From contig JAFXQO010000014.1 in assembly GCA_017527065.1 (NCBI GenBank), forward strand, positions 1 to 56,036: 56,036 bases of DNA, written 5' to 3'. Source of the stretch: Clostridia bacterium. GTDB lineage: Bacteria > Bacillota > Clostridia > Christensenellales > Aristaeellaceae. Under the pieces are notes generated by a model that was not told the DNA's origin, searched no databases, and worked only from the letters and a program-made list of their open reading frames with translations. A program made the position numbers and the translations under genes. This document shows, one piece after another, positions 1-56,036 of this stretch (within the stretch, counting starts at the first letter, position 1; each line of letters begins with the position of its first letter).

Positions 1-153
1 ATCGACATGGTCCCATTTTAACCCAAATGTTTCATTGATACGCAAGCCGCAATATCTCCCCAGCAGGTATGCGGTTTCAGCATTCGTCCCTTTGAAGTAT
101 TCGTCCAGCTTCGCGCACTCCTCTTTACTGAACGCCACGATTAAAGCTCTGAT
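1..153 (-). pseudogene. Tyrosine recombinase (phage-type integrase) catalytic-domain fragment
   Basis: The minus strand reads 51 open codons that run off the window edge. They match the start of a tyrosine recombinase catalytic domain: a polar helix (FSKEECAKLDEYF), then GRYCGLRINETFGLKW, where the Arg of GLR is the first catalytic arginine of the family. The frame is closed by an in-frame TGA at 154-156, just upstream of the catalytic domain, and no core-binding domain is seen before it. A GTG at 136-138 could start a short product. Most likely this is a broken or 5'-truncated integrase, a remnant of an integrated element. The rest of the gene lies outside the window, so whether the C-terminal His-x-x-Arg and Tyr survive cannot be judged. 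Confidence 0.65.
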
Positions 154-160
154 TCAGTGA

Positions 161-189
161 TTGACAGAAATCGTTGAAAAGCCTATAAT
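161..189 (+). promoter_or_regulatory. Consensus sigma-70/sigma-A promoter
   Basis: TTGACA (161-166), a 17-nt spacer, then TATAAT (184-189): a perfect consensus promoter. It points toward the rubrerythrin remnant and the small zinc-ribbon gene at 395; a transcript would end at the hairpin at 684-720. Confidence 0.75.
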
Positions 190-221
190 ATCAATGAGTG
201 TAGTGCTCAGCGATTCATTAT

Positions 222-332
222 TTCCACGACACCGTGCATGCCCTGTGGGGCGTAGCCCCACAAATGGCCCGCGACGAAGCCCGGCACGGCAAGGCGTTCA
301 AGGGGCTGCTGGAGAGGTATTTCGGGAAGTAA
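222..332 (+). pseudogene. Rubrerythrin-like C-terminal remnant, copy 1
   Basis: Reading from 222 gives FHDTVH, then MARDEARHGKAFKGLLERYF and a stop at 330-332. This is the C-terminal helix of the four-helix diiron domain of rubrerythrin/NADH-peroxidase-type proteins, including the ExxRH iron-ligand motif. The N-terminal part is absent. Between VH and MARDE the frame carries eight extra codons, most of them the palindrome TGTGGGGCGTAGCCCCACA (244-262), which would break the helix. A second copy of the tail lies at 595-654. The piece has no start codon or RBS of its own and looks like a gene remnant left by rearrangement. Confidence 0.7.
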
Positions 333-394
333 TCTTGCAGAGGTCAGCTCTTGTTTTGCTATACTCTCATCAACGGCATTAGGAGTGGAAGATC

Positions 395-580
395 ATGGAA
401 AAGAGAACGAAAAAAACCGTAGAAGAGAAACATGAGAAGCAGGAACTGAAAGACGAAAAATTGGATCTGGTTGCGGGAGGCGCTGGCTTTGGCAAGGTGC
501 GCTGTCCCTCGTGCGGATCACATTTTTTTAAAATACAAGACGGCCGCAAAGTATGCAGCAGCTGTGGCCGCGGATACTGA
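395..580 (+). CDS. Small double-glycine-leader-like zinc-ribbon protein (61 aa)
   Basis: A 61-residue gene with a good RBS (AGGAGTGG about 8 nt before ATG 395). The first 30 residues are highly charged and end in LDLVAGG, resembling the double-glycine leader of class II bacteriocins and related RiPP precursors. The rest is a CPSCG-x(13)-CSSCG ribbon, expected to bind one Zn(II). No peptidase-containing ABC transporter or modification enzyme is nearby, so export or processing is inference only. It could instead be a simple zinc-ribbon regulator or chaperone whose LVAGG is coincidental. It sits between two copies of a rubrerythrin tail and is transcribable from the consensus promoter at 161-189. 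I do not recognise a named family. Confidence 0.6.
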   Translation: MEKRTKKTVEEKHEKQELKDEKLDLVAGGAGFGKVRCPSCGSHFFKIQDGRKVCSSCGRGY

Positions 581-594
581 TCCGGCATAAGCCC

Positions 595-654
595 CGTGAA
601 GCCAGGCACGGCAAGGCGTTCAAGGGTCTGCTGGAGAGGTATTTCGGGAAGTAA
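595..654 (+). pseudogene. Rubrerythrin-like C-terminal remnant, copy 2
   Basis: REARHGKAFKGLLERYFGK followed by a stop at 652-654. It is nearly identical in DNA to 275-332, with a few silent differences, and lacks any start or upstream part. The two copies form a direct repeat of about 57 bp flanking the small gene at 395-580. Confidence 0.65.
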
Positions 655-683
655 TAAAACTCAAGTAAATCAAGGGCTTTTGA

Positions 684-720
684 GGAACTGCTCTGAGAGG
701 GGCGGTTCCTTTTTCTTTTT
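684..720 (+). terminator. Rho-independent terminator
   Basis: GGAACTGC pairs with GCGGTTCC (one G-U) around a 10-nt loop and is followed by TTTTTCTTTTT. It closes the transcript that would start at 161-189. Confidence 0.75.
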
Positions 721-975
721 ACTCTTGACACTACCAGTTGTGTCTTGGTTGTGCCTACCCCCCCTTCCAGTAGCGAAAAACTGCCTGTTTTCTCTCAAAG
801 GTTGTGCCTCCAAAAGTTGGGACCCTTTCGCAACGACATTATAGCATGAACCAGCAGGCAGATCGACGACATCTTCGATACAAGTTGTAATTCAGAATGC
901 AGCATCCCGCAAACAACTCTGAAACATCTTTGAACGCCTGACGCCAATAGAAAAACTTAATATGCACCCGCCCTG
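721..975. other. Gene-poor scarred stretch
   Basis: No convincing gene. The 10-mer GGTTGTGCCT occurs twice (about 747 and 801). The minus strand holds about 50 open codons ending at 839-841 that contain an FYWRQAFKDVSEL-type stretch, possibly a transposase remnant, but I cannot name a family. Confidence 0.35.
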
Positions 976-982
976 TTGCCTG

Positions 983-1011
983 TTGACTTTAATACAGTAA
1001 CGCGGTATAAT
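983..1011 (+). promoter_or_regulatory. Histidine operon promoter
   Basis: TTGACT (983-988), a 17-nt spacer and TATAAT (1006-1011). The predicted start near 1018 leaves a leader of only about 27 nt before ATG 1045, too short for a T-box or a leader-peptide attenuator. Control is therefore likely at initiation. Confidence 0.85.
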
Positions 1012-1017
1012 GATACC
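1004..1017. promoter_or_regulatory. Palindromic operator candidate overlapping the his -10 box
   Basis: GGTAT-AATG-ATACC is a perfect 5-4-5 inverted repeat covering the -10 element. Its position would block RNA polymerase. The first gene of the operon is a TrpR-superfamily DNA-binding protein, so autoregulated repression is the simplest reading (inference). Confidence 0.55.
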
Positions 1018-1044
1018 ATATTATTGCGTGATGGAGGAAGGGCG

Positions 1045-1347
1045 ATGCCGGACTATACCAACGCGTCCATCGAGCGGCTGATGCGCGCCGTCGCCATGAT
1101 TGAGACGCCGGAGGAGTGCAAGGCGCTGTTTGATGACCTGTGCACCATTAAGGAAATGCAGAACATGGCCATGCGGCTTGACACGGCCATCATGCTCAGC
1201 CGGGGCGAGAACTATCAGTCCATCTCGCGGGACGTGGGCGTCAGTACGGCCACCATCAGCCGGGTGAGCCGGAACTATTACTACGGCAGCGGCGGGTATA
1301 AGCGCATCATCAGGCGGCTGGAGGAAGCGGAAAGGAACGGAGAATGA
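1045..1347 (+). CDS. TrpR/YerC-family transcriptional regulator, probable histidine-operon repressor
   Basis: A 100-residue protein of the TrpR superfamily, YerC/YecD branch, all-helical. The helix-turn-helix lies in the second half (YQSISRDVGVSTATISRVSR), as in TrpR. ATG 1045 was chosen over an upstream in-frame start because GGAGGAAG lies just before it and the predicted transcript begins near 1018. The gene heads the his operon and overlaps hisZ-hisG by 4 nt. TrpR-superfamily regulators (HisR/YerC) have been proposed to control histidine genes in Firmicutes; gene position plus the palindrome over the -10 box support that role here. Whether histidine is the co-repressor cannot be read from the sequence. 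Confidence 0.85.
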   Translation: MPDYTNASIERLMRAVAMIETPEECKALFDDLCTIKEMQNMAMRLDTAIMLSRGENYQSISRDVGVSTATISRVSRNYYYGSGGYKRIIRRLEEAERNGE

Positions 1348-2924
1348 TTATTGACGACAGCCTGCTCACCTATGGAGAAAAGCTGGTGTGGCGGCTCAAG
1401 ACGCTCTACAGCGGGTGCGGTTACCGCTCCTATCGGATGAGCAAATTCGAGGAATACGACCTGTACGTTAACAACAAGGATTTCCTGGTGTCCGATCACG
1501 TGATCGCCTTTACTGACACGAACGGCAAGCTGATGGCGCTGAAGCCGGACGTGACGCTGTCCATCATCAAGAACAGCCAGGACACGCCTATGGACATCCA
1601 GCGCGTCTTTTACAATGAGAACGTGTATCGCGTGGATCGGGACGCCAATTCCTTCCGCGAAATCCTGCAGACTGGCCTGGAATGCTTCGGCCCGGTGGGC
1701 AAGCGGGAGGTGCTGGAGGTCATCTCGCTGGCGGATCAAAGCCTGCGCACCATGGAAAAGGACAGCGCGCTGGTGATCTCAAACATGTCCATTCTGGAAA
1801 AGGCCATCGAAGGACTGGGACTGCCCCAGGAAGACAGGAAGACGGCGCTGCTGGCGGCGGAAGGCAAGAAGCTGCACGAAATCAGCGCGCTGTGCGAAGC
1901 CTGCGGCGTTCCGGAGGAAAAGTGCGAGCGGGCGCTGGATCTGATCGCCTGCCGCGGGCTGGTGCGGGACGCGCTGCCCCGGCTGCCCCTCCTGCTGGAT
2001 CGCGCCGGCTGCGTGCGGGAGGGCGAGGCGTTCCTCGAGATTCTCGCCGAGCTGGCGCGAAGCGATCACGAAGGACGAATTCACCTGGATTTCTCGGTGG
2101 TCGACGACGTCAACTATTACAACGGCATCGTGTTCAAGGGCTACGTTCAGGGCATGCCCGCCCCTGTGCTCTCCGGCGGGCAGTACGACCGGCTGATGAA
2201 GCGGCTGCACCGGCGCTCCGGCGCGATCGGGTTCGCCGTGTACACAGGCTATCTGGAAAGGCTGCCGGAGAACGGCGGAACGGACGCCGACGGCTTTCTG
2301 AATGTGGCGCTGCCCAAGGGGCGGCTTGGCGACAAGGTTTACGGCATGTTCGCCCGCGCCGGCTATGAATGCCCCGCCATCCTGGAGGAGAACCGCAAGC
2401 TGGTTTTCGAGAATCCGGAGAAAAAGGTGCGCTATTTCTGGGTGAAGCCGTCAGACGTGGCCATCTACGTTGAGCGCGGCGCAGCCGACATAGGCGTGGC
2501 AGGAAAGGATATCCTCCTGGAGAGTGAACCGGCGGTGCATGAGTTGCTGGATCTGAAGACCGGCAAGTGCCGCATGGCGGTGGCCGGGTTGAAGGCGTTT
2601 CAGGACGATCCGGGCAAGCCCCTGCGGGTGGCCACCAAATTCGCCCGTATCGCCCAGCGCTATTACCAGTCCATGGGCCGCGACATCGACATCATTTCCC
2701 TGAACGGCTCCATCGAGATCGCTCCGATCCTTGGCCTGTCGGACGTGATCGTGGATATTGTGGAGACCGGCAGGACACTCAGGGAAAACAATCTGGAAGT
2801 GAAGGCCGAGATCCTGCCCATCAGCGCCCGCCTGATCGCCAATCGGGCGAGCTACGAGTTCAAATCGGCGCTGATCGAGCGGCTGACCAAAGACCTTTCC
2901 AGCATCGTGGAGGAAGAGAAATGA
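1344..2924 (+). CDS. hisZG: HisZ-HisG fusion: ATP phosphoribosyltransferase regulatory and catalytic subunits in one chain
   Basis: 526 residues. Residues 1 to about 310 are HisZ, a class II histidyl-tRNA-synthetase paralogue that activates and feedback-regulates short-form HisG: KPDVTLSI, then RVFYNENVYR, then LSGGQYDRL. From about residue 317 a complete short-form HisG begins (NVALPKGRLGDKVYGMF) and carries the PRPP-binding loop DIVETGRTLRENN near its end. HisG condenses ATP with PRPP, the first step of histidine synthesis. The two proteins are normally encoded separately and assemble as a hetero-octamer. Here they form one uninterrupted frame with a linker of about 10 residues and no internal stop. 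The gene overlaps its neighbours by 4 nt on each side. Confidence 0.9.
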   Translation: MIIDDSLLTYGEKLVWRLKTLYSGCGYRSYRMSKFEEYDLYVNNKDFLVSDHVIAFTDTNGKLMALKPDVTLSIIKNSQDTPMDIQRVFYNENVYRVDRDANSFREILQTGLECFGPVGKREVLEVISLADQSLRTMEKDSALVISNMSILEKAIEGLGLPQEDRKTALLAAEGKKLHEISALCEACGVPEEKCERALDLIACRGLVRDALPRLPLLLDRAGCVREGEAFLEILAELARSDHEGRIHLDFSVVDDVNYYNGIVFKGYVQGMPAPVLSGGQYDRLMKRLHRRSGAIGFAVYTGYLERLPENGGTDADGFLNVALPKGRLGDKVYGMFARAGYECPAILEENRKLVFENPEKKVRYFWVKPSDVAIYVERGAADIGVAGKDILLESEPAVHELLDLKTGKCRMAVAGLKAFQDDPGKPLRVATKFARIAQRYYQSMGRDIDIISLNGSIEIAPILGLSDVIVDIVETGRTLRENNLEVKAEILPISARLIANRASYEFKSALIERLTKDLSSIVEEEK

Positions 2925-4201
2925 TCAGGATCATGCGGGTGGGTGAAGTCAAAAACGAGGAAATTTTTGCGCGGACGGAGCCGGCGGTCCATGTCGAGGA
3001 AATCGTCGCCGGCATCATCGACGCGGTGCGCCGGGAGGGCGATCAGGCGGTTCTGCGCTATACGGAGCGGTTCGACAGGGCGATCCTCGCCTCGTTGGCT
3101 GTTTCCACGGAGGAGATCGACGAGGCCGTTGCCTCAATGGATCCGGCATTTCTGGAGATTCTGCGGGAGGCGGCGGCGAACATCCGCGCGTTTCACGAGA
3201 AGCAGAAGCGCACCGGCTTCATCATCAACGAACAGAGCGGCGTGGTGATGGGGCAGAAGGTCATTCCCATCGACCGGGCGGGCCTGTACGCGCCGGGCGG
3301 CACGGCGGCGTATCCCTCTTCCGTGCTGATGAACGCCATTCCGGCCAAAATCGCCGGCTGCCGCGAGGTGGTCTTGGCGACGCCGCCTGGCGCGGACGGC
3401 AAGGTGAACCCGGCCATCCTGGCGGCCGCCTCGGTGGCGGGGATCGACCGGGTGTTCAAAATGGGCGGCGCGCAGGCCATCGCGGCGCTGGCCTACGGCA
3501 CCGAGAGCGTGCCGCGGGTGGACAAGATCGTCGGCCCCGGCAACGCCTTCGTGACGGAGGCGAAGAAGCAGGTGTTCGGTCAGGTAGCCATCGACATGAT
3601 CGCCGGGCCGAGCGAAATCCTCATCATTGCCGACGGCAAGTCGAATCCCGTCCACGCGGCCGCGGACATGCTCTCCCAGGCGGAGCATGACAAAATGGCC
3701 AGCGCGGTGCTGGTCACCGATTCCATGGCGCTGGCGGAGCGGGTCTCCTGTGAGCTGGAGCGGCAGATTCCGCTGCTGGAGCGCTGCGCCATCGCGCGCG
3801 AATCCATCGATGTGAACGGCAAGATCATCGTTGCGGACGACATCCGGCAGGCGATCGACATCGCGAACGGAATCGCGCCGGAGCACCTGGAGCTGTGTGT
3901 CGACAATCCCTTCGACTATCTTGACGCCATACGGCACGCGGGCTCCATCTTCCTGGGGCGCAACTGCCCGGAGGCGCTGGGCGATTACTTCGCCGGGCCG
4001 AACCATATCCTGCCCACCAGCGGCACAGCGCGGTTTTCCAGCCCTTTGTCGGTGGACGATTTCGTTAAAAAGACCCAGTACACCTACTTCACCCGCGACG
4101 CGCTCAGCCGTGTGGCCGATAAAGTGGCCCGTTTCGCGCGCGAGGAAGGCCTGACCGGCCACGCGAAGAGCGCGGTCATCAGAATGGAGACGCAGGCATG
4201 A
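2921..4201 (+). CDS. hisD: Histidinol dehydrogenase
   Basis: 426 residues, normal length. It catalyses the last two steps of histidine synthesis, NAD-dependent oxidation of histidinol to histidine, using a Zn ion. Family signatures are present: PGGTAAYPSSVLMNAIPAK, the DKIVGPGN(A)FV segment, DMIAGPSEILI, SQAEHD (a zinc-ligand region), APEHLEL and the glycine-rich GDYFAGPNHILPT with its zinc-ligand His. The open frame extends further upstream in the hisG region, but ATG 2921 (MIRIMRVGE) overlaps the hisZG stop by 4 nt and gives the usual N-terminus. Confidence 0.95.
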   Translation: MIRIMRVGEVKNEEIFARTEPAVHVEEIVAGIIDAVRREGDQAVLRYTERFDRAILASLAVSTEEIDEAVASMDPAFLEILREAAANIRAFHEKQKRTGFIINEQSGVVMGQKVIPIDRAGLYAPGGTAAYPSSVLMNAIPAKIAGCREVVLATPPGADGKVNPAILAAASVAGIDRVFKMGGAQAIAALAYGTESVPRVDKIVGPGNAFVTEAKKQVFGQVAIDMIAGPSEILIIADGKSNPVHAAADMLSQAEHDKMASAVLVTDSMALAERVSCELERQIPLLERCAIARESIDVNGKIIVADDIRQAIDIANGIAPEHLELCVDNPFDYLDAIRHAGSIFLGRNCPEALGDYFAGPNHILPTSGTARFSSPLSVDDFVKKTQYTYFTRDALSRVADKVARFAREEGLTGHAKSAVIRMETQA

Positions 4202-5262
4202 GCCGTTTTTTCAGTCAAAAATTCGCCTCGCTGATTCCATACACGCCAGGCGAACAGCCTCGGGACCGGCGCTACATCAAGCTCAATACCAACGAATCGC
4301 CCTTCCCGCCCTCGCCGCTGGCGCAGCGGCTGGCGCGGCAGGAGGCGGGCGATCTGCAGCTGTATTCCGATCCGGCATGCGCCGTCCTTGTTCAGACGGC
4401 GGCGGAGTACTTCGGCGTGGAGCCGGAGGAGCTCATCTTCACAAACGGATCGGACGACATCCTGAACTTCGCCATGATGGCCTTCTGCGACGCGGATCAT
4501 CCCGCCGCGTTTCCGGATGTCACTTACGGCTTCTATCCGGTGCTGGCCGCTCTCAACGGCGTGCCCTTCGAGGAATTCCCCCTCAGGGAGGACTTCACGA
4601 TCCGGCCGGAGGACTATACCGGCGCTGGCGCGACCATCTTTCTTGCCAACCCGAACGCGCCGACCGGCATCGCCCTGCCGCTTTCGGACGTCGAGCGCAT
4701 CATCGCCTCCAACCCAGACAACGTGGTGGTGGTGGACGAGGCGTATGTCGATTTCGGCGGGGAAAGCTGCCTCGGCCTTATCAAAAAATACGACAACCTG
4801 CTGGTCACGCGCACGTTCTCGAAATCGCGCTCGCTGGCCGGCGGCCGGCTTGGCTTCGGCATGGGAAACAGGAATCTGATCCGCGACCTCAACACCCTGC
4901 GCTATTCGGCCAACCCCTACTGCGTCAACCGCATGACCATGATGGCGGGCGTGGGGGCTATTCTGGACGAGGCATATTTCCGCTTCTGCTGCGGCGGCAT
5001 CGTGAAAACGCGGGAGGAGACGGCGGAAAAACTGAAAACGCTGGGTTTTGAGATGACTGATTCGGCGGCGAATTTCCTCTTCATCCGCCATCCCCGCGTC
5101 GGCGGGATGGAACTGTACCGGTTCCTGTATGAAAAGGGCATTCTGATCCGCCATTTTGAAACGCCAAGGCTTAAAGACTATAACCGCGTGAGCGTGGGCA
5201 GCGAGGAAGAGATGCGCTCTCTCACAGAGGCGCTGGCGGAGCTGCTGGGGGAAAAGGCATGA
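4198..5262 (+). CDS. hisC: Histidinol-phosphate aminotransferase
   Basis: 354 residues; PLP fold-type I aminotransferase of the HisC family, converting imidazole-acetol phosphate and glutamate to histidinol phosphate. Motifs include KLNTNESPFPPS at the N-terminus, LANPNAPTG, VVVDEAYVDF, and TRTFSKSRSLAGGRLGFG, in which the Lys of TFSKS forms the PLP Schiff base. It overlaps hisD and hisB by 4 nt each, so translational coupling is likely. Confidence 0.93.
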   Translation: MSRFFSQKFASLIPYTPGEQPRDRRYIKLNTNESPFPPSPLAQRLARQEAGDLQLYSDPACAVLVQTAAEYFGVEPEELIFTNGSDDILNFAMMAFCDADHPAAFPDVTYGFYPVLAALNGVPFEEFPLREDFTIRPEDYTGAGATIFLANPNAPTGIALPLSDVERIIASNPDNVVVVDEAYVDFGGESCLGLIKKYDNLLVTRTFSKSRSLAGGRLGFGMGNRNLIRDLNTLRYSANPYCVNRMTMMAGVGAILDEAYFRFCCGGIVKTREETAEKLKTLGFEMTDSAANFLFIRHPRVGGMELYRFLYEKGILIRHFETPRLKDYNRVSVGSEEEMRSLTEALAELLGEKA

Positions 5263-5846
5263 GACAGGCGACTATTGAGAGAAAGACGGCCGAAACGGAC
5301 ATCCGTCTGTTTCTGAATCTGGACGGCAGAGGAAAGAGCCGCGTCGATACTGGCTGCGGCTTCCTCGATCACATGCTCACACTGTTCGCCGCCCACGGGC
5401 GGTTCGACCTGGACGTGACGTGCGCGGGCGATACGCGGGTGGACTATCACCACACCGTGGAGGACGTCGGCATCGCGCTGGGCATGGCGTTCAGCGAGGC
5501 GCTGGGCGACAAGAAGGGCATTCACCGCTACGGCGACACCATACTGCCCATGGACGAGGCGCTGATCCTCACGGCCGCAGATCTTTCGGGCCGCTGCTTT
5601 CTGAACTACCAGATGAAGATGCCGACCGAGAAGGTGGGCGATTTCGATACGGAGCTGGGCGAGGAGTTCTGGTTTGGCTTCAGCCGCAAGGCCGAGTGCG
5701 CGCTGCACTTTCAGATGCTGGCCGGGCGAAATTCCCATCATATTCTGGAGGGCTCCTTCAAGTCCATGGCGCGCTCCCTGCGGGAGGCCGTGGCCGTCGA
5801 CGTGGAATTCGCGGGGGAGATCCCCTCAACCAAGGGAGTGCTGTGA
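5259..5846 (+). CDS. hisB: Imidazoleglycerol-phosphate dehydratase
   Basis: 195 residues, the monofunctional IGPD form without the phosphatase domain of enterobacterial HisB. It dehydrates IGP to imidazole-acetol phosphate with Mn(II). The two His-rich metal motifs are visible: GFLDHML near the N-terminus with YHHTVEDVGIALG, and the later copy NSHHILEGSFKSMARSLREAV. A histidinol-phosphate phosphatase is not seen in the window and must be elsewhere. It overlaps hisC by 4 nt and hisH by 1 nt. Confidence 0.94.
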   Translation: MRQATIERKTAETDIRLFLNLDGRGKSRVDTGCGFLDHMLTLFAAHGRFDLDVTCAGDTRVDYHHTVEDVGIALGMAFSEALGDKKGIHRYGDTILPMDEALILTAADLSGRCFLNYQMKMPTEKVGDFDTELGEEFWFGFSRKAECALHFQMLAGRNSHHILEGSFKSMARSLREAVAVDVEFAGEIPSTKGVL

Positions 5847-6475
5847 TGATTGCGATCATTGATTACGGGGTGGGCAATCTGTTCTCCCTGAAGTGTTCCT
5901 TCGCGGCCATCGGCCATGAGGCGGCCGTGACGGGCGATCCCGGAGTCATCCGGAGCGCCGAGCGGATCGTCCTTCCCGGCGTGGGGGCCTTTGCCGACGC
6001 GGCGGAAAAGCTGCGCGCCACCGGGCTGGACCGGGTGGTGAAGGAGGAGGCGGCCCGCGGCAAACTGCTGCTGGGCATCTGTCTGGGCATGCAGCTGCTG
6101 CTGGACAGGAGCGAGGAATACGGCCTTCATGAGGGCCTCGGCCTGATTCCCGGCGAAATCAAATCCATTGCCGGGGTGATCAATCCGGATTACAAGATTC
6201 CCCACATGGGCTGGAATGCCCTGACTTTCCGGGGCGAAAAGCATCCGCTGTTTTCAGGCATACACGAGGGGGATTACGTGTACTTCGTGCATTCCTTCGC
6301 CGGCTTTGAGTGCGATGAAAACGTCATTGCCACCGCCGATTACGGCTATCCGCTCACGGCGGCTGTCGCCCGGGGCAATGTGATGGGCACCCAATTCCAC
6401 CCGGAAAAGAGCGGGGAAGTGGGCCTTCGCATCCTGAAGGCATTCTGCGAGATGAAGGAGGGCACCCTATGCTGA
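5846..6475 (+). CDS. hisH: Imidazole glycerol phosphate synthase, glutamine amidotransferase subunit
   Basis: 209 residues, class I glutaminase. It releases ammonia from glutamine and channels it to HisF. The nucleophile Cys is in LLGICLGMQLLLD and the His-Glu pair in GTQFHPEKSG. The N-terminus MIAIIDYGVGNLFSL is typical. The open frame extends upstream, but ATG 5846 shares one base with the hisB stop and gives the family start. It overlaps hisA by 7 nt. Confidence 0.94.
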   Translation: MIAIIDYGVGNLFSLKCSFAAIGHEAAVTGDPGVIRSAERIVLPGVGAFADAAEKLRATGLDRVVKEEAARGKLLLGICLGMQLLLDRSEEYGLHEGLGLIPGEIKSIAGVINPDYKIPHMGWNALTFRGEKHPLFSGIHEGDYVYFVHSFAGFECDENVIATADYGYPLTAAVARGNVMGTQFHPEKSGEVGLRILKAFCEMKEGTLC

Positions 6476-7182
6476 TTTTTCCGGCGATTGACTTGTATCA
6501 GGGCCAGGCCGTGCGGCTGTATCAGGGCGATTACGCTCAGAAGACCGTGTACAGCGCCGATCCGCTGGCCGTGGCGCGGGACTTCGCCGCCCAAGGCGCG
6601 AAGCAGGCGCATCTGGTCGATTTGCAGGGCGCCGAATCGGGCGGAACGCCGCATCTGAAGCTGATCTGTGAGATCAGGGAGAAGACGGGTCTCTTCTGCG
6701 AGGTGGGCGGCGGCATTCGGAGCATGGACGCCGTGAACGCTTATCTGGACGCTGGCGTCGACCGGGTGATCCTGGGCACGGCGGCGGCGACGGATCCGGC
6801 CTTTCTGGAAAGCGCCGTCGCGCGCTATGGTGAGAAAATCGCCGTCGGGGCCGATCTGAACGGCGGCAAAGTGGCTATCCGGGGCTGGAAGGACACCACG
6901 CGGGAAGACGCTTTCGACTTCTGCCGCCGGATGCAGGAGACGGGCGTCACGACGCTGATCTGTACCGACATATCCCGCGACGGGGCCATGAAGGGAACAA
7001 ACCTTGAACTCTATCGCCGCCTGAGCGAGGCGTTTTCCATGCGGATCACAGCCTCCGGCGGCGTGAGCGCGATGGAGGACGTGGTCGCCCTGCGGAATAT
7101 GAACCTGTACGGGGCCATCATTGGAAAGGCGTACTACACCGGGGCTGTGTCCCTGAGAGAAGCGATCGAGGTGGCCCGATGA
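6469..7182 (+). CDS. hisA: ProFAR isomerase (phosphoribosylformimino-5-aminoimidazole carboxamide ribotide isomerase)
   Basis: 237 residues; a (beta/alpha)8 barrel built of two half-barrels. It performs the Amadori rearrangement of ProFAR to PRFAR. The first-half Asp lies in FPAIDLYQGQAVRLYQGD and the second-half Asp in LICTDISRDGAMKGTN; the phosphate-binding glycines are in GGGIRS and ASGGVSAMEDV. Standard length. It is translationally coupled to hisH (7-nt overlap) and hisF (4-nt overlap). Confidence 0.93.
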   Translation: MLIFPAIDLYQGQAVRLYQGDYAQKTVYSADPLAVARDFAAQGAKQAHLVDLQGAESGGTPHLKLICEIREKTGLFCEVGGGIRSMDAVNAYLDAGVDRVILGTAAATDPAFLESAVARYGEKIAVGADLNGGKVAIRGWKDTTREDAFDFCRRMQETGVTTLICTDISRDGAMKGTNLELYRRLSEAFSMRITASGGVSAMEDVVALRNMNLYGAIIGKAYYTGAVSLREAIEVAR

Positions 7183-7955
7183 TTACAAAGCGCATCATTC
7201 CCTGCATGGACGTGCGGGACGGACGGGTGGTGAAGGGCGTCAACTTCGCCGGACTGCGGGACGTCAACTCGCCGGTCGAGCTGGCAAACTACTACAGCCA
7301 GAATGGGGCGGACGAGCTGGTGTTCTACGACATTACCGCCTCGGCGGAGGGGCGCAGACTTTTTTCCGACATTCTCACGGAGACCGCCCGCAATGTGTTC
7401 ATTCCCCTCACAGTGGGCGGCGGCATCAACACGCTGGAGGATTTCGATCGCGTGCTCAAATGCGGCGCGGACAAGGTGAGCGTCAACTCCGGCGCAATCA
7501 GGAACCCTGATTTGGTCGGCCAGGCCGCCCGGCGCTACGGCGACCAGTGCGTGGTGCTCTCAGTGGACGTAAAGCGGGAAAACGGCGTGTTCACCGTGTA
7601 CGCCAAGGGCGGCCGGGAGAACACCGGCATGGAGGCCATTTCCTGGATCAGGCGCTGCGTCTGTGAAGGCGCGGGCGAGGTGGTGGTGAATTCCATGGAC
7701 ACCGACGGCGTGAAGAAGGGCTTTGACATCGAAATGCTGCGGGCGGTCTGCGAAGCGGTCAATGTGCCGGTGATCGCCTCCGGCGGCGCGGGCGGCATCG
7801 GCGATTTTATCACGCTGTTCAGGACGCTGCCCGGCGTGGACGCGGGTCTGGCGGCGTCTATCTTCCACTTTGGCGAGGTGCGGATCGACGACCTGAAACA
7901 GGCGATGCTTGAACACGGCATCCCGGCGAGAATCGTAAAGAGGGTGACAACATGA
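7179..7955 (+). CDS. hisF: Imidazole glycerol phosphate synthase, cyclase subunit
   Basis: 258 residues; the barrel partner of HisH, which uses channelled ammonia to convert PRFAR to IGP and AICAR. Diagnostic stretches are [19 protein letters not shown] with the first catalytic Asp, [18 protein letters not shown], the second catalytic Asp in [13 protein letters not shown], and IASGGAGG. It is slightly longer than the usual 253 residues, the extra residues being at the C-terminus. It overlaps hisA and hisIE by 4 nt. Confidence 0.94.
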
Positions 7956-8599
7956 TTAATATCGAGGATTTGAAATTCGACACAAACGGCCTTATTCCGG
8001 CCATCGTTGTGGACGCGGTGACGAAGCGCGTGCTGACCCTGGCATACATGAACAGGGAGAGCCTGAAGATCTCCATGGAGAAAGAACTGACCTGCTTCTG
8101 GAGCCGCTCCCGGCAAGAGCTGTGGCTCAAGGGCGAGACCAGCGGAAACTACCAGCACATTGTGTCCATCACGGCGGACTGCGACAGGGACGCCCTGGTG
8201 GTCATGGTGGAACCGGACGGCCCGGCCTGCCACCTGGGCACCACGTCCTGCTTCGAGTATCCCGTGTTCCAGAGTGAAAATCGACAGGAATTCTCCTATG
8301 AGGGCCTTTTTGACCTGCTCAAGGGCCGCAAGGCGGAAAAAAAGGAAGGCTCTTATACGACGTATCTGTTTGAAAAGGGCCTTGATAAAATCCTCAAGAA
8401 AGTGGGCGAAGAGAGCACCGAGGTGATCATCGCCGCCAAGGCGGAGGACAAGAAGGAGACCATTTATGAGATCGCCGACCTGGCCTATCACGTGATGGTG
8501 CTGATGATACAGGCTGGCATTTCGCTGGAGGACATCCACCGGGAACTGGCTTCCCGCCATGTGATCGATAAAAAGGTCAAGCAGGAAAAAATGACCTGA
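7952..8599 (+). CDS. hisIE: Bifunctional phosphoribosyl-AMP cyclohydrolase / phosphoribosyl-ATP pyrophosphatase
   Basis: 215 residues. Residues 1 to about 108 are the HisI cyclohydrolase, with [17 protein letters not shown] and the zinc-ligand cysteines in DCDRDALVV and [10 protein letters not shown]. Residues about 115-210 are the HisE pyrophosphatase ([18 protein letters not shown] and [14 protein letters not shown]), an all-alpha MazG-like fold with acidic Mg-binding residues. Together they carry out the second and third steps of histidine synthesis. It is the last gene of the operon; the next gene is on the other strand. Confidence 0.94.
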
Positions 8600-8661
8600 C
8601 GGGGCAACCTGCGCCTTATGACCGGACAGGATAAAAGGGAGCAGTGCGTCCAGGGGTTCCC

Positions 8662-8705
8662 GGGGGATTGCATCCACATGCTGGATGTGCGGCATACAAT
8701 TCCCC
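8662..8705 (+). other. Structured sequence after the his operon
   Basis: GGGGATTG near 8663 pairs imperfectly with CAATTCCCC near 8697-8705, with an inner CATCC/GGATG hairpin. There is no T-run, so it is at best a weak terminator or an mRNA 3'-end structure. The rest of 8600-8752 holds nothing I recognise. Confidence 0.3.
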
Positions 8706-8754
8706 TCCCGAAATCCGCCGAATAATCTGATGCCCCCAATCAAATGTAATGGGA

Positions 8755-8788
8755 CAAAAAAACGCCCGAAACCTCAACGGTTCCGGGC
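8755..8788 (-). terminator. Rho-independent terminator of the tRNA-Lys gene
   Basis: On the minus strand GCCCGGAACC pairs with GGTTTCGGGC across a short loop and is followed by CG and seven T. It begins only a few bases after the encoded CCA of the tRNA. The same hairpin read on the plus strand could also stop his transcription, but lacks a T-run there. Confidence 0.75.
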
Positions 8789-8791
8789 ATT

Positions 8792-8867
8792 TGGTCCGCC
8801 CTCAGGGACTCGAACCCTGGACACCCTGATTAAGAGTCAGGTGCTCTACCAACTGAGCTAAGGGCGG
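8792..8867 (-). tRNA. tRNA-Lys (anticodon CTT)
   Basis: 76 nt with an encoded 3' CCA. The acceptor stem CCGCCCT/AGGGCGG pairs perfectly with discriminator A. The D-arm contains TAGCTCAGTTGGTAGAGC, the anticodon stem-loop reads CTGACTCTTAATCAG with CTT as anticodon, and the T-arm has GGTTCGAGTCC. It has its own promoter and terminator. A single isolated gene. Confidence 0.95.
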
Positions 8868-8888
8868 TCGCGCTTGCGAACATTGGAC

Positions 8889-8917
8889 ATTATACCGCCC
8901 GCCCGGCGCTTTGTCAA
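8889..8917 (-). promoter_or_regulatory. Promoter of tRNA-Lys
   Basis: On the minus strand: TTGACA (8917-8912), a 17-nt GC-rich spacer, TATAAT (8894-8889). Perfect consensus, about 20 nt before the tRNA 5' end, as expected for a strong stable-RNA promoter. Confidence 0.85.
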
Positions 8918-8955
8918 CGGGGTTCCAGCTCTGGAATGTGTTATATTTTCGCGAA

Positions 8956-10137
8956 TCAGTACTTCATCATCTTGCGCGCCACGGCGGAGCCGATGCGGTA
9001 GAAGGGACTCTCGAAGCGCCGCTTCACCTTGTCCAGCTCGTCGCGGATGGCGATGCCCTGGGGGCAGCGCTTCTCGCACTGGCCGCATTTCACGCACAGG
9101 CCGGCGTTGGCCCGGTCCTTGCGCAGCGTGGTGCACATCACATACTCGCGCAGCGCGTTGATGTAGCCGTCGGTGTAGCTGGCGTTGTAGTTGGCGAAGC
9201 AGGTGGGGATGTTCACGCCCCGGGGGCAGGGCTGGCAGTAGTTGCAGCCGGTGCAGTTCACGCGCACACTGGCCAGCAGCGCCGCCAGCGCGTCCCGGTA
9301 GGCGTCCAGATCCGCGTCCGTGAGCGCGCCGGGTTGGCTTTCCGAGGCGACGCGCGCGTTTTCCTCCACCTGGCTCACGTCGTTCATGCCCGAGAGCACC
9401 ACCGTGACCTCCGGGTGGTTCCAGATCCAGCGCAGCGCCCAGTCCACGGGAGCCCGGTCCGCGTTCACACGCGCGAAGGCGGCCTTCGCCGCGGCGTTCA
9501 GCCCGCCTGCCAGCCGGCCGCCCCGCAGCGGCTCCATGACGATCACCGGCAGGCCCTTTTCGTGGGCGTACATGAGGCCCTCCACGCCGGCCTGGGCGTG
9601 TTCGTCCATGTAGTTGAACTGGATCTGGCAGAACTCCCAGTCGTAGGCGTCCACCAGCTCCCGGAACGCGACCGCGCCGCCGTGGAAGGAGAAGCCGATG
9701 TTGCGGATCTCGCCGCTCTTCTTCTTTTCCGCGATCCACTCCCGGATGCCCATGGCGCACAGCCGGTCCCACGTCTTTTTGTCGGAGAGCATGTGCATGA
9801 GGTAGTAGTCCACGTGGTCGGTCTGCAGGCGCTTCAGTTCTTCGCGGAAGATCCGCTCCGCGTCGTCGAGCCTGCGTATGAGGTAGTGGGGCAGCTTGGT
9901 CGCCAGGCGGATCTGGTCGCGGCAGCCGTATTCCTTTATGAACTGGCCCAGGCACGCCTCGCTGCCCGAATAGACATAGGCCGTGTCGAAGTAGTTCACG
10001 CCCAGGTCGAGGGCGCGCTTCATCTCGCGGCTCGCCTTTTCCTGGTCGATGGCCGCGCCGCGCCGGGTGAAGCGCATGCAGCCGAAGCCGAGGGCGGAGA
10101 GCCTGTCGCCGTTTTTGGGATTGAGCCTGTATTGCAT
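8956..10137 (-). CDS. Aldo/keto reductase with C-terminal 4Fe-4S ferredoxin-like domain
   Basis: 393 residues. Residues 1 to about 280 form an aldo/keto reductase barrel (LSALGFGCMRF at the start, NYFDTAYVYSGSE with the catalytic Asp and Tyr, and a Lys in LATKLPHY). From about residue 310 a Cys-rich tail follows, NCTGCNYCQPCPRGVNIP and CVKCGQCEKRCPQGI, typical of iron-sulfur-binding AKRs of anaerobes (NADPH- or ferredoxin-linked). The substrate is unknown. It is the fourth gene behind the hisS T-box promoter, 15 nt after the SDR gene. Confidence 0.88.
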   Translation of the reverse strand: MQYRLNPKNGDRLSALGFGCMRFTRRGAAIDQEKASREMKRALDLGVNYFDTAYVYSGSEACLGQFIKEYGCRDQIRLATKLPHYLIRRLDDAERIFREELKRLQTDHVDYYLMHMLSDKKTWDRLCAMGIREWIAEKKKSGEIRNIGFSFHGGAVAFRELVDAYDWEFCQIQFNYMDEHAQAGVEGLMYAHEKGLPVIVMEPLRGGRLAGGLNAAAKAAFARVNADRAPVDWALRWIWNHPEVTVVLSGMNDVSQVEENARVASESQPGALTDADLDAYRDALAALLASVRVNCTGCNYCQPCPRGVNIPTCFANYNASYTDGYINALREYVMCTTLRKDRANAGLCVKCGQCEKRCPQGIAIRDELDKVKRRFESPFYRIGSAVARKMMKY

Positions 10138-10152
10138 CCGTTATCCCTCCTG

Positions 10153-10938
10153 TCAGCCGCCGTAGAGGAGGCCGATGACGCGCCTTGCCGCGCTGGCGGG
10201 CAAGAGCTTGACGAGGACGCAGCAGGCCTTGTAGCCCGCGCCCAGGGCGTAGTAGGGGCGGACCCGGCGCGCCAGCGCGATCCGGGCGATTTTTTCGCCC
10301 GCGAAATCCGCGCTCATGCCGCCCTGTTCGTCGCGCTCCATCTTTTCCACCGAGCGGGCGATGCGCCCGCCGTAGGCCGCGTCGCCCGCGTCGGATTTCT
10401 GCCGCGCGGCGGTGAAGCCGGTTTTGATGTCGCCGGGCATGACCGCGCACACGCTCACGCCGAAGGGCCTCACCTCGTTCGCCATGGCCATGGTCAGCGC
10501 GTTGACGCCCGCCTTGCTGGCCGAGTACCACGCCTGGAAGGGGATCGGCGCCACGGCGGCCACCGAGCTCACGCACACGATGCGGCCCTTCTTCTGGGCG
10601 CGCATCACCGGCAGCACCGCCCGGTTCACCCGGTCCGTGCCGAACAGGTTCACGTCGATCTGCCGCCGGGCCTCGGCCGGGTCGGTGTATTCCACCGCCC
10701 CGGAAATGCCGAAGCCCGCGCAGTTGACCAGTATGTCGATCCGCTTCTCCCGCCGCACCACTTCGCCCACCGCCAGGCACACGGAGGCCTCGTCCGACAC
10801 GTCGCACACCAGGTGGTTCATGTCCGGAGCCGGGTGGCGGCTCAGCGCGTAGGTCTTCACGCCCGCCTTTTCGAGGGCGCGCAGCGTCGCCAGCCCGATG
10901 CCGCTGGTGCCGCCCGTCACGATGGCGACTCTGTCCAT
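10153..10938 (-). CDS. Short-chain dehydrogenase/reductase
   Basis: 261 residues, classical SDR. The NAD(P)-binding motif TGGTSGIG is at residues 8-15, NCAGFG follows in the core, SSVA gives the catalytic Ser, and YSASK gives the catalytic Tyr and Lys. The Ser/Arg-His region after strand 2 (ALSRHP) hints at NADP preference. Substrate unknown. The start codon is 1 nt after the aspS stop, so it is almost certainly translated from the hisS-aspS transcript, and the AKR gene follows 15 nt later; the two may act on the same carbonyl compound (inference). Confidence 0.88.
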   Translation of the reverse strand: MDRVAIVTGGTSGIGLATLRALEKAGVKTYALSRHPAPDMNHLVCDVSDEASVCLAVGEVVRREKRIDILVNCAGFGISGAVEYTDPAEARRQIDVNLFGTDRVNRAVLPVMRAQKKGRIVCVSSVAAVAPIPFQAWYSASKAGVNALTMAMANEVRPFGVSVCAVMPGDIKTGFTAARQKSDAGDAAYGGRIARSVEKMERDEQGGMSADFAGEKIARIALARRVRPYYALGAGYKACCVLVKLLPASAARRVIGLLYGG

Positions 10939-10939
10939 A

Positions 10940-12703
10940 TCACTTTTCCTTTTCCACGATCGCGATGTGCACGTCGCTCAGCTGCTTCGGCTCCACGGCG
11001 GAGGGCGCGCCCATCATGAGATCCTGCGCGTTCTTGTTCATCGGGAAGGGGATGATCTCGCGGATCGACTCCTCGCCGGCGATGAGCATGACCATGCGGT
11101 CGACGCCGGGGGCGATGCCCGCGTGGGGCGGCGCGCCGTAGCAGAAGGCGTTGTACATGGCGGGGAACTTGGCCTTCACGTCGGCCTCGCCCAGGCCCAC
11201 CAGCTCGAAGGCCTTTATCATGATCTCCGGGTCATGGTTGCGCACCGCGCCGGAGGACAGCTCCACGCCGTTGCACACCAGGTCGTACTGCCAGGCGTAG
11301 ATGTCCAGCGGGTCTTTGCCCGAGAGGGCCGCCAGGCCGCCCTGAGGCATGGAGAAGGGATTGTGGCAGAACTCCAGCTCGCCGGATTCCTCGCCGATCT
11401 CGTACATGGGGAAGTCGACGATCCAGCAGAATTCGTACTTGTCCCGGTCCATGTAAGCGTCCACGGCGGCGCCCAGGAGCTTGCGGATGACGCCGGCGGT
11501 CTTCTGGGCGGCGGTCTTTTTGCCCGCGGCCAGGAACACGGCGCAGCCGGGCTTGAGGGAGAGGGCCTCGGTTACGGCCTGGTTCTTTTCAGCCAGGAAC
11601 TTCGACACGCCGCCGGCGAAGGAGCCGTCCTCGTTCACCTTGAACCAGTAGGCCTTGTTGGCCGTGGCGGTTTCCACGTCCTTGCACAGGGCGTCGATGA
11701 ACTTGCGGGGCTTGTCGAAGCCGGGCGCGACCACGGCCTTGACCACGTTGCCCTCGAAGGGCTCGAAGCCCGCGCCCTGGCAGAGGGCGGTCAGGTCGTC
11801 CACGGTCAGGCTGATGCGCAGGTCGGGCTTGTCGGAGCCGTATATGTCCATGGCCTCGTTGTAGGCGATGCGGCGGAAGGGGGCGGAGGAGGCGCGGTCA
11901 TACCGTCCGTACTTGGCGAAGATGGGGGGCTGCACGTCCTCCAGCACGGAGAACACGTCCTCCTGAGAGGCGAAGGCCATTTCCATGTCCAGCTGATAGA
12001 ACTCGCCGGGCGAGCGGTCGGCGCGGGCGTCCTCGTCGCGGAAGCAGGGGGCGATCTGGAAGTAGCGGTCGAAGCCGGAGGTCATGAGCAGCTGCTTGAA
12101 CTGCTGCGGGGCCTGGGGCAGGGCGTAGAACTTGCCCGGATGCAGCCGGGAAGGCACGAGGTAGTCCCGCGCGCCCTCGGGGGAGGAGCTGGTGAGGATG
12201 GGGGTGGTGATCTCCAGGAAGCCGTGGTCGGTCATGGCGCGGCGAAGCTCCGCCACGATCTGGCTGCGCAGCACGATCCTGCTCTTCACCTCGGGGTTGC
12301 GCAGGTCCAGATAGCGGTAGCGCAGGCGGGTGTTTTCGTCCGCCTCCCGGGAGCGGTTGATCTCGAAGGGCAGCTCGTTGTAGAGGCAGCGGCCGAGCAC
12401 CTCGATCTTCTCCGGCACGATCTCGATCTCGCCGGTGGGGATCTTCGGGTTCTTGCTGGAGCGCTCGCGCACCACGCCTGTCACGGAAATGGTGGATTCG
12501 CAGTTGAGGCCCTTCACCAGGGCCATGAGCGCGTCGTTGTTCTCGATGACAACTTGGGTGGTGCCGTAGAAGTCGCGCACGATGACGAAGGCCAGCGTCG
12601 CGCCGACCTCGCGCACGTTCTCCATCCAGCCGGCGATGGTCGCCTTTTCGCCGGCGTTTTTAAGCCGCAGCTCGCCGCAGGTGTGGGTTCTGGATTGGAA
12701 CAT
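10940..12703 (-). CDS. aspS: Aspartyl-tRNA synthetase
   Basis: 587 residues, bacterial-type class II enzyme. Order: N-terminal OB-fold anticodon-binding domain (residues about 1-105), catalytic core with motif 2 FRDEDARADRSPGEFYQLD, the inserted GAD domain (about 280-420), and motif 3 GIAPGVDRMVMLIAG near the C-terminus. It charges tRNA-Asp. A strong SD (GGGAGGCATG) precedes ATG 12703. It is 39 nt downstream of hisS, the conserved Firmicutes pairing. asnS is also present in this window, so Asn-tRNA can be made directly. Confidence 0.96.
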   Translation of the reverse strand: MFQSRTHTCGELRLKNAGEKATIAGWMENVREVGATLAFVIVRDFYGTTQVVIENNDALMALVKGLNCESTISVTGVVRERSSKNPKIPTGEIEIVPEKIEVLGRCLYNELPFEINRSREADENTRLRYRYLDLRNPEVKSRIVLRSQIVAELRRAMTDHGFLEITTPILTSSSPEGARDYLVPSRLHPGKFYALPQAPQQFKQLLMTSGFDRYFQIAPCFRDEDARADRSPGEFYQLDMEMAFASQEDVFSVLEDVQPPIFAKYGRYDRASSAPFRRIAYNEAMDIYGSDKPDLRISLTVDDLTALCQGAGFEPFEGNVVKAVVAPGFDKPRKFIDALCKDVETATANKAYWFKVNEDGSFAGGVSKFLAEKNQAVTEALSLKPGCAVFLAAGKKTAAQKTAGVIRKLLGAAVDAYMDRDKYEFCWIVDFPMYEIGEESGELEFCHNPFSMPQGGLAALSGKDPLDIYAWQYDLVCNGVELSSGAVRNHDPEIMIKAFELVGLGEADVKAKFPAMYNAFCYGAPPHAGIAPGVDRMVMLIAGEESIREIIPFPMNKNAQDLMMGAPSAVEPKQLSDVHIAIVEKEK

Positions 12704-12742
12704 AGTGGATCATGCCTCCCAAATGAAATCTGTATGGTGATG

Positions 12743-13993
12743 TTATTTCGTCAATTCGGCCACGGCCGCGTCCCGGGGGATCTCCCGCTCGGCGCTTTCG
12801 GCCATGTCCCGCAGCTTCACGACGCCTCGCGCCAGCTCGTCTTCGGCGATGGTCACCACATAGCGGGCGTTCATCTTGCCGGCGTATTTGAACTGGGCCT
12901 TGAGGGAGCGGGCCGCGTGGTCCAGGTCGGCCTTCACGCCGGCCCGGCGCAGCTCGCGCACCAGCTTCACGCCCTCCAGGCGCGCCGCGTCCCCCAGGGT
13001 GCACACGAAGGCGTCGTACAGCGCGGGCTGTTCCGGCGCGACGCCCCGGGCGTCCTGCACCATGAGCATGCGCTCCACGCCCATGCCCCAGCCGATGCCG
13101 CAGGTCTCCGGGCCGCCGAGCTCCTGCACCAGCCCGTCGTAGCGGCCGCCGCCGCACACGGTCAGCGGGCCGTTTTCGGTGTCGGTGATGATCTCGAACA
13201 CGGTCTTGGTGTAGTAGTCCAGGCCGCGCACGATGCGCGGGTCGATCTCGTAGGCGATGCCCAGCGCGTCCAGATAGCGCTTAAGCGCCTCAAAGTGGCC
13301 GCGGCAGTCGTCGCACAGGTTGTCCAGCATGGCGGGGGCGTCGGTCAGCTTGGCGGCGTCCTCCTTGCAGTCCAGTATGCGCATGGGGTTGCGCTGGAAG
13401 CGCTCCCGGCAGGTTTCGCACAGAGAAGGCAGCTTGGGCTCCAGGTAGGCCCTGAGCTTTTCATGGTAGGCCGCGCGGCAGGCCGGGCAGCCGATGGAGT
13501 TGATCGACAGGCGCAGCCCGTCGATGCCGCATTCCCTGAGCACGTCCATGGCCAGGGCGATGACCTCGGCGTCCACGCTGGCGTCCTTCGCGCCGAACAC
13601 CTCCACGCCGTGCTGGTGGAACTGCCTGAAGCGCCCGCTCTGGGGCTTCTCATAGCGGAATACCGGGCAGGAGACGTAGAACATCTTGCTCGGCAGCGGG
13701 TCGGCGAACAGGTGGTGCTCGATGAAGGCGCGCACCGCGCCCGCGGTGCCCTCGGGCTTTAAGGTGATGGAGCGGTTGCCCTTGTCGTTGAAGGTGTACA
13801 TTTCCTTCTGCACCACGTCGGTGGTGTCGCCCACGCCGCGCTGGAACAGCTCGGTGTGCTCGAACATGGGCGTGCGGATCTCGCGGTATCCGGCCAGCGC
13901 GGCGACGCGGCGCATGGCGTCCTCGACGCGCTGCCAGCGGTAGCTGTCCTGCGGCAGCACGTCCTGCGTGCCCTTCGGGGCCTGGGTCAGCAT
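12743..13993 (-). CDS. hisS: Histidyl-tRNA synthetase
   Basis: 416 residues, class II. It carries the HisRS signatures: N-terminal KGTQDVLPQDSYRW, motif 2 around VFRYEKPQSGRFRQFHQHGVE, the histidine-specific loop GLDYYTKTVFEI, motif 3 GIGWGMGVERMLM, and a C-terminal anticodon-binding domain. Its translation start follows an AAGGAG SD. It is the first gene of the hisS-aspS-SDR-AKR unit and lies behind a T-box leader. Confidence 0.96.
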   Translation of the reverse strand: MLTQAPKGTQDVLPQDSYRWQRVEDAMRRVAALAGYREIRTPMFEHTELFQRGVGDTTDVVQKEMYTFNDKGNRSITLKPEGTAGAVRAFIEHHLFADPLPSKMFYVSCPVFRYEKPQSGRFRQFHQHGVEVFGAKDASVDAEVIALAMDVLRECGIDGLRLSINSIGCPACRAAYHEKLRAYLEPKLPSLCETCRERFQRNPMRILDCKEDAAKLTDAPAMLDNLCDDCRGHFEALKRYLDALGIAYEIDPRIVRGLDYYTKTVFEIITDTENGPLTVCGGGRYDGLVQELGGPETCGIGWGMGVERMLMVQDARGVAPEQPALYDAFVCTLGDAARLEGVKLVRELRRAGVKADLDHAARSLKAQFKYAGKMNARYVVTIAEDELARGVVKLRDMAESAEREIPRDAAVAELTK

Positions 13994-14009
13994 ATGTCAT
14001 TCACTCCTT

Positions 14010-14246
14010 CTGTGGGGCGGTAAAGATAACGGCCCTTCGTCCGACGTAGGGACGAAAAGCCGTTCGTGGTGCCACCCTGCTTGATGCTCTTCGCGCTGTA
14101 TCGCGCGCGGCGCGCCGCCCGGCGGGGACGGAGGCTCGGGGGTGTCGTTCGGCCGGATCCGCCGGGCCGCTCACAGCGCATGCGGCCCTCTCTGGAAGGC
14201 GGAGGAATCGGCGTACTCTTCCCGTCACTGCCCGATTATAAAAGAT
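14010..14246 (-). promoter_or_regulatory. T-box riboswitch leader of hisS-aspS
   Basis: The minus strand holds a T-box leader. The stem I 5' side contains GGGAAGAGTACG. The apical part reads AGAGAGGGCCGCATGCGC then TGTGAGCGGCCC. The specifier side reads GAACGACACCCCCGAG; GACAC (14146 to 14142) contains both Asp GAC and His CAC. The T-box proper is AGGGTGGCACCACG (14078-14065), followed by a long competing hairpin (14064-14028) of AACGGC...GCCGTT and TTCGTCC...GGACGAA. The T-run after it is weak (ATCTTT). The UGGN element is UGGC, which fits discriminator G73 of tRNA-Asp better than C73 of tRNA-His. It senses uncharged tRNA and controls the whole downstream operon. Confidence 0.88.
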
Positions 14247-14253
14247 TGAAGCT

Positions 14254-14283
14254 ATTATATAATGTCCGCGGGGGGCCTGTCAA
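14254..14283 (-). promoter_or_regulatory. Promoter of the hisS T-box operon
   Basis: On the minus strand: TTGACA (14283-14278), an 18-nt C/G-rich spacer and TATAAT (14259-14254). The start is expected near 14246, giving a leader of about 250 nt. Confidence 0.85.
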
Positions 14284-14405
14284 GCGCGGCGGGGGTAAAT
14301 TCCCGGGGCGGGCGTGTTGATTTTTCCGGCGTTGGCGCCCGTCCTTTCCGCAAGGCGCGACAGATGCCAGCGCAAGGAATGAGCATAAACGCCGGGAATC
14401 GCTCC

Positions 14406-14434
14406 TTTACAAAACGATGTAAACGTGAGATAAT
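14406..14434 (+). promoter_or_regulatory. Promoter candidate for the sugar ABC transporter
   Basis: TTTACA (14406-14411), 17 nt, GATAAT (14429-14434). The spacer contains ACGATGTAAACGT, which is loosely similar to LacI/CcpA-type half-sites. Operator identity is uncertain. Confidence 0.6.
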
Positions 14435-14489
14435 ATTCAGGGAAATTTGCAGGTTCAACCGGCCCGAGAAACGCGAAAGGAAAACGGCT

Positions 14490-15431
14490 ATGACTGCACA
14501 GGCAAACCGGAAGGCCCGGCTCAAATCGACAAAGGGATGGTTCATGCGGGATTGGCGGCTGTACGTCATGCTGATCCTGCCGGTGATGTATTACCTGATC
14601 TTTTGCTATAAACCCATGCTGGGCCTGATGATCGCCTTCCAGAAATACAATATGTTCAAGGGCATGTGGGGCAGCAAGTTCATCGGGCTGGAGAATTTCC
14701 GGTTCGTCATGAGCATGCCGGATTTCCCCGTGGCCCTGAAAAACACCCTGCTGCTGAATTTCATGGGCCTCATCGCCGGCTTCCCGGTTCCCATCGTGCT
14801 GGCCATCATGCTCAACGAGCTCAGGTCCATCGGCTTCAAGAAGGTGTCGCAGACCCTTCTGTACCTGCCGCACTTCCTCTCCTGGATCATCATCGGCGGC
14901 ATGGTGCTGCAGATCTTCTCGCCCACCAGCGGCATCATCAACGCGACGCTGCTCAAATGGGGCTGGATCGACAAATCCATTCCCTTCCTGACGGACGGCA
15001 TCCACTGGCAGATCACCTACACGCTGGTGGGCGTGTGGCAGAACATGGGCTGGGGCACCATCCTGTATCTGTCCGCCATCACCGGCATCAACATGGAGCT
15101 GTTCGAGGCGGCCCGGATCGACGGCGCCAACAAGCTGCAGCAGATCTGGCACGTGACCCTGCCCGGCATCCGCTCCACCATCGTGGTGCTCCTGATCCTC
15201 AACGTGGGCCAGATGATGAACATTTCCTTCGACCGGCCCTTCATCATGGGCAACCCCATGGTGCAGAAATACTGCGACGTGCTTTCCACCTTCGTCTACC
15301 GGGCGGGCATTACCAATTCCCAGTTCGCCCGCGCCACGGCCATCGGCCTGTTCCAGTCCGTCGTCGGTCTGATCCTGATCTCCTGCGCGAACTTCTTCAC
15401 CAAGCGGCTTGGTGAGGAAGGCATCTGGTAA
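14490..15431 (+). CDS. lplB: Oligosaccharide ABC transporter permease, LplB type
   Basis: 313 residues; an inner-membrane permease of the binding-protein-dependent CUT1-like group (LplB/YtcO branch). There are six predicted membrane spans; the first is at about residues 27-48 (YVMLILPVMYYLIFCY). The EAA loop that docks the ATPase reads EAARIDGANKLQQIWHVTLPG. ATG 14490 was chosen because an SD-like AAAGGAAAA precedes it; the upstream open frame has no SD and would add an untypical extension. It is followed by the second permease (14-nt gap) and a binding protein. No ATPase gene is in this cluster; such systems commonly share an MsmX-like ATPase encoded elsewhere. Confidence 0.88.
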   Translation: MTAQANRKARLKSTKGWFMRDWRLYVMLILPVMYYLIFCYKPMLGLMIAFQKYNMFKGMWGSKFIGLENFRFVMSMPDFPVALKNTLLLNFMGLIAGFPVPIVLAIMLNELRSIGFKKVSQTLLYLPHFLSWIIIGGMVLQIFSPTSGIINATLLKWGWIDKSIPFLTDGIHWQITYTLVGVWQNMGWGTILYLSAITGINMELFEAARIDGANKLQQIWHVTLPGIRSTIVVLLILNVGQMMNISFDRPFIMGNPMVQKYCDVLSTFVYRAGITNSQFARATAIGLFQSVVGLILISCANFFTKRLGEEGIW

Positions 15432-15445
15432 GGGGGTGCGCGAGG

Positions 15446-16345
15446 ATGAACGTTTCGCAAGTTGCCAACAGGCGCCAGAAGGTTTGGAGTGTCCCGCAGA
15501 TCATACTGGCGCTGATCATCCTGATCATCAGCCTCACCTGCGTGCTGCCATTTGTCAATGTGGCGGCGCTGTCCCTGAGCTCCAAGTCCGCCATACTGCG
15601 CGGCGACGTGTCCTTCTGGCCGGTGGAATTTGAAGCCACGGCCTATAAGGCCATTTTCTCCGATCCCAGCATGATGCGCTCCCTCCTGTTCACTGTGGTC
15701 ATCACGGTGGTCTATACGGCGTTTTCCATGACGATGACCATCCTCATGGCTTATCCCCTGACGAAGAAGCGGCTTCGCGGCCGGAAATTCTTCAACGTGC
15801 TGGCCCTGTTCACCATGTACTTTTCGGGCGGCACCATCCCGATCTACCTGAACCTGAAGGAGCTTGGCCTGCTGGATACGCCCTGGTCGCTGATACTGCC
15901 CGGCATGCTCTCGACCTACAACATGATCATCCTGAAGAGCTTCTTCGCCGCGCTGCCCGGCGAGCTGGAGGAGGCCGCCATCATCGACGGGGCGAACGAC
16001 TTCCAAGTTTTGCTGCGGGTCTACCTGCCCCTCTCCATGGCTTCGCTGGCCACGCTGACGCTGTTCTACGCCGTGGGCAAATGGAACAGCTTCCAGGACG
16101 CTTTGTACTACATCCAGACCAAGGCCTACCAGCCCCTGCAGCTGAAGCTGTATCACATCATCAAGGGCTCGCAGGCGGTTGACATCGCCCAGATGGAGGG
16201 CGGCAGCAGCACGGTGGCCACCAGCATTTCCAAATCCATCGAGCCGGCCACCATCATTTTCGCCACGCTGCCCATCCTTGTTGTCTATCCCTTTGTGCAG
16301 CGGTACTTCGTCGCCGGCGTCACCATCGGCGCCGTCAAGGGCTGA
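15446..16345 (+). CDS. lplC: Oligosaccharide ABC transporter permease, LplC type
   Basis: 299 residues, partner of the preceding permease (LplC/YtcP branch), again with six predicted spans. The EAA motif is EEAAIIDGANDFQVLLRVYLP. The C-terminus ends in PFVQRYFVAGVTIGAVKG, a tail characteristic of this permease group. An SD (AAGGGGGTG) lies before ATG 15446. It forms the transmembrane channel with LplB. Homologues next to pectin- or hemicellulose-degrading genes import di- and oligosaccharides; the substrate here is not fixed by sequence. Confidence 0.88.
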   Translation: MNVSQVANRRQKVWSVPQIILALIILIISLTCVLPFVNVAALSLSSKSAILRGDVSFWPVEFEATAYKAIFSDPSMMRSLLFTVVITVVYTAFSMTMTILMAYPLTKKRLRGRKFFNVLALFTMYFSGGTIPIYLNLKELGLLDTPWSLILPGMLSTYNMIILKSFFAALPGELEEAAIIDGANDFQVLLRVYLPLSMASLATLTLFYAVGKWNSFQDALYYIQTKAYQPLQLKLYHIIKGSQAVDIAQMEGGSSTVATSISKSIEPATIIFATLPILVVYPFVQRYFVAGVTIGAVKG

Positions 16346-16420
16346 GGCCGTTTCTCCGCTGCAATGATCAGTGCTCTGCCGCCCCAGGGCGGTAAATATA
16401 AGAAAAGGAGCGAGTATACC

Positions 16421-18010
16421 ATGAAGAAGACCCTGGCAATCCTGTTGGCTCTGGCGCTGCTGATTGGTCTGGCCCCGGCCGTTGTGGCCGAGGGGGACTG
16501 GATCACCCTGCGCGTGGAGACCTACGACCGTGAAATCACCGGTTTGGACGTGACGAACTGCTGGCAGCTTCACTATGCCCAGGAGCATTTCGGCGATCCC
16601 AACCACATCAAGCTGGAGTTTGTCTCTTTCGCCCGCTGGACGGAAGGCGACCTGCTGACCAACGCGCTGGCCGGCGGTACTGCCCCTGACATCTGCCTCA
16701 CCTACAACGGCGGCCTCGTGCAGCAGGCCATCGACGACGAGGGCATCTGGCAGCTGGACGACCTGCTGAACGAGTACGGCGAAAACCTCAAGGCCTTCCT
16801 GGGCGACGAGCTGCTGGGCTACGGCCAGAGCGACCATGACGGCGACGGCGTCAAGGAGCAGTGGTACATCCCCGCCCGCCGCATCAGCCGCGCCAACGTG
16901 GGCAACTTTATCCGCGAGGACTGGCTGAAGGCCCTGAACATGGAAAAGCCCACCACTGTGGAGGAGTTCACCGAGTACCTGCGCCAGGCCAAGGAGGCCA
17001 ATCTGGGCGGCGAAACCACCGTGCCCTTCTCCTTCGGCATCTACGCGCCCGACCCGCTGTATAACGTCCGCCGCTTCACCGACGCGTTCGTGGATTTCAG
17101 CCAGGTGACCGAGGAAGACTGGTTCGCCTACGCCCGCAATCCCGAGATGCTGCCCGGCGCGAAGGAAGGCTTCCGCTGGCTGAACACCCTATATCATGAG
17201 GGCCTGATCCCGGACACCTTCGCCCTCACCGACAACGACAAGGCCAACGACACCGCGCTCATCATGGGCTACAACGGCTTCTTCTCCCAGCAGCCCGACC
17301 AGCCCTGGCGCACCGACAAGAACTACCAGATCGAGCTGGAGAAGAACGTTGAGGGCGGCCACTGGGTCACCGTGAACTGCTTCTACAACGAGAGCCTGGG
17401 CAAGTACCTGCATGACATCTACGCGCCCGCCGGCCTGAGCATCATCATCCCCCTGACCACGGATGAGAAGACGGCCGTCGCCGCCGTTCAGTATATGGAC
17501 TGGATGGCTATCCCGGAGAACATGTTCGCCATGCAGAACGGCCTCGAGGGCATCAACTTCGAGGGCTTCACCGAGAACGGCATCCCCTATGGCGTGAAGA
17601 GCGCCGACGCCGTGCCGGATGAGAACAAGATGCACGCCGGCGATATCTGCTTCATCTCTAACGGCCTGTGCTATGGCGACGATGAGAAGAACGCCGCCGC
17701 GCTGGCGCTGCCCTTCGCCGGTTATGAGGACGACGTGGTGGCTTCCTATGTGGACGCCCTCACCGACGCCTGGACCCAGGTCAGCTTCACCGTCAGCGTG
17801 CAGGCTGAAACCGACTACGGCGCCACCGTCAAGAGCAAGCAGGGCGAGTTCCTGGCGGCTGTGGTCAGCTGCGACGCCGATCAGTTCGACACGGTGTTCG
17901 ATTCCGGCATCCAGGAGATCCTGCAGTCCGGCGCCGCGCAGATGATCGAAGAGTTCCGCGCGACCTATCAGGAAGGCAACTACCGCGGCGTGTTCCCGGG
18001 CAACCTGTAA
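16421..18010 (+). CDS. Extracellular solute-binding protein of the LplB/LplC transporter
   Basis: 529 residues from ATG 16421, which has AAAGGAG eleven bases upstream; the longer open frame adds an N-terminus that would mask the signal peptide. Residues 1-24 are a signal peptide (MKKTLAILLALALLIGLAPA) ending AVVAE. There is no lipobox Cys, unlike most Gram-positive binding proteins, so it may be released, or retained by an uncleaved signal. The length and the motif GGTAPDI are those of the long LipO/LplA-type binding proteins. It binds an oligosaccharide for import; the ligand is unknown, but GH3 and PL22 genes in the same window make a plant oligosaccharide plausible. Confidence 0.85.
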   Translation: MKKTLAILLALALLIGLAPAVVAEGDWITLRVETYDREITGLDVTNCWQLHYAQEHFGDPNHIKLEFVSFARWTEGDLLTNALAGGTAPDICLTYNGGLVQQAIDDEGIWQLDDLLNEYGENLKAFLGDELLGYGQSDHDGDGVKEQWYIPARRISRANVGNFIREDWLKALNMEKPTTVEEFTEYLRQAKEANLGGETTVPFSFGIYAPDPLYNVRRFTDAFVDFSQVTEEDWFAYARNPEMLPGAKEGFRWLNTLYHEGLIPDTFALTDNDKANDTALIMGYNGFFSQQPDQPWRTDKNYQIELEKNVEGGHWVTVNCFYNESLGKYLHDIYAPAGLSIIIPLTTDEKTAVAAVQYMDWMAIPENMFAMQNGLEGINFEGFTENGIPYGVKSADAVPDENKMHAGDICFISNGLCYGDDEKNAAALALPFAGYEDDVVASYVDALTDAWTQVSFTVSVQAETDYGATVKSKQGEFLAAVVSCDADQFDTVFDSGIQEILQSGAAQMIEEFRATYQEGNYRGVFPGNL

Positions 18011-18052
18011 GACGCGTCGGGCCTTTTCCTGAAAACGCTCGCAAATACGGCA

Positions 18053-18082
18053 GGGGGCCGTCCCGATCGGGACGGTCCCCTT
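18053..18082 (+). terminator. Strong hairpin between convergent units
   Basis: GGGGGCCGTCCC-GAT-CGGGACGGTCCCC, a near-perfect stem without a long T-run. It lies between the binding-protein gene and the convergent DUF4956 gene and may act as a bidirectional terminator. Similar GGxCCGTCC hairpins follow genes at 20901-20930 and 44254-44281. Confidence 0.55.
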
Positions 18083-18111
18083 CGCTATGGATCACAAGGA
18101 TTTCCGCAGGC

Positions 18112-18783
18112 TCACAGCTGCGCCTGGGGCTCCGCGTAGGGCAGGAGGGAGATTTCGAGGTTGCCGTTCCGGACGCGCAGCTCGTCGATGAAGGCCTTTT
18201 CCTCTTCTGGGCGCTTCAGGCGGACCTTGAAGGACAGCCGGAACATGGAGCCCATGTTGACGGTCTTGACGCCCACGTTTTCCGCGCTGCTGAGGTAGCG
18301 GGCGAAGGCGTCGTCAAACACGCCGGTGTAATCGAGGGATTCCGGAATGGTGACCTTCAAAAGCTTGTCCTGGGCGAGGGCGGCGTGATCGAAGAGGGGC
18401 AGCGCCGACAGCGCCAGGAAAACGCCGCCCAGCAGCAGCAGTATCAGCGCGCCGCAGACCACGTAGCCCATGCCGAAGGCCACGCCCGCGCACATGGCGA
18501 TCAGTATGGCGGCGATCTCGTCCGCGCTGCCCGGCGCGGAGCGGAAGCGGGTGAGGGCGAACGCGCCGCCGAAGGCCACGCCCGCGCCGATATTGCCGTT
18601 GACGAAGGTCAGCACAACGCCCACCACGAAGGGCATGAGGGAACTGACGATGAAGAAGCGCCGGTTGGCCCGCACGCGGAAGGACATGAGCCACGAGAAG
18701 GCGACGCCCGACAGCAGCGAGACGAGGGCCATTATGAAAAACTGTCCGGCGGTGACGGACGCGGAATAAATGGATTCAAACAT
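18112..18783 (-). CDS. DUF4956 membrane protein
   Basis: 223 residues. The N-terminal half has four predicted membrane segments (QFFIMALVSLLSGVAFSWL; FIVSSLMPFVVGVVLTFV; AAILIAMCAGVAFGMGYVV; ALILLLLGGVFLALSAL) with the conserved GNIGAGVAFGGAFALTRFRS stretch of the DUF4956 family between them. The C-terminal half is a soluble alpha/beta domain. DUF4956 genes commonly sit next to VTC-domain polyphosphate-polymerase-like genes, as here (42-nt gap). The family's biochemical role is unknown to me; a membrane partner of the VTC protein is plausible. SD AAAGGGG precedes ATG 18783. Confidence 0.85.
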   Translation of the reverse strand: MFESIYSASVTAGQFFIMALVSLLSGVAFSWLMSFRVRANRRFFIVSSLMPFVVGVVLTFVNGNIGAGVAFGGAFALTRFRSAPGSADEIAAILIAMCAGVAFGMGYVVCGALILLLLGGVFLALSALPLFDHAALAQDKLLKVTIPESLDYTGVFDDAFARYLSSAENVGVKTVNMGSMFRLSFKVRLKRPEEEKAFIDELRVRNGNLEISLLPYAEPQAQL

Positions 18784-18825
18784 GGTATTTTCCCCTTTCT
18801 TCTCTCATATCATTCATATCGCCCG

Positions 18826-19548
18826 TCACGCGGCGAACCGGGCGGGCCTTCCCGCGGGAGCCGCGTTCAGGATGTAGCGGGCGTAGGCCTCGCCGTATTT
18901 GGAGAAGCTGCCCTTGCGGATCCGGCCCTCGTCGAGGACGCGGGTGAGCCACAGGGGCATGGCGTCCTGAACCTTGATTTCCAGAATGGTGTTTCCGGCG
19001 GGCCGCAGCGGCATGCCGGCCATGGAATGGGTCAGGCTGAGCCGGTCCACGCGGCAGCGCGGGTTGTAGTCTATGGTGAGGCGCAGGCCGCCGTCCGGCT
19101 CGAAGTAGGCTTCCCGGTCGTATATGATGAGGCACGCGGGCCTGAGTTCGCCGTAGAAGTCGCGGAAATAGTTGAGCTCCCGGCTGATCTGGCCGCAGCC
19201 AAGGTCCTCGCCCGCGAAAAACCGGGCCGCCCGGGGCGCGGTGGTCTGCACGCGCCGCTTGTAGACCACGCCTTCGGCCTTGCGCTTCAGCTCCAGGAAG
19301 ACCGGGGACCAGTCCGTGGCCAGCCCGTAGGAGCGCAGGCGGATCTTCTCTTTAAAGGAAGGCTTTTCGATGGAGGCGCGGATCAGCCGGTAATCGGGCG
19401 TGTCGTAGTAGAGAGAGGCGATGGACGTGCGCCCGTATTCGTCCAGTTCCATGCGGCCCTTCAGCCGGTCCAGCAGGAAGGCGGTTTGCGGGCCGTCCAG
19501 CAGGTATTTGAGTTCATATCTTTTCATCACAGCGATCGGTTCGGTCAT
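18826..19548 (-). CDS. VTC-domain (polyphosphate polymerase-like) protein
   Basis: 240 residues from ATG 19548, chosen because AGGAGGTGATCC lies directly before it; an in-frame GTG three codons upstream falls within that SD. The protein is a triphosphate-tunnel VTC domain: KRYELKYLL at the N-terminus, SLYYDTPDYRL, EKIRLRSYG, FLELKRKAEGVVYKRR, IYDREAYF and ILEIKV. The Lys/Arg residues lining the tunnel and the acidic metal ligand are present, so polyphosphate synthesis or another triphosphate reaction is possible. It is cotranscribed with the DUF4956 gene. The divergent Cthe_2159-like gene is a frequent neighbour in such clusters; a CotH kinase gene, often also present, is missing here. Confidence 0.85.
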   Translation of the reverse strand: MTEPIAVMKRYELKYLLDGPQTAFLLDRLKGRMELDEYGRTSIASLYYDTPDYRLIRASIEKPSFKEKIRLRSYGLATDWSPVFLELKRKAEGVVYKRRVQTTAPRAARFFAGEDLGCGQISRELNYFRDFYGELRPACLIIYDREAYFEPDGGLRLTIDYNPRCRVDRLSLTHSMAGMPLRPAGNTILEIKVQDAMPLWLTRVLDEGRIRKGSFSKYGEAYARYILNAAPAGRPARFAA

Positions 19549-19576
19549 GAGGATCACCTCCTGAAGTTCTGACGCC

Positions 19577-19610
19577 AGTATAGCGCCCCGGCCTTAATTG
19601 AAGCTTAAAG
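19577..19610 (-). promoter_or_regulatory. VTC/DUF4956 promoter with 11-bp direct repeats
   Basis: On the minus strand TTAAG occurs twice with an 11-bp period (plus strand CTTAA at 19593 and 19604), and a -10 TATACT lies at 19582-19577, with no good -35. The layout suits an OmpR/PhoB-type response regulator that replaces the -35 contact. Confidence 0.5.
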
Positions 19611-19647
19611 CCGGAAAGAAAAAAAGGCGGAAGTTTTTTTGCCCCGC

Positions 19648-19678
19648 AAAGGTTCATTTAAGGTTCGCGGGTTATGAT
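19648..19678 (+). promoter_or_regulatory. Beta-helix protein promoter with 11-bp direct repeats
   Basis: AAGGTTC occurs twice with an 11-bp period (GGTTC at 19651 and 19662), followed by a -10 TATGAT at 19673-19678 and no separate -35. It mirrors the opposing promoter at 19577-19610, so both units are probably controlled by the same activator. Confidence 0.55.
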
Positions 19679-19727
19679 GTGTCCATAAGCGGGAGACACC
19701 CGCAGCTGAAAAAGGAGGTATTCCGAA

Positions 19728-20855
19728 ATGAAACGATTGACAAAGACTCTGGCTCTTATCCTGGCGGCGGCGGTGGCGCTGATGTCCGCCGGCGCGCTGG
19801 CGGCGGGCTCGCCGGTCTACGACGCCGACCGGCTGTTTACGGGCCGCGACATGGAGCAGACCGCAGACCTGACGGACGCCGTTTCCTATACGGTTTCCGA
19901 CGGCCAGGACATCCACATCACCTCCGGCGGCGTGTACGTACTGACGGGCGCGGCGTCCGATGTCACGGTCTATGTGGAGGCGGGGGAGGACGACAAGGTG
20001 CAGCTGGTGCTGGACGGGCTGATCCTTTCCAATTCAGACGCGCCGGCGATCTACGTCAAGGAAGCCGGCAAGGTGTTTGTCACCGTCAGCGGGGACAGCG
20101 CGCTTTCCGTGTCCGGCTCCTTCGCCGCGGACGGGAGCGCAAAGCCTGACGGCGTCATCTTCTCCCGGAGTGACCTGACGCTGAACGGAACGGCCGCCCT
20201 GACCATTTCTTCTTCAGATAACGGGATCGTGTGCAAGGACGATTTGAAGATCACCGGCGGCGTCATTCAGATCACCGCCGCATCCAAGGCCGTCGAGGCG
20301 AACGATTCCATCCGGATCGCGGACGGGACACTGATCCTCTCCGCGGGCACGGACGGCCTGCACGCGGAAAACGACAGCGACGATACCCTCGGCTACATCT
20401 ATATCGGCGGCGGCAGCCTCACGATCACCGCGGGAGACGACGGCATCCACGCCGTTTCCGTGGTCCAGATCGACGGCGGCGAGATCGCCGTGAAGGCCGG
20501 CGAGGGCATCGAGGGCACCTACATCCAGTTAAACGGCGGCTCCGTCAGCATCCAGGCCAGCGACGACGGCGTCAACGCCGGCAAAAAGTCAGGCGCGTAC
20601 ACGCCCACCATTGAGATCAACGGCGGGGAAATCACCGTCGTCATGGGCGCGGGCGACACGGACGCCATCGACTCAAACGGCAACATCGTCGTGAACGGCG
20701 GCACGATCAACGTTACCGGCAGCAGCTCCTTCGACTACGACGGAACCGCCCAGTACAACGGCGGCGTCATCATTGTCAACGGCCAGCAGCTGGATTACAT
20801 CCCGAACCAGATGATGGGCGGGGCCGGCATGGGCGGCCGCGGCGGATGGTGGTAA
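19728..20855 (+). CDS. Secreted Cthe_2159-type carbohydrate-binding beta-helix protein (DUF4353)
   Basis: 375 residues. A signal peptide covers residues 1-26 (ending GALAAG). The body is a right-handed parallel beta-helix: repeated turns such as LKITGGVIQITAASKAVEA, SLTITAGDDGIHA and SVSIQASDDGVNA, with Asp-Gly loops that could bind Ca(II). The C-terminal tail is rich in Met and Gly (MMGGAGMGGRGGWW). Cthe_2159, the characterised relative, binds acidic polysaccharide (pectic acid) and cellulose. It is divergent from the VTC/DUF4956 pair and shares mirrored regulatory repeats with it. It has a strong SD (AAAGGAGG). A polysaccharide-binding role fits the pectin-type enzymes nearby, but the VTC association suggests an envelope role instead. 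Confidence 0.82.
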   Translation: MKRLTKTLALILAAAVALMSAGALAAGSPVYDADRLFTGRDMEQTADLTDAVSYTVSDGQDIHITSGGVYVLTGAASDVTVYVEAGEDDKVQLVLDGLILSNSDAPAIYVKEAGKVFVTVSGDSALSVSGSFAADGSAKPDGVIFSRSDLTLNGTAALTISSSDNGIVCKDDLKITGGVIQITAASKAVEANDSIRIADGTLILSAGTDGLHAENDSDDTLGYIYIGGGSLTITAGDDGIHAVSVVQIDGGEIAVKAGEGIEGTYIQLNGGSVSIQASDDGVNAGKKSGAYTPTIEINGGEITVVMGAGDTDAIDSNGNIVVNGGTINVTGSSSFDYDGTAQYNGGVIIVNGQQLDYIPNQMMGGAGMGGRGGWW

Positions 20856-20900
20856 CGGCGAAGGAATGTCAAAAAATAAAGATATAAACGCTTTCATAAA

Positions 20901-20930
20901 TGGGACGGTCTCCATTCGGGGACCGTCCAA
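20901..20930 (+). terminator. Hairpin after the beta-helix gene
   Basis: GGACGGTCTCC-ATTC-GGGGACCGTCC, followed by AACTGCTTT. It is a probable terminator with a poor T-run and belongs to the same hairpin type as 18053-18082. Confidence 0.55.
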
Positions 20931-20987
20931 CTGCTTTAAAAATATGTAAAGAGTTTAGAAAAGACAAACTAAATGCGGCGATTCCCC

Positions 20988-21016
20988 TTGCACGGAGCCT
21001 TCTTTGGGTTTATAAT
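20988..21016 (+). promoter_or_regulatory. Promoter of the giant-adhesin operon
   Basis: TTGCAC (20988-20993), 17 nt, TATAAT (21011-21016). The leader down to ATG 21115 is very GC-rich and can fold (GGGCGCGCCCCGATCGGCG region), which may limit translation. Confidence 0.65.
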
Positions 21017-21114
21017 CTATGAGTTAAAATGTACTTGTGAGAGGAGCGCCCTTCGGCGGCGCGCCCCGATCGGCGGGGCGCGCGCGGCCGGCCGGCGCGG
21101 TAAATCTGGCAGAA

Positions 21115-21960
21115 ATGGAAGACAGGAAGAAAGAGATAGACCGCATCTACGAGGAGCTGACGACCCAGCGCGTGTCGGGCCGCAAGCTGACGGAGGCGGA
21201 CGTGAAGGCGCTGGCCGAGGCGCTGTCGGAGGCAATGAAGCCCCCGGAGCCCTCGGAGGCCGAGCGGAAGGCCGCGGAGGCGGAGAAGAAGGCGGCGAAG
21301 AAGCGCGCCCGGCGCGCCCGGCGGCGGCGTGAGTTCATCGGGATACTGCTCAGGCTCGCGGTGATCTACGTGTTGTTTTTCCAGATCCTGGGCGTCACGA
21401 TCATGCCCTCGGGCGATATGTCGCCCCGCATCGACAACGGGGACCTGGTGCTGTTCTACCGGCTGGACAGGGACGTGCGGGCGCAGGACGTGATTGTGCT
21501 CCAGAAGAACACGGAGAAGATTCAGCAGGCCGCGGCCGGACAGGACGGCGACGTGCCCGATATCGCCCTGCAGATCAGCCGGAGCGCGGCGGAGGATACT
21601 TCCCTCTGGGGCAAGACGAAGGCGGCGCTCCGCAGCGCGGCCCAGTGGCTGGGCATCGTGCGGCCGGACGGCATGCAGCTGTTCGTCTGCCGGGTGGTCG
21701 CCGCGGGTGGCGACATCGTGGAGATCACCGAGGGCGGCAGCCTGATCGTGAACGGCAACGCGCAGGTGGAGAGCAACATCTTCTATCCCACCACGTCCTA
21801 CATCGGGTTCACGGAGTATCCCCTGACGCTGAAGGACGACGAGTGCTTCGTGATGGCCGACAAGCGCAACGGCGGCGCGGACAGCCGCTTTTTCGGGGCG
21901 GTGTCCAGAGACGAGATACTGGGCTCCGTGATCACCATCGTGAGAAGAAACAACCTGTGA
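21115..21960 (+). CDS. Catalytically dead signal peptidase I-like protein (SipA-type pilus assembly factor)
   Basis: 281 residues from ATG 21115; an in-frame GTG at 21037 would prepend an Ala/Gly/Arg-rich stretch. Order: a charged cytoplasmic helical region (1-72, coiled-coil-like), one membrane span (about 74-93), and an extracytoplasmic S26 domain. Box B reads MPSGDMSPRIDNGDLVLFYR: where signal peptidase I has Ser before Met (G-x-S-M-x-P), here there is Asp101. Box D reads FVCRVVAAGGDIVEI, with Cys192 in place of the catalytic Lys of KRV. Box E (ADKRNGGADSRFFG) is intact. The fold is thus kept but both dyad residues are lost, exactly the positions altered in SipA (Spy0127) of the group A Streptococcus FCT pilus locus, a non-peptidase needed for pilus assembly. 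The next gene is a class B sortase, also as in that locus. Confidence 0.82.
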   Translation: MEDRKKEIDRIYEELTTQRVSGRKLTEADVKALAEALSEAMKPPEPSEAERKAAEAEKKAAKKRARRARRRREFIGILLRLAVIYVLFFQILGVTIMPSGDMSPRIDNGDLVLFYRLDRDVRAQDVIVLQKNTEKIQQAAAGQDGDVPDIALQISRSAAEDTSLWGKTKAALRSAAQWLGIVRPDGMQLFVCRVVAAGGDIVEITEGGSLIVNGNAQVESNIFYPTTSYIGFTEYPLTLKDDECFVMADKRNGGADSRFFGAVSRDEILGSVITIVRRNNL

Positions 21961-21995
21961 TTTGACGAAAATGCGGGGAAAGGAGGAGTCGGAAC

Positions 21996-23918
21996 ATGGC
22001 ATGGCGGAAGGATGAAGACATGCTGCAGAGCAAGACCGCGCACAGCGCGCCCGAGACGTCCCTCGTGGAAGACGTGCTGAACGCCGTGGTGAGCGCGGGC
22101 AGCAAGATCGTCAGCCTGAGCATGAGCCTGCTGGCGGGCGTGCTGGTGGTGTATTCCCTCTACGCCATTTCCGATTCGCTCATCACCCAGGAGAAGGCCA
22201 AGTCCGCCTCGGACGTATGGAATCTGCTGGGTGCACAGCCCGAAATCATCCAGAATATGGAGAACCCCCAGAACTCCACGACGCTGGAGGCGCTCAGGAA
22301 GAAGTACGAGGATTATCGGGCCTGGCTGACCGTCTATAATACGCACATCGACTATCCCGTGCTGCAAAGTGATAACGATCTTTACTACGCCTCCCACAAC
22401 CTGAACAAGGAGGCCAGCATGACCGGCTCCATCTACCTGGCGGCCGGCAACGACGGGTATTTTAAAGACAGCTATAATATCATCTACGGCCACCACATGG
22501 ACAACAGCGCCATGTTCGGCGACCTGGACAAATACAGGGACCGGGAGCATTATCCGGATTTCCTTGAAAACAACAATCAGGCCCTCATCGTGGCGCGCGA
22601 CGCCGTGTACGACGTGACGCTCTTCGCCGTGCTGATGACGGATGCCTACCAACCCACCGTTTACCCCTCTCCCCTGAGCGCAGATGGCAACGCCGCGGCT
22701 GTGCGCGCGTTCCTGCAGAATCTTTACGAGAACCCGGATCCGGAGGGCAAATCGGAGGTCGTGGCCTACGACGCCGAGACCGCCAAAACCGCGGAGAAGA
22801 TCGTGGCCCTGTCCACCTGCGCCTCGGCCACAACGAACGGGCGGCTCGTGGTTTTCGGCAAGATGGTCAAGCGCAACCTGCTGATGATCATGGCCGAGGG
22901 CTATGACGACATCTACGACGGCAAGAGCCACGGCCTCGGCTCCGTCAGCGTCACCTATGAAGAGGGCACCCTCATCGAATACAGCCTGGACGGCGAGACC
23001 TGGACGACCGAAGAACCCACCATCAAAGACGTCGGTTCCTTCGAGGTGTTTGTGCGCGCCACCAGCGAGACCCACGGCACCGACCAGACGAGCGTCATCC
23101 TGCGCGTGCGGCCGAGGCCCGTGACCATTAAGGCGCACGACATCCGCAGGAAGCAGGGAGAGCCCGATCCCAAGCTGACGGCCACCGTCGAAGAGGCCGT
23201 GCCTGACGGCGAGAAGAGGGGCCTGCTGGAGGGCGACACCGTGAACTACACCCTCCGCGACACCAACACGGTGGATGCGCCCGGCACCTTCAAGGGCGTC
23301 ATCGTGCCTTCCGGCCTGGAGGAGCAGGGCAACTACATTATCGAGTACATCCCCGGCGACCTGATCATCGAGGCGTCCGCTCCAGTGGTAACGCCGACCC
23401 GCAAACCCACCGTCACCTCACCCCCCGCGCCGTCCGTGACGCCGACCCGCAAGCCGACTGTCACCTCGACCGGCAAGCCGACCGTCACCTCGCCTCCCGT
23501 GCCATCCGTCACCTCGACCCCCGCGCCGTCTGTGACGCCGACGCCGCAGCCGGAGAACGGGCCGTACAAGCTGACCATCTACTACAGGCACATCATCACC
23601 GGCGAGATCGTGGCCGAGGAATATATCGAGCTGCTGCCGGAAGGCGAGCCGTACTCCGTGCCTTCGCCCGACGTGCCCGGCCTCACGGTTATGACGCCTG
23701 TCGTGGCCGGAATCATGCCGGCCAGCGACGTCGAGGTCACAGTGTTCTACTATCCGGGTGGCGCGCCGACACCGCCTGACGTTGTTGATCCCACGGCGCC
23801 TGAGGGCGATAAACCCACATCGCCCACGGGCGAACCCGGGCTTGTGATCCTGGAGAAATACAAGACGCCTTTGGGCATCAACGGCGCGAGACTGAATGTG
23901 GGCGACTGCTACGAATAA
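21996..23918 (+). CDS. Class B sortase fused to MBG-like and MucBP-like domains
   Basis: 640 residues. Membrane anchor at about 38-58; sortase domain about 80-295. NIIYGHHMDNSAMFGDLDKY carries the catalytic His (166/167), ALSTCAS the nucleophile Cys275, and NGRLVVFGK Arg283; the helix-rich His region is class B. Sortases usually end here. This one continues with an MBG/YGX-like region (about 300-460, including PVTIKAHDIRRKQGEPDP), a Thr/Pro linker of TPTRKPTVTS-type repeats (about 463-522), a MucBP-like domain (about 524-586: LTIYYRHIITGEIVAEEYI ... VTVFYYPG) and a short tail ending PLGINGARLNVGDCYE. The extra modules resemble those of wall adhesins, so the enzyme may itself reach out from the membrane or bind a ligand. 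It lies 35 nt after the SipA-like gene and is the likely transpeptidase for the giant protein. Confidence 0.87.
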   Translation: MAWRKDEDMLQSKTAHSAPETSLVEDVLNAVVSAGSKIVSLSMSLLAGVLVVYSLYAISDSLITQEKAKSASDVWNLLGAQPEIIQNMENPQNSTTLEALRKKYEDYRAWLTVYNTHIDYPVLQSDNDLYYASHNLNKEASMTGSIYLAAGNDGYFKDSYNIIYGHHMDNSAMFGDLDKYRDREHYPDFLENNNQALIVARDAVYDVTLFAVLMTDAYQPTVYPSPLSADGNAAAVRAFLQNLYENPDPEGKSEVVAYDAETAKTAEKIVALSTCASATTNGRLVVFGKMVKRNLLMIMAEGYDDIYDGKSHGLGSVSVTYEEGTLIEYSLDGETWTTEEPTIKDVGSFEVFVRATSETHGTDQTSVILRVRPRPVTIKAHDIRRKQGEPDPKLTATVEEAVPDGEKRGLLEGDTVNYTLRDTNTVDAPGTFKGVIVPSGLEEQGNYIIEYIPGDLIIEASAPVVTPTRKPTVTSPPAPSVTPTRKPTVTSTGKPTVTSPPVPSVTSTPAPSVTPTPQPENGPYKLTIYYRHIITGEIVAEEYIELLPEGEPYSVPSPDVPGLTVMTPVVAGIMPASDVEVTVFYYPGGAPTPPDVVDPTAPEGDKPTSPTGEPGLVILEKYKTPLGINGARLNVGDCYE

Positions 23919-24005
23919 ACCCATGGCTTCGCCGCTCTGACCGGAAGGAACAGGGCGGCGAAGCGGAACGGATTTGACGGATTCTGAAAGAGAGGAAACG
24001 CGGGT

Positions 24006-26486
24006 ATGAAAAAAGCAAAGTGGCTTGCCCTGCTGCTGGCAGCTTTTGCGCTGTCAGCCTGTTTCTCTGCCCTGACGGGCGGCGCGACAGCAGAGCCATC
24101 CGTGCCCGCGGAGACGGAGGACGAACGGGAGGTGGAGCGCGTCACCGTTGAGGTGGAGCGCGACATGGAACACCTGACCGTGGCCAATCCCACGCAGATG
24201 GAGGGCTTTTTCTTCACCAGCCAGTGGGACAACAACACCGCCGATATCGACGTCCGCGCCCTGCTGGATGGCTATAACCTGATCGAGTTTGATTGGGATG
24301 ACGGCAGCTACCGGGTGGATCCCAGCGTGGGCAGCGGCGTTGCGGTCACCGAAAATCAGGCGGGCGACAGGAGCTATCTGCTGGTGCTGTATCACGACCT
24401 GTATTTTTCGGACGGCTCTCCCATTACGGCCTGGGATTACGCCTTCTCCCTGCTGTTTTCCATCGACCAGCGGATCAACGACCTGGACGGCGACGCCGAC
24501 TGCCGGGACTACCTGCTGGGCTGTCAGGAATATCTCCTGCGCACGGCGGAGCTCAAGCGCACCCAGCTCGTCCGCCGGGACGGGCTGCTGGCGGAGCAGG
24601 TTTTGGAAGTGCGCCTGGAGGATTCCCCCGAGGGCGAGGCCCGGTACGCCGGCCCGGCTGAGGTCATGGGCGAGAGCGAGGGCCTGACCCTTTATCGAAA
24701 CGACGTGAACGAGCTGACCCTGGCGCCCGAGGACGACGCCGCCAGGCTCCGGCCGGTGCATGTGGACGCCCAGGGCTTCATCACGGACTGGCACTATGAA
24801 AACGGCGTGCGCGTCTTTAGCGACGGGAGCCACGGCGTGCTTTCTGGCGTCCGCGTGCTCTCCGACGACATGCTGATGATCACCGTCGACCATGAATACC
24901 TGCCCTACTTCTATCAGATGGGCATGCTGTACTGCGCGCCCTATCGCGCCTCGGCGGTGCTGCCGGGCGTGGAGGTGCGCGACGACGGCCTGGGTGCCTA
25001 CCTGGCCAACGCCGAGGAGCAGCCCCGGCCCCTGGAGGACGCCGACGCGCCCGTGTTCTCGGTGGAGAACCTGCGGGAGGCCCTGCTGGATCCGGAGAAC
25101 GGTTACCTGCGCCATCCCACCCTGAGCAGCGGGCCCTACACGCTGCTGTCCTTCGACGGCGTCACCGCGGAATTCGAGCTCAACCCCTGGTATAAGGGCA
25201 ATTCCAAGGGCGAGACGGCCACCATTCCCCGCCTCACCTATACGCTTGCGGAAAACGAGACCGCGGTGGAAAAGCTGGCTACCGGCGTGTTCGACGTGCT
25301 CAATAAAATGACCCGCGCCGACGTCATCAGCCAGTGCCTGGAGCTGATGATCAATAGTTCCTACCTCACCGTTGAGGAGGACGAGGAGAAGATCCTGGAG
25401 ACGGAATACGTGAGCCGCAACGGATACGGCATGACGACCTATCCCCGCATCGGCCTGAGCTACATCAGCTTCTGCTGCGAGCGGGATACCGTGTGCAGCC
25501 AGGCGGTGCGCCAGGCCATCGCATACTCCCTGGACCGGGATCAGCTGACCATGGACTACACCGGCGGCAATGGCATACGGGTGGACGGCTATTACGGCCT
25601 GGGCCAGTGGATGCTCAGCGTCGTGCAGGGCTTCGTTAGCTATCCCGTGCCCCCGCCCGAGGACGAGAACGACGTCGAGGCCTGGCAGGTCTATGACGAG
25701 GAGTTCGCCGCGTGGGAGGAGCTTTCGCTGGATACCCTGACGGCCTACACCCTCGATCTGGATGAGGCCCGCCGCCTGCTGGACGCGGACGGATGGGAGC
25801 TGAACGAGGATGGCATCCGGGAGAAGGACGGCGTCCAGCTGGCGCTGACCATGATCTATCCGGAGACCAACGAGATGGCCGAGAGTTTTCAGGAGTGGCT
25901 GGTGCCCAACCTGGAAGCGGTGGGCATCCAGCTGAACCTGGTTCCCGTGCCCAATGGAGCGCTGCAGCGCATGTTCTACCGCCAGATTCCCGATGAGGAA
26001 GACGCGTTGGAAATGGAGAAGCTCGGGCTGATCGACGCGGAGGGCGTCCGGCAGTTCGACATGATTTACATGGCGACCAACTTCGAGGTGGTGTTCGATC
26101 CCTCCGCGCAGTTCTCGCTGGTGGACGGCGTGTACGAATGGAAGAGCACCGGCTATGCAGACCAGGAGCTGTTCGATCTGGCATGGGATATGAGCCATAC
26201 CGAGGAAGGCCACACGCTGGAATACATGCAGCGCTGGATTGCCTTCCAGGAGCGGTTCAACGAAACGCTGCCCATGCTGCCGATCTACAGTAACGTCTAC
26301 TTTGATTTCAACATCGCCGAGCTGCAGGGCTACGACGTGGATGAGAACGTGACCTGGAGCCAGGCCATCGTCGGGTCGGCGCTGGTCCCGATGGAGGAGA
26401 CCAAAGTCGTCCCGGGCGAAGAAGGATCGGGCGAAGAGGAATTAGAGGAATCGTTTGACGACGATGAATTGATTATAATCGACTGA
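24006..26486 (+). CDS. Family 5 extracellular solute-binding lipoprotein in the adhesin operon
   Basis: 826 residues. A lipoprotein signal with lipobox LSAC (Cys19) is followed by an acidic linker and a family 5 (DppA/OppA-like) binding fold: SDGSPITAWDYAFSLLFSID, then LSSGPYTLLSFD, then VRQAIAYSLDRDQ. It is much longer than the usual 500-600 residues because of an inserted region (about residues 170-290) and a very acidic C-terminus (GEEELEESFDDDELIIID). Peptide-transport permeases or ATPases are absent; the neighbours are the sortase (87-nt gap) and the giant adhesin (27-nt gap). Its role in that operon is unknown. It could feed an unlinked Opp system, sense peptides, or act as a surface chaperone (inference). 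SD-like AGAGAGGAAACGCGGGT precedes ATG 24006. Confidence 0.82.
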   Translation: MKKAKWLALLLAAFALSACFSALTGGATAEPSVPAETEDEREVERVTVEVERDMEHLTVANPTQMEGFFFTSQWDNNTADIDVRALLDGYNLIEFDWDDGSYRVDPSVGSGVAVTENQAGDRSYLLVLYHDLYFSDGSPITAWDYAFSLLFSIDQRINDLDGDADCRDYLLGCQEYLLRTAELKRTQLVRRDGLLAEQVLEVRLEDSPEGEARYAGPAEVMGESEGLTLYRNDVNELTLAPEDDAARLRPVHVDAQGFITDWHYENGVRVFSDGSHGVLSGVRVLSDDMLMITVDHEYLPYFYQMGMLYCAPYRASAVLPGVEVRDDGLGAYLANAEEQPRPLEDADAPVFSVENLREALLDPENGYLRHPTLSSGPYTLLSFDGVTAEFELNPWYKGNSKGETATIPRLTYTLAENETAVEKLATGVFDVLNKMTRADVISQCLELMINSSYLTVEEDEEKILETEYVSRNGYGMTTYPRIGLSYISFCCERDTVCSQAVRQAIAYSLDRDQLTMDYTGGNGIRVDGYYGLGQWMLSVVQGFVSYPVPPPEDENDVEAWQVYDEEFAAWEELSLDTLTAYTLDLDEARRLLDADGWELNEDGIREKDGVQLALTMIYPETNEMAESFQEWLVPNLEAVGIQLNLVPVPNGALQRMFYRQIPDEEDALEMEKLGLIDAEGVRQFDMIYMATNFEVVFDPSAQFSLVDGVYEWKSTGYADQELFDLAWDMSHTEEGHTLEYMQRWIAFQERFNETLPMLPIYSNVYFDFNIAELQGYDVDENVTWSQAIVGSALVPMEETKVVPGEEGSGEEELEESFDDDELIIID

Positions 26487-26513
26487 CCTCAAAGGGCTGA
26501 GAAGGAGAAAGCT

Positions 26514-29500
26514 GTGAAGCTGAATATGAAACGTTTTGGTCGTAAAATCCTGTTGCAGATATGCGTGCTGACGCTGCTGTTCCAATCCGTGTTCGGCCAG
26601 GCGGAGTCGCTGCTGAGCGACGCCGGGCTGTTTGCGGAAGGGGATTCTGCGCCTATTTACAGCGAAGGGCAGGCGGACTATACCCTTCCGTCTGAGGAGC
26701 CGCCGCAGCCGGAGGAATCCGGGCAGGAGGCGTATGCGCCGCGGTCTGCGGAAGTGCAGGATCCGGACGAGCCAGAGCAGCCGACCGAGCCCGAGCAGCC
26801 GACCGAGCCCGAGCAGCCGACCGAGCCCGAGCAGCCCACCGAGCCTGAGCAGCCGACCGAGCCCGAGCAGCCGACCGAACCCGAGCAGCCGACCGAAACT
26901 GAGCAGCCGACCGAGCCCGAGCAGCCCACCGAGCCAGAGCAGCCGAGCGAGCCCGAGCAACCGAGCGAGCCCGAGCAACCCACTGAGCCAGAACAGCCGA
27001 TCGAGCCCGAGCAGCCGACCGAGCCTGAGCAGCCGGATCAGCCCGACGAACCCGACCAGCCCGAAACGCCGGAGGATACCGGCGAGGGCACCGGCGACGA
27101 GCCGCAGCCGACGGCTCAGCCCGTTCCCTTTCAGTATGATTTGACCGGCGATTACACCGCCGTCCACGTGGAAGGCGTGACCCAGGGCGAGCCGGTTCCC
27201 GCCGTTTCGCGGGTGAGCGCCGCCGCGCCGGAGAACGGCGTCGTGGCGGAGACCTGGCAGGCGGAGGCGGGGAAGAACGAACTGATCCTGACGGTGCGCC
27301 TGATCGTGCTGCCGGATGAGGCGATGAATGGAGAGGGAACGCTGTCGTTCCACGCCCTGATGGGCGGCGCTGTCAGCGTCGCGCTGCGCGACAACGTGAC
27401 GGTTGGCGACGAGGTCTCGGTCAAGACGCAGCAGGGCGGCCTCAACGGCGTCGCGCTGGTCTTTACGCCCGCGCCCCAGCCGACGCAGCCCGCGGTCGAA
27501 CCCCAGATCGAGAACGGCGCAAGGACGGCCCCCGAACCCGTCACGCTGCGCTATGAGGATAAGGAGAAGAACTACCGCGTCACCGTGAACTGCGGCGCGG
27601 ACGCGGGCATCCCGGAAGGCGCTTCCCTGGATGTGTTCCAGCTGAAAGCGGCTCCTTACCTGCCGCAAACCGTCGAAGCCCTGAAATGGACGGAAGACGA
27701 CGTGGTATACTACGCGAAGTTCCTGAACATCAGCATCGTGAGCGACGGCACAAAGCTCGAGCCCAAGGCGCCTGTCCAGATCAAAGTGGAGCTTCTCGAT
27801 GTGGAAGACGGCGCGATGGCGCTGCGCGTGGTTCACATGGACGGCGCGGCGGTGAAGGAACTGAAGCGGGAAATCACGCAGGAGACGGAAAAAACCGATA
27901 CGGAAGAATACGACATATCCGATATAAAAAAGAAGACGGTCGTGACCTTCGAGACGGACGCCCTGCAGGGCTTCGGCCTCTGCAACGCCCTGCGTCCGCA
28001 GGTCTCGAAGACCGGCGGCCCGGCCACCCTGACCGTGCTGGGCTTCGATATGGATCCCGTCGACCTGAGCGGCGCGCGACCGTCCCTCGAGGAAGGCGTT
28101 GAACAGCTGCAGGCCCTGTCCTTTGAAAAGGGACGGCGCGTGTGGGTGCGCGCGGAGCTGAACGACGGCGCGTCGCTGTCGGAGGGGGCCGCGGTGAAAC
28201 TCTACAGCCTGGCGGGCCAGGAACTGGGCGATGTGCTGATCGAGGCCTGCGCCGCCGGAAAGATGGAGCCCCTGGCCCTGCCCGAAGGAGCGGATGGCGT
28301 TGCGCTGGTGCTCGACTCGGGCTATCGCCGCCAGCGCATTGAAGCGAATTTGGAAGGCGGGGCCCTCGTCCTGGAGGGTATGATGCCCAAATCGGCCAAG
28401 GCCGAGGCGCGGGACGTCACGGCGCGCTATGCCGAAATGCCGGCGTCCGTGCCCGCGGCGCTGGCGCCGGTCGCCCTGGCGGCCTATGAGATCGGCGTGA
28501 ACGCGAACGGCAGCGCATATCAGCCGGACGCCGCGCGTCCCCTGTCCGTCACCCTGCGCGATGGCCGCATCGCCGCGGGGGATCACATCCAGCTGTGGCG
28601 CATCGGGGCCGACGGCCAGGCGAAGCGGCTGGACGACTGCGCCCTGACGGCGGGCGAGGTTCGCTTCGACGCCGCGGAGACGGGCGTTTACGCCGTCGTT
28701 GAGACCATTCGCGACCTGACGGCCGAGGGCGCCGACATGAGCGGCGACCGGGTCACCATAGAATATGACAACCGCTCCGGCATTCCCGCCGGCGCGGCGC
28801 TTGTCGTGTCCGAAGCCGGGGATGACGAGTACACGGCGTACCTGAACGCCGCCGCGTCGGCCCTGGGCGTCGGCGCGGGCAGCCTGTCCTACGCCAAAGC
28901 CCTGGATATCGCCTTCGTCAAGGACGGCGAGACGTACCGGCCCAGCGCGCCGGTCACCGTGACAGTGGCCCTGAGCGACGCTCAATACCAGGACAGCCTG
29001 ACGGCGATGCGGGTTGACGACGGCGAAACAAGTATCCTGATCGCTTCGGCCAGCGGGACCATGACCTTTGAAACCGACGGCCTTGGCGTGTTCTGCTTTG
29101 CGGACACCGGACTGGCCGATATTTCCGTCTCCGCCGACGTGGGCGGGAACGGTTCTGTGACCCTTTCCGGCGCGATGCCCGCGCTGAGTGTTGCTGAGGC
29201 AAAGCCGGCGAGCGGATCGGTGAAAGGCGCGGAAACGCTCCTGGCCTGTGAGATCGGCCTGTACGCCAGCCCGCTGACGGCGCGGCTGGGCGTCGAATGG
29301 CAGCCTGAGACGCCCATTGAGGTCAGGGTCGACAGCGCCGCCCTGGCCGTGGACGCCGTCGACATTTACCGCGTGGACGGACAGCCCGAGCTGGTGGCCG
29401 AGAACCTGGCGGTGGAGAACAGCGGCGTGACATTCCGGGTTTCCGAGCCCGGAACCTATACCGTCGTCCACTGGGAGATAACAGACTACGGTCGGAAAAC

Positions 29501-32500
29501 AGGCCGATCGGGTCTGGCGAACGAATCCGGACACGTGGTGTGGACGGAATACGCGGACGGAGACGTCCGTACCCTGGTCTTCAGCGCCGTGAACGGCGGG
29601 TCCGGGGAAGAATGCGCCATCCTGACGCTGCTGGACGAGGACGGAAGTCCCGCCCGGGACAGCCTGGCCGGGACGACGAACCGAATCGCGCTGGAGAGCG
29701 GCGTGACCGGCGTCGGCTGGACGTATCTTTACAGGCGAAACGATGGCGAACCGGCCTGGCCGGAGGCCTATGCCGTTGACCAGAGCAAGACCGACATATT
29801 CAAGGGCTTTGTAAGTCTCACGGAGGTCGTGCCCTGCGATACCCTGGAGCGCATCGGCTGGAGCGCCTTCAACGGCTGCTCCGCCCTCAGCCGCTTCGAC
29901 TTTACCCTCTGCCCGAACCTGAAGGAAATCATGAACCAGGCCTTCTACAACTGCGCGGCGCTGGACGTGATCGACCTGTCCGCCTGCGCGAGCCTGGAAA
30001 CCCTGGGCTGGTCCTGCTTCTACGGCACGGGCTGCGGACAGAATCCCTCCCTCGCGCTGCCGGCGGGCGGAAGTCTGTCGACGATCGGCGGCTACGCCTT
30101 CTATAACTTCGGCCGTTCGGTTCAGGACGTGCCGGTGGATTTCTCCGCCGTGTCTTCCACGGTCACGGCGATTCTGCAGAACGCCTTTAACGGGGCGCGT
30201 ATCAGCGGGGAACTGGTCGGGTTTGAGCGCCTGGAAACCATCGGCCGCAGCGCCTTCCGGGGCGCGAACATCACGCGGATCGACCTGGACGGCGGTTCCC
30301 TTATGTCCATCGGGGAAGACGCTTTCCGCGACTGCGCCGCGCTGGCGTACCTGTCGTTCGGCGACGCCGCTTCCCTTACCGCTCTGGGCGGGAACGCCTT
30401 CTGTGGCGACGTGAACCTCGCTTCCATACGGGACAAGGCGACCGGGCGGGAAATCTGGTTCCGCGATCAGGCGGCCGGCCTGTTCCCGAACGCCCTGATT
30501 CCCGACAGCGCGTTTGACGGCACCGGTCTGATGACCGTGTCTCTTGGGACGCTGACCGCCGCGCTGGCGGAGGAGGGGCTGACCGTCTCGGTGTCCGGCC
30601 TGCTGCCGGAGGGCGGTTCTCTCAAAGTCGAGCCGGTCTCCCGGACGGCGCAGGACGCCAAGGTCCTCCACGCGCTGGCCTTCTCCATCCTGGACAAAAA
30701 CGGCAGGACCTGGGAAGACGGCAAAGCGCTGACTGTGCGCCTGGCCTCCCAGCGGATTGAAGAAGCGCGGGGCAAGGCGCTGAGCGTGCTGGCCGGCGAA
30801 CAGCCGGTGGCCTTTGAGGCGGACGGAGACGCCCTCGCCTTTACGGCGGACGAAGCCGGCGCGTTTGCGGTGATCGCCGCCTATGAACGGCTGGCTTACG
30901 CGTTCACCAGCGGCGACGACGCCCTCAGCGTATTGGCCTTCCTTTCCGAAAACGGGATCCAGGCCGCGTCCATCGGAAGCGCGGCGTGCGGGAGCGACGC
31001 CGTGGCGCTGACAGAAGCGGACGGCGACGTGGTGGCGCGGCCCCAGGGATACTTTGGCGAGGCGCGCGTGACCGTCGAGGCGGACGGCGAAACGGTCATA
31101 CTGCTGCTGCGTTGGCCCCAGCCTGTGGAGCAGACAGTGGAGGCGGAGATCCCGGCGGAGGTGCCCGTGGATTCGCTGACAGTGAGCGGCGAGCTGCCGC
31201 CGGACGCCACCGTGACGGTCGCATCCGCCGAAGCCCCGCAGGAGCTGAAGGAGGACGCGATTCTCCTGTCCGTCGACATCACCATCGACAACGGCTACCA
31301 GCCGGAGGCGCCGGTGCTGGTCACCGTCCAGTCCGACGCCATCGCCGATGTGGTTGAGGGCGGCGGCGACGTTTTCGTCATCCACACGCTGGAAGACGGC
31401 ACGCTCGAGCTGGCGGACATCGTCTCCCTGGAGGGAAGCACGCTGGTCTTCAGCGCGGATCATTTCTCCCAGTACAGCGTCATCGGCGCGGTGGTGCAAA
31501 AGCTGAACACCTGGACGAACGCGCTCTGCGATGTGGCGGTCTACGGCTACAGCGTGATAAAACCCACATACACGGCGGTTACCGGCATCGAATTGGAGGA
31601 GGGCCTGGAGCTTTTGCAGGCCAGCGCGGTGTCGTACAACGGCGGCATTTCCGCGCTGCTCGGGCAACTGAATAAAATGTACGTGTCGCTGACGAAAAAC
31701 GACGCGGCCCAGGGCGCGCGGGAGAGCGTGCAGGTTTACGGGCTGCGGGACGGGCTTCTCTCGACGCTGCTGGCGGAGAATCCGCTCGCCGACGCGCGCA
31801 TCGAGCTCGGCGACGCGGAGGGCTTTGCCATTGTCCGGGACACGGGCTTCCGCCGCCTGTCCTTCGATCTGGCGAACGTGGCGCTGAGCGGCCTGATGCC
31901 GAAGCAGGCCAGCGCGTCCGCGGAGGACGTGCTGGAGGACTACGCGAAGGCGCGCGCGGAGGAACTGGCCTTCACGGGCGACCAGGTGCTCGCCGCCTAT
32001 GACATCAGCATACTGGAAGGCCAGGCGGACTACCAGCCGGACGAAGAGCATCCGGTGACGGTGGCCATCGCCGGCGTGCGGGCCGGGGATCCCGCCCTGG
32101 TCGAGCTGCGCCATGTGAAGGACGACGGCACGGAGGAGAGCGTCGAGTTCACGCTGGACGACGAGGGCGTGCTGCGGTTCGTGGCGACCGCCTTCTCGGT
32201 GTACGCGGTGGTTGAGACCAGGCTGACGGAGACCGTCGCGGCCTCGGACGGCAACACCTATGAGATCAACGTGACGTATAAAAACACGGCCGGCATCCCG
32301 ATGACCGGGACGCAGCTGCTGGTATCCGAGATAGCCGCGGACGACGAGGCCTACGCCGCGTATGTGGCCGCGTCGGCTGAGAAGGTGGGCGCGAAGGAGA
32401 AGAACATCGAGTTTGCCCGGGCGTTCGACATCAGGATCGTGGATGAAAAGGATCACGACCGCGTCTACGAGCCTGCGGACGACGTGGAGGTCAGCATCCG

Positions 32501-35500
32501 CCTGGTGGGCGAGACGCTGGCCGGTTACGCCAATGTCGGCGTGCTGCACTTCGTAAAGGACAGAAAAGCGGACGGATACACGATCTATGACATGGAAAGC
32601 GTCATAGACGGCGAAACGATCGGCTTCACCACGGACAGCTTCTCGGTGTACGTGGTGACGGGCTACACGATAGAGAAGATCGTGGAGACGGGCGACGGCG
32701 AGACCTACAAAATCACGGTGGAGTACAACGAGACCGCCGGCATACCCGCGGGCGCGGACGTGGTCGTCAGCGAGGTCAGCGAGGCGGATTACGAGGCGTA
32801 TCTGACGCAGGCGGCCGAGACGCTGGGTCTGGATATCCACAACGCGTCCTACGGCAAGCTGTTTGACATCGCCATTGTCAAGGACGGCGTCGAGTATCAG
32901 CCGAACCAGGCCGTGACGGTGACGGTGGAACTGCTGGACGCGGTGTCCGTGGGCGACGTGCAAGTGGTCCACTTTGGCGAGGGGACCTCTGCCTCGAAGC
33001 TCGAGGCCGCCACGGAAGGCAGCGCCGTGACATTTGAGACGGAGGGCTTCTCCGTGTTCTCGTTCCTGGATTTCAGCCTGCTGGATCAGATCCTGTCGGC
33101 GGTGCTGGGCGAGAAGAACGGCGTGCTGTACGAGAACGACGACATCATCCGCACCGGACACCTGCCGGCCACGGGCATCGTGGAAGCGAATCGGGTGGAC
33201 GTGGGCCTGGGCGAGCGGGAAACGCTGGTCGCCTATGACATTAAGATTTACGCCGGCGCGATCATGAAGGCGCTGGGCATCGCCTGGCAGCCCAGTGAGG
33301 ACAGCGTGCAGGTGAAGCTGAAGAGCGACGCGCTGAACGTGGAATACGCGGACGTATACCACATGGCGGACGCGTCGGCCGAGCCGGAGATGGTGACGCG
33401 CAACGTCGCCGTCGAAAACCACAGCGTGACATTCGACGCCGGGGCCTTCAGCATTTACGGCGTGACGGAGACGAAGCTGACGGAGACGATCGAGGCTTCG
33501 GACGGGAACACCTATGAAATCAGCGTGACGTATAAAAATACGGCCGGCATCCCCATGGAAGGCACCGCTCTGCTGGTTTCCGAGCTGAAAGCGGGCGATG
33601 AAGGCTACGATGAGTTTATCGCCGCGTCCGCTCAGAAGGTCGGCGCGAAGGCTGAAAACATAGAGATGTCAAGGGTATTTGACATCCAGATCGTCGATGA
33701 GAATGACCACAGTACTGTCTATGAACCCACAGGTGACGTGGAGGTCAGCATCCGTCTGGTGGGCGAGACATTGAATAACTATCCGAATCTGGACGTGCTC
33801 CACTTCGTGGAGAACAGGAACGAAGAGGGCTTCACCGTTTACGATATGAACAGCATCATAGACGGAGAAACCGTTGAGTTCACCACGGACAGCTTCTCGG
33901 TGTACGTGGTCGCCGGGTATACCATCGAAAAGATCATCGAGGCCAGCGACGGAAACACCTATAAGATCACAGTGACCTACGACGAGCGCGCCGGCGTCCC
34001 GGAGGACGCGGAGCTGGAAGTGACGGAAGTGGCAGAGGAAGACTACGCCGCTTACCTGACCGCTGCCGCTGAGGCCCTCGAAGCGGATGTGCACAGCATC
34101 GCCTACGGCAAGCTGTTCGATATCTCCATCGTCAAGGACGGCGTGGCGTACCAGCCCAACGACAGCGTGACCGTGACCGTTGAGCTGCTGGAAGCCGACG
34201 CCGAATCGGTCGGCGACGTGCGAGTCGTCCACTTCGGAGACGAGAACGAAGCGACGGCGCTGACCACGTCCACCGACGGAACCACCGTGACCTTCGAGAC
34301 GGACGGCTTCTCCATCTTCTCTTTCCTCGACTTCAGCATCGTATCTAAAACGATCGAAGCCGCGCTGAATGTTGTGATCACAGACCTCAGCGGCGAGACC
34401 ACCGGCACGCTGTATGAGAACGACGACATCATCCTGACCGGTTCCATGCCCACCTACGGCATCGTGGAGGCGAACCGCGTGGAGATCGAAGTGAACGGGA
34501 CAGCGGCGCTGGTGGCTTACGACATCAAGATTTACGCCAACAGCTTTATGAAGGCGCTGGGCATCACCTGGCAGCCCAGTGAGGACAGCGTGCAGGTGAA
34601 GCTGAAGAGCGACGCGCTGAACGTGGAATACGCGGACGTATACCACATGGCGGACGCGTCGGCCGAGCCGGAGATGGTGACGCGCAACGTCGCCGTCGAA
34701 GACCACAGCGTGACGTTCGACGCCGGGGCCTTCAGCATTTACGGCGTGACGGAGACGAAGCTGACGGAGACGATCGAGGCTTCGGACGGGAACACCTATG
34801 AAATCAGCGTGACGTATAAAAATACGGCCGAAATCCCCATGGAGGGGACGGCGCTGATGGTTTCCGAGATTCTTCCGGAGGAAGAGACTTACGCCTCCTA
34901 CATGGAGCAGAGCGCGGAGGCGCTGGGCACGAAGGCCGAGCACATTGAGTTCGCGAGACTGTTCGACATCAAGATCGTCGACGCCGAAGATCCTGAACAA
35001 ATATATACCCCGGTGAGCGACGTGGACGTGTCGATCCGCCTGGTGGGAGCTGCGCTGGACGACTACGCGAACGTAGGCGTGCTGCACTTTGCCGAGAACA
35101 CGGAGGGCGAAGGCTACACGGTAAACGGCGTTGAAAGCACCGCCAGCGGTGAAACCGTTGAGTTCATCACCGACAGTTTCTCGGTGTATGTGGTGGCGGG
35201 CTATGCCTTGGAGACCACCATCGAAACCGGAGACGGCAACACATACCATATTTCCGTGACCTTCCTGGAGGATGCGGAGCTTCCCGAGGACGCGCAGCTG
35301 AGCGTCGTGGAGCTGCACGCCGAGGAATATCAGGATTACCTTGACCGCACGGCTGCCGCGCTTGATCGCGAGGGCTTTGGGTACGCGCGATTCTTTGACA
35401 TTTCCATCGTAAACAGCGCGGGCGAAAAGATTCAGCCCAGCGCCAGCGTGACTGTATCCGTGGATCTGTTGAACACGGACGACGCGGCGATGGAATACGC

Positions 35501-38500
35501 CGTTGTACACTTCGCCGGGAGCGAGGAGCCGCCGCAGGAGATCGACGCGGAGACCAACGGGAAGACGGTCTTCTTCCAGACGGGCGGCTTCTCGGTCTAT
35601 GCCATCGTGGATGCACCCGCCCCATATGTCCTCAACGGCCTCCAAACGGTAGATGATCTGGACGAGCTGGCCACGAATTATGCTGACCCCGACACCGGCG
35701 GCAGGGGCTTCTATCTGTCTTATGGCGCGACTCCTAAATACTGCACCAATACGTTGAATAGTAATAACGCTTTCGTTGAGAATTCGAATATCTCAATCGC
35801 AAGCAGATGGTTTTTTGAAAGCGCGGAAGCGGAAAATACCTATTATATCTATACCTACGTCAACGAAGAAAAGAAATACATGAAGAACACCGACGGCAAT
35901 CTGATGGGACTTGACGAGTCAGACCGCACCGCGTTCGTTCTTTCCCAGGCTGACCCCAACAAGTTCTATTTCCAGGTTGACGGAGAAAACAAATGGTTCC
36001 AGCATTCCGGCGGCGGTAACGGTATGCGCTTATATCAAGATAAGAACAACGCCGATAACTCTCGGCTCACCCTGACCTATGTTTCGTCAAACGAGATTCC
36101 GGACGATTATTACCAGCTCGACGGAGAAACCTTCAGCATCGCCTTCCACGAGGAGAGCGTGTTCGGCGCCGGCATGACTTCAACGCTCTCTGGCGGAAAA
36201 TTGCAGGCAGAGACGCTGATCGTGCGCCCGGACGTTCTCAGCAACAACGGCGAGCTTTTGGTCGCGAAGGATACGGACCTGGCAGACTGGACCTTTGAGA
36301 ATATCAGCGGCGTAAACTACTATATCACCACTCAGATTGGCGGCGCGAAGAAATATCTCACCCTGAACGGCAACAACATCACGCTGGCAGACACCCCGAC
36401 CAATAACTCTGTGATTACGGTAACGTCCGGCACGGGCGACCAGGCCGGCAAGTATAAATTCTCCGTCGGGAATAAGGCGCTCACGCTGAGCGGCGGCAAG
36501 GTGGCGGGCGGTTTTGTCAGTTCAGACAGCGGCGACAATTACTCCTGGCTGAACCTTGTCACAAAATCCGCCCTGCTGTCGGACGATGATTTCACCGTGT
36601 ACAGCGCGGAGAAGGTCGACCTGTCCGACAATACGAAAGTGCCGAACGGCCAGGATGTGGTCATCTATACCCGTAAATGGAACGACACCACCAAGCGTTA
36701 CGAGTTCTTCGTTGTCAACTACAACGGCACCCTGATGCGCGGTTATGAGAGCGGCGATATGATCCAGTGGACAGGCAGCAGCATCAATACGGCGGAATGG
36801 GATTTTACCGAGTATTATGACAACGACGGGAATCCCAACTATTATTACCAGCTGCAAAACCTCTATCCCGGCGACGCGAGCAGCAACTGCATACGCCCGG
36901 CGGCCGACGGCACCTACCTGAGAACGGAGAGCACCTATCCGAGCTCTTTTGACCGCAGTATCAACCTGAACGGCCGCCGCTACGGGTATTACTATACCAC
37001 CATACTGGCCTGGGATGACGCCAGCTACGGCTATATCGGCCTGCGGGTAAAGGACGACCGCAGCGGGCTGGAGGTCTGCTCCATGGAGGAGGCGGACACC
37101 TTCTACTTTGCCACCATGAAGCCTTTGGTTCAGACTCCGGAGCCAACCACCGTGGCGACGGTGGATCACGAGGCGTACGGCATTACCCTAAAGATGAAGA
37201 ATTACGATCGGACTAACAATTATTATGCCAATACCAGTAATGGTAGGCAGGACACCTCGCGTGAGCAGGATGAGGTGCTGGGGACAAACAAATGGGGCGC
37301 AGGCAGCTATGCCCCGGGCCTGCTCAGCACCAAGCTGGATGACAATGGCTATCCGATGGTGGTGTCGCCTGGACATACGAGTAATTCTCTCTCGGAGCTG
37401 TACAGCGGCGCGACGCCGGTCAACCATCTCTTTATTGAGAACACCTACTATTCCAGTGGCTACTATGAGTTTGACAGCACGCAGAACTTTGCCTCGTTCT
37501 ACGACCAGGATTCCAATTCATGGGATTACAGAAATTTCACAGTCTATGAGGAGCTTGGCACCAACGATACCAAGAACTCGGAGTCGATGAAGCACGGTCA
37601 GTTCCTGCCGTATAATAAGCTTTCGCAAACTCCGGCTTCCCTAAACCCCGTGAACCTGTATGACGCCGTCCTGAATGAGCTGCCGGACAGCAACCCCAGA
37701 AAGGGCGAGCAGCTCCGTCTGGTCGCCAATGCGTCCGGAAACACGGGCAACAGTGCGACCGACTACTGCTTCGGTATGGAACTCGAGGCTTCCTTCACCC
37801 AGACCGTCAGCGGCCAGGACGCCTGGGGCCACGATATCATCTATGAATTCACCGGTGACGACGACTTCTGGCTGTATGTGGACGGCGAGCTGATCATCGA
37901 CTTGGGCGGCATCCACAGCGCCATGTCTGCTTCCGTCAACTACCGTACGGGCCAGGTCACGGTCAACGGCACCCCAAAGACGCTTCGCCAGATCTTTGAG
38001 AAAAACTACAGAGATCGTAATCCCAACGCCACAGATGCTGAAGTGGCCATTTTCCTCGCCAATTATTTTGAAGGCGATGAACACATCTTCAAGGATTACA
38101 GCAACCACACCATGCGCATCTTCTACATGGAGCGCGGCCTGGGCGCTTCCAACCTGCACATGCGCTTCAACCTGGCTTCCGTGAAGCCCGGCACCGTGGA
38201 GCTGAGCAAGCAGATCAAGGGCGTGGACAGCACGGAATCCTTCATGGCCGAATATCCCTTCCAGATCTTCTTTAAAAAGCAAGAGCCTGAACCGGGCCAA
38301 ACGGAGCCATTAGAGCAACAGTATATTCCCGGAGGCGCTGGTACCGGAGGCATCACCGTAAAATACAAGGATACCACCAGAGATGTTACGTACATACCTA
38401 ACTATACCGCGGCCGATGGCACTACGAACTATGCGCACGTCTTCCTGCTCAAGCCGGGGGAGACGGCGGTGATTAACTTCCCGGACCAAGCCTGGACATA

Positions 38501-41500
38501 CCGAATTCAGGAATGCTTTGTGAATACGCGCGTTTACGAAACGGTGTATGTCAACGACAATAGGATCATCGGCACGATCCCGGGTTCGACCCCGAGCGCT
38601 ATCGTTTATCAGACGACGACTGATCCCAACGAGGGCGATCCCGTGCCGGGCCAAACCGATCAATACTATCTGTGGCGGAGAGATGCGGATACACATGAAG
38701 TCATCTTAGATCCTTACAAGAACAAGCCTGTGTATGAGCCTGTGTCCAATTCCACGCGCGGAGACTTTGACTCCGGTTATGCCCTGGTTTCCGACCGCGC
38801 CCGCATCACCTTTACCAACGTGGTGGACGCCACCGCTAAGGGCACGCTGACCTTTGTCAAGCATCTGTATGCGGAAGACGGCACAACCCCGATCCCTCAC
38901 GCGAACAGCGATACGACCTTCGCCTTCCGTCTTTCTCTGGGCACTGAAAACACACCCGACGGCGACCTCCCGCTGGCGGATCTGCACAGCTATCACGTGA
39001 AGGATGAACATGGTTATTACTGCGTCTGGAATCAGAGTACAGGCGGCTTTGACTCGCTGGGCGTGTCGAATTTCGAATCTCTGACCGCTGCCCAGAAGGC
39101 CTCGGCCACCTTCACGACCTCCATGAACGGCACGATCGCAAACATCCCCGTCGATTACACGGTGGAGGTCCGCGAAGTCAGTGCCGGCACCAAGTACAAG
39201 GTGGAGGAGCGCGACTACGAGCTGCCCGACGGCTACACCCTGCAGTGGTATGTGCCGTATGTGGAGAATACGAGTACAGGCGCTCTCGAGGTGGGTACCA
39301 AGAGCAAGAACCCCGTCTCCGGCATTATTGCTCCGGGTCTTGGTGCGAAGGCCGAGATTCGCAACCTCAAGGGCTGGGGCCTGCGCGTATACAAAGACTG
39401 GTCTGACGCGGACTGGATGCAGTCCCGCGACCCGGTCTATTTCGCGATGTATATTCTGAACAATGGGAATCTGGAGTTGGTGGACGGCACCGTAAAACAG
39501 CTTGAATATGGAAAAGAGTCGGTCTATTGGTTCTTCGAGCATCTGGATTCCCGGGCCAACGGCGACTTTGACAATTATGAACCACGCGAGGTGATCCTCG
39601 CCGGCGGAACGCCCAGTGTGGACGCAAATGGCGTTGTGACCAATGCCGCCTCCCTGACCGTTTACCCGGTCGCCGTGGACGGCACGGGCCGGTTCGGGGT
39701 GGAAGGGAGACAGATCGGAGAAACTTCAGATGCTTTCTATACCTATAAGTTCGTACAGTATACCAAGGGTACAATGCCCACGGGCGCGAATGTCCGCGTT
39801 GATAACATGTACAACAAGCGCCAGGGCATCGACCTGTATCTGACGCAATGGAACGGCACGACGCCGTTGGCCGGCGGCACCTTTACGCTGAAAGACGCCA
39901 GAGGCTATCCCGCCGGCCAGGGCACCTTCACCTCGGACGCGAACGGCCTGATCACCATAGGCTATCTGCGGGCAAATGAGGAGTATACCCTGACGCAGAC
40001 CGCCTCGCCCTCGGGCTACATCGGCCTGCAGACGCCGCTGATCATCGAGCGCGACGAGCCCGCAAACGAAAATGATCCGGTGAGAGTGACCGTCACCTAC
40101 CCCGACGGTACCTCGACTTCATGGACCCAGGAAACCAACAATGAAATAACCAACGGCAAGTGTGACGGCGATATCTGGTGGACGCTGGACGATCACGATG
40201 TCGAAAGCGGCATGGACACGACCTACGGCAAAATCATCGTTCGGAACAAGCCCTTCAGCCTGAACATCAAAAAAACGACTATGGATGGAACCTCGCTGTC
40301 CGACGTCATCTTTGCCCTGTACAGGCAGGTTACAGGCAATGACGGCCAGCCCAGGAAGGACTACCAGCCGATTGCGAATTACGACAATCTGGTAACGGAC
40401 AGCGCCGGCTTCGTGCCGCAAATCCAGTTGGGTTTCGAGAACGGCACGCTTCTGCCCGGCACCTACTACCTGCATGAAACAAATCCTTTGGCCGGGTTCA
40501 GTCCCCTGAGCAGCGATGTTCTGTTCACGGTCAGCAGCACAGGTGTCGTTACGCTGGATACTTCTTACAGCCCGTCCGGCGTGGCGCTCCAGGAAGAGAC
40601 AGTCGGTTCTTATACCATTGTCGTTCCCAATCAGAACCTCGACAAAGTAGATCTGACCATTGCGAAAAGGATTGAAAACGGTACGACAAAGGACCTGGCC
40701 GGGACGAACACCTTCGCTTTCACCGCGAAGCTCTATCTGCCTGACGGGATGACGCCGTGGAATAGTTATACAGGCGGCGGCTTTACCAACGGCACGGCCA
40801 GCTTCTCGCTTGGACATTACGGGACGCAGGTCCTTAAGGTGCCCCTCAATGCGGTGGTGACTGTCACGGAGACGGCCCAAAATGCCTATACGACGACGAC
40901 CTCGTTCGCGGCGACGGACCAGACTAAAACGACGACCTCCACCTGCGACTATAACGACGCCGCCAGCCTGCTTTCGACCGTGCACATCAAGGATACGGAA
41001 CCTGTGACCCTGACCTACATCAACACCCGTAAAACGGTGAAGGTGACGGTGGAAAAAGAGGTGGTCGGCATTGGCGGAACCTTTAACTTCACGGCGACGC
41101 TGATGGATGGGTCTGTGCTCTGCGAGGGCTGGACGTTGAATAATAACGGCACTTCCAGCAATCCCTCGGATGACATCATTACAGGTGACGGCAACAACGG
41201 CACAAGAGCGGGCGTAGCGACCTTCTCGCTCAGTCCCAATGCGAACTCAAAGGTGTCGCGGGATCTGACCATCCCCTACGGCGCTTCGCTGACGGTCACA
41301 GAGGATCCGGGCAGCTATGAGACAAAGGTGAAGATCGGCAGCGGCAGCGAATCAACCGGCGGGACAGCGACGCTGTCCTCCCGCACGTCGAATATAACCG
41401 TTAAATTCAAAAACCTGATGAATGCCAATCTGACCGTCTCCAAGACCGTCACCGGTGATTTCGGCGATAGGACGAAACCGTTCACCTTTACCGTCGAAGG

Positions 41501-41930
41501 CCTTCCCAGCGGTGAAAGCTATACCTATACGAAGGAAGCCACCACCGACGGAACAACCTGGACGGCAGTGTCGGGCGGCGGCTGGACGCTGACCAGCATC
41601 AGCAAAACCTTCACGCTCACAGACCGCCAGAGAGTTGTGATCGAGGGCCTGCCGCTGAACACGACCTTCACGGTTACGGAGGATCCAGACTCTTATACGG
41701 CCACCTGGACGGCGACGGACAGCCATCTGATCGATGTTAACTCCGAAACAAACGGAAAGTCGTTCAAGCTGACCGGAAACGCGGAAATCTCCGTGACCAA
41801 CAACCTCAACGCCGTCTCTCCCACCGGCCTGCGCTTTACCTACGCCCCCTTCCTCCTGATGGCCTGCGCCGGCATGATGCTGGCCCTGATCGCGAGAATC
41901 GGCCGCAAGCGCCGCAAGGGAAAGGAGTAA
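26514..41930 (+). CDS. Giant modular cell-wall-anchored adhesin / pilin-like surface protein (5,138 aa)
   Basis: GTG 26514 is taken as start because GAAGGAG lies 6 nt before it; the next ATG (26526) is too far from the SD. Order: signal peptide (1 to about 30); a Glu-Gln-Pro-Thr repeat (about 86-184); repeated beta-rich units (about 310-1080); a BspA-like LRR segment (about 1090-1340; IGWSAFNGCSAL, IGEDAFRDCAAL); further beta-rich units including a long tandem repeat of about 420-residue modules (1905-3033); a region with ricin-trefoil-like KYMKN/WFQH motifs (about 3040-3540); a fibro-slime domain (about 3552-3886; FTGDDDFWLYVDGELIIDLG at 3779); then SpaA/Cna-B/FctA-like pilin domains (about 3890-5090) with Lys- and Glu-containing motifs such as VSKTVTG and VTEDPDSY that suit intramolecular isopeptide bonds. 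It ends in VSPTG (5101-5105), a hydrophobic span and KRRKGKE. It is the presumed substrate of the operon's class B sortase. Confidence 0.88.
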   Translation: MKLNMKRFGRKILLQICVLTLLFQSVFGQAESLLSDAGLFAEGDSAPIYSEGQADYTLPSEEPPQPEESGQEAYAPRSAEVQDPDEPEQPTEPEQPTEPEQPTEPEQPTEPEQPTEPEQPTEPEQPTETEQPTEPEQPTEPEQPSEPEQPSEPEQPTEPEQPIEPEQPTEPEQPDQPDEPDQPETPEDTGEGTGDEPQPTAQPVPFQYDLTGDYTAVHVEGVTQGEPVPAVSRVSAAAPENGVVAETWQAEAGKNELILTVRLIVLPDEAMNGEGTLSFHALMGGAVSVALRDNVTVGDEVSVKTQQGGLNGVALVFTPAPQPTQPAVEPQIENGARTAPEPVTLRYEDKEKNYRVTVNCGADAGIPEGASLDVFQLKAAPYLPQTVEALKWTEDDVVYYAKFLNISIVSDGTKLEPKAPVQIKVELLDVEDGAMALRVVHMDGAAVKELKREITQETEKTDTEEYDISDIKKKTVVTFETDALQGFGLCNALRPQVSKTGGPATLTVLGFDMDPVDLSGARPSLEEGVEQLQALSFEKGRRVWVRAELNDGASLSEGAAVKLYSLAGQELGDVLIEACAAGKMEPLALPEGADGVALVLDSGYRRQRIEANLEGGALVLEGMMPKSAKAEARDVTARYAEMPASVPAALAPVALAAYEIGVNANGSAYQPDAARPLSVTLRDGRIAAGDHIQLWRIGADGQAKRLDDCALTAGEVRFDAAETGVYAVVETIRDLTAEGADMSGDRVTIEYDNRSGIPAGAALVVSEAGDDEYTAYLNAAASALGVGAGSLSYAKALDIAFVKDGETYRPSAPVTVTVALSDAQYQDSLTAMRVDDGETSILIASASGTMTFETDGLGVFCFADTGLADISVSADVGGNGSVTLSGAMPALSVAEAKPASGSVKGAETLLACEIGLYASPLTARLGVEWQPETPIEVRVDSAALAVDAVDIYRVDGQPELVAENLAVENSGVTFRVSEPGTYTVVHWEITDYGRKTGRSGLANESGHVVWTEYADGDVRTLVFSAVNGGSGEECAILTLLDEDGSPARDSLAGTTNRIALESGVTGVGWTYLYRRNDGEPAWPEAYAVDQSKTDIFKGFVSLTEVVPCDTLERIGWSAFNGCSALSRFDFTLCPNLKEIMNQAFYNCAALDVIDLSACASLETLGWSCFYGTGCGQNPSLALPAGGSLSTIGGYAFYNFGRSVQDVPVDFSAVSSTVTAILQNAFNGARISGELVGFERLETIGRSAFRGANITRIDLDGGSLMSIGEDAFRDCAALAYLSFGDAASLTALGGNAFCGDVNLASIRDKATGREIWFRDQAAGLFPNALIPDSAFDGTGLMTVSLGTLTAALAEEGLTVSVSGLLPEGGSLKVEPVSRTAQDAKVLHALAFSILDKNGRTWEDGKALTVRLASQRIEEARGKALSVLAGEQPVAFEADGDALAFTADEAGAFAVIAAYERLAYAFTSGDDALSVLAFLSENGIQAASIGSAACGSDAVALTEADGDVVARPQGYFGEARVTVEADGETVILLLRWPQPVEQTVEAEIPAEVPVDSLTVSGELPPDATVTVASAEAPQELKEDAILLSVDITIDNGYQPEAPVLVTVQSDAIADVVEGGGDVFVIHTLEDGTLELADIVSLEGSTLVFSADHFSQYSVIGAVVQKLNTWTNALCDVAVYGYSVIKPTYTAVTGIELEEGLELLQASAVSYNGGISALLGQLNKMYVSLTKNDAAQGARESVQVYGLRDGLLSTLLAENPLADARIELGDAEGFAIVRDTGFRRLSFDLANVALSGLMPKQASASAEDVLEDYAKARAEELAFTGDQVLAAYDISILEGQADYQPDEEHPVTVAIAGVRAGDPALVELRHVKDDGTEESVEFTLDDEGVLRFVATAFSVYAVVETRLTETVAASDGNTYEINVTYKNTAGIPMTGTQLLVSEIAADDEAYAAYVAASAEKVGAKEKNIEFARAFDIRIVDEKDHDRVYEPADDVEVSIRLVGETLAGYANVGVLHFVKDRKADGYTIYDMESVIDGETIGFTTDSFSVYVVTGYTIEKIVETGDGETYKITVEYNETAGIPAGADVVVSEVSEADYEAYLTQAAETLGLDIHNASYGKLFDIAIVKDGVEYQPNQAVTVTVELLDAVSVGDVQVVHFGEGTSASKLEAATEGSAVTFETEGFSVFSFLDFSLLDQILSAVLGEKNGVLYENDDIIRTGHLPATGIVEANRVDVGLGERETLVAYDIKIYAGAIMKALGIAWQPSEDSVQVKLKSDALNVEYADVYHMADASAEPEMVTRNVAVENHSVTFDAGAFSIYGVTETKLTETIEASDGNTYEISVTYKNTAGIPMEGTALLVSELKAGDEGYDEFIAASAQKVGAKAENIEMSRVFDIQIVDENDHSTVYEPTGDVEVSIRLVGETLNNYPNLDVLHFVENRNEEGFTVYDMNSIIDGETVEFTTDSFSVYVVAGYTIEKIIEASDGNTYKITVTYDERAGVPEDAELEVTEVAEEDYAAYLTAAAEALEADVHSIAYGKLFDISIVKDGVAYQPNDSVTVTVELLEADAESVGDVRVVHFGDENEATALTTSTDGTTVTFETDGFSIFSFLDFSIVSKTIEAALNVVITDLSGETTGTLYENDDIILTGSMPTYGIVEANRVEIEVNGTAALVAYDIKIYANSFMKALGITWQPSEDSVQVKLKSDALNVEYADVYHMADASAEPEMVTRNVAVEDHSVTFDAGAFSIYGVTETKLTETIEASDGNTYEISVTYKNTAEIPMEGTALMVSEILPEEETYASYMEQSAEALGTKAEHIEFARLFDIKIVDAEDPEQIYTPVSDVDVSIRLVGAALDDYANVGVLHFAENTEGEGYTVNGVESTASGETVEFITDSFSVYVVAGYALETTIETGDGNTYHISVTFLEDAELPEDAQLSVVELHAEEYQDYLDRTAAALDREGFGYARFFDISIVNSAGEKIQPSASVTVSVDLLNTDDAAMEYAVVHFAGSEEPPQEIDAETNGKTVFFQTGGFSVYAIVDAPAPYVLNGLQTVDDLDELATNYADPDTGGRGFYLSYGATPKYCTNTLNSNNAFVENSNISIASRWFFESAEAENTYYIYTYVNEEKKYMKNTDGNLMGLDESDRTAFVLSQADPNKFYFQVDGENKWFQHSGGGNGMRLYQDKNNADNSRLTLTYVSSNEIPDDYYQLDGETFSIAFHEESVFGAGMTSTLSGGKLQAETLIVRPDVLSNNGELLVAKDTDLADWTFENISGVNYYITTQIGGAKKYLTLNGNNITLADTPTNNSVITVTSGTGDQAGKYKFSVGNKALTLSGGKVAGGFVSSDSGDNYSWLNLVTKSALLSDDDFTVYSAEKVDLSDNTKVPNGQDVVIYTRKWNDTTKRYEFFVVNYNGTLMRGYESGDMIQWTGSSINTAEWDFTEYYDNDGNPNYYYQLQNLYPGDASSNCIRPAADGTYLRTESTYPSSFDRSINLNGRRYGYYYTTILAWDDASYGYIGLRVKDDRSGLEVCSMEEADTFYFATMKPLVQTPEPTTVATVDHEAYGITLKMKNYDRTNNYYANTSNGRQDTSREQDEVLGTNKWGAGSYAPGLLSTKLDDNGYPMVVSPGHTSNSLSELYSGATPVNHLFIENTYYSSGYYEFDSTQNFASFYDQDSNSWDYRNFTVYEELGTNDTKNSESMKHGQFLPYNKLSQTPASLNPVNLYDAVLNELPDSNPRKGEQLRLVANASGNTGNSATDYCFGMELEASFTQTVSGQDAWGHDIIYEFTGDDDFWLYVDGELIIDLGGIHSAMSASVNYRTGQVTVNGTPKTLRQIFEKNYRDRNPNATDAEVAIFLANYFEGDEHIFKDYSNHTMRIFYMERGLGASNLHMRFNLASVKPGTVELSKQIKGVDSTESFMAEYPFQIFFKKQEPEPGQTEPLEQQYIPGGAGTGGITVKYKDTTRDVTYIPNYTAADGTTNYAHVFLLKPGETAVINFPDQAWTYRIQECFVNTRVYETVYVNDNRIIGTIPGSTPSAIVYQTTTDPNEGDPVPGQTDQYYLWRRDADTHEVILDPYKNKPVYEPVSNSTRGDFDSGYALVSDRARITFTNVVDATAKGTLTFVKHLYAEDGTTPIPHANSDTTFAFRLSLGTENTPDGDLPLADLHSYHVKDEHGYYCVWNQSTGGFDSLGVSNFESLTAAQKASATFTTSMNGTIANIPVDYTVEVREVSAGTKYKVEERDYELPDGYTLQWYVPYVENTSTGALEVGTKSKNPVSGIIAPGLGAKAEIRNLKGWGLRVYKDWSDADWMQSRDPVYFAMYILNNGNLELVDGTVKQLEYGKESVYWFFEHLDSRANGDFDNYEPREVILAGGTPSVDANGVVTNAASLTVYPVAVDGTGRFGVEGRQIGETSDAFYTYKFVQYTKGTMPTGANVRVDNMYNKRQGIDLYLTQWNGTTPLAGGTFTLKDARGYPAGQGTFTSDANGLITIGYLRANEEYTLTQTASPSGYIGLQTPLIIERDEPANENDPVRVTVTYPDGTSTSWTQETNNEITNGKCDGDIWWTLDDHDVESGMDTTYGKIIVRNKPFSLNIKKTTMDGTSLSDVIFALYRQVTGNDGQPRKDYQPIANYDNLVTDSAGFVPQIQLGFENGTLLPGTYYLHETNPLAGFSPLSSDVLFTVSSTGVVTLDTSYSPSGVALQEETVGSYTIVVPNQNLDKVDLTIAKRIENGTTKDLAGTNTFAFTAKLYLPDGMTPWNSYTGGGFTNGTASFSLGHYGTQVLKVPLNAVVTVTETAQNAYTTTTSFAATDQTKTTTSTCDYNDAASLLSTVHIKDTEPVTLTYINTRKTVKVTVEKEVVGIGGTFNFTATLMDGSVLCEGWTLNNNGTSSNPSDDIITGDGNNGTRAGVATFSLSPNANSKVSRDLTIPYGASLTVTEDPGSYETKVKIGSGSESTGGTATLSSRTSNITVKFKNLMNANLTVSKTVTGDFGDRTKPFTFTVEGLPSGESYTYTKEATTDGTTWTAVSGGGWTLTSISKTFTLTDRQRVVIEGLPLNTTFTVTEDPDSYTATWTATDSHLIDVNSETNGKSFKLTGNAEISVTNNLNAVSPTGLRFTYAPFLLMACAGMMLALIARIGRKRRKGKE
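26770..27063 (+). repeat. 18-bp tandem repeat coding E-Q-P-T-E-P
   Basis: About 16 units of 18 bp (consensus GAGCAGCCGACCGAGCCC) encode a Pro/Glu stalk near the N-terminus of the giant protein. Variant units (EQPSEP, EQPIEP, TETEQP) cluster toward the end. Such repeats change copy number by slippage. Confidence 0.9.
32226..35610 (+). repeat. Long intragenic tandem repeat (about 1.25-1.28 kb period)
   Basis: Modules begin at 32226, 33480 and 34764, each with TET-x-x-ASDGNTYEI; the last is incomplete. The first two are 418 and 428 codons long. Each module contains related beta-rich subunits ending in motifs such as FTTDSFSVYVV, FETEGFSVFSFLDF and FDAGAFSIYGVTET. Segments 33264-33557 and 34548-34841 are almost identical in DNA (offset 1,284 bp), showing recent duplication or gene conversion. 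Confidence 0.85.
41814..41930 (+). other. Non-canonical cell-wall sorting signal (VSPTG)
   Basis: This is the C-terminus of the giant protein: VSPTG, a spacer with APF, a hydrophobic stretch (LLMACAGMMLALIA) and the basic tail RKRRKGKE. Classical LPXTG is absent; the xPTG pattern resembles the EVPTG/QVPTG signals used by class B pilus sortases. Confidence 0.8.
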
Positions 41931-41963
41931 CGCGCTTCACGGGCAAAACAAGTTCATAGACGG

Positions 41964-42006
41964 AAGCGCTTCCCAAAGCCGTCCCCGGCCTGGGAAGCGC
42001 TTTTTT
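41964..42006 (+). terminator. Rho-independent terminator of the adhesin operon
   Basis: AAGCGCTTCCCA pairs with TGGGAAGCGCTT across a 15-nt loop and runs into six T. Strong terminator 33 nt after the stop of the giant gene. Confidence 0.9.
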
Positions 42007-42069
42007 CCTTGGCCGCGCCGTCTGATTGCCGTTTCGCAACTGTTGAGCGGTTTTTTAAGAAACTGACGA

Positions 42070-42099
42070 TTGCGGCGGGGCGGGCCGGTGTGTTATAGT
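42070..42099 (+). promoter_or_regulatory. Promoter of the GH3 gene
   Basis: TTGCGG (42070-42075), an 18-nt G-rich spacer, TATAGT (42094-42099), about 45 nt before the start codon. Confidence 0.55.
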
Positions 42100-42150
42100 G
42101 AGAGAAATGGAGATAAAAAGCCGGACATGGCCGGCGGGAGGAGGCGCATC

Positions 42151-44235
42151 ATGGATCGCAAAGAGGCAAGAAGACAGGCGGAACAGCTGGTTGCGCGGAT
42201 GACGGTTGAGGAGCGCGCGTCGCAGCTCAAATACGACGCCCCGGCCATTCCGCGGTTGGGCGTCCCGGCCTATAACTGGTGGAACGAGGCGCTGCACGGC
42301 GTCGCCCGTGCGGGCACGGCCACCGTGTTCCCCCAGGCCATCGGCCTGGCGGCCGTCTTCGACGAGGACTTCCACCAGCGCGTGGCCGAGTGCATCGCCA
42401 CGGAAGCCCGCGCCAAGTACAACGCGCAGTCCGCCCACGGCGACCGCGACATATACAAGGGCCTCACCTTCTGGAGCCCGAACATCAACATATTCCGCGA
42501 CCCCCGCTGGGGCCGGGGCCACGAGACCTACGGCGAGGACCCGGTGCTCACCGCCCGCCTGGGGGTGCGCTTCATCCGGGGCCTGCAGGGCGAGGGGAAA
42601 TACATGAAGGCCGCGGCCTGCGCCAAGCACTTTGCCGTCCATTCCGGCCCGGAGGCCATCCGCCATGAGTTCGACGCCCAGGCGACGCCCAAGGACATGG
42701 CCGAGACCTACCTGCCGGCGTTTGAGGCGGCGGTGAAGGAGGCCCGCGTGGAGGCCGTGATGGGCGCGTATAACCGCGTGAACGGCGAGCCGGCCTGCGG
42801 CTCCCAGACGCTGTTGGTGGACATCCTCCGCAAAAAGTGGGGCTTCGAGGGCCACATCACCAGCGACTGCTGGGCCATAGCCGATTTCCACACGCACCAC
42901 CACGTGACCGCCACCGCCCCCGAGTCCGCCGCCATGGCCCTCAAGGCCGGCTGCGACCTCAACTGCGGCGTGACCTACCTGCACCTGCTGGCCGCGCTGC
43001 AGGAGGGCCTGGTCACGGAGGAGGAGATCACCGAGGCGGCGGTGCGCCTGTTCACGACGCGCTATCTCCTCGGCCTGTTCGCGGACGACTGCGAATTCGA
43101 TCAGATTCCCTACACCGCCTGCGACACCGACGCAAACGACGCCCTGGCCCTCGAGGCCGCCGAGAAGTGTATGACGCTGGTGAAAAACAACGGCCTCCTG
43201 CCGCTGGACGCGAACGGCATCCGCACGCTGGCCGTCGTCGGCCCCAACGCGGACAGCGTGGAGGCGCTCATCGGCAATTACCACGGCACCTCCTCGCGCC
43301 CCGTCACGTTCCTGGCGGGCCTGCGCCGCTACTGCGAGGAACGCGGCATCCGCGTGCTGTACAGCGAGGGCTGCGCGAAGGCCGCCGAAAAGCTGGAGGG
43401 CTGCGCCCTCGCGCCGAACGACCGGCTGTCCGAGGCCGTGATCTGCGCGGAGCAGGCCGACGCGGTGATCGCCGTCGTGGGCCTGGACGAGACGCTGGAG
43501 GGCGAAGAGGGCGACAACGGCAACTACTCCGCCAGCGGCGACAAGATCGATTTGCGGCTCCCGGCCAGCCAGCGCGCCTTGCTCGAGGCGCTGGAGAAGA
43601 CCGGAAGGCCCCTGGTGACGGTGGTGGCCGTGGGCTCGGCGCTGAACGTGCCCCAGGGCGACGCCCAGCTGATCGCCTGGTATCCGGGCCAGGCCGGCGG
43701 CACGGCGCTGGCAAGGATCCTCTTCGGCGAGGTCAGCCCCTCCGGCAAGCTGCCCGTCACCTTCTACGAGAGCGTGGACGACCTGCCGGACTTCACCGAC
43801 TACAGCATGAAGAACCGCACCTACCGCTATTTCACCGGCACGCCCCTCTATCCCTTCGGCTTCGGCCTGAGCTACTCCACCTTCGAGGTGAAGGACATGG
43901 CCGCGGACGGGAAGGCCGTGACCGTGACGGTCAGGAACACCGGCAAGACGGACGCGGATAACGTGGTTGAGGTTTACGTGAAGGCGCTGGACAGCGCCGA
44001 CGCGCCGCTGCACCCGGCGCTGGCGGGCTTCAGACGGGTGTCGCTGAAGGCCGGGGAGGAAAAGGCGGTGACCGTCGAATACGTCAGGAACGCCTTCACC
44101 GTGGTCAACGAGGCGGGGGAGCGGGTGCCGGGCGGCCGCCGTTTCGCGGTGTACGCCGGGCTGAGCCAGCCTGATCCGCGCAGCGTCGCCCTCATGGGCG
44201 CGGCCCCGCTGCAGGCCGAAGTGACGCTCGGATGA
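42151..44235 (+). CDS. Glycoside hydrolase family 3 (beta-xylosidase / beta-glucosidase-like)
   Basis: 694 residues from ATG 42151 (SD GGGAGGAGG); the open frame extends upstream without an SD. It has no signal peptide, so it acts in the cytoplasm on imported oligosaccharides. The N-terminal barrel holds YNWWNEALHGVAR, NIFRDPRWGRGHETYGEDP and the nucleophile region HITSDCWAIADFH, where Asp239 is the predicted nucleophile. The second alpha/beta domain has VVGPNADS and EGEEGDNGNY, which carries the likely acid/base Glu. A C-terminal fibronectin III-like domain ends the protein. The SDCxAI form and the W-W-N-E motif are those of the xylosidase/arabinosidase-like GH3 branch, but exact specificity cannot be read. 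It faces a PL22 lyase gene. Confidence 0.9.
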   Translation: MDRKEARRQAEQLVARMTVEERASQLKYDAPAIPRLGVPAYNWWNEALHGVARAGTATVFPQAIGLAAVFDEDFHQRVAECIATEARAKYNAQSAHGDRDIYKGLTFWSPNINIFRDPRWGRGHETYGEDPVLTARLGVRFIRGLQGEGKYMKAAACAKHFAVHSGPEAIRHEFDAQATPKDMAETYLPAFEAAVKEARVEAVMGAYNRVNGEPACGSQTLLVDILRKKWGFEGHITSDCWAIADFHTHHHVTATAPESAAMALKAGCDLNCGVTYLHLLAALQEGLVTEEEITEAAVRLFTTRYLLGLFADDCEFDQIPYTACDTDANDALALEAAEKCMTLVKNNGLLPLDANGIRTLAVVGPNADSVEALIGNYHGTSSRPVTFLAGLRRYCEERGIRVLYSEGCAKAAEKLEGCALAPNDRLSEAVICAEQADAVIAVVGLDETLEGEEGDNGNYSASGDKIDLRLPASQRALLEALEKTGRPLVTVVAVGSALNVPQGDAQLIAWYPGQAGGTALARILFGEVSPSGKLPVTFYESVDDLPDFTDYSMKNRTYRYFTGTPLYPFGFGLSYSTFEVKDMAADGKAVTVTVRNTGKTDADNVVEVYVKALDSADAPLHPALAGFRRVSLKAGEEKAVTVEYVRNAFTVVNEAGERVPGGRRFAVYAGLSQPDPRSVALMGAAPLQAEVTLG

Positions 44236-44253
44236 GCAGGGAAGAAATAAGTA

Positions 44254-44281
44254 AGGGGCCGTCCCGGATGGGGCGGCCCCG
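44254..44281. terminator. Hairpin between convergent GH3 and PL22 genes
   Basis: GGGGCCGTCCC-GGAT-GGGGCGGCCCC, with no T-run. It is of the same type as 18053-18082 and 20901-20930. Possibly a bidirectional terminator. Confidence 0.5.
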
Positions 44282-44292
44282 AGTTTATGCGG

Positions 44293-45486
44293 TCACTTCT
44301 TCGCGTCCAGGTAGGGCAGCGAATCGTAGTCCGGAATGTCGGCGAGATAGAGGTTGACGTAGCCCTCGATGTCGGAGGCGTACAGCGCGTGCTTGCCGTC
44401 CGGCGTGAAGCAGGGGTGCGGGTGGGAGTTCTGGAAGTAGAAGCTGGAATCGTGCATGCACAGCACGCGCGGCGCGTCGAATTTGTCGCCCTCGCGGCGA
44501 ATGAGCTTGATGGCCTTGCCGGCGTCGGTGACGATCATGTTGGTGTCCAGCGAGAACACGTGGTCGGGGGACTTCATGGGGCCGTTGAGGGCCTCGATCT
44601 CCCCGGTGCCGTCGTAGCGGATGAAGCCGGTGTAGGTGGTGCGCACGGGGCTGCCGGGTGTGGGCACGTGCACCTGGTAGCCCACGGTCTCGCCGTCCTG
44701 CAGCCAGTATTCGTGGCCGATCATTTCGCCTTCCTGCTTGCGGGGGCGCAGCATGTGCACGCTGCCCGAGTTGACGTCCAGCACCCACATGCGGTTGTCG
44801 ACGCGCTCCCACGGGCCTTCGTGGCAGAAGGTGAGTATGCCGTCCAGCGTGGGCGAGGGGTTGATGTGCCCGACCCAGCACTGCTCCTCCCAGACCTTCC
44901 GGGCCGTGCCGGTGTCCAGGTCGATCTGCAGGATGATGCACAGCGGCTTGGCCTCGAAGGTCTCCCGGAAGCCCACGTAATTCGCGCCCATGCGGGTGAA
45001 GATGCGGTGGCTCAGGTCCTCTGTGAGGCCGATGTAGATGTGTTTTCCGCCCGCGCCGGTGATGCCGCCGCCCGCGTTGAGCACGCCGCTGCCCGAGCAG
45101 AAGCGGTCGTCCTTGGGCGCGATGAAGATGGGCCGCACGGACAGGTCCCTGAGGCTCAGGCCGTACAGGCAGCCGTTCTGCCAGTAATAGGTCTCGCAGC
45201 GCTCCTTGTTTACGTGCTTGACGATGCGGACCGGGCCGAGGCGCGGATTGGAGAAGTCGGTCAGCTGGGCGATCTCGCCGCTCTCCAGGTCGAAGGAGAA
45301 CAGGTTGGTCACGTTTTCGCGGTCGGAGGTGAAGATGAATTTGCGGTCGTCGTCGAACCAGGCGTTCTCGGTGAAGTAGGGGTGGACGCTGTGTCCCTTG
45401 TAGTCGGTCAGCTTGTGCACGGTGACGCCGCTGACGCGATCGACGTAGGTGGTGCGCTCGGAGGGGTAGATTCTGTACGGTTTCAT
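44293..45486 (-). CDS. ogl: Oligogalacturonate lyase (PL22)
   Basis: 397 residues, a seven-bladed beta-propeller without signal peptide. Oligogalacturonate lyase cleaves short (unsaturated) galacturonides inside the cell by beta-elimination with Mn(II). Conserved family stretches are present: HPYFTENAWFDDDRKFIFTS, VGHINPSPTLDGILTFCHEGPW, GHEYW, and SHPHPCFTPDGKHALYASD, which include the His residues expected as metal ligands. SD GAGGTGA precedes ATG 45486. The downstream steps (KduI/KduD or UxaC-type enzymes) are not in the window. With GH3 and the LplB/LplC importer it suggests pectin fragment use. Confidence 0.87.
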   Translation of the reverse strand: MKPYRIYPSERTTYVDRVSGVTVHKLTDYKGHSVHPYFTENAWFDDDRKFIFTSDRENVTNLFSFDLESGEIAQLTDFSNPRLGPVRIVKHVNKERCETYYWQNGCLYGLSLRDLSVRPIFIAPKDDRFCSGSGVLNAGGGITGAGGKHIYIGLTEDLSHRIFTRMGANYVGFRETFEAKPLCIILQIDLDTGTARKVWEEQCWVGHINPSPTLDGILTFCHEGPWERVDNRMWVLDVNSGSVHMLRPRKQEGEMIGHEYWLQDGETVGYQVHVPTPGSPVRTTYTGFIRYDGTGEIEALNGPMKSPDHVFSLDTNMIVTDAGKAIKLIRREGDKFDAPRVLCMHDSSFYFQNSHPHPCFTPDGKHALYASDIEGYVNLYLADIPDYDSLPYLDAKK

Positions 45487-45522
45487 GACGGATTCACCTC
45501 TGTATCGTTTTTTTCACAATAC

Positions 45523-45552
45523 AGTATAACACGGCCGGCCCGCGGACGTCAA
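45523..45552 (-). promoter_or_regulatory. Promoter of the PL22 gene
   Basis: On the minus strand: TTGACG (45552-45547), 18 nt, TATACT (45528-45523), about 37 nt before the start codon. Confidence 0.65.
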
Positions 45553-45616
45553 AGGTTTTCGCGCTGTTTTGCGGCGCCGGCCTCATATAAACTGTCGTTC
45601 ACAAATAGGCGTATGA

Positions 45617-45746
45617 CGAGCGACACCCTTCAGGCGCTGCGCGCCAGCTCCCCTGGAAGGGGAGCCAAGAAGAACGCTTCAAAAGGAACGATCTTGCTTC
45701 CCCTCTCAGGGGAAGTGCCGAGCGCAGCGAGGCAATAGGGTCGTTG
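45617..45746. repeat. MITE-like imperfect inverted repeat
   Basis: A left arm (GCGACACCCTTCAGGCGCTG..., then CAGCTCCCCT) and a right arm (AGGGGAAGTGCCGAGCGCAG..., then AATAGGGTCGTTG) are imperfect inverted copies of about 45-50 nt. Each arm also holds its own small hairpin (GCTCCCCT/AGGGGAGC and CTTCCCCT/AGGGGAAG). There is no ORF. It looks like a small non-autonomous dispersed element of the kind common in gut clostridial genomes. Confidence 0.5.
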
Positions 45747-45821
45747 CTTAACACGTCTACATCCAATTTGTTGAATGAGACGTTAATTGAGACAGCCCTT
45801 CGCTGTTTTTACGGCGCCGAT

Positions 45822-46484
45822 CTATTCTCCTGCGTGCTCGGGCACGGCTTCCGGCACCGGCTGGGCCAGGGGCTGAGCCGCCTCGGGCTCCAGCGTGAAG
45901 CAGCTCACCTCGAAGGCGTTGCGCACGATGTATTCGCCGCTCTCCAGCAGCTTCTGGTATTCGCGGGACTGCAGCCTTCCGGTGACGCGCAGCCGGTCGC
46001 CCACGTGGAAGCGCGCGGCGAACTGGGCGTTGCGGCCCCAGGCGATGCAGGGGATGTAGTCCGACTTGCCGAAGGCCCGGTTCACGGCCAGCATGAGGTC
46101 GCAGATCTCCCGGCCGAAGGGCGTCGAGCGGTAGACCGGCGGCTTGCACAGCGCGCCGCTGAGCTCCACCCGGTTGAGGGTGTCGTTGTCGCCGCCGGGC
46201 GAGAGATGCTGGACGAACAGCGTGACCATCAGCCGTCCCGCGCCTTCGACGACCTTGTTGTAGGAACGCACCTGCCCCTGCATGAGCAGGAGCTCGTCGC
46301 CGCCGGGCAGCCCGTCCGCCAGCAGCTTGCCGGGCAGGGTGACGGGCAGGCGGTCGATGGCGCCGGACAGGCGCTTGACCAAGAGCGTGGCGGTATAAAA
46401 GGGCTCGTTCATGACCTCGTGGCTCAGCTCCGGGCGGCCCTCCAGGCGGCCCGCGGCCATCATGCGGTTGCTGGGATTCTCCAT
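45822..46484 (-). CDS. Single-stranded DNA-binding protein-like, two OB-folds
   Basis: 220 residues from ATG 46484 (SD GAGGAG); the open frame extends upstream without an SD. The C-terminal half (about 105-200) is a recognisable SSB OB-fold: NRVELSGALCKPPVYRSTPFG, then ICDLMLAVNRAFGKSDYIPCIAWGRNA, then GDRLRVTGRLQSREYQK. Residues about 8-100 look like a second, diverged OB-fold (AAGRLEGRPEL, YTATLLVKRLSG, LMVTLFVQHL). The C-terminus lacks the canonical acidic DDDIPF-type tip, ending PEAVPEHAGE. It probably is not the main replicative SSB; a role in repair or competence is possible. Neighbours give no clue. Confidence 0.75.
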   Translation of the reverse strand: MENPSNRMMAAGRLEGRPELSHEVMNEPFYTATLLVKRLSGAIDRLPVTLPGKLLADGLPGGDELLLMQGQVRSYNKVVEGAGRLMVTLFVQHLSPGGDNDTLNRVELSGALCKPPVYRSTPFGREICDLMLAVNRAFGKSDYIPCIAWGRNAQFAARFHVGDRLRVTGRLQSREYQKLLESGEYIVRNAFEVSCFTLEPEAAQPLAQPVPEAVPEHAGE

Positions 46485-46613
46485 CGTATCACTCCTCGTT
46501 TTTCGCAAATGTCCTGTCAGCATTATATGTATGGCGCGCGGCGCGAAATTATGCGCGGCGGGCGGAAAAACCGTCAAGGGGTGGTTGCGACGGATAAAAT
46601 TTCCGCGCACATA

Positions 46614-46642
46614 TTGAACTCGCCCTGCAGGTATGCTACAAT
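46614..46642 (+). promoter_or_regulatory. Promoter of the MFS/EamA pair
   Basis: TTGAAC (46614-46619), 17 nt, TACAAT (46637-46642), about 39 nt before ATG 46681. Confidence 0.65.
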
Positions 46643-46680
46643 GCGGCCATAGAAAGAATGTGCCGCGGGGTGAGCCGGAT

Positions 46681-48126
46681 ATGTGGAAGACGCGCGTTGA
46701 GGCATTCAGGATTTCTTTTACCGATATTTTCAACACCCGGGACGACATGGCCAAGGGGCGCACGATCAACCTGACCTGCACGCTGCTTGCCGCGTTCTAC
46801 AATGTGTTCATCACCGGCATATTCTATACCGGCTTCCTGTCGATGTACGGCATCTCCATCACCGGCGTCGGCGTCGTCACTTTTATCCCCTATATCGCCA
46901 ATCTGACCAGCATTTTCTCTTCCAAGCTGCTGTCGCGCTTCGACGCCAGGCGGCGCAAGTACATCCTCATCGCGTCGAAAATATACTTCTACTTCATGTA
47001 TATCGTGGCGACCACGCTGATGCCCCAGTTCGTGACCGATCCGGGGGCCCGGCTGGTCTGGTTCGCGATCATCCTGTTCCTGGGCTACGCGGTGTACGCG
47101 CCCTTCAGCCCGGGCATCACGGTGTGGTTCTATCAGTTCTTCCCCAAGGACAACGAGCGCCGCACCCGCTATCTCGCCCTCTGCCAGATATTCAGCTCCA
47201 TCATGTCCACCATCATCCTGCTGTTCAGCGGCGTGCTGACCGACGCCATCGCCGGTTCGCCTTACCAGAACACGCTGATACTGGGCTTCCGGTACCTGGC
47301 GTTCGCGCTGGTGGTGACCGAGACGATGGTGCAGCTGCGCGCCAAGGACTTCACGCCCGAGGGCGACGGCAAGAAGATGAAGCTGACCGACGCCTTCACC
47401 GTGCCCTTCCGGCACCGCAAGTTCCTCATGTGCATGATCATGATGTTCTGCTGGAACTACATCGCCAACCTGAACAACGGCCTGTGGAACTATCACCTGC
47501 TCAACCACATGCACTTCCGCTACACGCTCATCAACCTGATGTCGGCGATGTATACGGTGATCCTGCTGGCGCTCTCCGGGCCGTGGCGCAAAGTGCTCCG
47601 GCGCTACTCCTGGATCAAGACCTTCGGCATCGCCTGCCTGTTCTGGGTGCCCACGGAGGTCATATTCTTCTTCATGACGCCGGAGCGGGCGTGGCTGTTC
47701 GTGCCGATGTGCTTCGTGCAGAACGTGCTGGCGGTGGGCCTGAACCTGTCCTACGCCAACATACTGTACATGAACCTGCCCGAGGAGAACTCCACCGCCT
47801 GTATCGCCTTCAACATCATCGGCTGCAACATCTGCGCGTTCCTGGGCCTTTTGACCGGCACGGCGGTGAGCTCCATCACCGGCGACGGCACGGTGCGCAT
47901 GCTGGGCATGGACGTCTACGCCGTGCAGTTTACCACGCTCATGCGCGCCGCGACCATCCTGGCGATGGGCCTGATCCTGTTTGTGCGCTGGCGCTCGTTC
48001 ACCCGCGACGAGGACATCGCGACGGTGGAGCAGATCGCGGCGGAAGGCAGGCTGACGAAGATCAGGCAGCCGCGGCGGCCGCTGAAGCAGATCGTCGCGC
48101 GGCTGATGCGCAGGAGCGGGGTATGA
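46681..48126 (+). CDS. MFS transporter, substrate unknown
   Basis: 481 residues from ATG 46681 (GGGGTGA eight bases upstream). About 12 hydrophobic segments are seen, for example CTLLAAFYNVFITGIFYTGF, GVGVVTFIPYIANLTSIF and WFAIILFLGYAVYAPF, with an RFDARRRKYI-type basic cytoplasmic loop between spans 2 and 3 as in MFS carriers. No family-specific substrate motif was recognised. It overlaps the next transporter gene by 4 nt, so both are made together. Confidence 0.8.
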   Translation: MWKTRVEAFRISFTDIFNTRDDMAKGRTINLTCTLLAAFYNVFITGIFYTGFLSMYGISITGVGVVTFIPYIANLTSIFSSKLLSRFDARRRKYILIASKIYFYFMYIVATTLMPQFVTDPGARLVWFAIILFLGYAVYAPFSPGITVWFYQFFPKDNERRTRYLALCQIFSSIMSTIILLFSGVLTDAIAGSPYQNTLILGFRYLAFALVVTETMVQLRAKDFTPEGDGKKMKLTDAFTVPFRHRKFLMCMIMMFCWNYIANLNNGLWNYHLLNHMHFRYTLINLMSAMYTVILLALSGPWRKVLRRYSWIKTFGIACLFWVPTEVIFFFMTPERAWLFVPMCFVQNVLAVGLNLSYANILYMNLPEENSTACIAFNIIGCNICAFLGLLTGTAVSSITGDGTVRMLGMDVYAVQFTTLMRAATILAMGLILFVRWRSFTRDEDIATVEQIAAEGRLTKIRQPRRPLKQIVARLMRRSGV

Positions 48127-49013
48127 GCGAAGAGAAGAAGGGCATGCTGGCGGCGGGCGCCGCCTACACGATATTCGGGCTGAGCTATCTCTTCTCCAAG
48201 ATGGCGCTGGAGGCGGCGGAACCGGCGATACTGCTGTGCGCGCGGTTCAGCCTCACGCTGGTATTGATGAACATCCTCGCGGCGACGGGCGTTTTGAAGC
48301 TGAATCTGCGGGGCAAGAGCCTGAAGGGGCCGATCCTCCTGGGGCTTTTGCAGCCGGCGCTTTATTTTATTCTGGAAAACTACGGCATCAAGTATACCTC
48401 CACCTCTTTCACGGGCATGGTGTCCTCGGTGAGTCCGGTGTTTTCGGCGGCGCTGGGCGCGGTGATGCTGCGGGAAAAGCCCAACGCGAAGCAGTGGGCG
48501 GCCATCCTGGTGACGATTGCCGGCGTGATGCTGGTGTCGCTGGGCGGAGGCGGCGGGCAAAACACGCTGGCGGGCTGCATGTGTCTGCTGGGCGCGTATC
48601 TTTCCGGCGCGTACTACTCCATCCTGGTGCGGCGGCTGACGAGGGAATACACGCCGTTCGAGCTGACCTATATCATGTTTACGGTGGGCTTCATGTTCTT
48701 CGCGGCGATGGCGCTGGTTCAGTATGGGGGCGGCGTGTTCGCGGCGCTGGGCGCGGCGTTCGCGCGGCCGCGGTTCGTCCTCGCGGTGGTTTACCTGGGC
48801 GCGGTGGCGTCGGTGGGGGCGTATCTGCTGGTCAACTATTCGCTCTCGCGGCTGCCCGTGGCGCGTTCGACGATATTCACCAGCCTGTCGACGGTGGTGT
48901 CGGTGCTGTCGGGCGTGGTGATCATGGGCGATCCCTTCACGCCGGTGAGCGCGCTGGCCTTCGCGCTGATCCTGGCGGGTGTGTGGGGCGTGAACCGGTT
49001 TGCGGAGAGGTGA
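48123..49013 (+). CDS. EamA-family (DMT superfamily) transporter
   Basis: 296 residues with ten predicted spans in two EamA repeats: AAGAAYTIFGLSYLFSKMAL at the start, VSSVSPVFSAALGAVMLREKP closing repeat 1, and LSTVVSVLSGVVIMGDPFTP closing repeat 2. These are the typical ends of the paired domains. It is probably an exporter of metabolites or amino acids; the substrate is unknown. ATG 48123 overlaps the MFS stop. Confidence 0.85.
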   Translation: MSEEKKGMLAAGAAYTIFGLSYLFSKMALEAAEPAILLCARFSLTLVLMNILAATGVLKLNLRGKSLKGPILLGLLQPALYFILENYGIKYTSTSFTGMVSSVSPVFSAALGAVMLREKPNAKQWAAILVTIAGVMLVSLGGGGGQNTLAGCMCLLGAYLSGAYYSILVRRLTREYTPFELTYIMFTVGFMFFAAMALVQYGGGVFAALGAAFARPRFVLAVVYLGAVASVGAYLLVNYSLSRLPVARSTIFTSLSTVVSVLSGVVIMGDPFTPVSALAFALILAGVWGVNRFAER

Positions 49014-49031
49014 AAAAGGCGATGTTGTTTG

Positions 49032-49063
49032 CGGCGCTTCCGGAAGGGAGCGCTTTGCTTTTA
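49032..49063 (+). terminator. Rho-independent terminator
   Basis: GCGCTTCC-GGAA-GGGAGCGC followed by TTTGCTTTT; it ends the MFS-EamA transcript just before the asnS promoter. Confidence 0.75.
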
Positions 49064-49074
49064 CAAGCCCGTGC

Positions 49075-49103
49075 TTTACAAAACAAATGATGCGGGATAT
49101 AAT
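49075..49103 (+). promoter_or_regulatory. Promoter of asnS
   Basis: TTTACA (49075-49080), 17 nt, TATAAT (49098-49103). The leader is only about 25 nt, so no T-box controls this synthetase gene. Confidence 0.8.
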
Positions 49104-49135
49104 GTTTCATCATATCGTTTCTGGAGGGATTTCGG

Positions 49136-50533
49136 ATGGCGGATTACACGATTAAGGAGCTATACGCCGCGAAGCCGGCTGAAAACATGCAGGACGTGAA
49201 GGTGAGCGGCTGGGTGCGCACCATGCGCGAGTCGAAGACCTTCGCCTTCGTGGAGCTGAACGACGGAAGCTTCTTCAAAAACCTGCAAATCATACTGGAC
49301 GAGGCGGCCCTCTCCGACTATCGCGCGCTGGTGAAGAAGATCGGCGTGGGCGCGTCCCTGGCCGTGCGCGGCGCGCTGGTGATGACGCCGGAGATGAAGC
49401 AGCCCTTCGAGCTGCGCGCGGCGGAGGCCGAGGTGCTGGGCGAGAGCCCGGCGGACTACCCGCTGCAGAAAAAGCGCCACACGCTGGAGTACCTGCGCAC
49501 CATCGCGCACCTGCGGCCCCGCGCGAACCTGTTCCAGGCGACGTACCGCATCCGCTCCATCGCCGCCCAGGCGATTCACCGCTTCTTCCACGACCGCGGC
49601 TTCGTGTATGTGCACACGCCGCTGATCACCGGCAGCGACGCCGAAGGCGCGGGCGAGATGTTCCAGGTGACCACCCTCGACCTGGAGAATCCGCCGCGCA
49701 CGGAGGACGGCAAGGTGGATTACGCCCAGGACTTCTTCGGAAAGCCCGTGTCCCTGACCGTGTCCGGCCAGCTGAACGCGGAGACGCTGGCGCTGGCCTT
49801 CGGCAAGGTGTATACCTTCGGACCCACCTTCCGCGCCGAGCGCAGCAACACCCAGCGCCACGCGGCGGAGTTCTGGATGATCGAGCCGGAAATCGCCTTC
49901 GCCACGCTGGAGGAGGACATGCAGCTGGAAGAGGACATGATCAAGTACATCATCGACGCGGTGCTCACCGAGGCGCCGGAGGAGCTGGCGTTCCTGGACA
50001 GCTTCGTCGAGAAGGGCCTGATCGAGCGGCTGACCGCCGTGCGCGACGCCGAGTTTGGCCGCGTGACTTACACCGAGGCGGTGAAGATCCTCTCCGAGTG
50101 CGGACATGAGTTCGAGTATAAGCCCTACTGGGGCTGCGACCTGCAGACCGAGCACGAGCGCTACCTGACTGAGCGCGTCTTTGGCCGGCCGGTGTTCGTG
50201 ACGGACTATCCGAAGGAGATCAAAGCCTTCTACATGCGCGCCAACGACGACGGCAAGACCGTAGCCGCGGCCGACCTGCTGGTGCCTGGCGTGGGCGAGC
50301 TGTGCGGCGGCAGCCAGCGCGAGGAGCGTTTGGACGTGCTCTCCGCCCGCATCGAGGAGCTGGGCATGAACCTGAAGGACTACTGGTGGTATCTCGACCT
50401 GCGCAAGTACGGCTCCGTGAAGCACGCGGGCTTCGGCATGGGCTTCGAGCGCATGATCATGTACCTCACGGGCGTCTCGAACATCCGCGACGTCCTGCCC
50501 TTCCCCCGCACCACCGGCAGCGCCGACTTCTGA
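49136..50533 (+). CDS. asnS: Asparaginyl-tRNA synthetase
   Basis: 465 residues, class IIb. An N-terminal OB-fold ([25 protein letters not shown]) is followed by the catalytic core: [19 protein letters not shown] (typical of AsnRS), motif 2 [25 protein letters not shown], and motif 3 [15 protein letters not shown]. It charges tRNA-Asn directly. SD GGAGGG precedes ATG 49136. It is monocistronic by its own promoter, in contrast to the T-box-controlled hisS-aspS unit. Confidence 0.96.
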
Positions 50534-50560
50534 GCGGGTATGCACCCGCGGGCAACGGCT

Positions 50561-50780
50561 GCGCGGCTGAAAACGTACTTCATCGCGCTTAAGGCGCGCT
50601 CGAAGTCCTTCGGTTTGGCATAGAGGATTCCATTTTATGGTCGCCCGTCGCGGCCGGCAGTGCCAGCGGCCGCTTGCTGACGCGGCTGAAAAACGGACTT
50701 CATCGCGCTTAAGGCGCGCTCGAAGTCCTTCGGCTTGGCATAAAGGATTCCATTTTATGGTCGCCCGTCGCGGCCGGCAA
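50561..50780. repeat. 120-bp-period tandem repeat with internal hairpin
   Basis: Two copies (50561-50660 and 50681-50780), nearly identical over 100 bp and exactly 120 bp apart. Each contains a long hairpin: GGACTTC (GTACTTC in copy 1) pairs with GAAGTCC around CGCGC-TTAA-GGCGCG. Each ends in GGTCGCCCGTCGCGGCCGGCA. It lies between asnS and the oxidoreductase gene; open frames across it are by chance. Confidence 0.8.
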
Positions 50781-50840
50781 AGATCGGCCGGCCGCGACTT
50801 TCAGAATAGGGGACACGGCGATTTGAAAGGGGCAGGTTTT

Positions 50841-51980
50841 ATGAAACAGGTTTCGGTGCTGCTGGTGGGCGTGGGCGGATACGGCGCGGGGTATGTGCGG
50901 GAAATGCTCGATCACGGCGCGGAGCGCGGCGTGTCGCTGGCGGGCGTGGTGGATCCTTTCGCCGCGGCGTCGCGGTATTACGATGAGCTCGCGGCCTGCG
51001 GCGTGGGCTTTTTCGACACGGTCGAGGCGTTTTACGCCGGAAACGGCGCCGACCTGGCCGTGATCAGCACGCCGATACAGTTCCACGCGCATCAGGCGAT
51101 CTATTGTGTCGAGCATGGCAGCCATGTGCTCTGCGAGAAACCGGCCGCCGCGACGGTGGAGGACGTGGAGCGCATGATCGAGGCGCGGGACCGGACGGGC
51201 AAGACGCTGGCCATCGGCTTCCAGTGGTGCTACGACCCGGCCATGCTGCGCCTGAAGGCGGACGTGGACGCGGGGCTGCTGGGCCGGCCCGTCTCGATGA
51301 AGAGCCTCGTGCTGTGGCCGAGGGCCGTCAGCTACTACAAGCGGGGCCTGGGCTGGGCCGGGAAAAAATACGACGCGGCGGGCGCGGCGATCTTCGACAA
51401 CGTGGCCTCGAACGCCACGGCCCACTACATCGAGAACATGCTCTGGCTGGCGGGCGAGGGCTACGGAGGCGTTGACGTGGCGGACATGCGGGTTCAGACG
51501 CTGCGCGCCAACGACATCGAGATGTTCGACACCATCGTGATGGACGCGGCGCTGGAAAACGGCGCGGGGATGTTCTTCGTCGCCTCCCACGCCACCGGCC
51601 CGGACGGCTGGCAGAATCCGGTCTTCGAGTATGAATTCGAGAACGCCACGGTGCGATACGGCATGCTGGGCGGCGACAGCGACGCCCTCGTCGCGACCTT
51701 CAGGGACGGCGCGGTGAAGGACTACGGCGCGAGCAGCACCGGCGGCTGCGACCGCAAGCTGGAGACGGCCATCGCCCTGGTCCGGGGCGAGGCTGTGCCG
51801 CTGCCCTGTCCGCTGGAGGCGGCCATCCGCCACACCCGCGCCATGGCCATGATCCGCGCGAAGCGGCCGGAGGCGGAGGTCTTCCCTTCCGGGGCGGCGC
51901 GCACGGACGACGGCATGGTGTGGGTGCCGGGCTTGAAGGACAGGCTGGTCCGCTGCTATGAAAACCGGGAGATGCTGTGA
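50841..51980 (+). CDS. Gfo/Idh/MocA-family oxidoreductase
   Basis: 379 residues from ATG 50841 (SD GAAAGGGG); the open frame extends back through the tandem repeat, which is not coding. N-terminal Rossmann domain with GVGGYGAGYV, then STPIQFHAHQAIYCVEHGSHVLCEKPAAATVEDV, where the EKP Lys is the conserved catalytic/cofactor residue. The C-terminal alpha/beta domain holds ATAHYIENMLWLAG, with the conserved His. An NAD(P)-dependent sugar or polyol dehydrogenase is expected; the substrate is unknown. The next gene (GNAT) follows after 12 nt, so they form an operon. Confidence 0.88.
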   Translation: MKQVSVLLVGVGGYGAGYVREMLDHGAERGVSLAGVVDPFAAASRYYDELAACGVGFFDTVEAFYAGNGADLAVISTPIQFHAHQAIYCVEHGSHVLCEKPAAATVEDVERMIEARDRTGKTLAIGFQWCYDPAMLRLKADVDAGLLGRPVSMKSLVLWPRAVSYYKRGLGWAGKKYDAAGAAIFDNVASNATAHYIENMLWLAGEGYGGVDVADMRVQTLRANDIEMFDTIVMDAALENGAGMFFVASHATGPDGWQNPVFEYEFENATVRYGMLGGDSDALVATFRDGAVKDYGASSTGGCDRKLETAIALVRGEAVPLPCPLEAAIRHTRAMAMIRAKRPEAEVFPSGAARTDDGMVWVPGLKDRLVRCYENREML

Positions 51981-51992
51981 GGAGGCGGGACA

Positions 51993-52508
51993 ATGAACGG
52001 CCTGAAGCTGGCGCTGCCGTCTCCGGAATACAGGGAGCGGGCGATCGACTATATCCGGGAGTTTCATGAGTACGGCAGCGAGGTGCACGGCAGCGGCTCG
52101 CTGGACCGGTATCTCAGGGAATCCACCTACGAGGCTTGGCTGGAGAAGATCAAGGGCGACCTGGCCAATGTGCCGGCGGAGTCTACGTATTTCTGCGTGC
52201 GTGAGGCGGACGGCCGCGTCGTGGGCATGGTGAACATCCGCCCGGTGACCAGCGAATTCATCATGACGGAGGCCGGGCACGTGGGCTATTCCGTGCGGCC
52301 TACGGAGCGGCGCAGAGGCTACGCCGCCTTTATGCTGGGGGAGGCCGTGAAGGTGTGCCGCGCGGCGGGCGTCCGGGATGTGGTCGTGTCCTGCGAGGCG
52401 GGGAACGCCGCCTCGGCGGGCACCATATTGAAGTGCGGCGGCGCGCTGGACGCCGAGTTCTACAGCGAGCGGTTTAAAGAGGTCATCCAGCGCTATATCA
52501 TCCGATAA
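51993..52508 (+). CDS. GNAT-family N-acetyltransferase
   Basis: 171 residues. The acetyl-CoA-binding motif A is VGYSVRPTERRRGYAAFMLGEAV, with the R-R-x-G-Y/G-A loop, and motif B follows in VVVSCEAGNAASAGTILKCGG. The acceptor is unknown. It is related to YjcK/RimJ-like and small-molecule acetyltransferases of Firmicutes. SD GAGGAGGCGGG lies just before ATG 51993. It is the last gene of the two-gene unit, ended by a strong terminator. Confidence 0.85.
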   Translation: MNGLKLALPSPEYRERAIDYIREFHEYGSEVHGSGSLDRYLRESTYEAWLEKIKGDLANVPAESTYFCVREADGRVVGMVNIRPVTSEFIMTEAGHVGYSVRPTERRRGYAAFMLGEAVKVCRAAGVRDVVVSCEAGNAASAGTILKCGGALDAEFYSERFKEVIQRYIIR

Positions 52509-52527
52509 GCGATATGAAGGGAAAGGC

Positions 52528-52564
52528 GCGCCGCCGGAACGAGTTTTCGTTCCGGCGGCGCTTT
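52528..52564 (+). terminator. Rho-independent terminator
   Basis: A 15-bp perfect stem, GCGCCGCCGGAACGA with its complement, a GTTT(T) loop and a short T-run. It may act in both directions because the next gene is convergent. Confidence 0.85.
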
Positions 52565-52594
52565 ATATGGAAGGAGGAACTGCCCGATGGGGTT

Positions 52595-53044
52595 TTATTC
52601 GGCCTTGTCCGCGCTCTCCTGCTCCGCGGGGGCTTCGGCGGGTTCGTCCTGCGCTTCATCCGGCGCGCAGGCTTCGGTTGCTTCTTCGGCGGGCTCTTCA
52701 TCGGCCTCGCCGCTTTCTTTGTCTTCGCAGGGCGCCTCTTCCTTCAGCGGATGGAGCAGGCGGTCCATGAGGATTTCGCGCTGTTCGTCGGTCAGGTCGT
52801 CGGCGCGCTCCAGCAGCTCCTCGAAGCTGGCCTGGCTCATGTCGGCGCGGACCTTCTCGGAGAGGTTCTTCAGCTGCTCCACCAGCTGGTCGCGCACTTG
52901 TTCGTAGCTCACGTTGTTCTCGGCGGCGGTTTCCTCGCCCTTCTTCACCAGCGTGTCAGCCAGATCCTTCGACTTTTCAAACGTGTAGGACACGGCGCCG
53001 ATGCCGGCCATGACCAGACGGCGGATGGTTTCATTCAGTTCCAT
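52595..53044 (-). CDS. Phasin-like coiled-coil protein
   Basis: 149 residues from ATG 53044 (AAAGGAGG eight bases upstream); a second ATG seven codons upstream overlaps the SD. The N-terminal 90 residues are amphipathic helices: ETIRRLVMAGIGAVSYTFEKSKDLADTLVKKGEE, then VRDQLVEQLKNLSEKVRADMSQASFEELLERAD, as in PhaF/PhaI-type phasin-like proteins of Firmicutes. The last 50 residues are a disordered Glu/Ala tail (EEPAEEATEACAPDEAQDEPAEAPAEQ). No PHA synthase is in view, so a PHA role is unproven. Confidence 0.7.
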   Translation of the reverse strand: MELNETIRRLVMAGIGAVSYTFEKSKDLADTLVKKGEETAAENNVSYEQVRDQLVEQLKNLSEKVRADMSQASFEELLERADDLTDEQREILMDRLLHPLKEEAPCEDKESGEADEEPAEEATEACAPDEAQDEPAEAPAEQESADKAE

Positions 53045-53309
53045 GATGTATGCCTCCTTTTTCATTGGCGGTTTCCCTTGCTTACGGGCTTATTATACCG
53101 CGTTCCGCCAAAGAAACAAGCGAATCTGGTTTGAAGGGGATTAGAAAACGATAAGAACGGTTTCGACAGCGGAATGAAAGAAAAACTGCATAAATCAAAA
53201 TGATATGAAGCAAAACTTGCAATAGCGTGAACGGCGGACGCGCGGCGCGGCGCGGGGAAGCGGACGAAGCGGGATGGCATAATTTGTTAAATGTTTGATA
53301 AACATTACA
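53045..53309. other. Intergenic stretch before rpoB
   Basis: No gene is supported here. The AT-rich part (53100-53220) may hold the promoter of the minus-strand phasin-like gene; I could not single out one -35/-10 pair. Confidence 0.4.
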
Positions 53310-53345
53310 AAAACGCCCTGGAAAATCGGTTTCCAGGGCGTTTTA
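53310..53345. terminator. Bidirectional-type hairpin upstream of rpoB
   Basis: AACGCCCTGGAAA pairs with TTTCCAGGGCGTT around a short loop, with A-rich sequence on one side and TTTTAT on the other. It may insulate the rpoB promoter. Confidence 0.65.
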
Positions 53346-53360
53346 TACAGGGAAAAAGGG

Positions 53361-53389
53361 TTGACAAAAAAACATGACGGTGCTAATAT
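53361..53389 (+). promoter_or_regulatory. Promoter of rpoB
   Basis: TTGACA (53361-53366), 17 nt, TAATAT (53384-53389). The untranslated leader is about 190 nt and contains a CCCGAAAGGGG hairpin region (about 53437-53452), possibly an attenuation site. Confidence 0.7.
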
Positions 53390-53587
53390 GAATAATTGTA
53401 CTAATATCGCCTTACTGCCGCCTCCGGCTCCCTTTCACCCCGAAAGGGGCGTCTTTCCGAAGGGAACAGGAGTATTATACCGCGGTTCGGCGAAAAAAGC
53501 AAGCGAAAATTATCCAAAAATTTACGATGGATATTTTGGCGAATTGTCAGGACGAATAGAATCATTGTTTGAGGGGTGATTGCTTTT

Positions 53588-56036
<2,449 letters not shown>

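What the first reader, a model, noticed from the sequence alone, without database searches (positions are those of the whole stretch)
20988..42006. Four-gene operon building a giant surface fibre: dead signal peptidase, class B sortase fusion, binding lipoprotein, 5,138-aa adhesin
Seen: four co-directional genes with gaps of 35, 87 and 27 nt between one promoter and one strong terminator. Known: the group A Streptococcus FCT pilus pairs a non-catalytic signal-peptidase homologue (SipA/Spy0127), a class B sortase (Spy0129) and a pilin with an xPTG signal. Inferred: this locus is a distant version of that machinery, with all structural modules (stalk repeats, LRR, fibro-slime, SpaA/FctA-like domains) on one polypeptide instead of separate pilins, plus a solute-binding lipoprotein as a fourth component. 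I know of no described system with exactly this set.
Basis: partly seen in the sequence, partly recalled or inferred. Interest (0 to 1): 0.85.

Follow-up and report, generated by a model that had tools for sequence, protein, structure and literature searches.

The report
Pilus operon with tailed sortase
A gut bacterium carries a set of four genes that looks like a distant cousin of the Streptococcus pilus-building machinery, and one of its enzymes ends in a short conserved tail that, in related bacteria, is usually followed by the gene for a peptide-binding-type protein, a pairing whose purpose is not yet known.

Summary
The four genes, their gaps (35, 87, 27 nt) and the terminator are real. 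Gene 1 is a non-catalytic SipA-like protein (best solved match S. pyogenes SipA). Gene 2 is a class B sortase (best match Spy0129 by sequence and fold). Gene 4 is a 5,138-aa surface protein ending VSPTG plus membrane anchor. The comparison with FCT pili holds. The claim that one polypeptide replaces separate pilins does not: the same genome has an unlinked FctA-like small pilin ending ISPTG, and 12 of 15 related loci encode that pilin beside the sortase.

The novel part lies elsewhere. The sortase ends in a tail, about PLG...NVGDCYE-stop. In relatives the tail sits on sortases, small secreted proteins and giant repeat proteins. Directly upstream of the gene-3-type protein it stands in 71 of 77 readable loci; 0 of 614 other genes there end in it. 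Searched by tail instead, 32 of 36 places had that gene next. My paper searches found no description. A fold test gave no support for docking of the tail, so binding is inference. Verdict: new variant of the class B sortase pilus operon, carrying an apparently undescribed tail plus binding-protein module.

The parts
20988..21016 (+). possible promoter TTGCAC-17-TATAAT
   Evidence: read directly; not listed by the scan (-35 matches 3 of 6)
21037..21960 (+). gene 1: SipA-like, signal-peptidase fold without Ser-Lys dyad (box B GDMSP, box D CRVVA)
   Evidence: Peptidase_S26 1.9e-15; best PDB match SipA 4n31 5.5e-14; boxes read
21996..23918 (+). gene 2: class B sortase with N-terminal membrane helix, MBG domain, proline-rich linker, MucBP-like domain and C-terminal tail
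   Evidence: MucBP-like by similarity to the L042 tail protein, not by a Pfam hit of this protein
23835..23915 (+). conserved C-terminal tail (last 27 residues, ...YKTPLGINGARLNVGDCYE)
   Evidence: tail profile A4 matches with E 2.7e-10, 42.1 bits (this tail is one of the 63 rows of A4)
24006..26486 (+). gene 3: SBP_bac_5 (oligopeptide-binding type) protein with LSAC lipobox and no permease gene beside it
   Evidence: SBP_bac_5 1.7e-28; predicted fold closest to AppA 1xoc and lactococcal OppA
26514..41930 (+). gene 4: 5,138-aa surface protein; Pro-Glu repeats, LRR, fibro-slime, SpaA, DUF7601
29793..30110 (+). BspA-type leucine-rich repeats in the giant
   Evidence: PF13306 2.8e-23
37791..37961 (+). 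fibro-slime domain in the giant
   Evidence: TIGR02148 4.6e-12
41427..41774 (+). last stalk domain, DUF7601, also found in the small pilins
41814..41927 (+). sorting signal VSPTG, membrane helix, basic tail
   Evidence: read
41962..42004 (+). intrinsic terminator hairpin
   Evidence: z -5.5

Best explanation
The four genes are a class B sortase pilus-assembly operon of the FCT type. Shown: a dyad-less SipA-like protein, a class B sortase closest to Spy0129 with readable His, Cys and Arg, and a giant protein with an xPTG sorting signal. Inferred: the sortase cleaves VSPTG of the giant, which acts as tip adhesin, and ISPTG of a small FctA-like pilin encoded on another contig, which forms the shaft; the SipA-like protein acts as assembly chaperone. 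Shown: the sortase carries a C-terminal tail that in relatives, on very different proteins, is followed by a gene of one SBP_bac_5 clade without permease genes. Inferred, and the weakest step: the binding protein recognises this C-terminal tail, so that in the window it docks on the sortase stalk next to the site of pilus assembly, and elsewhere on giant surface proteins.
For: Genes 1 and 2 best match SipA and Spy0129 among solved proteins. Same order SipA-like, sortase, binding protein in 15 of 15 sortase-holding loci among 80. In 13 of 13 loci of the window's type with a readable box the Ser position is Asp and the Lys position Cys or Ser, while S26 proteins of tail loci of another kind keep Ser and Lys in 6 of 8 readable rows; sortases tested at loci of that other kind match class C best, 5 of 5, all under the 160-bit cut-off (143.4 in L042; 87.5-110 in L083, L076, L078, L080). 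Unlinked pilin in own genome. Tail upstream of the binding protein: 71 of 77 (63 by strict pattern, 8 variants by eye); 17 of 17 clade loci against 0 of 12 readable ordinary ABC-type loci; 32 of 36 when searched by tail; 0 of 614 other genes. Of 68 distinct tails the last residue is E or D in 68, Gly at -5 in 66, Cys at -3 in 60. Fold closest to peptide-binding AppA/OppA.
Against: AlphaFold test of docking gave no support: tail confidence 54/54/61 when fused by linker to the binding protein, 53/54/50 in the sortase alone. Tail and binding-protein similarity correlate (r 0.387, largest of 500 shuffles 0.178), but linkage alone could give that. 6 of 77 binding proteins and 4 of 36 tails lack the partner next door. 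Cys at -3 is not strict. The pilin is not in the operon. The sortase class model is a little under its cut-off. No experiment.
Confidence: 0.55

Rival explanations
1. The tail is a surface-attachment or processing signal read by machinery not yet identified; the binding protein is a co-encoded accessory that does not itself bind the tail.
For: In stand-alone giants (G035 4978 aa, G028 2705 aa, G434 4280 aa) the tail stands where a sorting signal would be expected. The fold test shows no docking.
Against: No membrane helix or basic end follows the tail. The sortase that bears it is already held by its N-terminal helix (model), so it needs no anchor. No other gene was seen to be as constant a neighbour, though I did not count others.
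Confidence: 0.25
2. Gene 3 is an ordinary peptide importer component that borrows a permease encoded elsewhere, and its place in the operon has no bearing on the pilus.
For: Its fold is that of AppA/OppA, and related ABC-type proteins of the same order do have permease genes downstream (L062-L073 rows).
Against: The clade follows tailed proteins in 71 of 77 loci, mostly without lipobox (10 of 80 match a loose pattern); ordinary ABC-type loci lack the tail, 0 of 12 readable.
Confidence: 0.1
3. The giant is anchored to the wall as a single molecule by the linked or the second sortase, without polymer.
For: The operon lacks a shaft pilin; the genome has a second class B-like sortase beside a protein ending IPKTN plus membrane helix.
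Against: An unlinked small pilin of the same family exists; the SipA-like plus class B pair is the known polymerising pair in S. pyogenes (passages of PMC4049620 and PMC7900414).
Confidence: 0.2
4. One reading: one giant polypeptide replaces separate pilins in this system.
For: No pilin gene in the window operon; L094, L101 and L102 also show none (L094 and L101 are cut near the sortase by the contig end).
Against: Own-genome pilin on contig C10, E 4.1e-97; pilin present in 12 of 15 loci.
Confidence: 0.06

Closest known systems
Group A Streptococcus FCT-2/3/4 pilus operon (SipA/LepA, class B sortase Spy0129, Cpa, FctA, FctB)
   Same: SipA-like protein without the Ser-Lys dyad, class B sortase, xPTG sorting signals (EVPTG and QVPTG in passages of PMC3019223), FctA-like pilin in the genome.
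   Different: Pilin unlinked in the window's genome; sortase fused to MBG and MucBP-like domains and a C-terminal tail; binding-protein gene added; adhesin 5,138 aa; Lys site is Cys, not Gly.
Oligopeptide-binding proteins AppA/OppA (SBP_bac_5)
   Same: Predicted fold, Pfam family.
   Different: No permease genes beside it; follows a tailed surface protein; a loose lipobox in only 10 of 80 relatives.
LPXTG-type cell wall sorting signals
   Same: Short conserved C-terminal element shared by unrelated surface proteins.
   Different: The tail has no membrane helix and no basic end; it stops at E or D (68 of 68); usually followed by the binding-protein gene.
S. pneumoniae pilus islet 2
   Same: Sortase B structure 4y4q is the second PDB match of gene 2.
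   Different: Only the sortase was compared; the islet's gene content is recalled, not examined.

Membership tests
FCT-type class B sortase pilus | class B pilin sortase | tested here: met
   Spy0129 best by sequence and fold; TIGR03064 146.8 bits, under its 153.75 cut-off
FCT-type class B sortase pilus | SipA homologue lacking Ser-Lys dyad | tested here: met
   SipA 4n31 best; Asp at the Ser site as in SipA, Cys where SipA has Gly
FCT-type class B sortase pilus | xPTG signal, membrane helix and basic end on the adhesin | tested here: met
   VSPTG at 41814
FCT-type class B sortase pilus | FctA-like shaft pilin in the same operon | tested here: not met
   None between the genes of the window operon; one on contig C10 of the genome; 12 of 15 related loci have one
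FCT-type class B sortase pilus | basal anchor pilin (FctB-like) | not tested
   no search made
FCT-type class B sortase pilus | covalent polymer on cells | not testable with these tools
   needs protein work
Peptide ABC importer binding protein | SBP_bac_5 fold | tested here: met
Peptide ABC importer binding protein | permease genes adjacent | tested here: not met
   neighbours in the window are sortase and giant; clade loci show none directly downstream
Peptide ABC importer binding protein | peptide binding | not testable with these tools
   needs purified protein
LPXTG-like sorting signal (for the tail) | motif followed by membrane helix and basic residues | tested here: not met
   tails end at the motif

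The most novel reading that the evidence does not exclude
The tail and the orphan binding protein form a previously undescribed surface-docking system: a C-terminal peptide address shared by sortases, small secreted proteins and giant repeat proteins, read by a dedicated peptide-binding protein that has left nutrient import. In the window it ties the binding protein to the pilus sortase.
Probability: 0.35. Interest if true: 0.85.

Novelty: new variant of a known kind. Interest (0 to 1): 0.62.

Why it matters
It extends the SipA plus class B sortase pilus type from streptococci to rumen and gut Clostridia, where pairing of dead S26 with class B and intact S26 with class-C-like sortases offers a natural comparison for the open question why class B pilus sortases need SipA (raised in PMC7900414, passage). 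The tail gives a simple, checkable marker for surface proteins that have no known sorting signal, and an unusual possible role for a peptide-binding protein. If the tail is bound, it would be a new way to place proteins on a Gram-positive-type surface.

Tried and rejected
Docking by fold prediction: fused tail plus binding protein against sortase alone; no gain in tail confidence, so no support. No coordinates are given out, so contacts could not be read.

Tail as an LPXTG-like signal: rejected for lack of membrane helix and basic end. Tail as part of the preceding domain: disfavoured, since it follows proline-rich linkers on proteins with different domains.

Conserved disulfide or lipidated cysteine: not required, Cys at -3 in 60 of 68, else Thr, Ala or Ser.

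Loss of an OppA ligand contact as a sign of altered binding: the profile alignments do not cover that residue for OppA, and the related 9p48 protein looks alike there; dropped.

Spread outside the order: 391 genomes of the class gave the window's own tail and two partial matches (13 and 16 of 27 positions). That sample holds few members of the window's family.

Paper searches (listings only, unless passages are named): tail strings (5 papers, none on bacterial surface proteins by title and abstract start), sortase with SBP_bac_5, sortase with Christensenellales/Aristaeella, class B sortase pili in Clostridia, orphan binding proteins, C-terminal tails. Passages only were seen of PMC4049620, PMC7900414 and PMC3019223. 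The library lacks most subscription papers and all preprints.

Limits: one search scored only the two best candidates per genome; one search kept 80 of 228 relatives. The whole-genome handles and the named contigs overlap (for example G014 with L095 and L139, G057 with L168, G035 with L156), so the tallies 71 of 77, 17 of 17 and 32 of 36 are not independent; near-identical loci (L146, L147, L150) are counted apart.

Full report
Observation. The window is contig C49 of a genome of 3.07 Mb in 85 contigs, 89% complete. The four genes lie as described, with gaps of 35, 87 and 27 nt and a strong hairpin terminator. The promoter has a perfect -10 but a poor -35 and was not listed by the scan.

Gene 1. 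Pfam finds a signal peptidase fold. Among solved proteins the best matches are two S. pyogenes entries, SipA 4n31 (E 5.5e-14) and LepA 4k8w (4.2e-12); true signal peptidases come last (E 0.56 and 0.9). The alignment puts Asp at the catalytic Ser, as in SipA (Asp48), and Cys where SipA has Gly85 and signal peptidases Lys. In 13 of 13 loci of the window's type with a readable box the residue is Asp, with Cys (12) or Ser (1) at the Lys site; the sortase of one of them, L033, is cut by a contig end. In the type with separate sortase and tail protein the pairs are D/G (L106, L111), N/G (L107), G/A (L103), R/unread (L043) and unread/G (L113). S26 proteins downstream of the binding protein in a third type of locus keep Ser and Lys in 6 of 8 readable rows; L141 has T/K and L171 N/R. 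The sortases tested in five loci of that type match the class C model best, with 143, 88, 110, 106 and 103 bits, all under its 160 cut-off.

Gene 2. The best solved match is Spy0129 (3psq, E 2.2e-27), also the top Foldseek hit of the model (mean pLDDT 71.7). His (YGHHM), Cys (LSTC) and Arg (GRLVVFG) are readable. After the sortase domain come an MBG domain, a proline-rich linker, a MucBP-like stretch and the tail.

Gene 3. An SBP_bac_5 protein whose model (tail and protein together, mean pLDDT 88.0) is closest to AppA with a nonapeptide and lactococcal OppA. The window's copy has a lipobox; a loose lipobox pattern fits 10 of 80 relatives, and 58 of 80 end in an acidic stretch, at least 30% D or E in the last 25 residues.

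Gene 4. 5,138 aa with LRR, fibro-slime, SpaA and DUF7601 domains and VSPTG, helix and basic end.

Relatives. A sortase search in 120 relatives found matches in 80, but only five or six loci close to the window's enzyme. A scan of 84,980 species genomes with the gene-3 alignment gave 228 relatives, best 80 kept, nearly all rumen and gut Clostridia metagenome assemblies. Of these 80, 15 hold a class B sortase of this type; all 15 show SipA-like gene, sortase and binding protein in that order, 12 also a small pilin. In 9 the sortase itself carries the tail (8 by pattern plus L097 by eye); in 6 a separate tailed protein lies between sortase and binding protein. Read as a fusion, this suggests that sortase and tailed protein work together.

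Pilin. A profile of nine relatives' pilins (A6) finds one full-length match in the own genome, contig C10 24289-25701, E 4.1e-97, inside a 490-aa frame ending ISPTG, helix and basic end, with no sortase or SipA-like gene in the 20 kb read. The second full-domain match is the giant's own last domain; the other 46 matches of the call are short or weak stretches, mostly near the profile's N-terminal end. So a shaft pilin exists, unlinked. Its use by this sortase is inference from the shared signal.

Tail and binding protein. In 81 binding proteins of the 80 loci, 4 start at a contig edge; of the other 77, 63 have a strict tail directly upstream, 8 a variant judged by eye (L097, L102, L109, L112, L119, L129, L144, L161), and 6 none (L116, L122, L127, L143, L148, L167). 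In the same loci 0 of 614 other genes end in the strict tail. In 396 genomes of the order, 17 of 17 examined clade loci have a tail or degenerate tail upstream, while 0 of 12 readable loci of lower-scoring ABC-type proteins have one (one of 13 unreadable). The reverse search, a 27-position tail profile in 150 relatives, gave 36 places at E 1e-5 or better; 32 have the clade gene directly downstream, 4 do not, all four in genomes G068 and G029. These sets share genomes and are not independent. Own genome: one tail, one clade protein. Of 68 distinct tails, the end is E or D in 68, Gly at -5 in 66, Asn or His at -7 in 64, Cys at -3 in 60. Pfam and NCBIfam gave no family for the tail of the window's sortase, and Pfam gave none for the 267-aa tailed protein of L043.

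Tests of binding. Fused to the binding protein, tail confidence was 54, 54, 61 per ten residues, the linker after it about 30-40; in the sortase alone the tail had 53, 54, 50. There is no gain, so the test does not support docking. Tail and binding-protein similarity correlate over 63 pairs (r 0.387, highest of 500 shuffles 0.178), which common inheritance of a gene pair would also give.

Reading. The operon works like, and is built like, the class B sortase pilus system of S. pyogenes, but the shaft pilin is elsewhere, and a tail plus binding-protein module, seen also with class-C-like sortases and with stand-alone giants, has been added and fused to the sortase. The likeliest use of that module is docking of the binding protein on the tail (inferred, about one in three to two in five). 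I found no paper that describes it.

Noticed in passing
window 19728-20855: Upstream neighbour is a Cthe_2159 carbohydrate-binding protein (PF14262, 1.8e-65), probably a separate unit.
   Followed up: partly
L206 (G029:C20): Two consecutive giant tailed proteins (1832+ and 3535 aa in the stretch read) with no binding-protein gene directly downstream.
   Followed up: no
L037 / L168 (G057): A class B sortase of 2,362 aa, the sortase domain extended by a very long repeat region before the tail.
   Followed up: no
L094-L173, C-termini of the binding proteins: Many binding proteins themselves end in an acidic stretch with aromatic or aliphatic residues (58 of 80 with at least 30% D/E in the last 25 residues); meaning unknown.
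   Followed up: no
L039, L083, L085, L086, L089 upstream of tailed giants: Secreted proteins of about 400-1000 aa precede several tailed giants and end in similar sequences; one (L089) has bacterial SH3 domains.
   Followed up: no
G000:C29, L234 8392-10716: Second class B-like sortase of the genome beside a 420-aa protein ending IPKTN and a membrane helix.
   Followed up: partly
L035 (G014:C24): The giant of this relative is split in two overlapping frames (648 and 2,810 aa); left as found.
   Followed up: no
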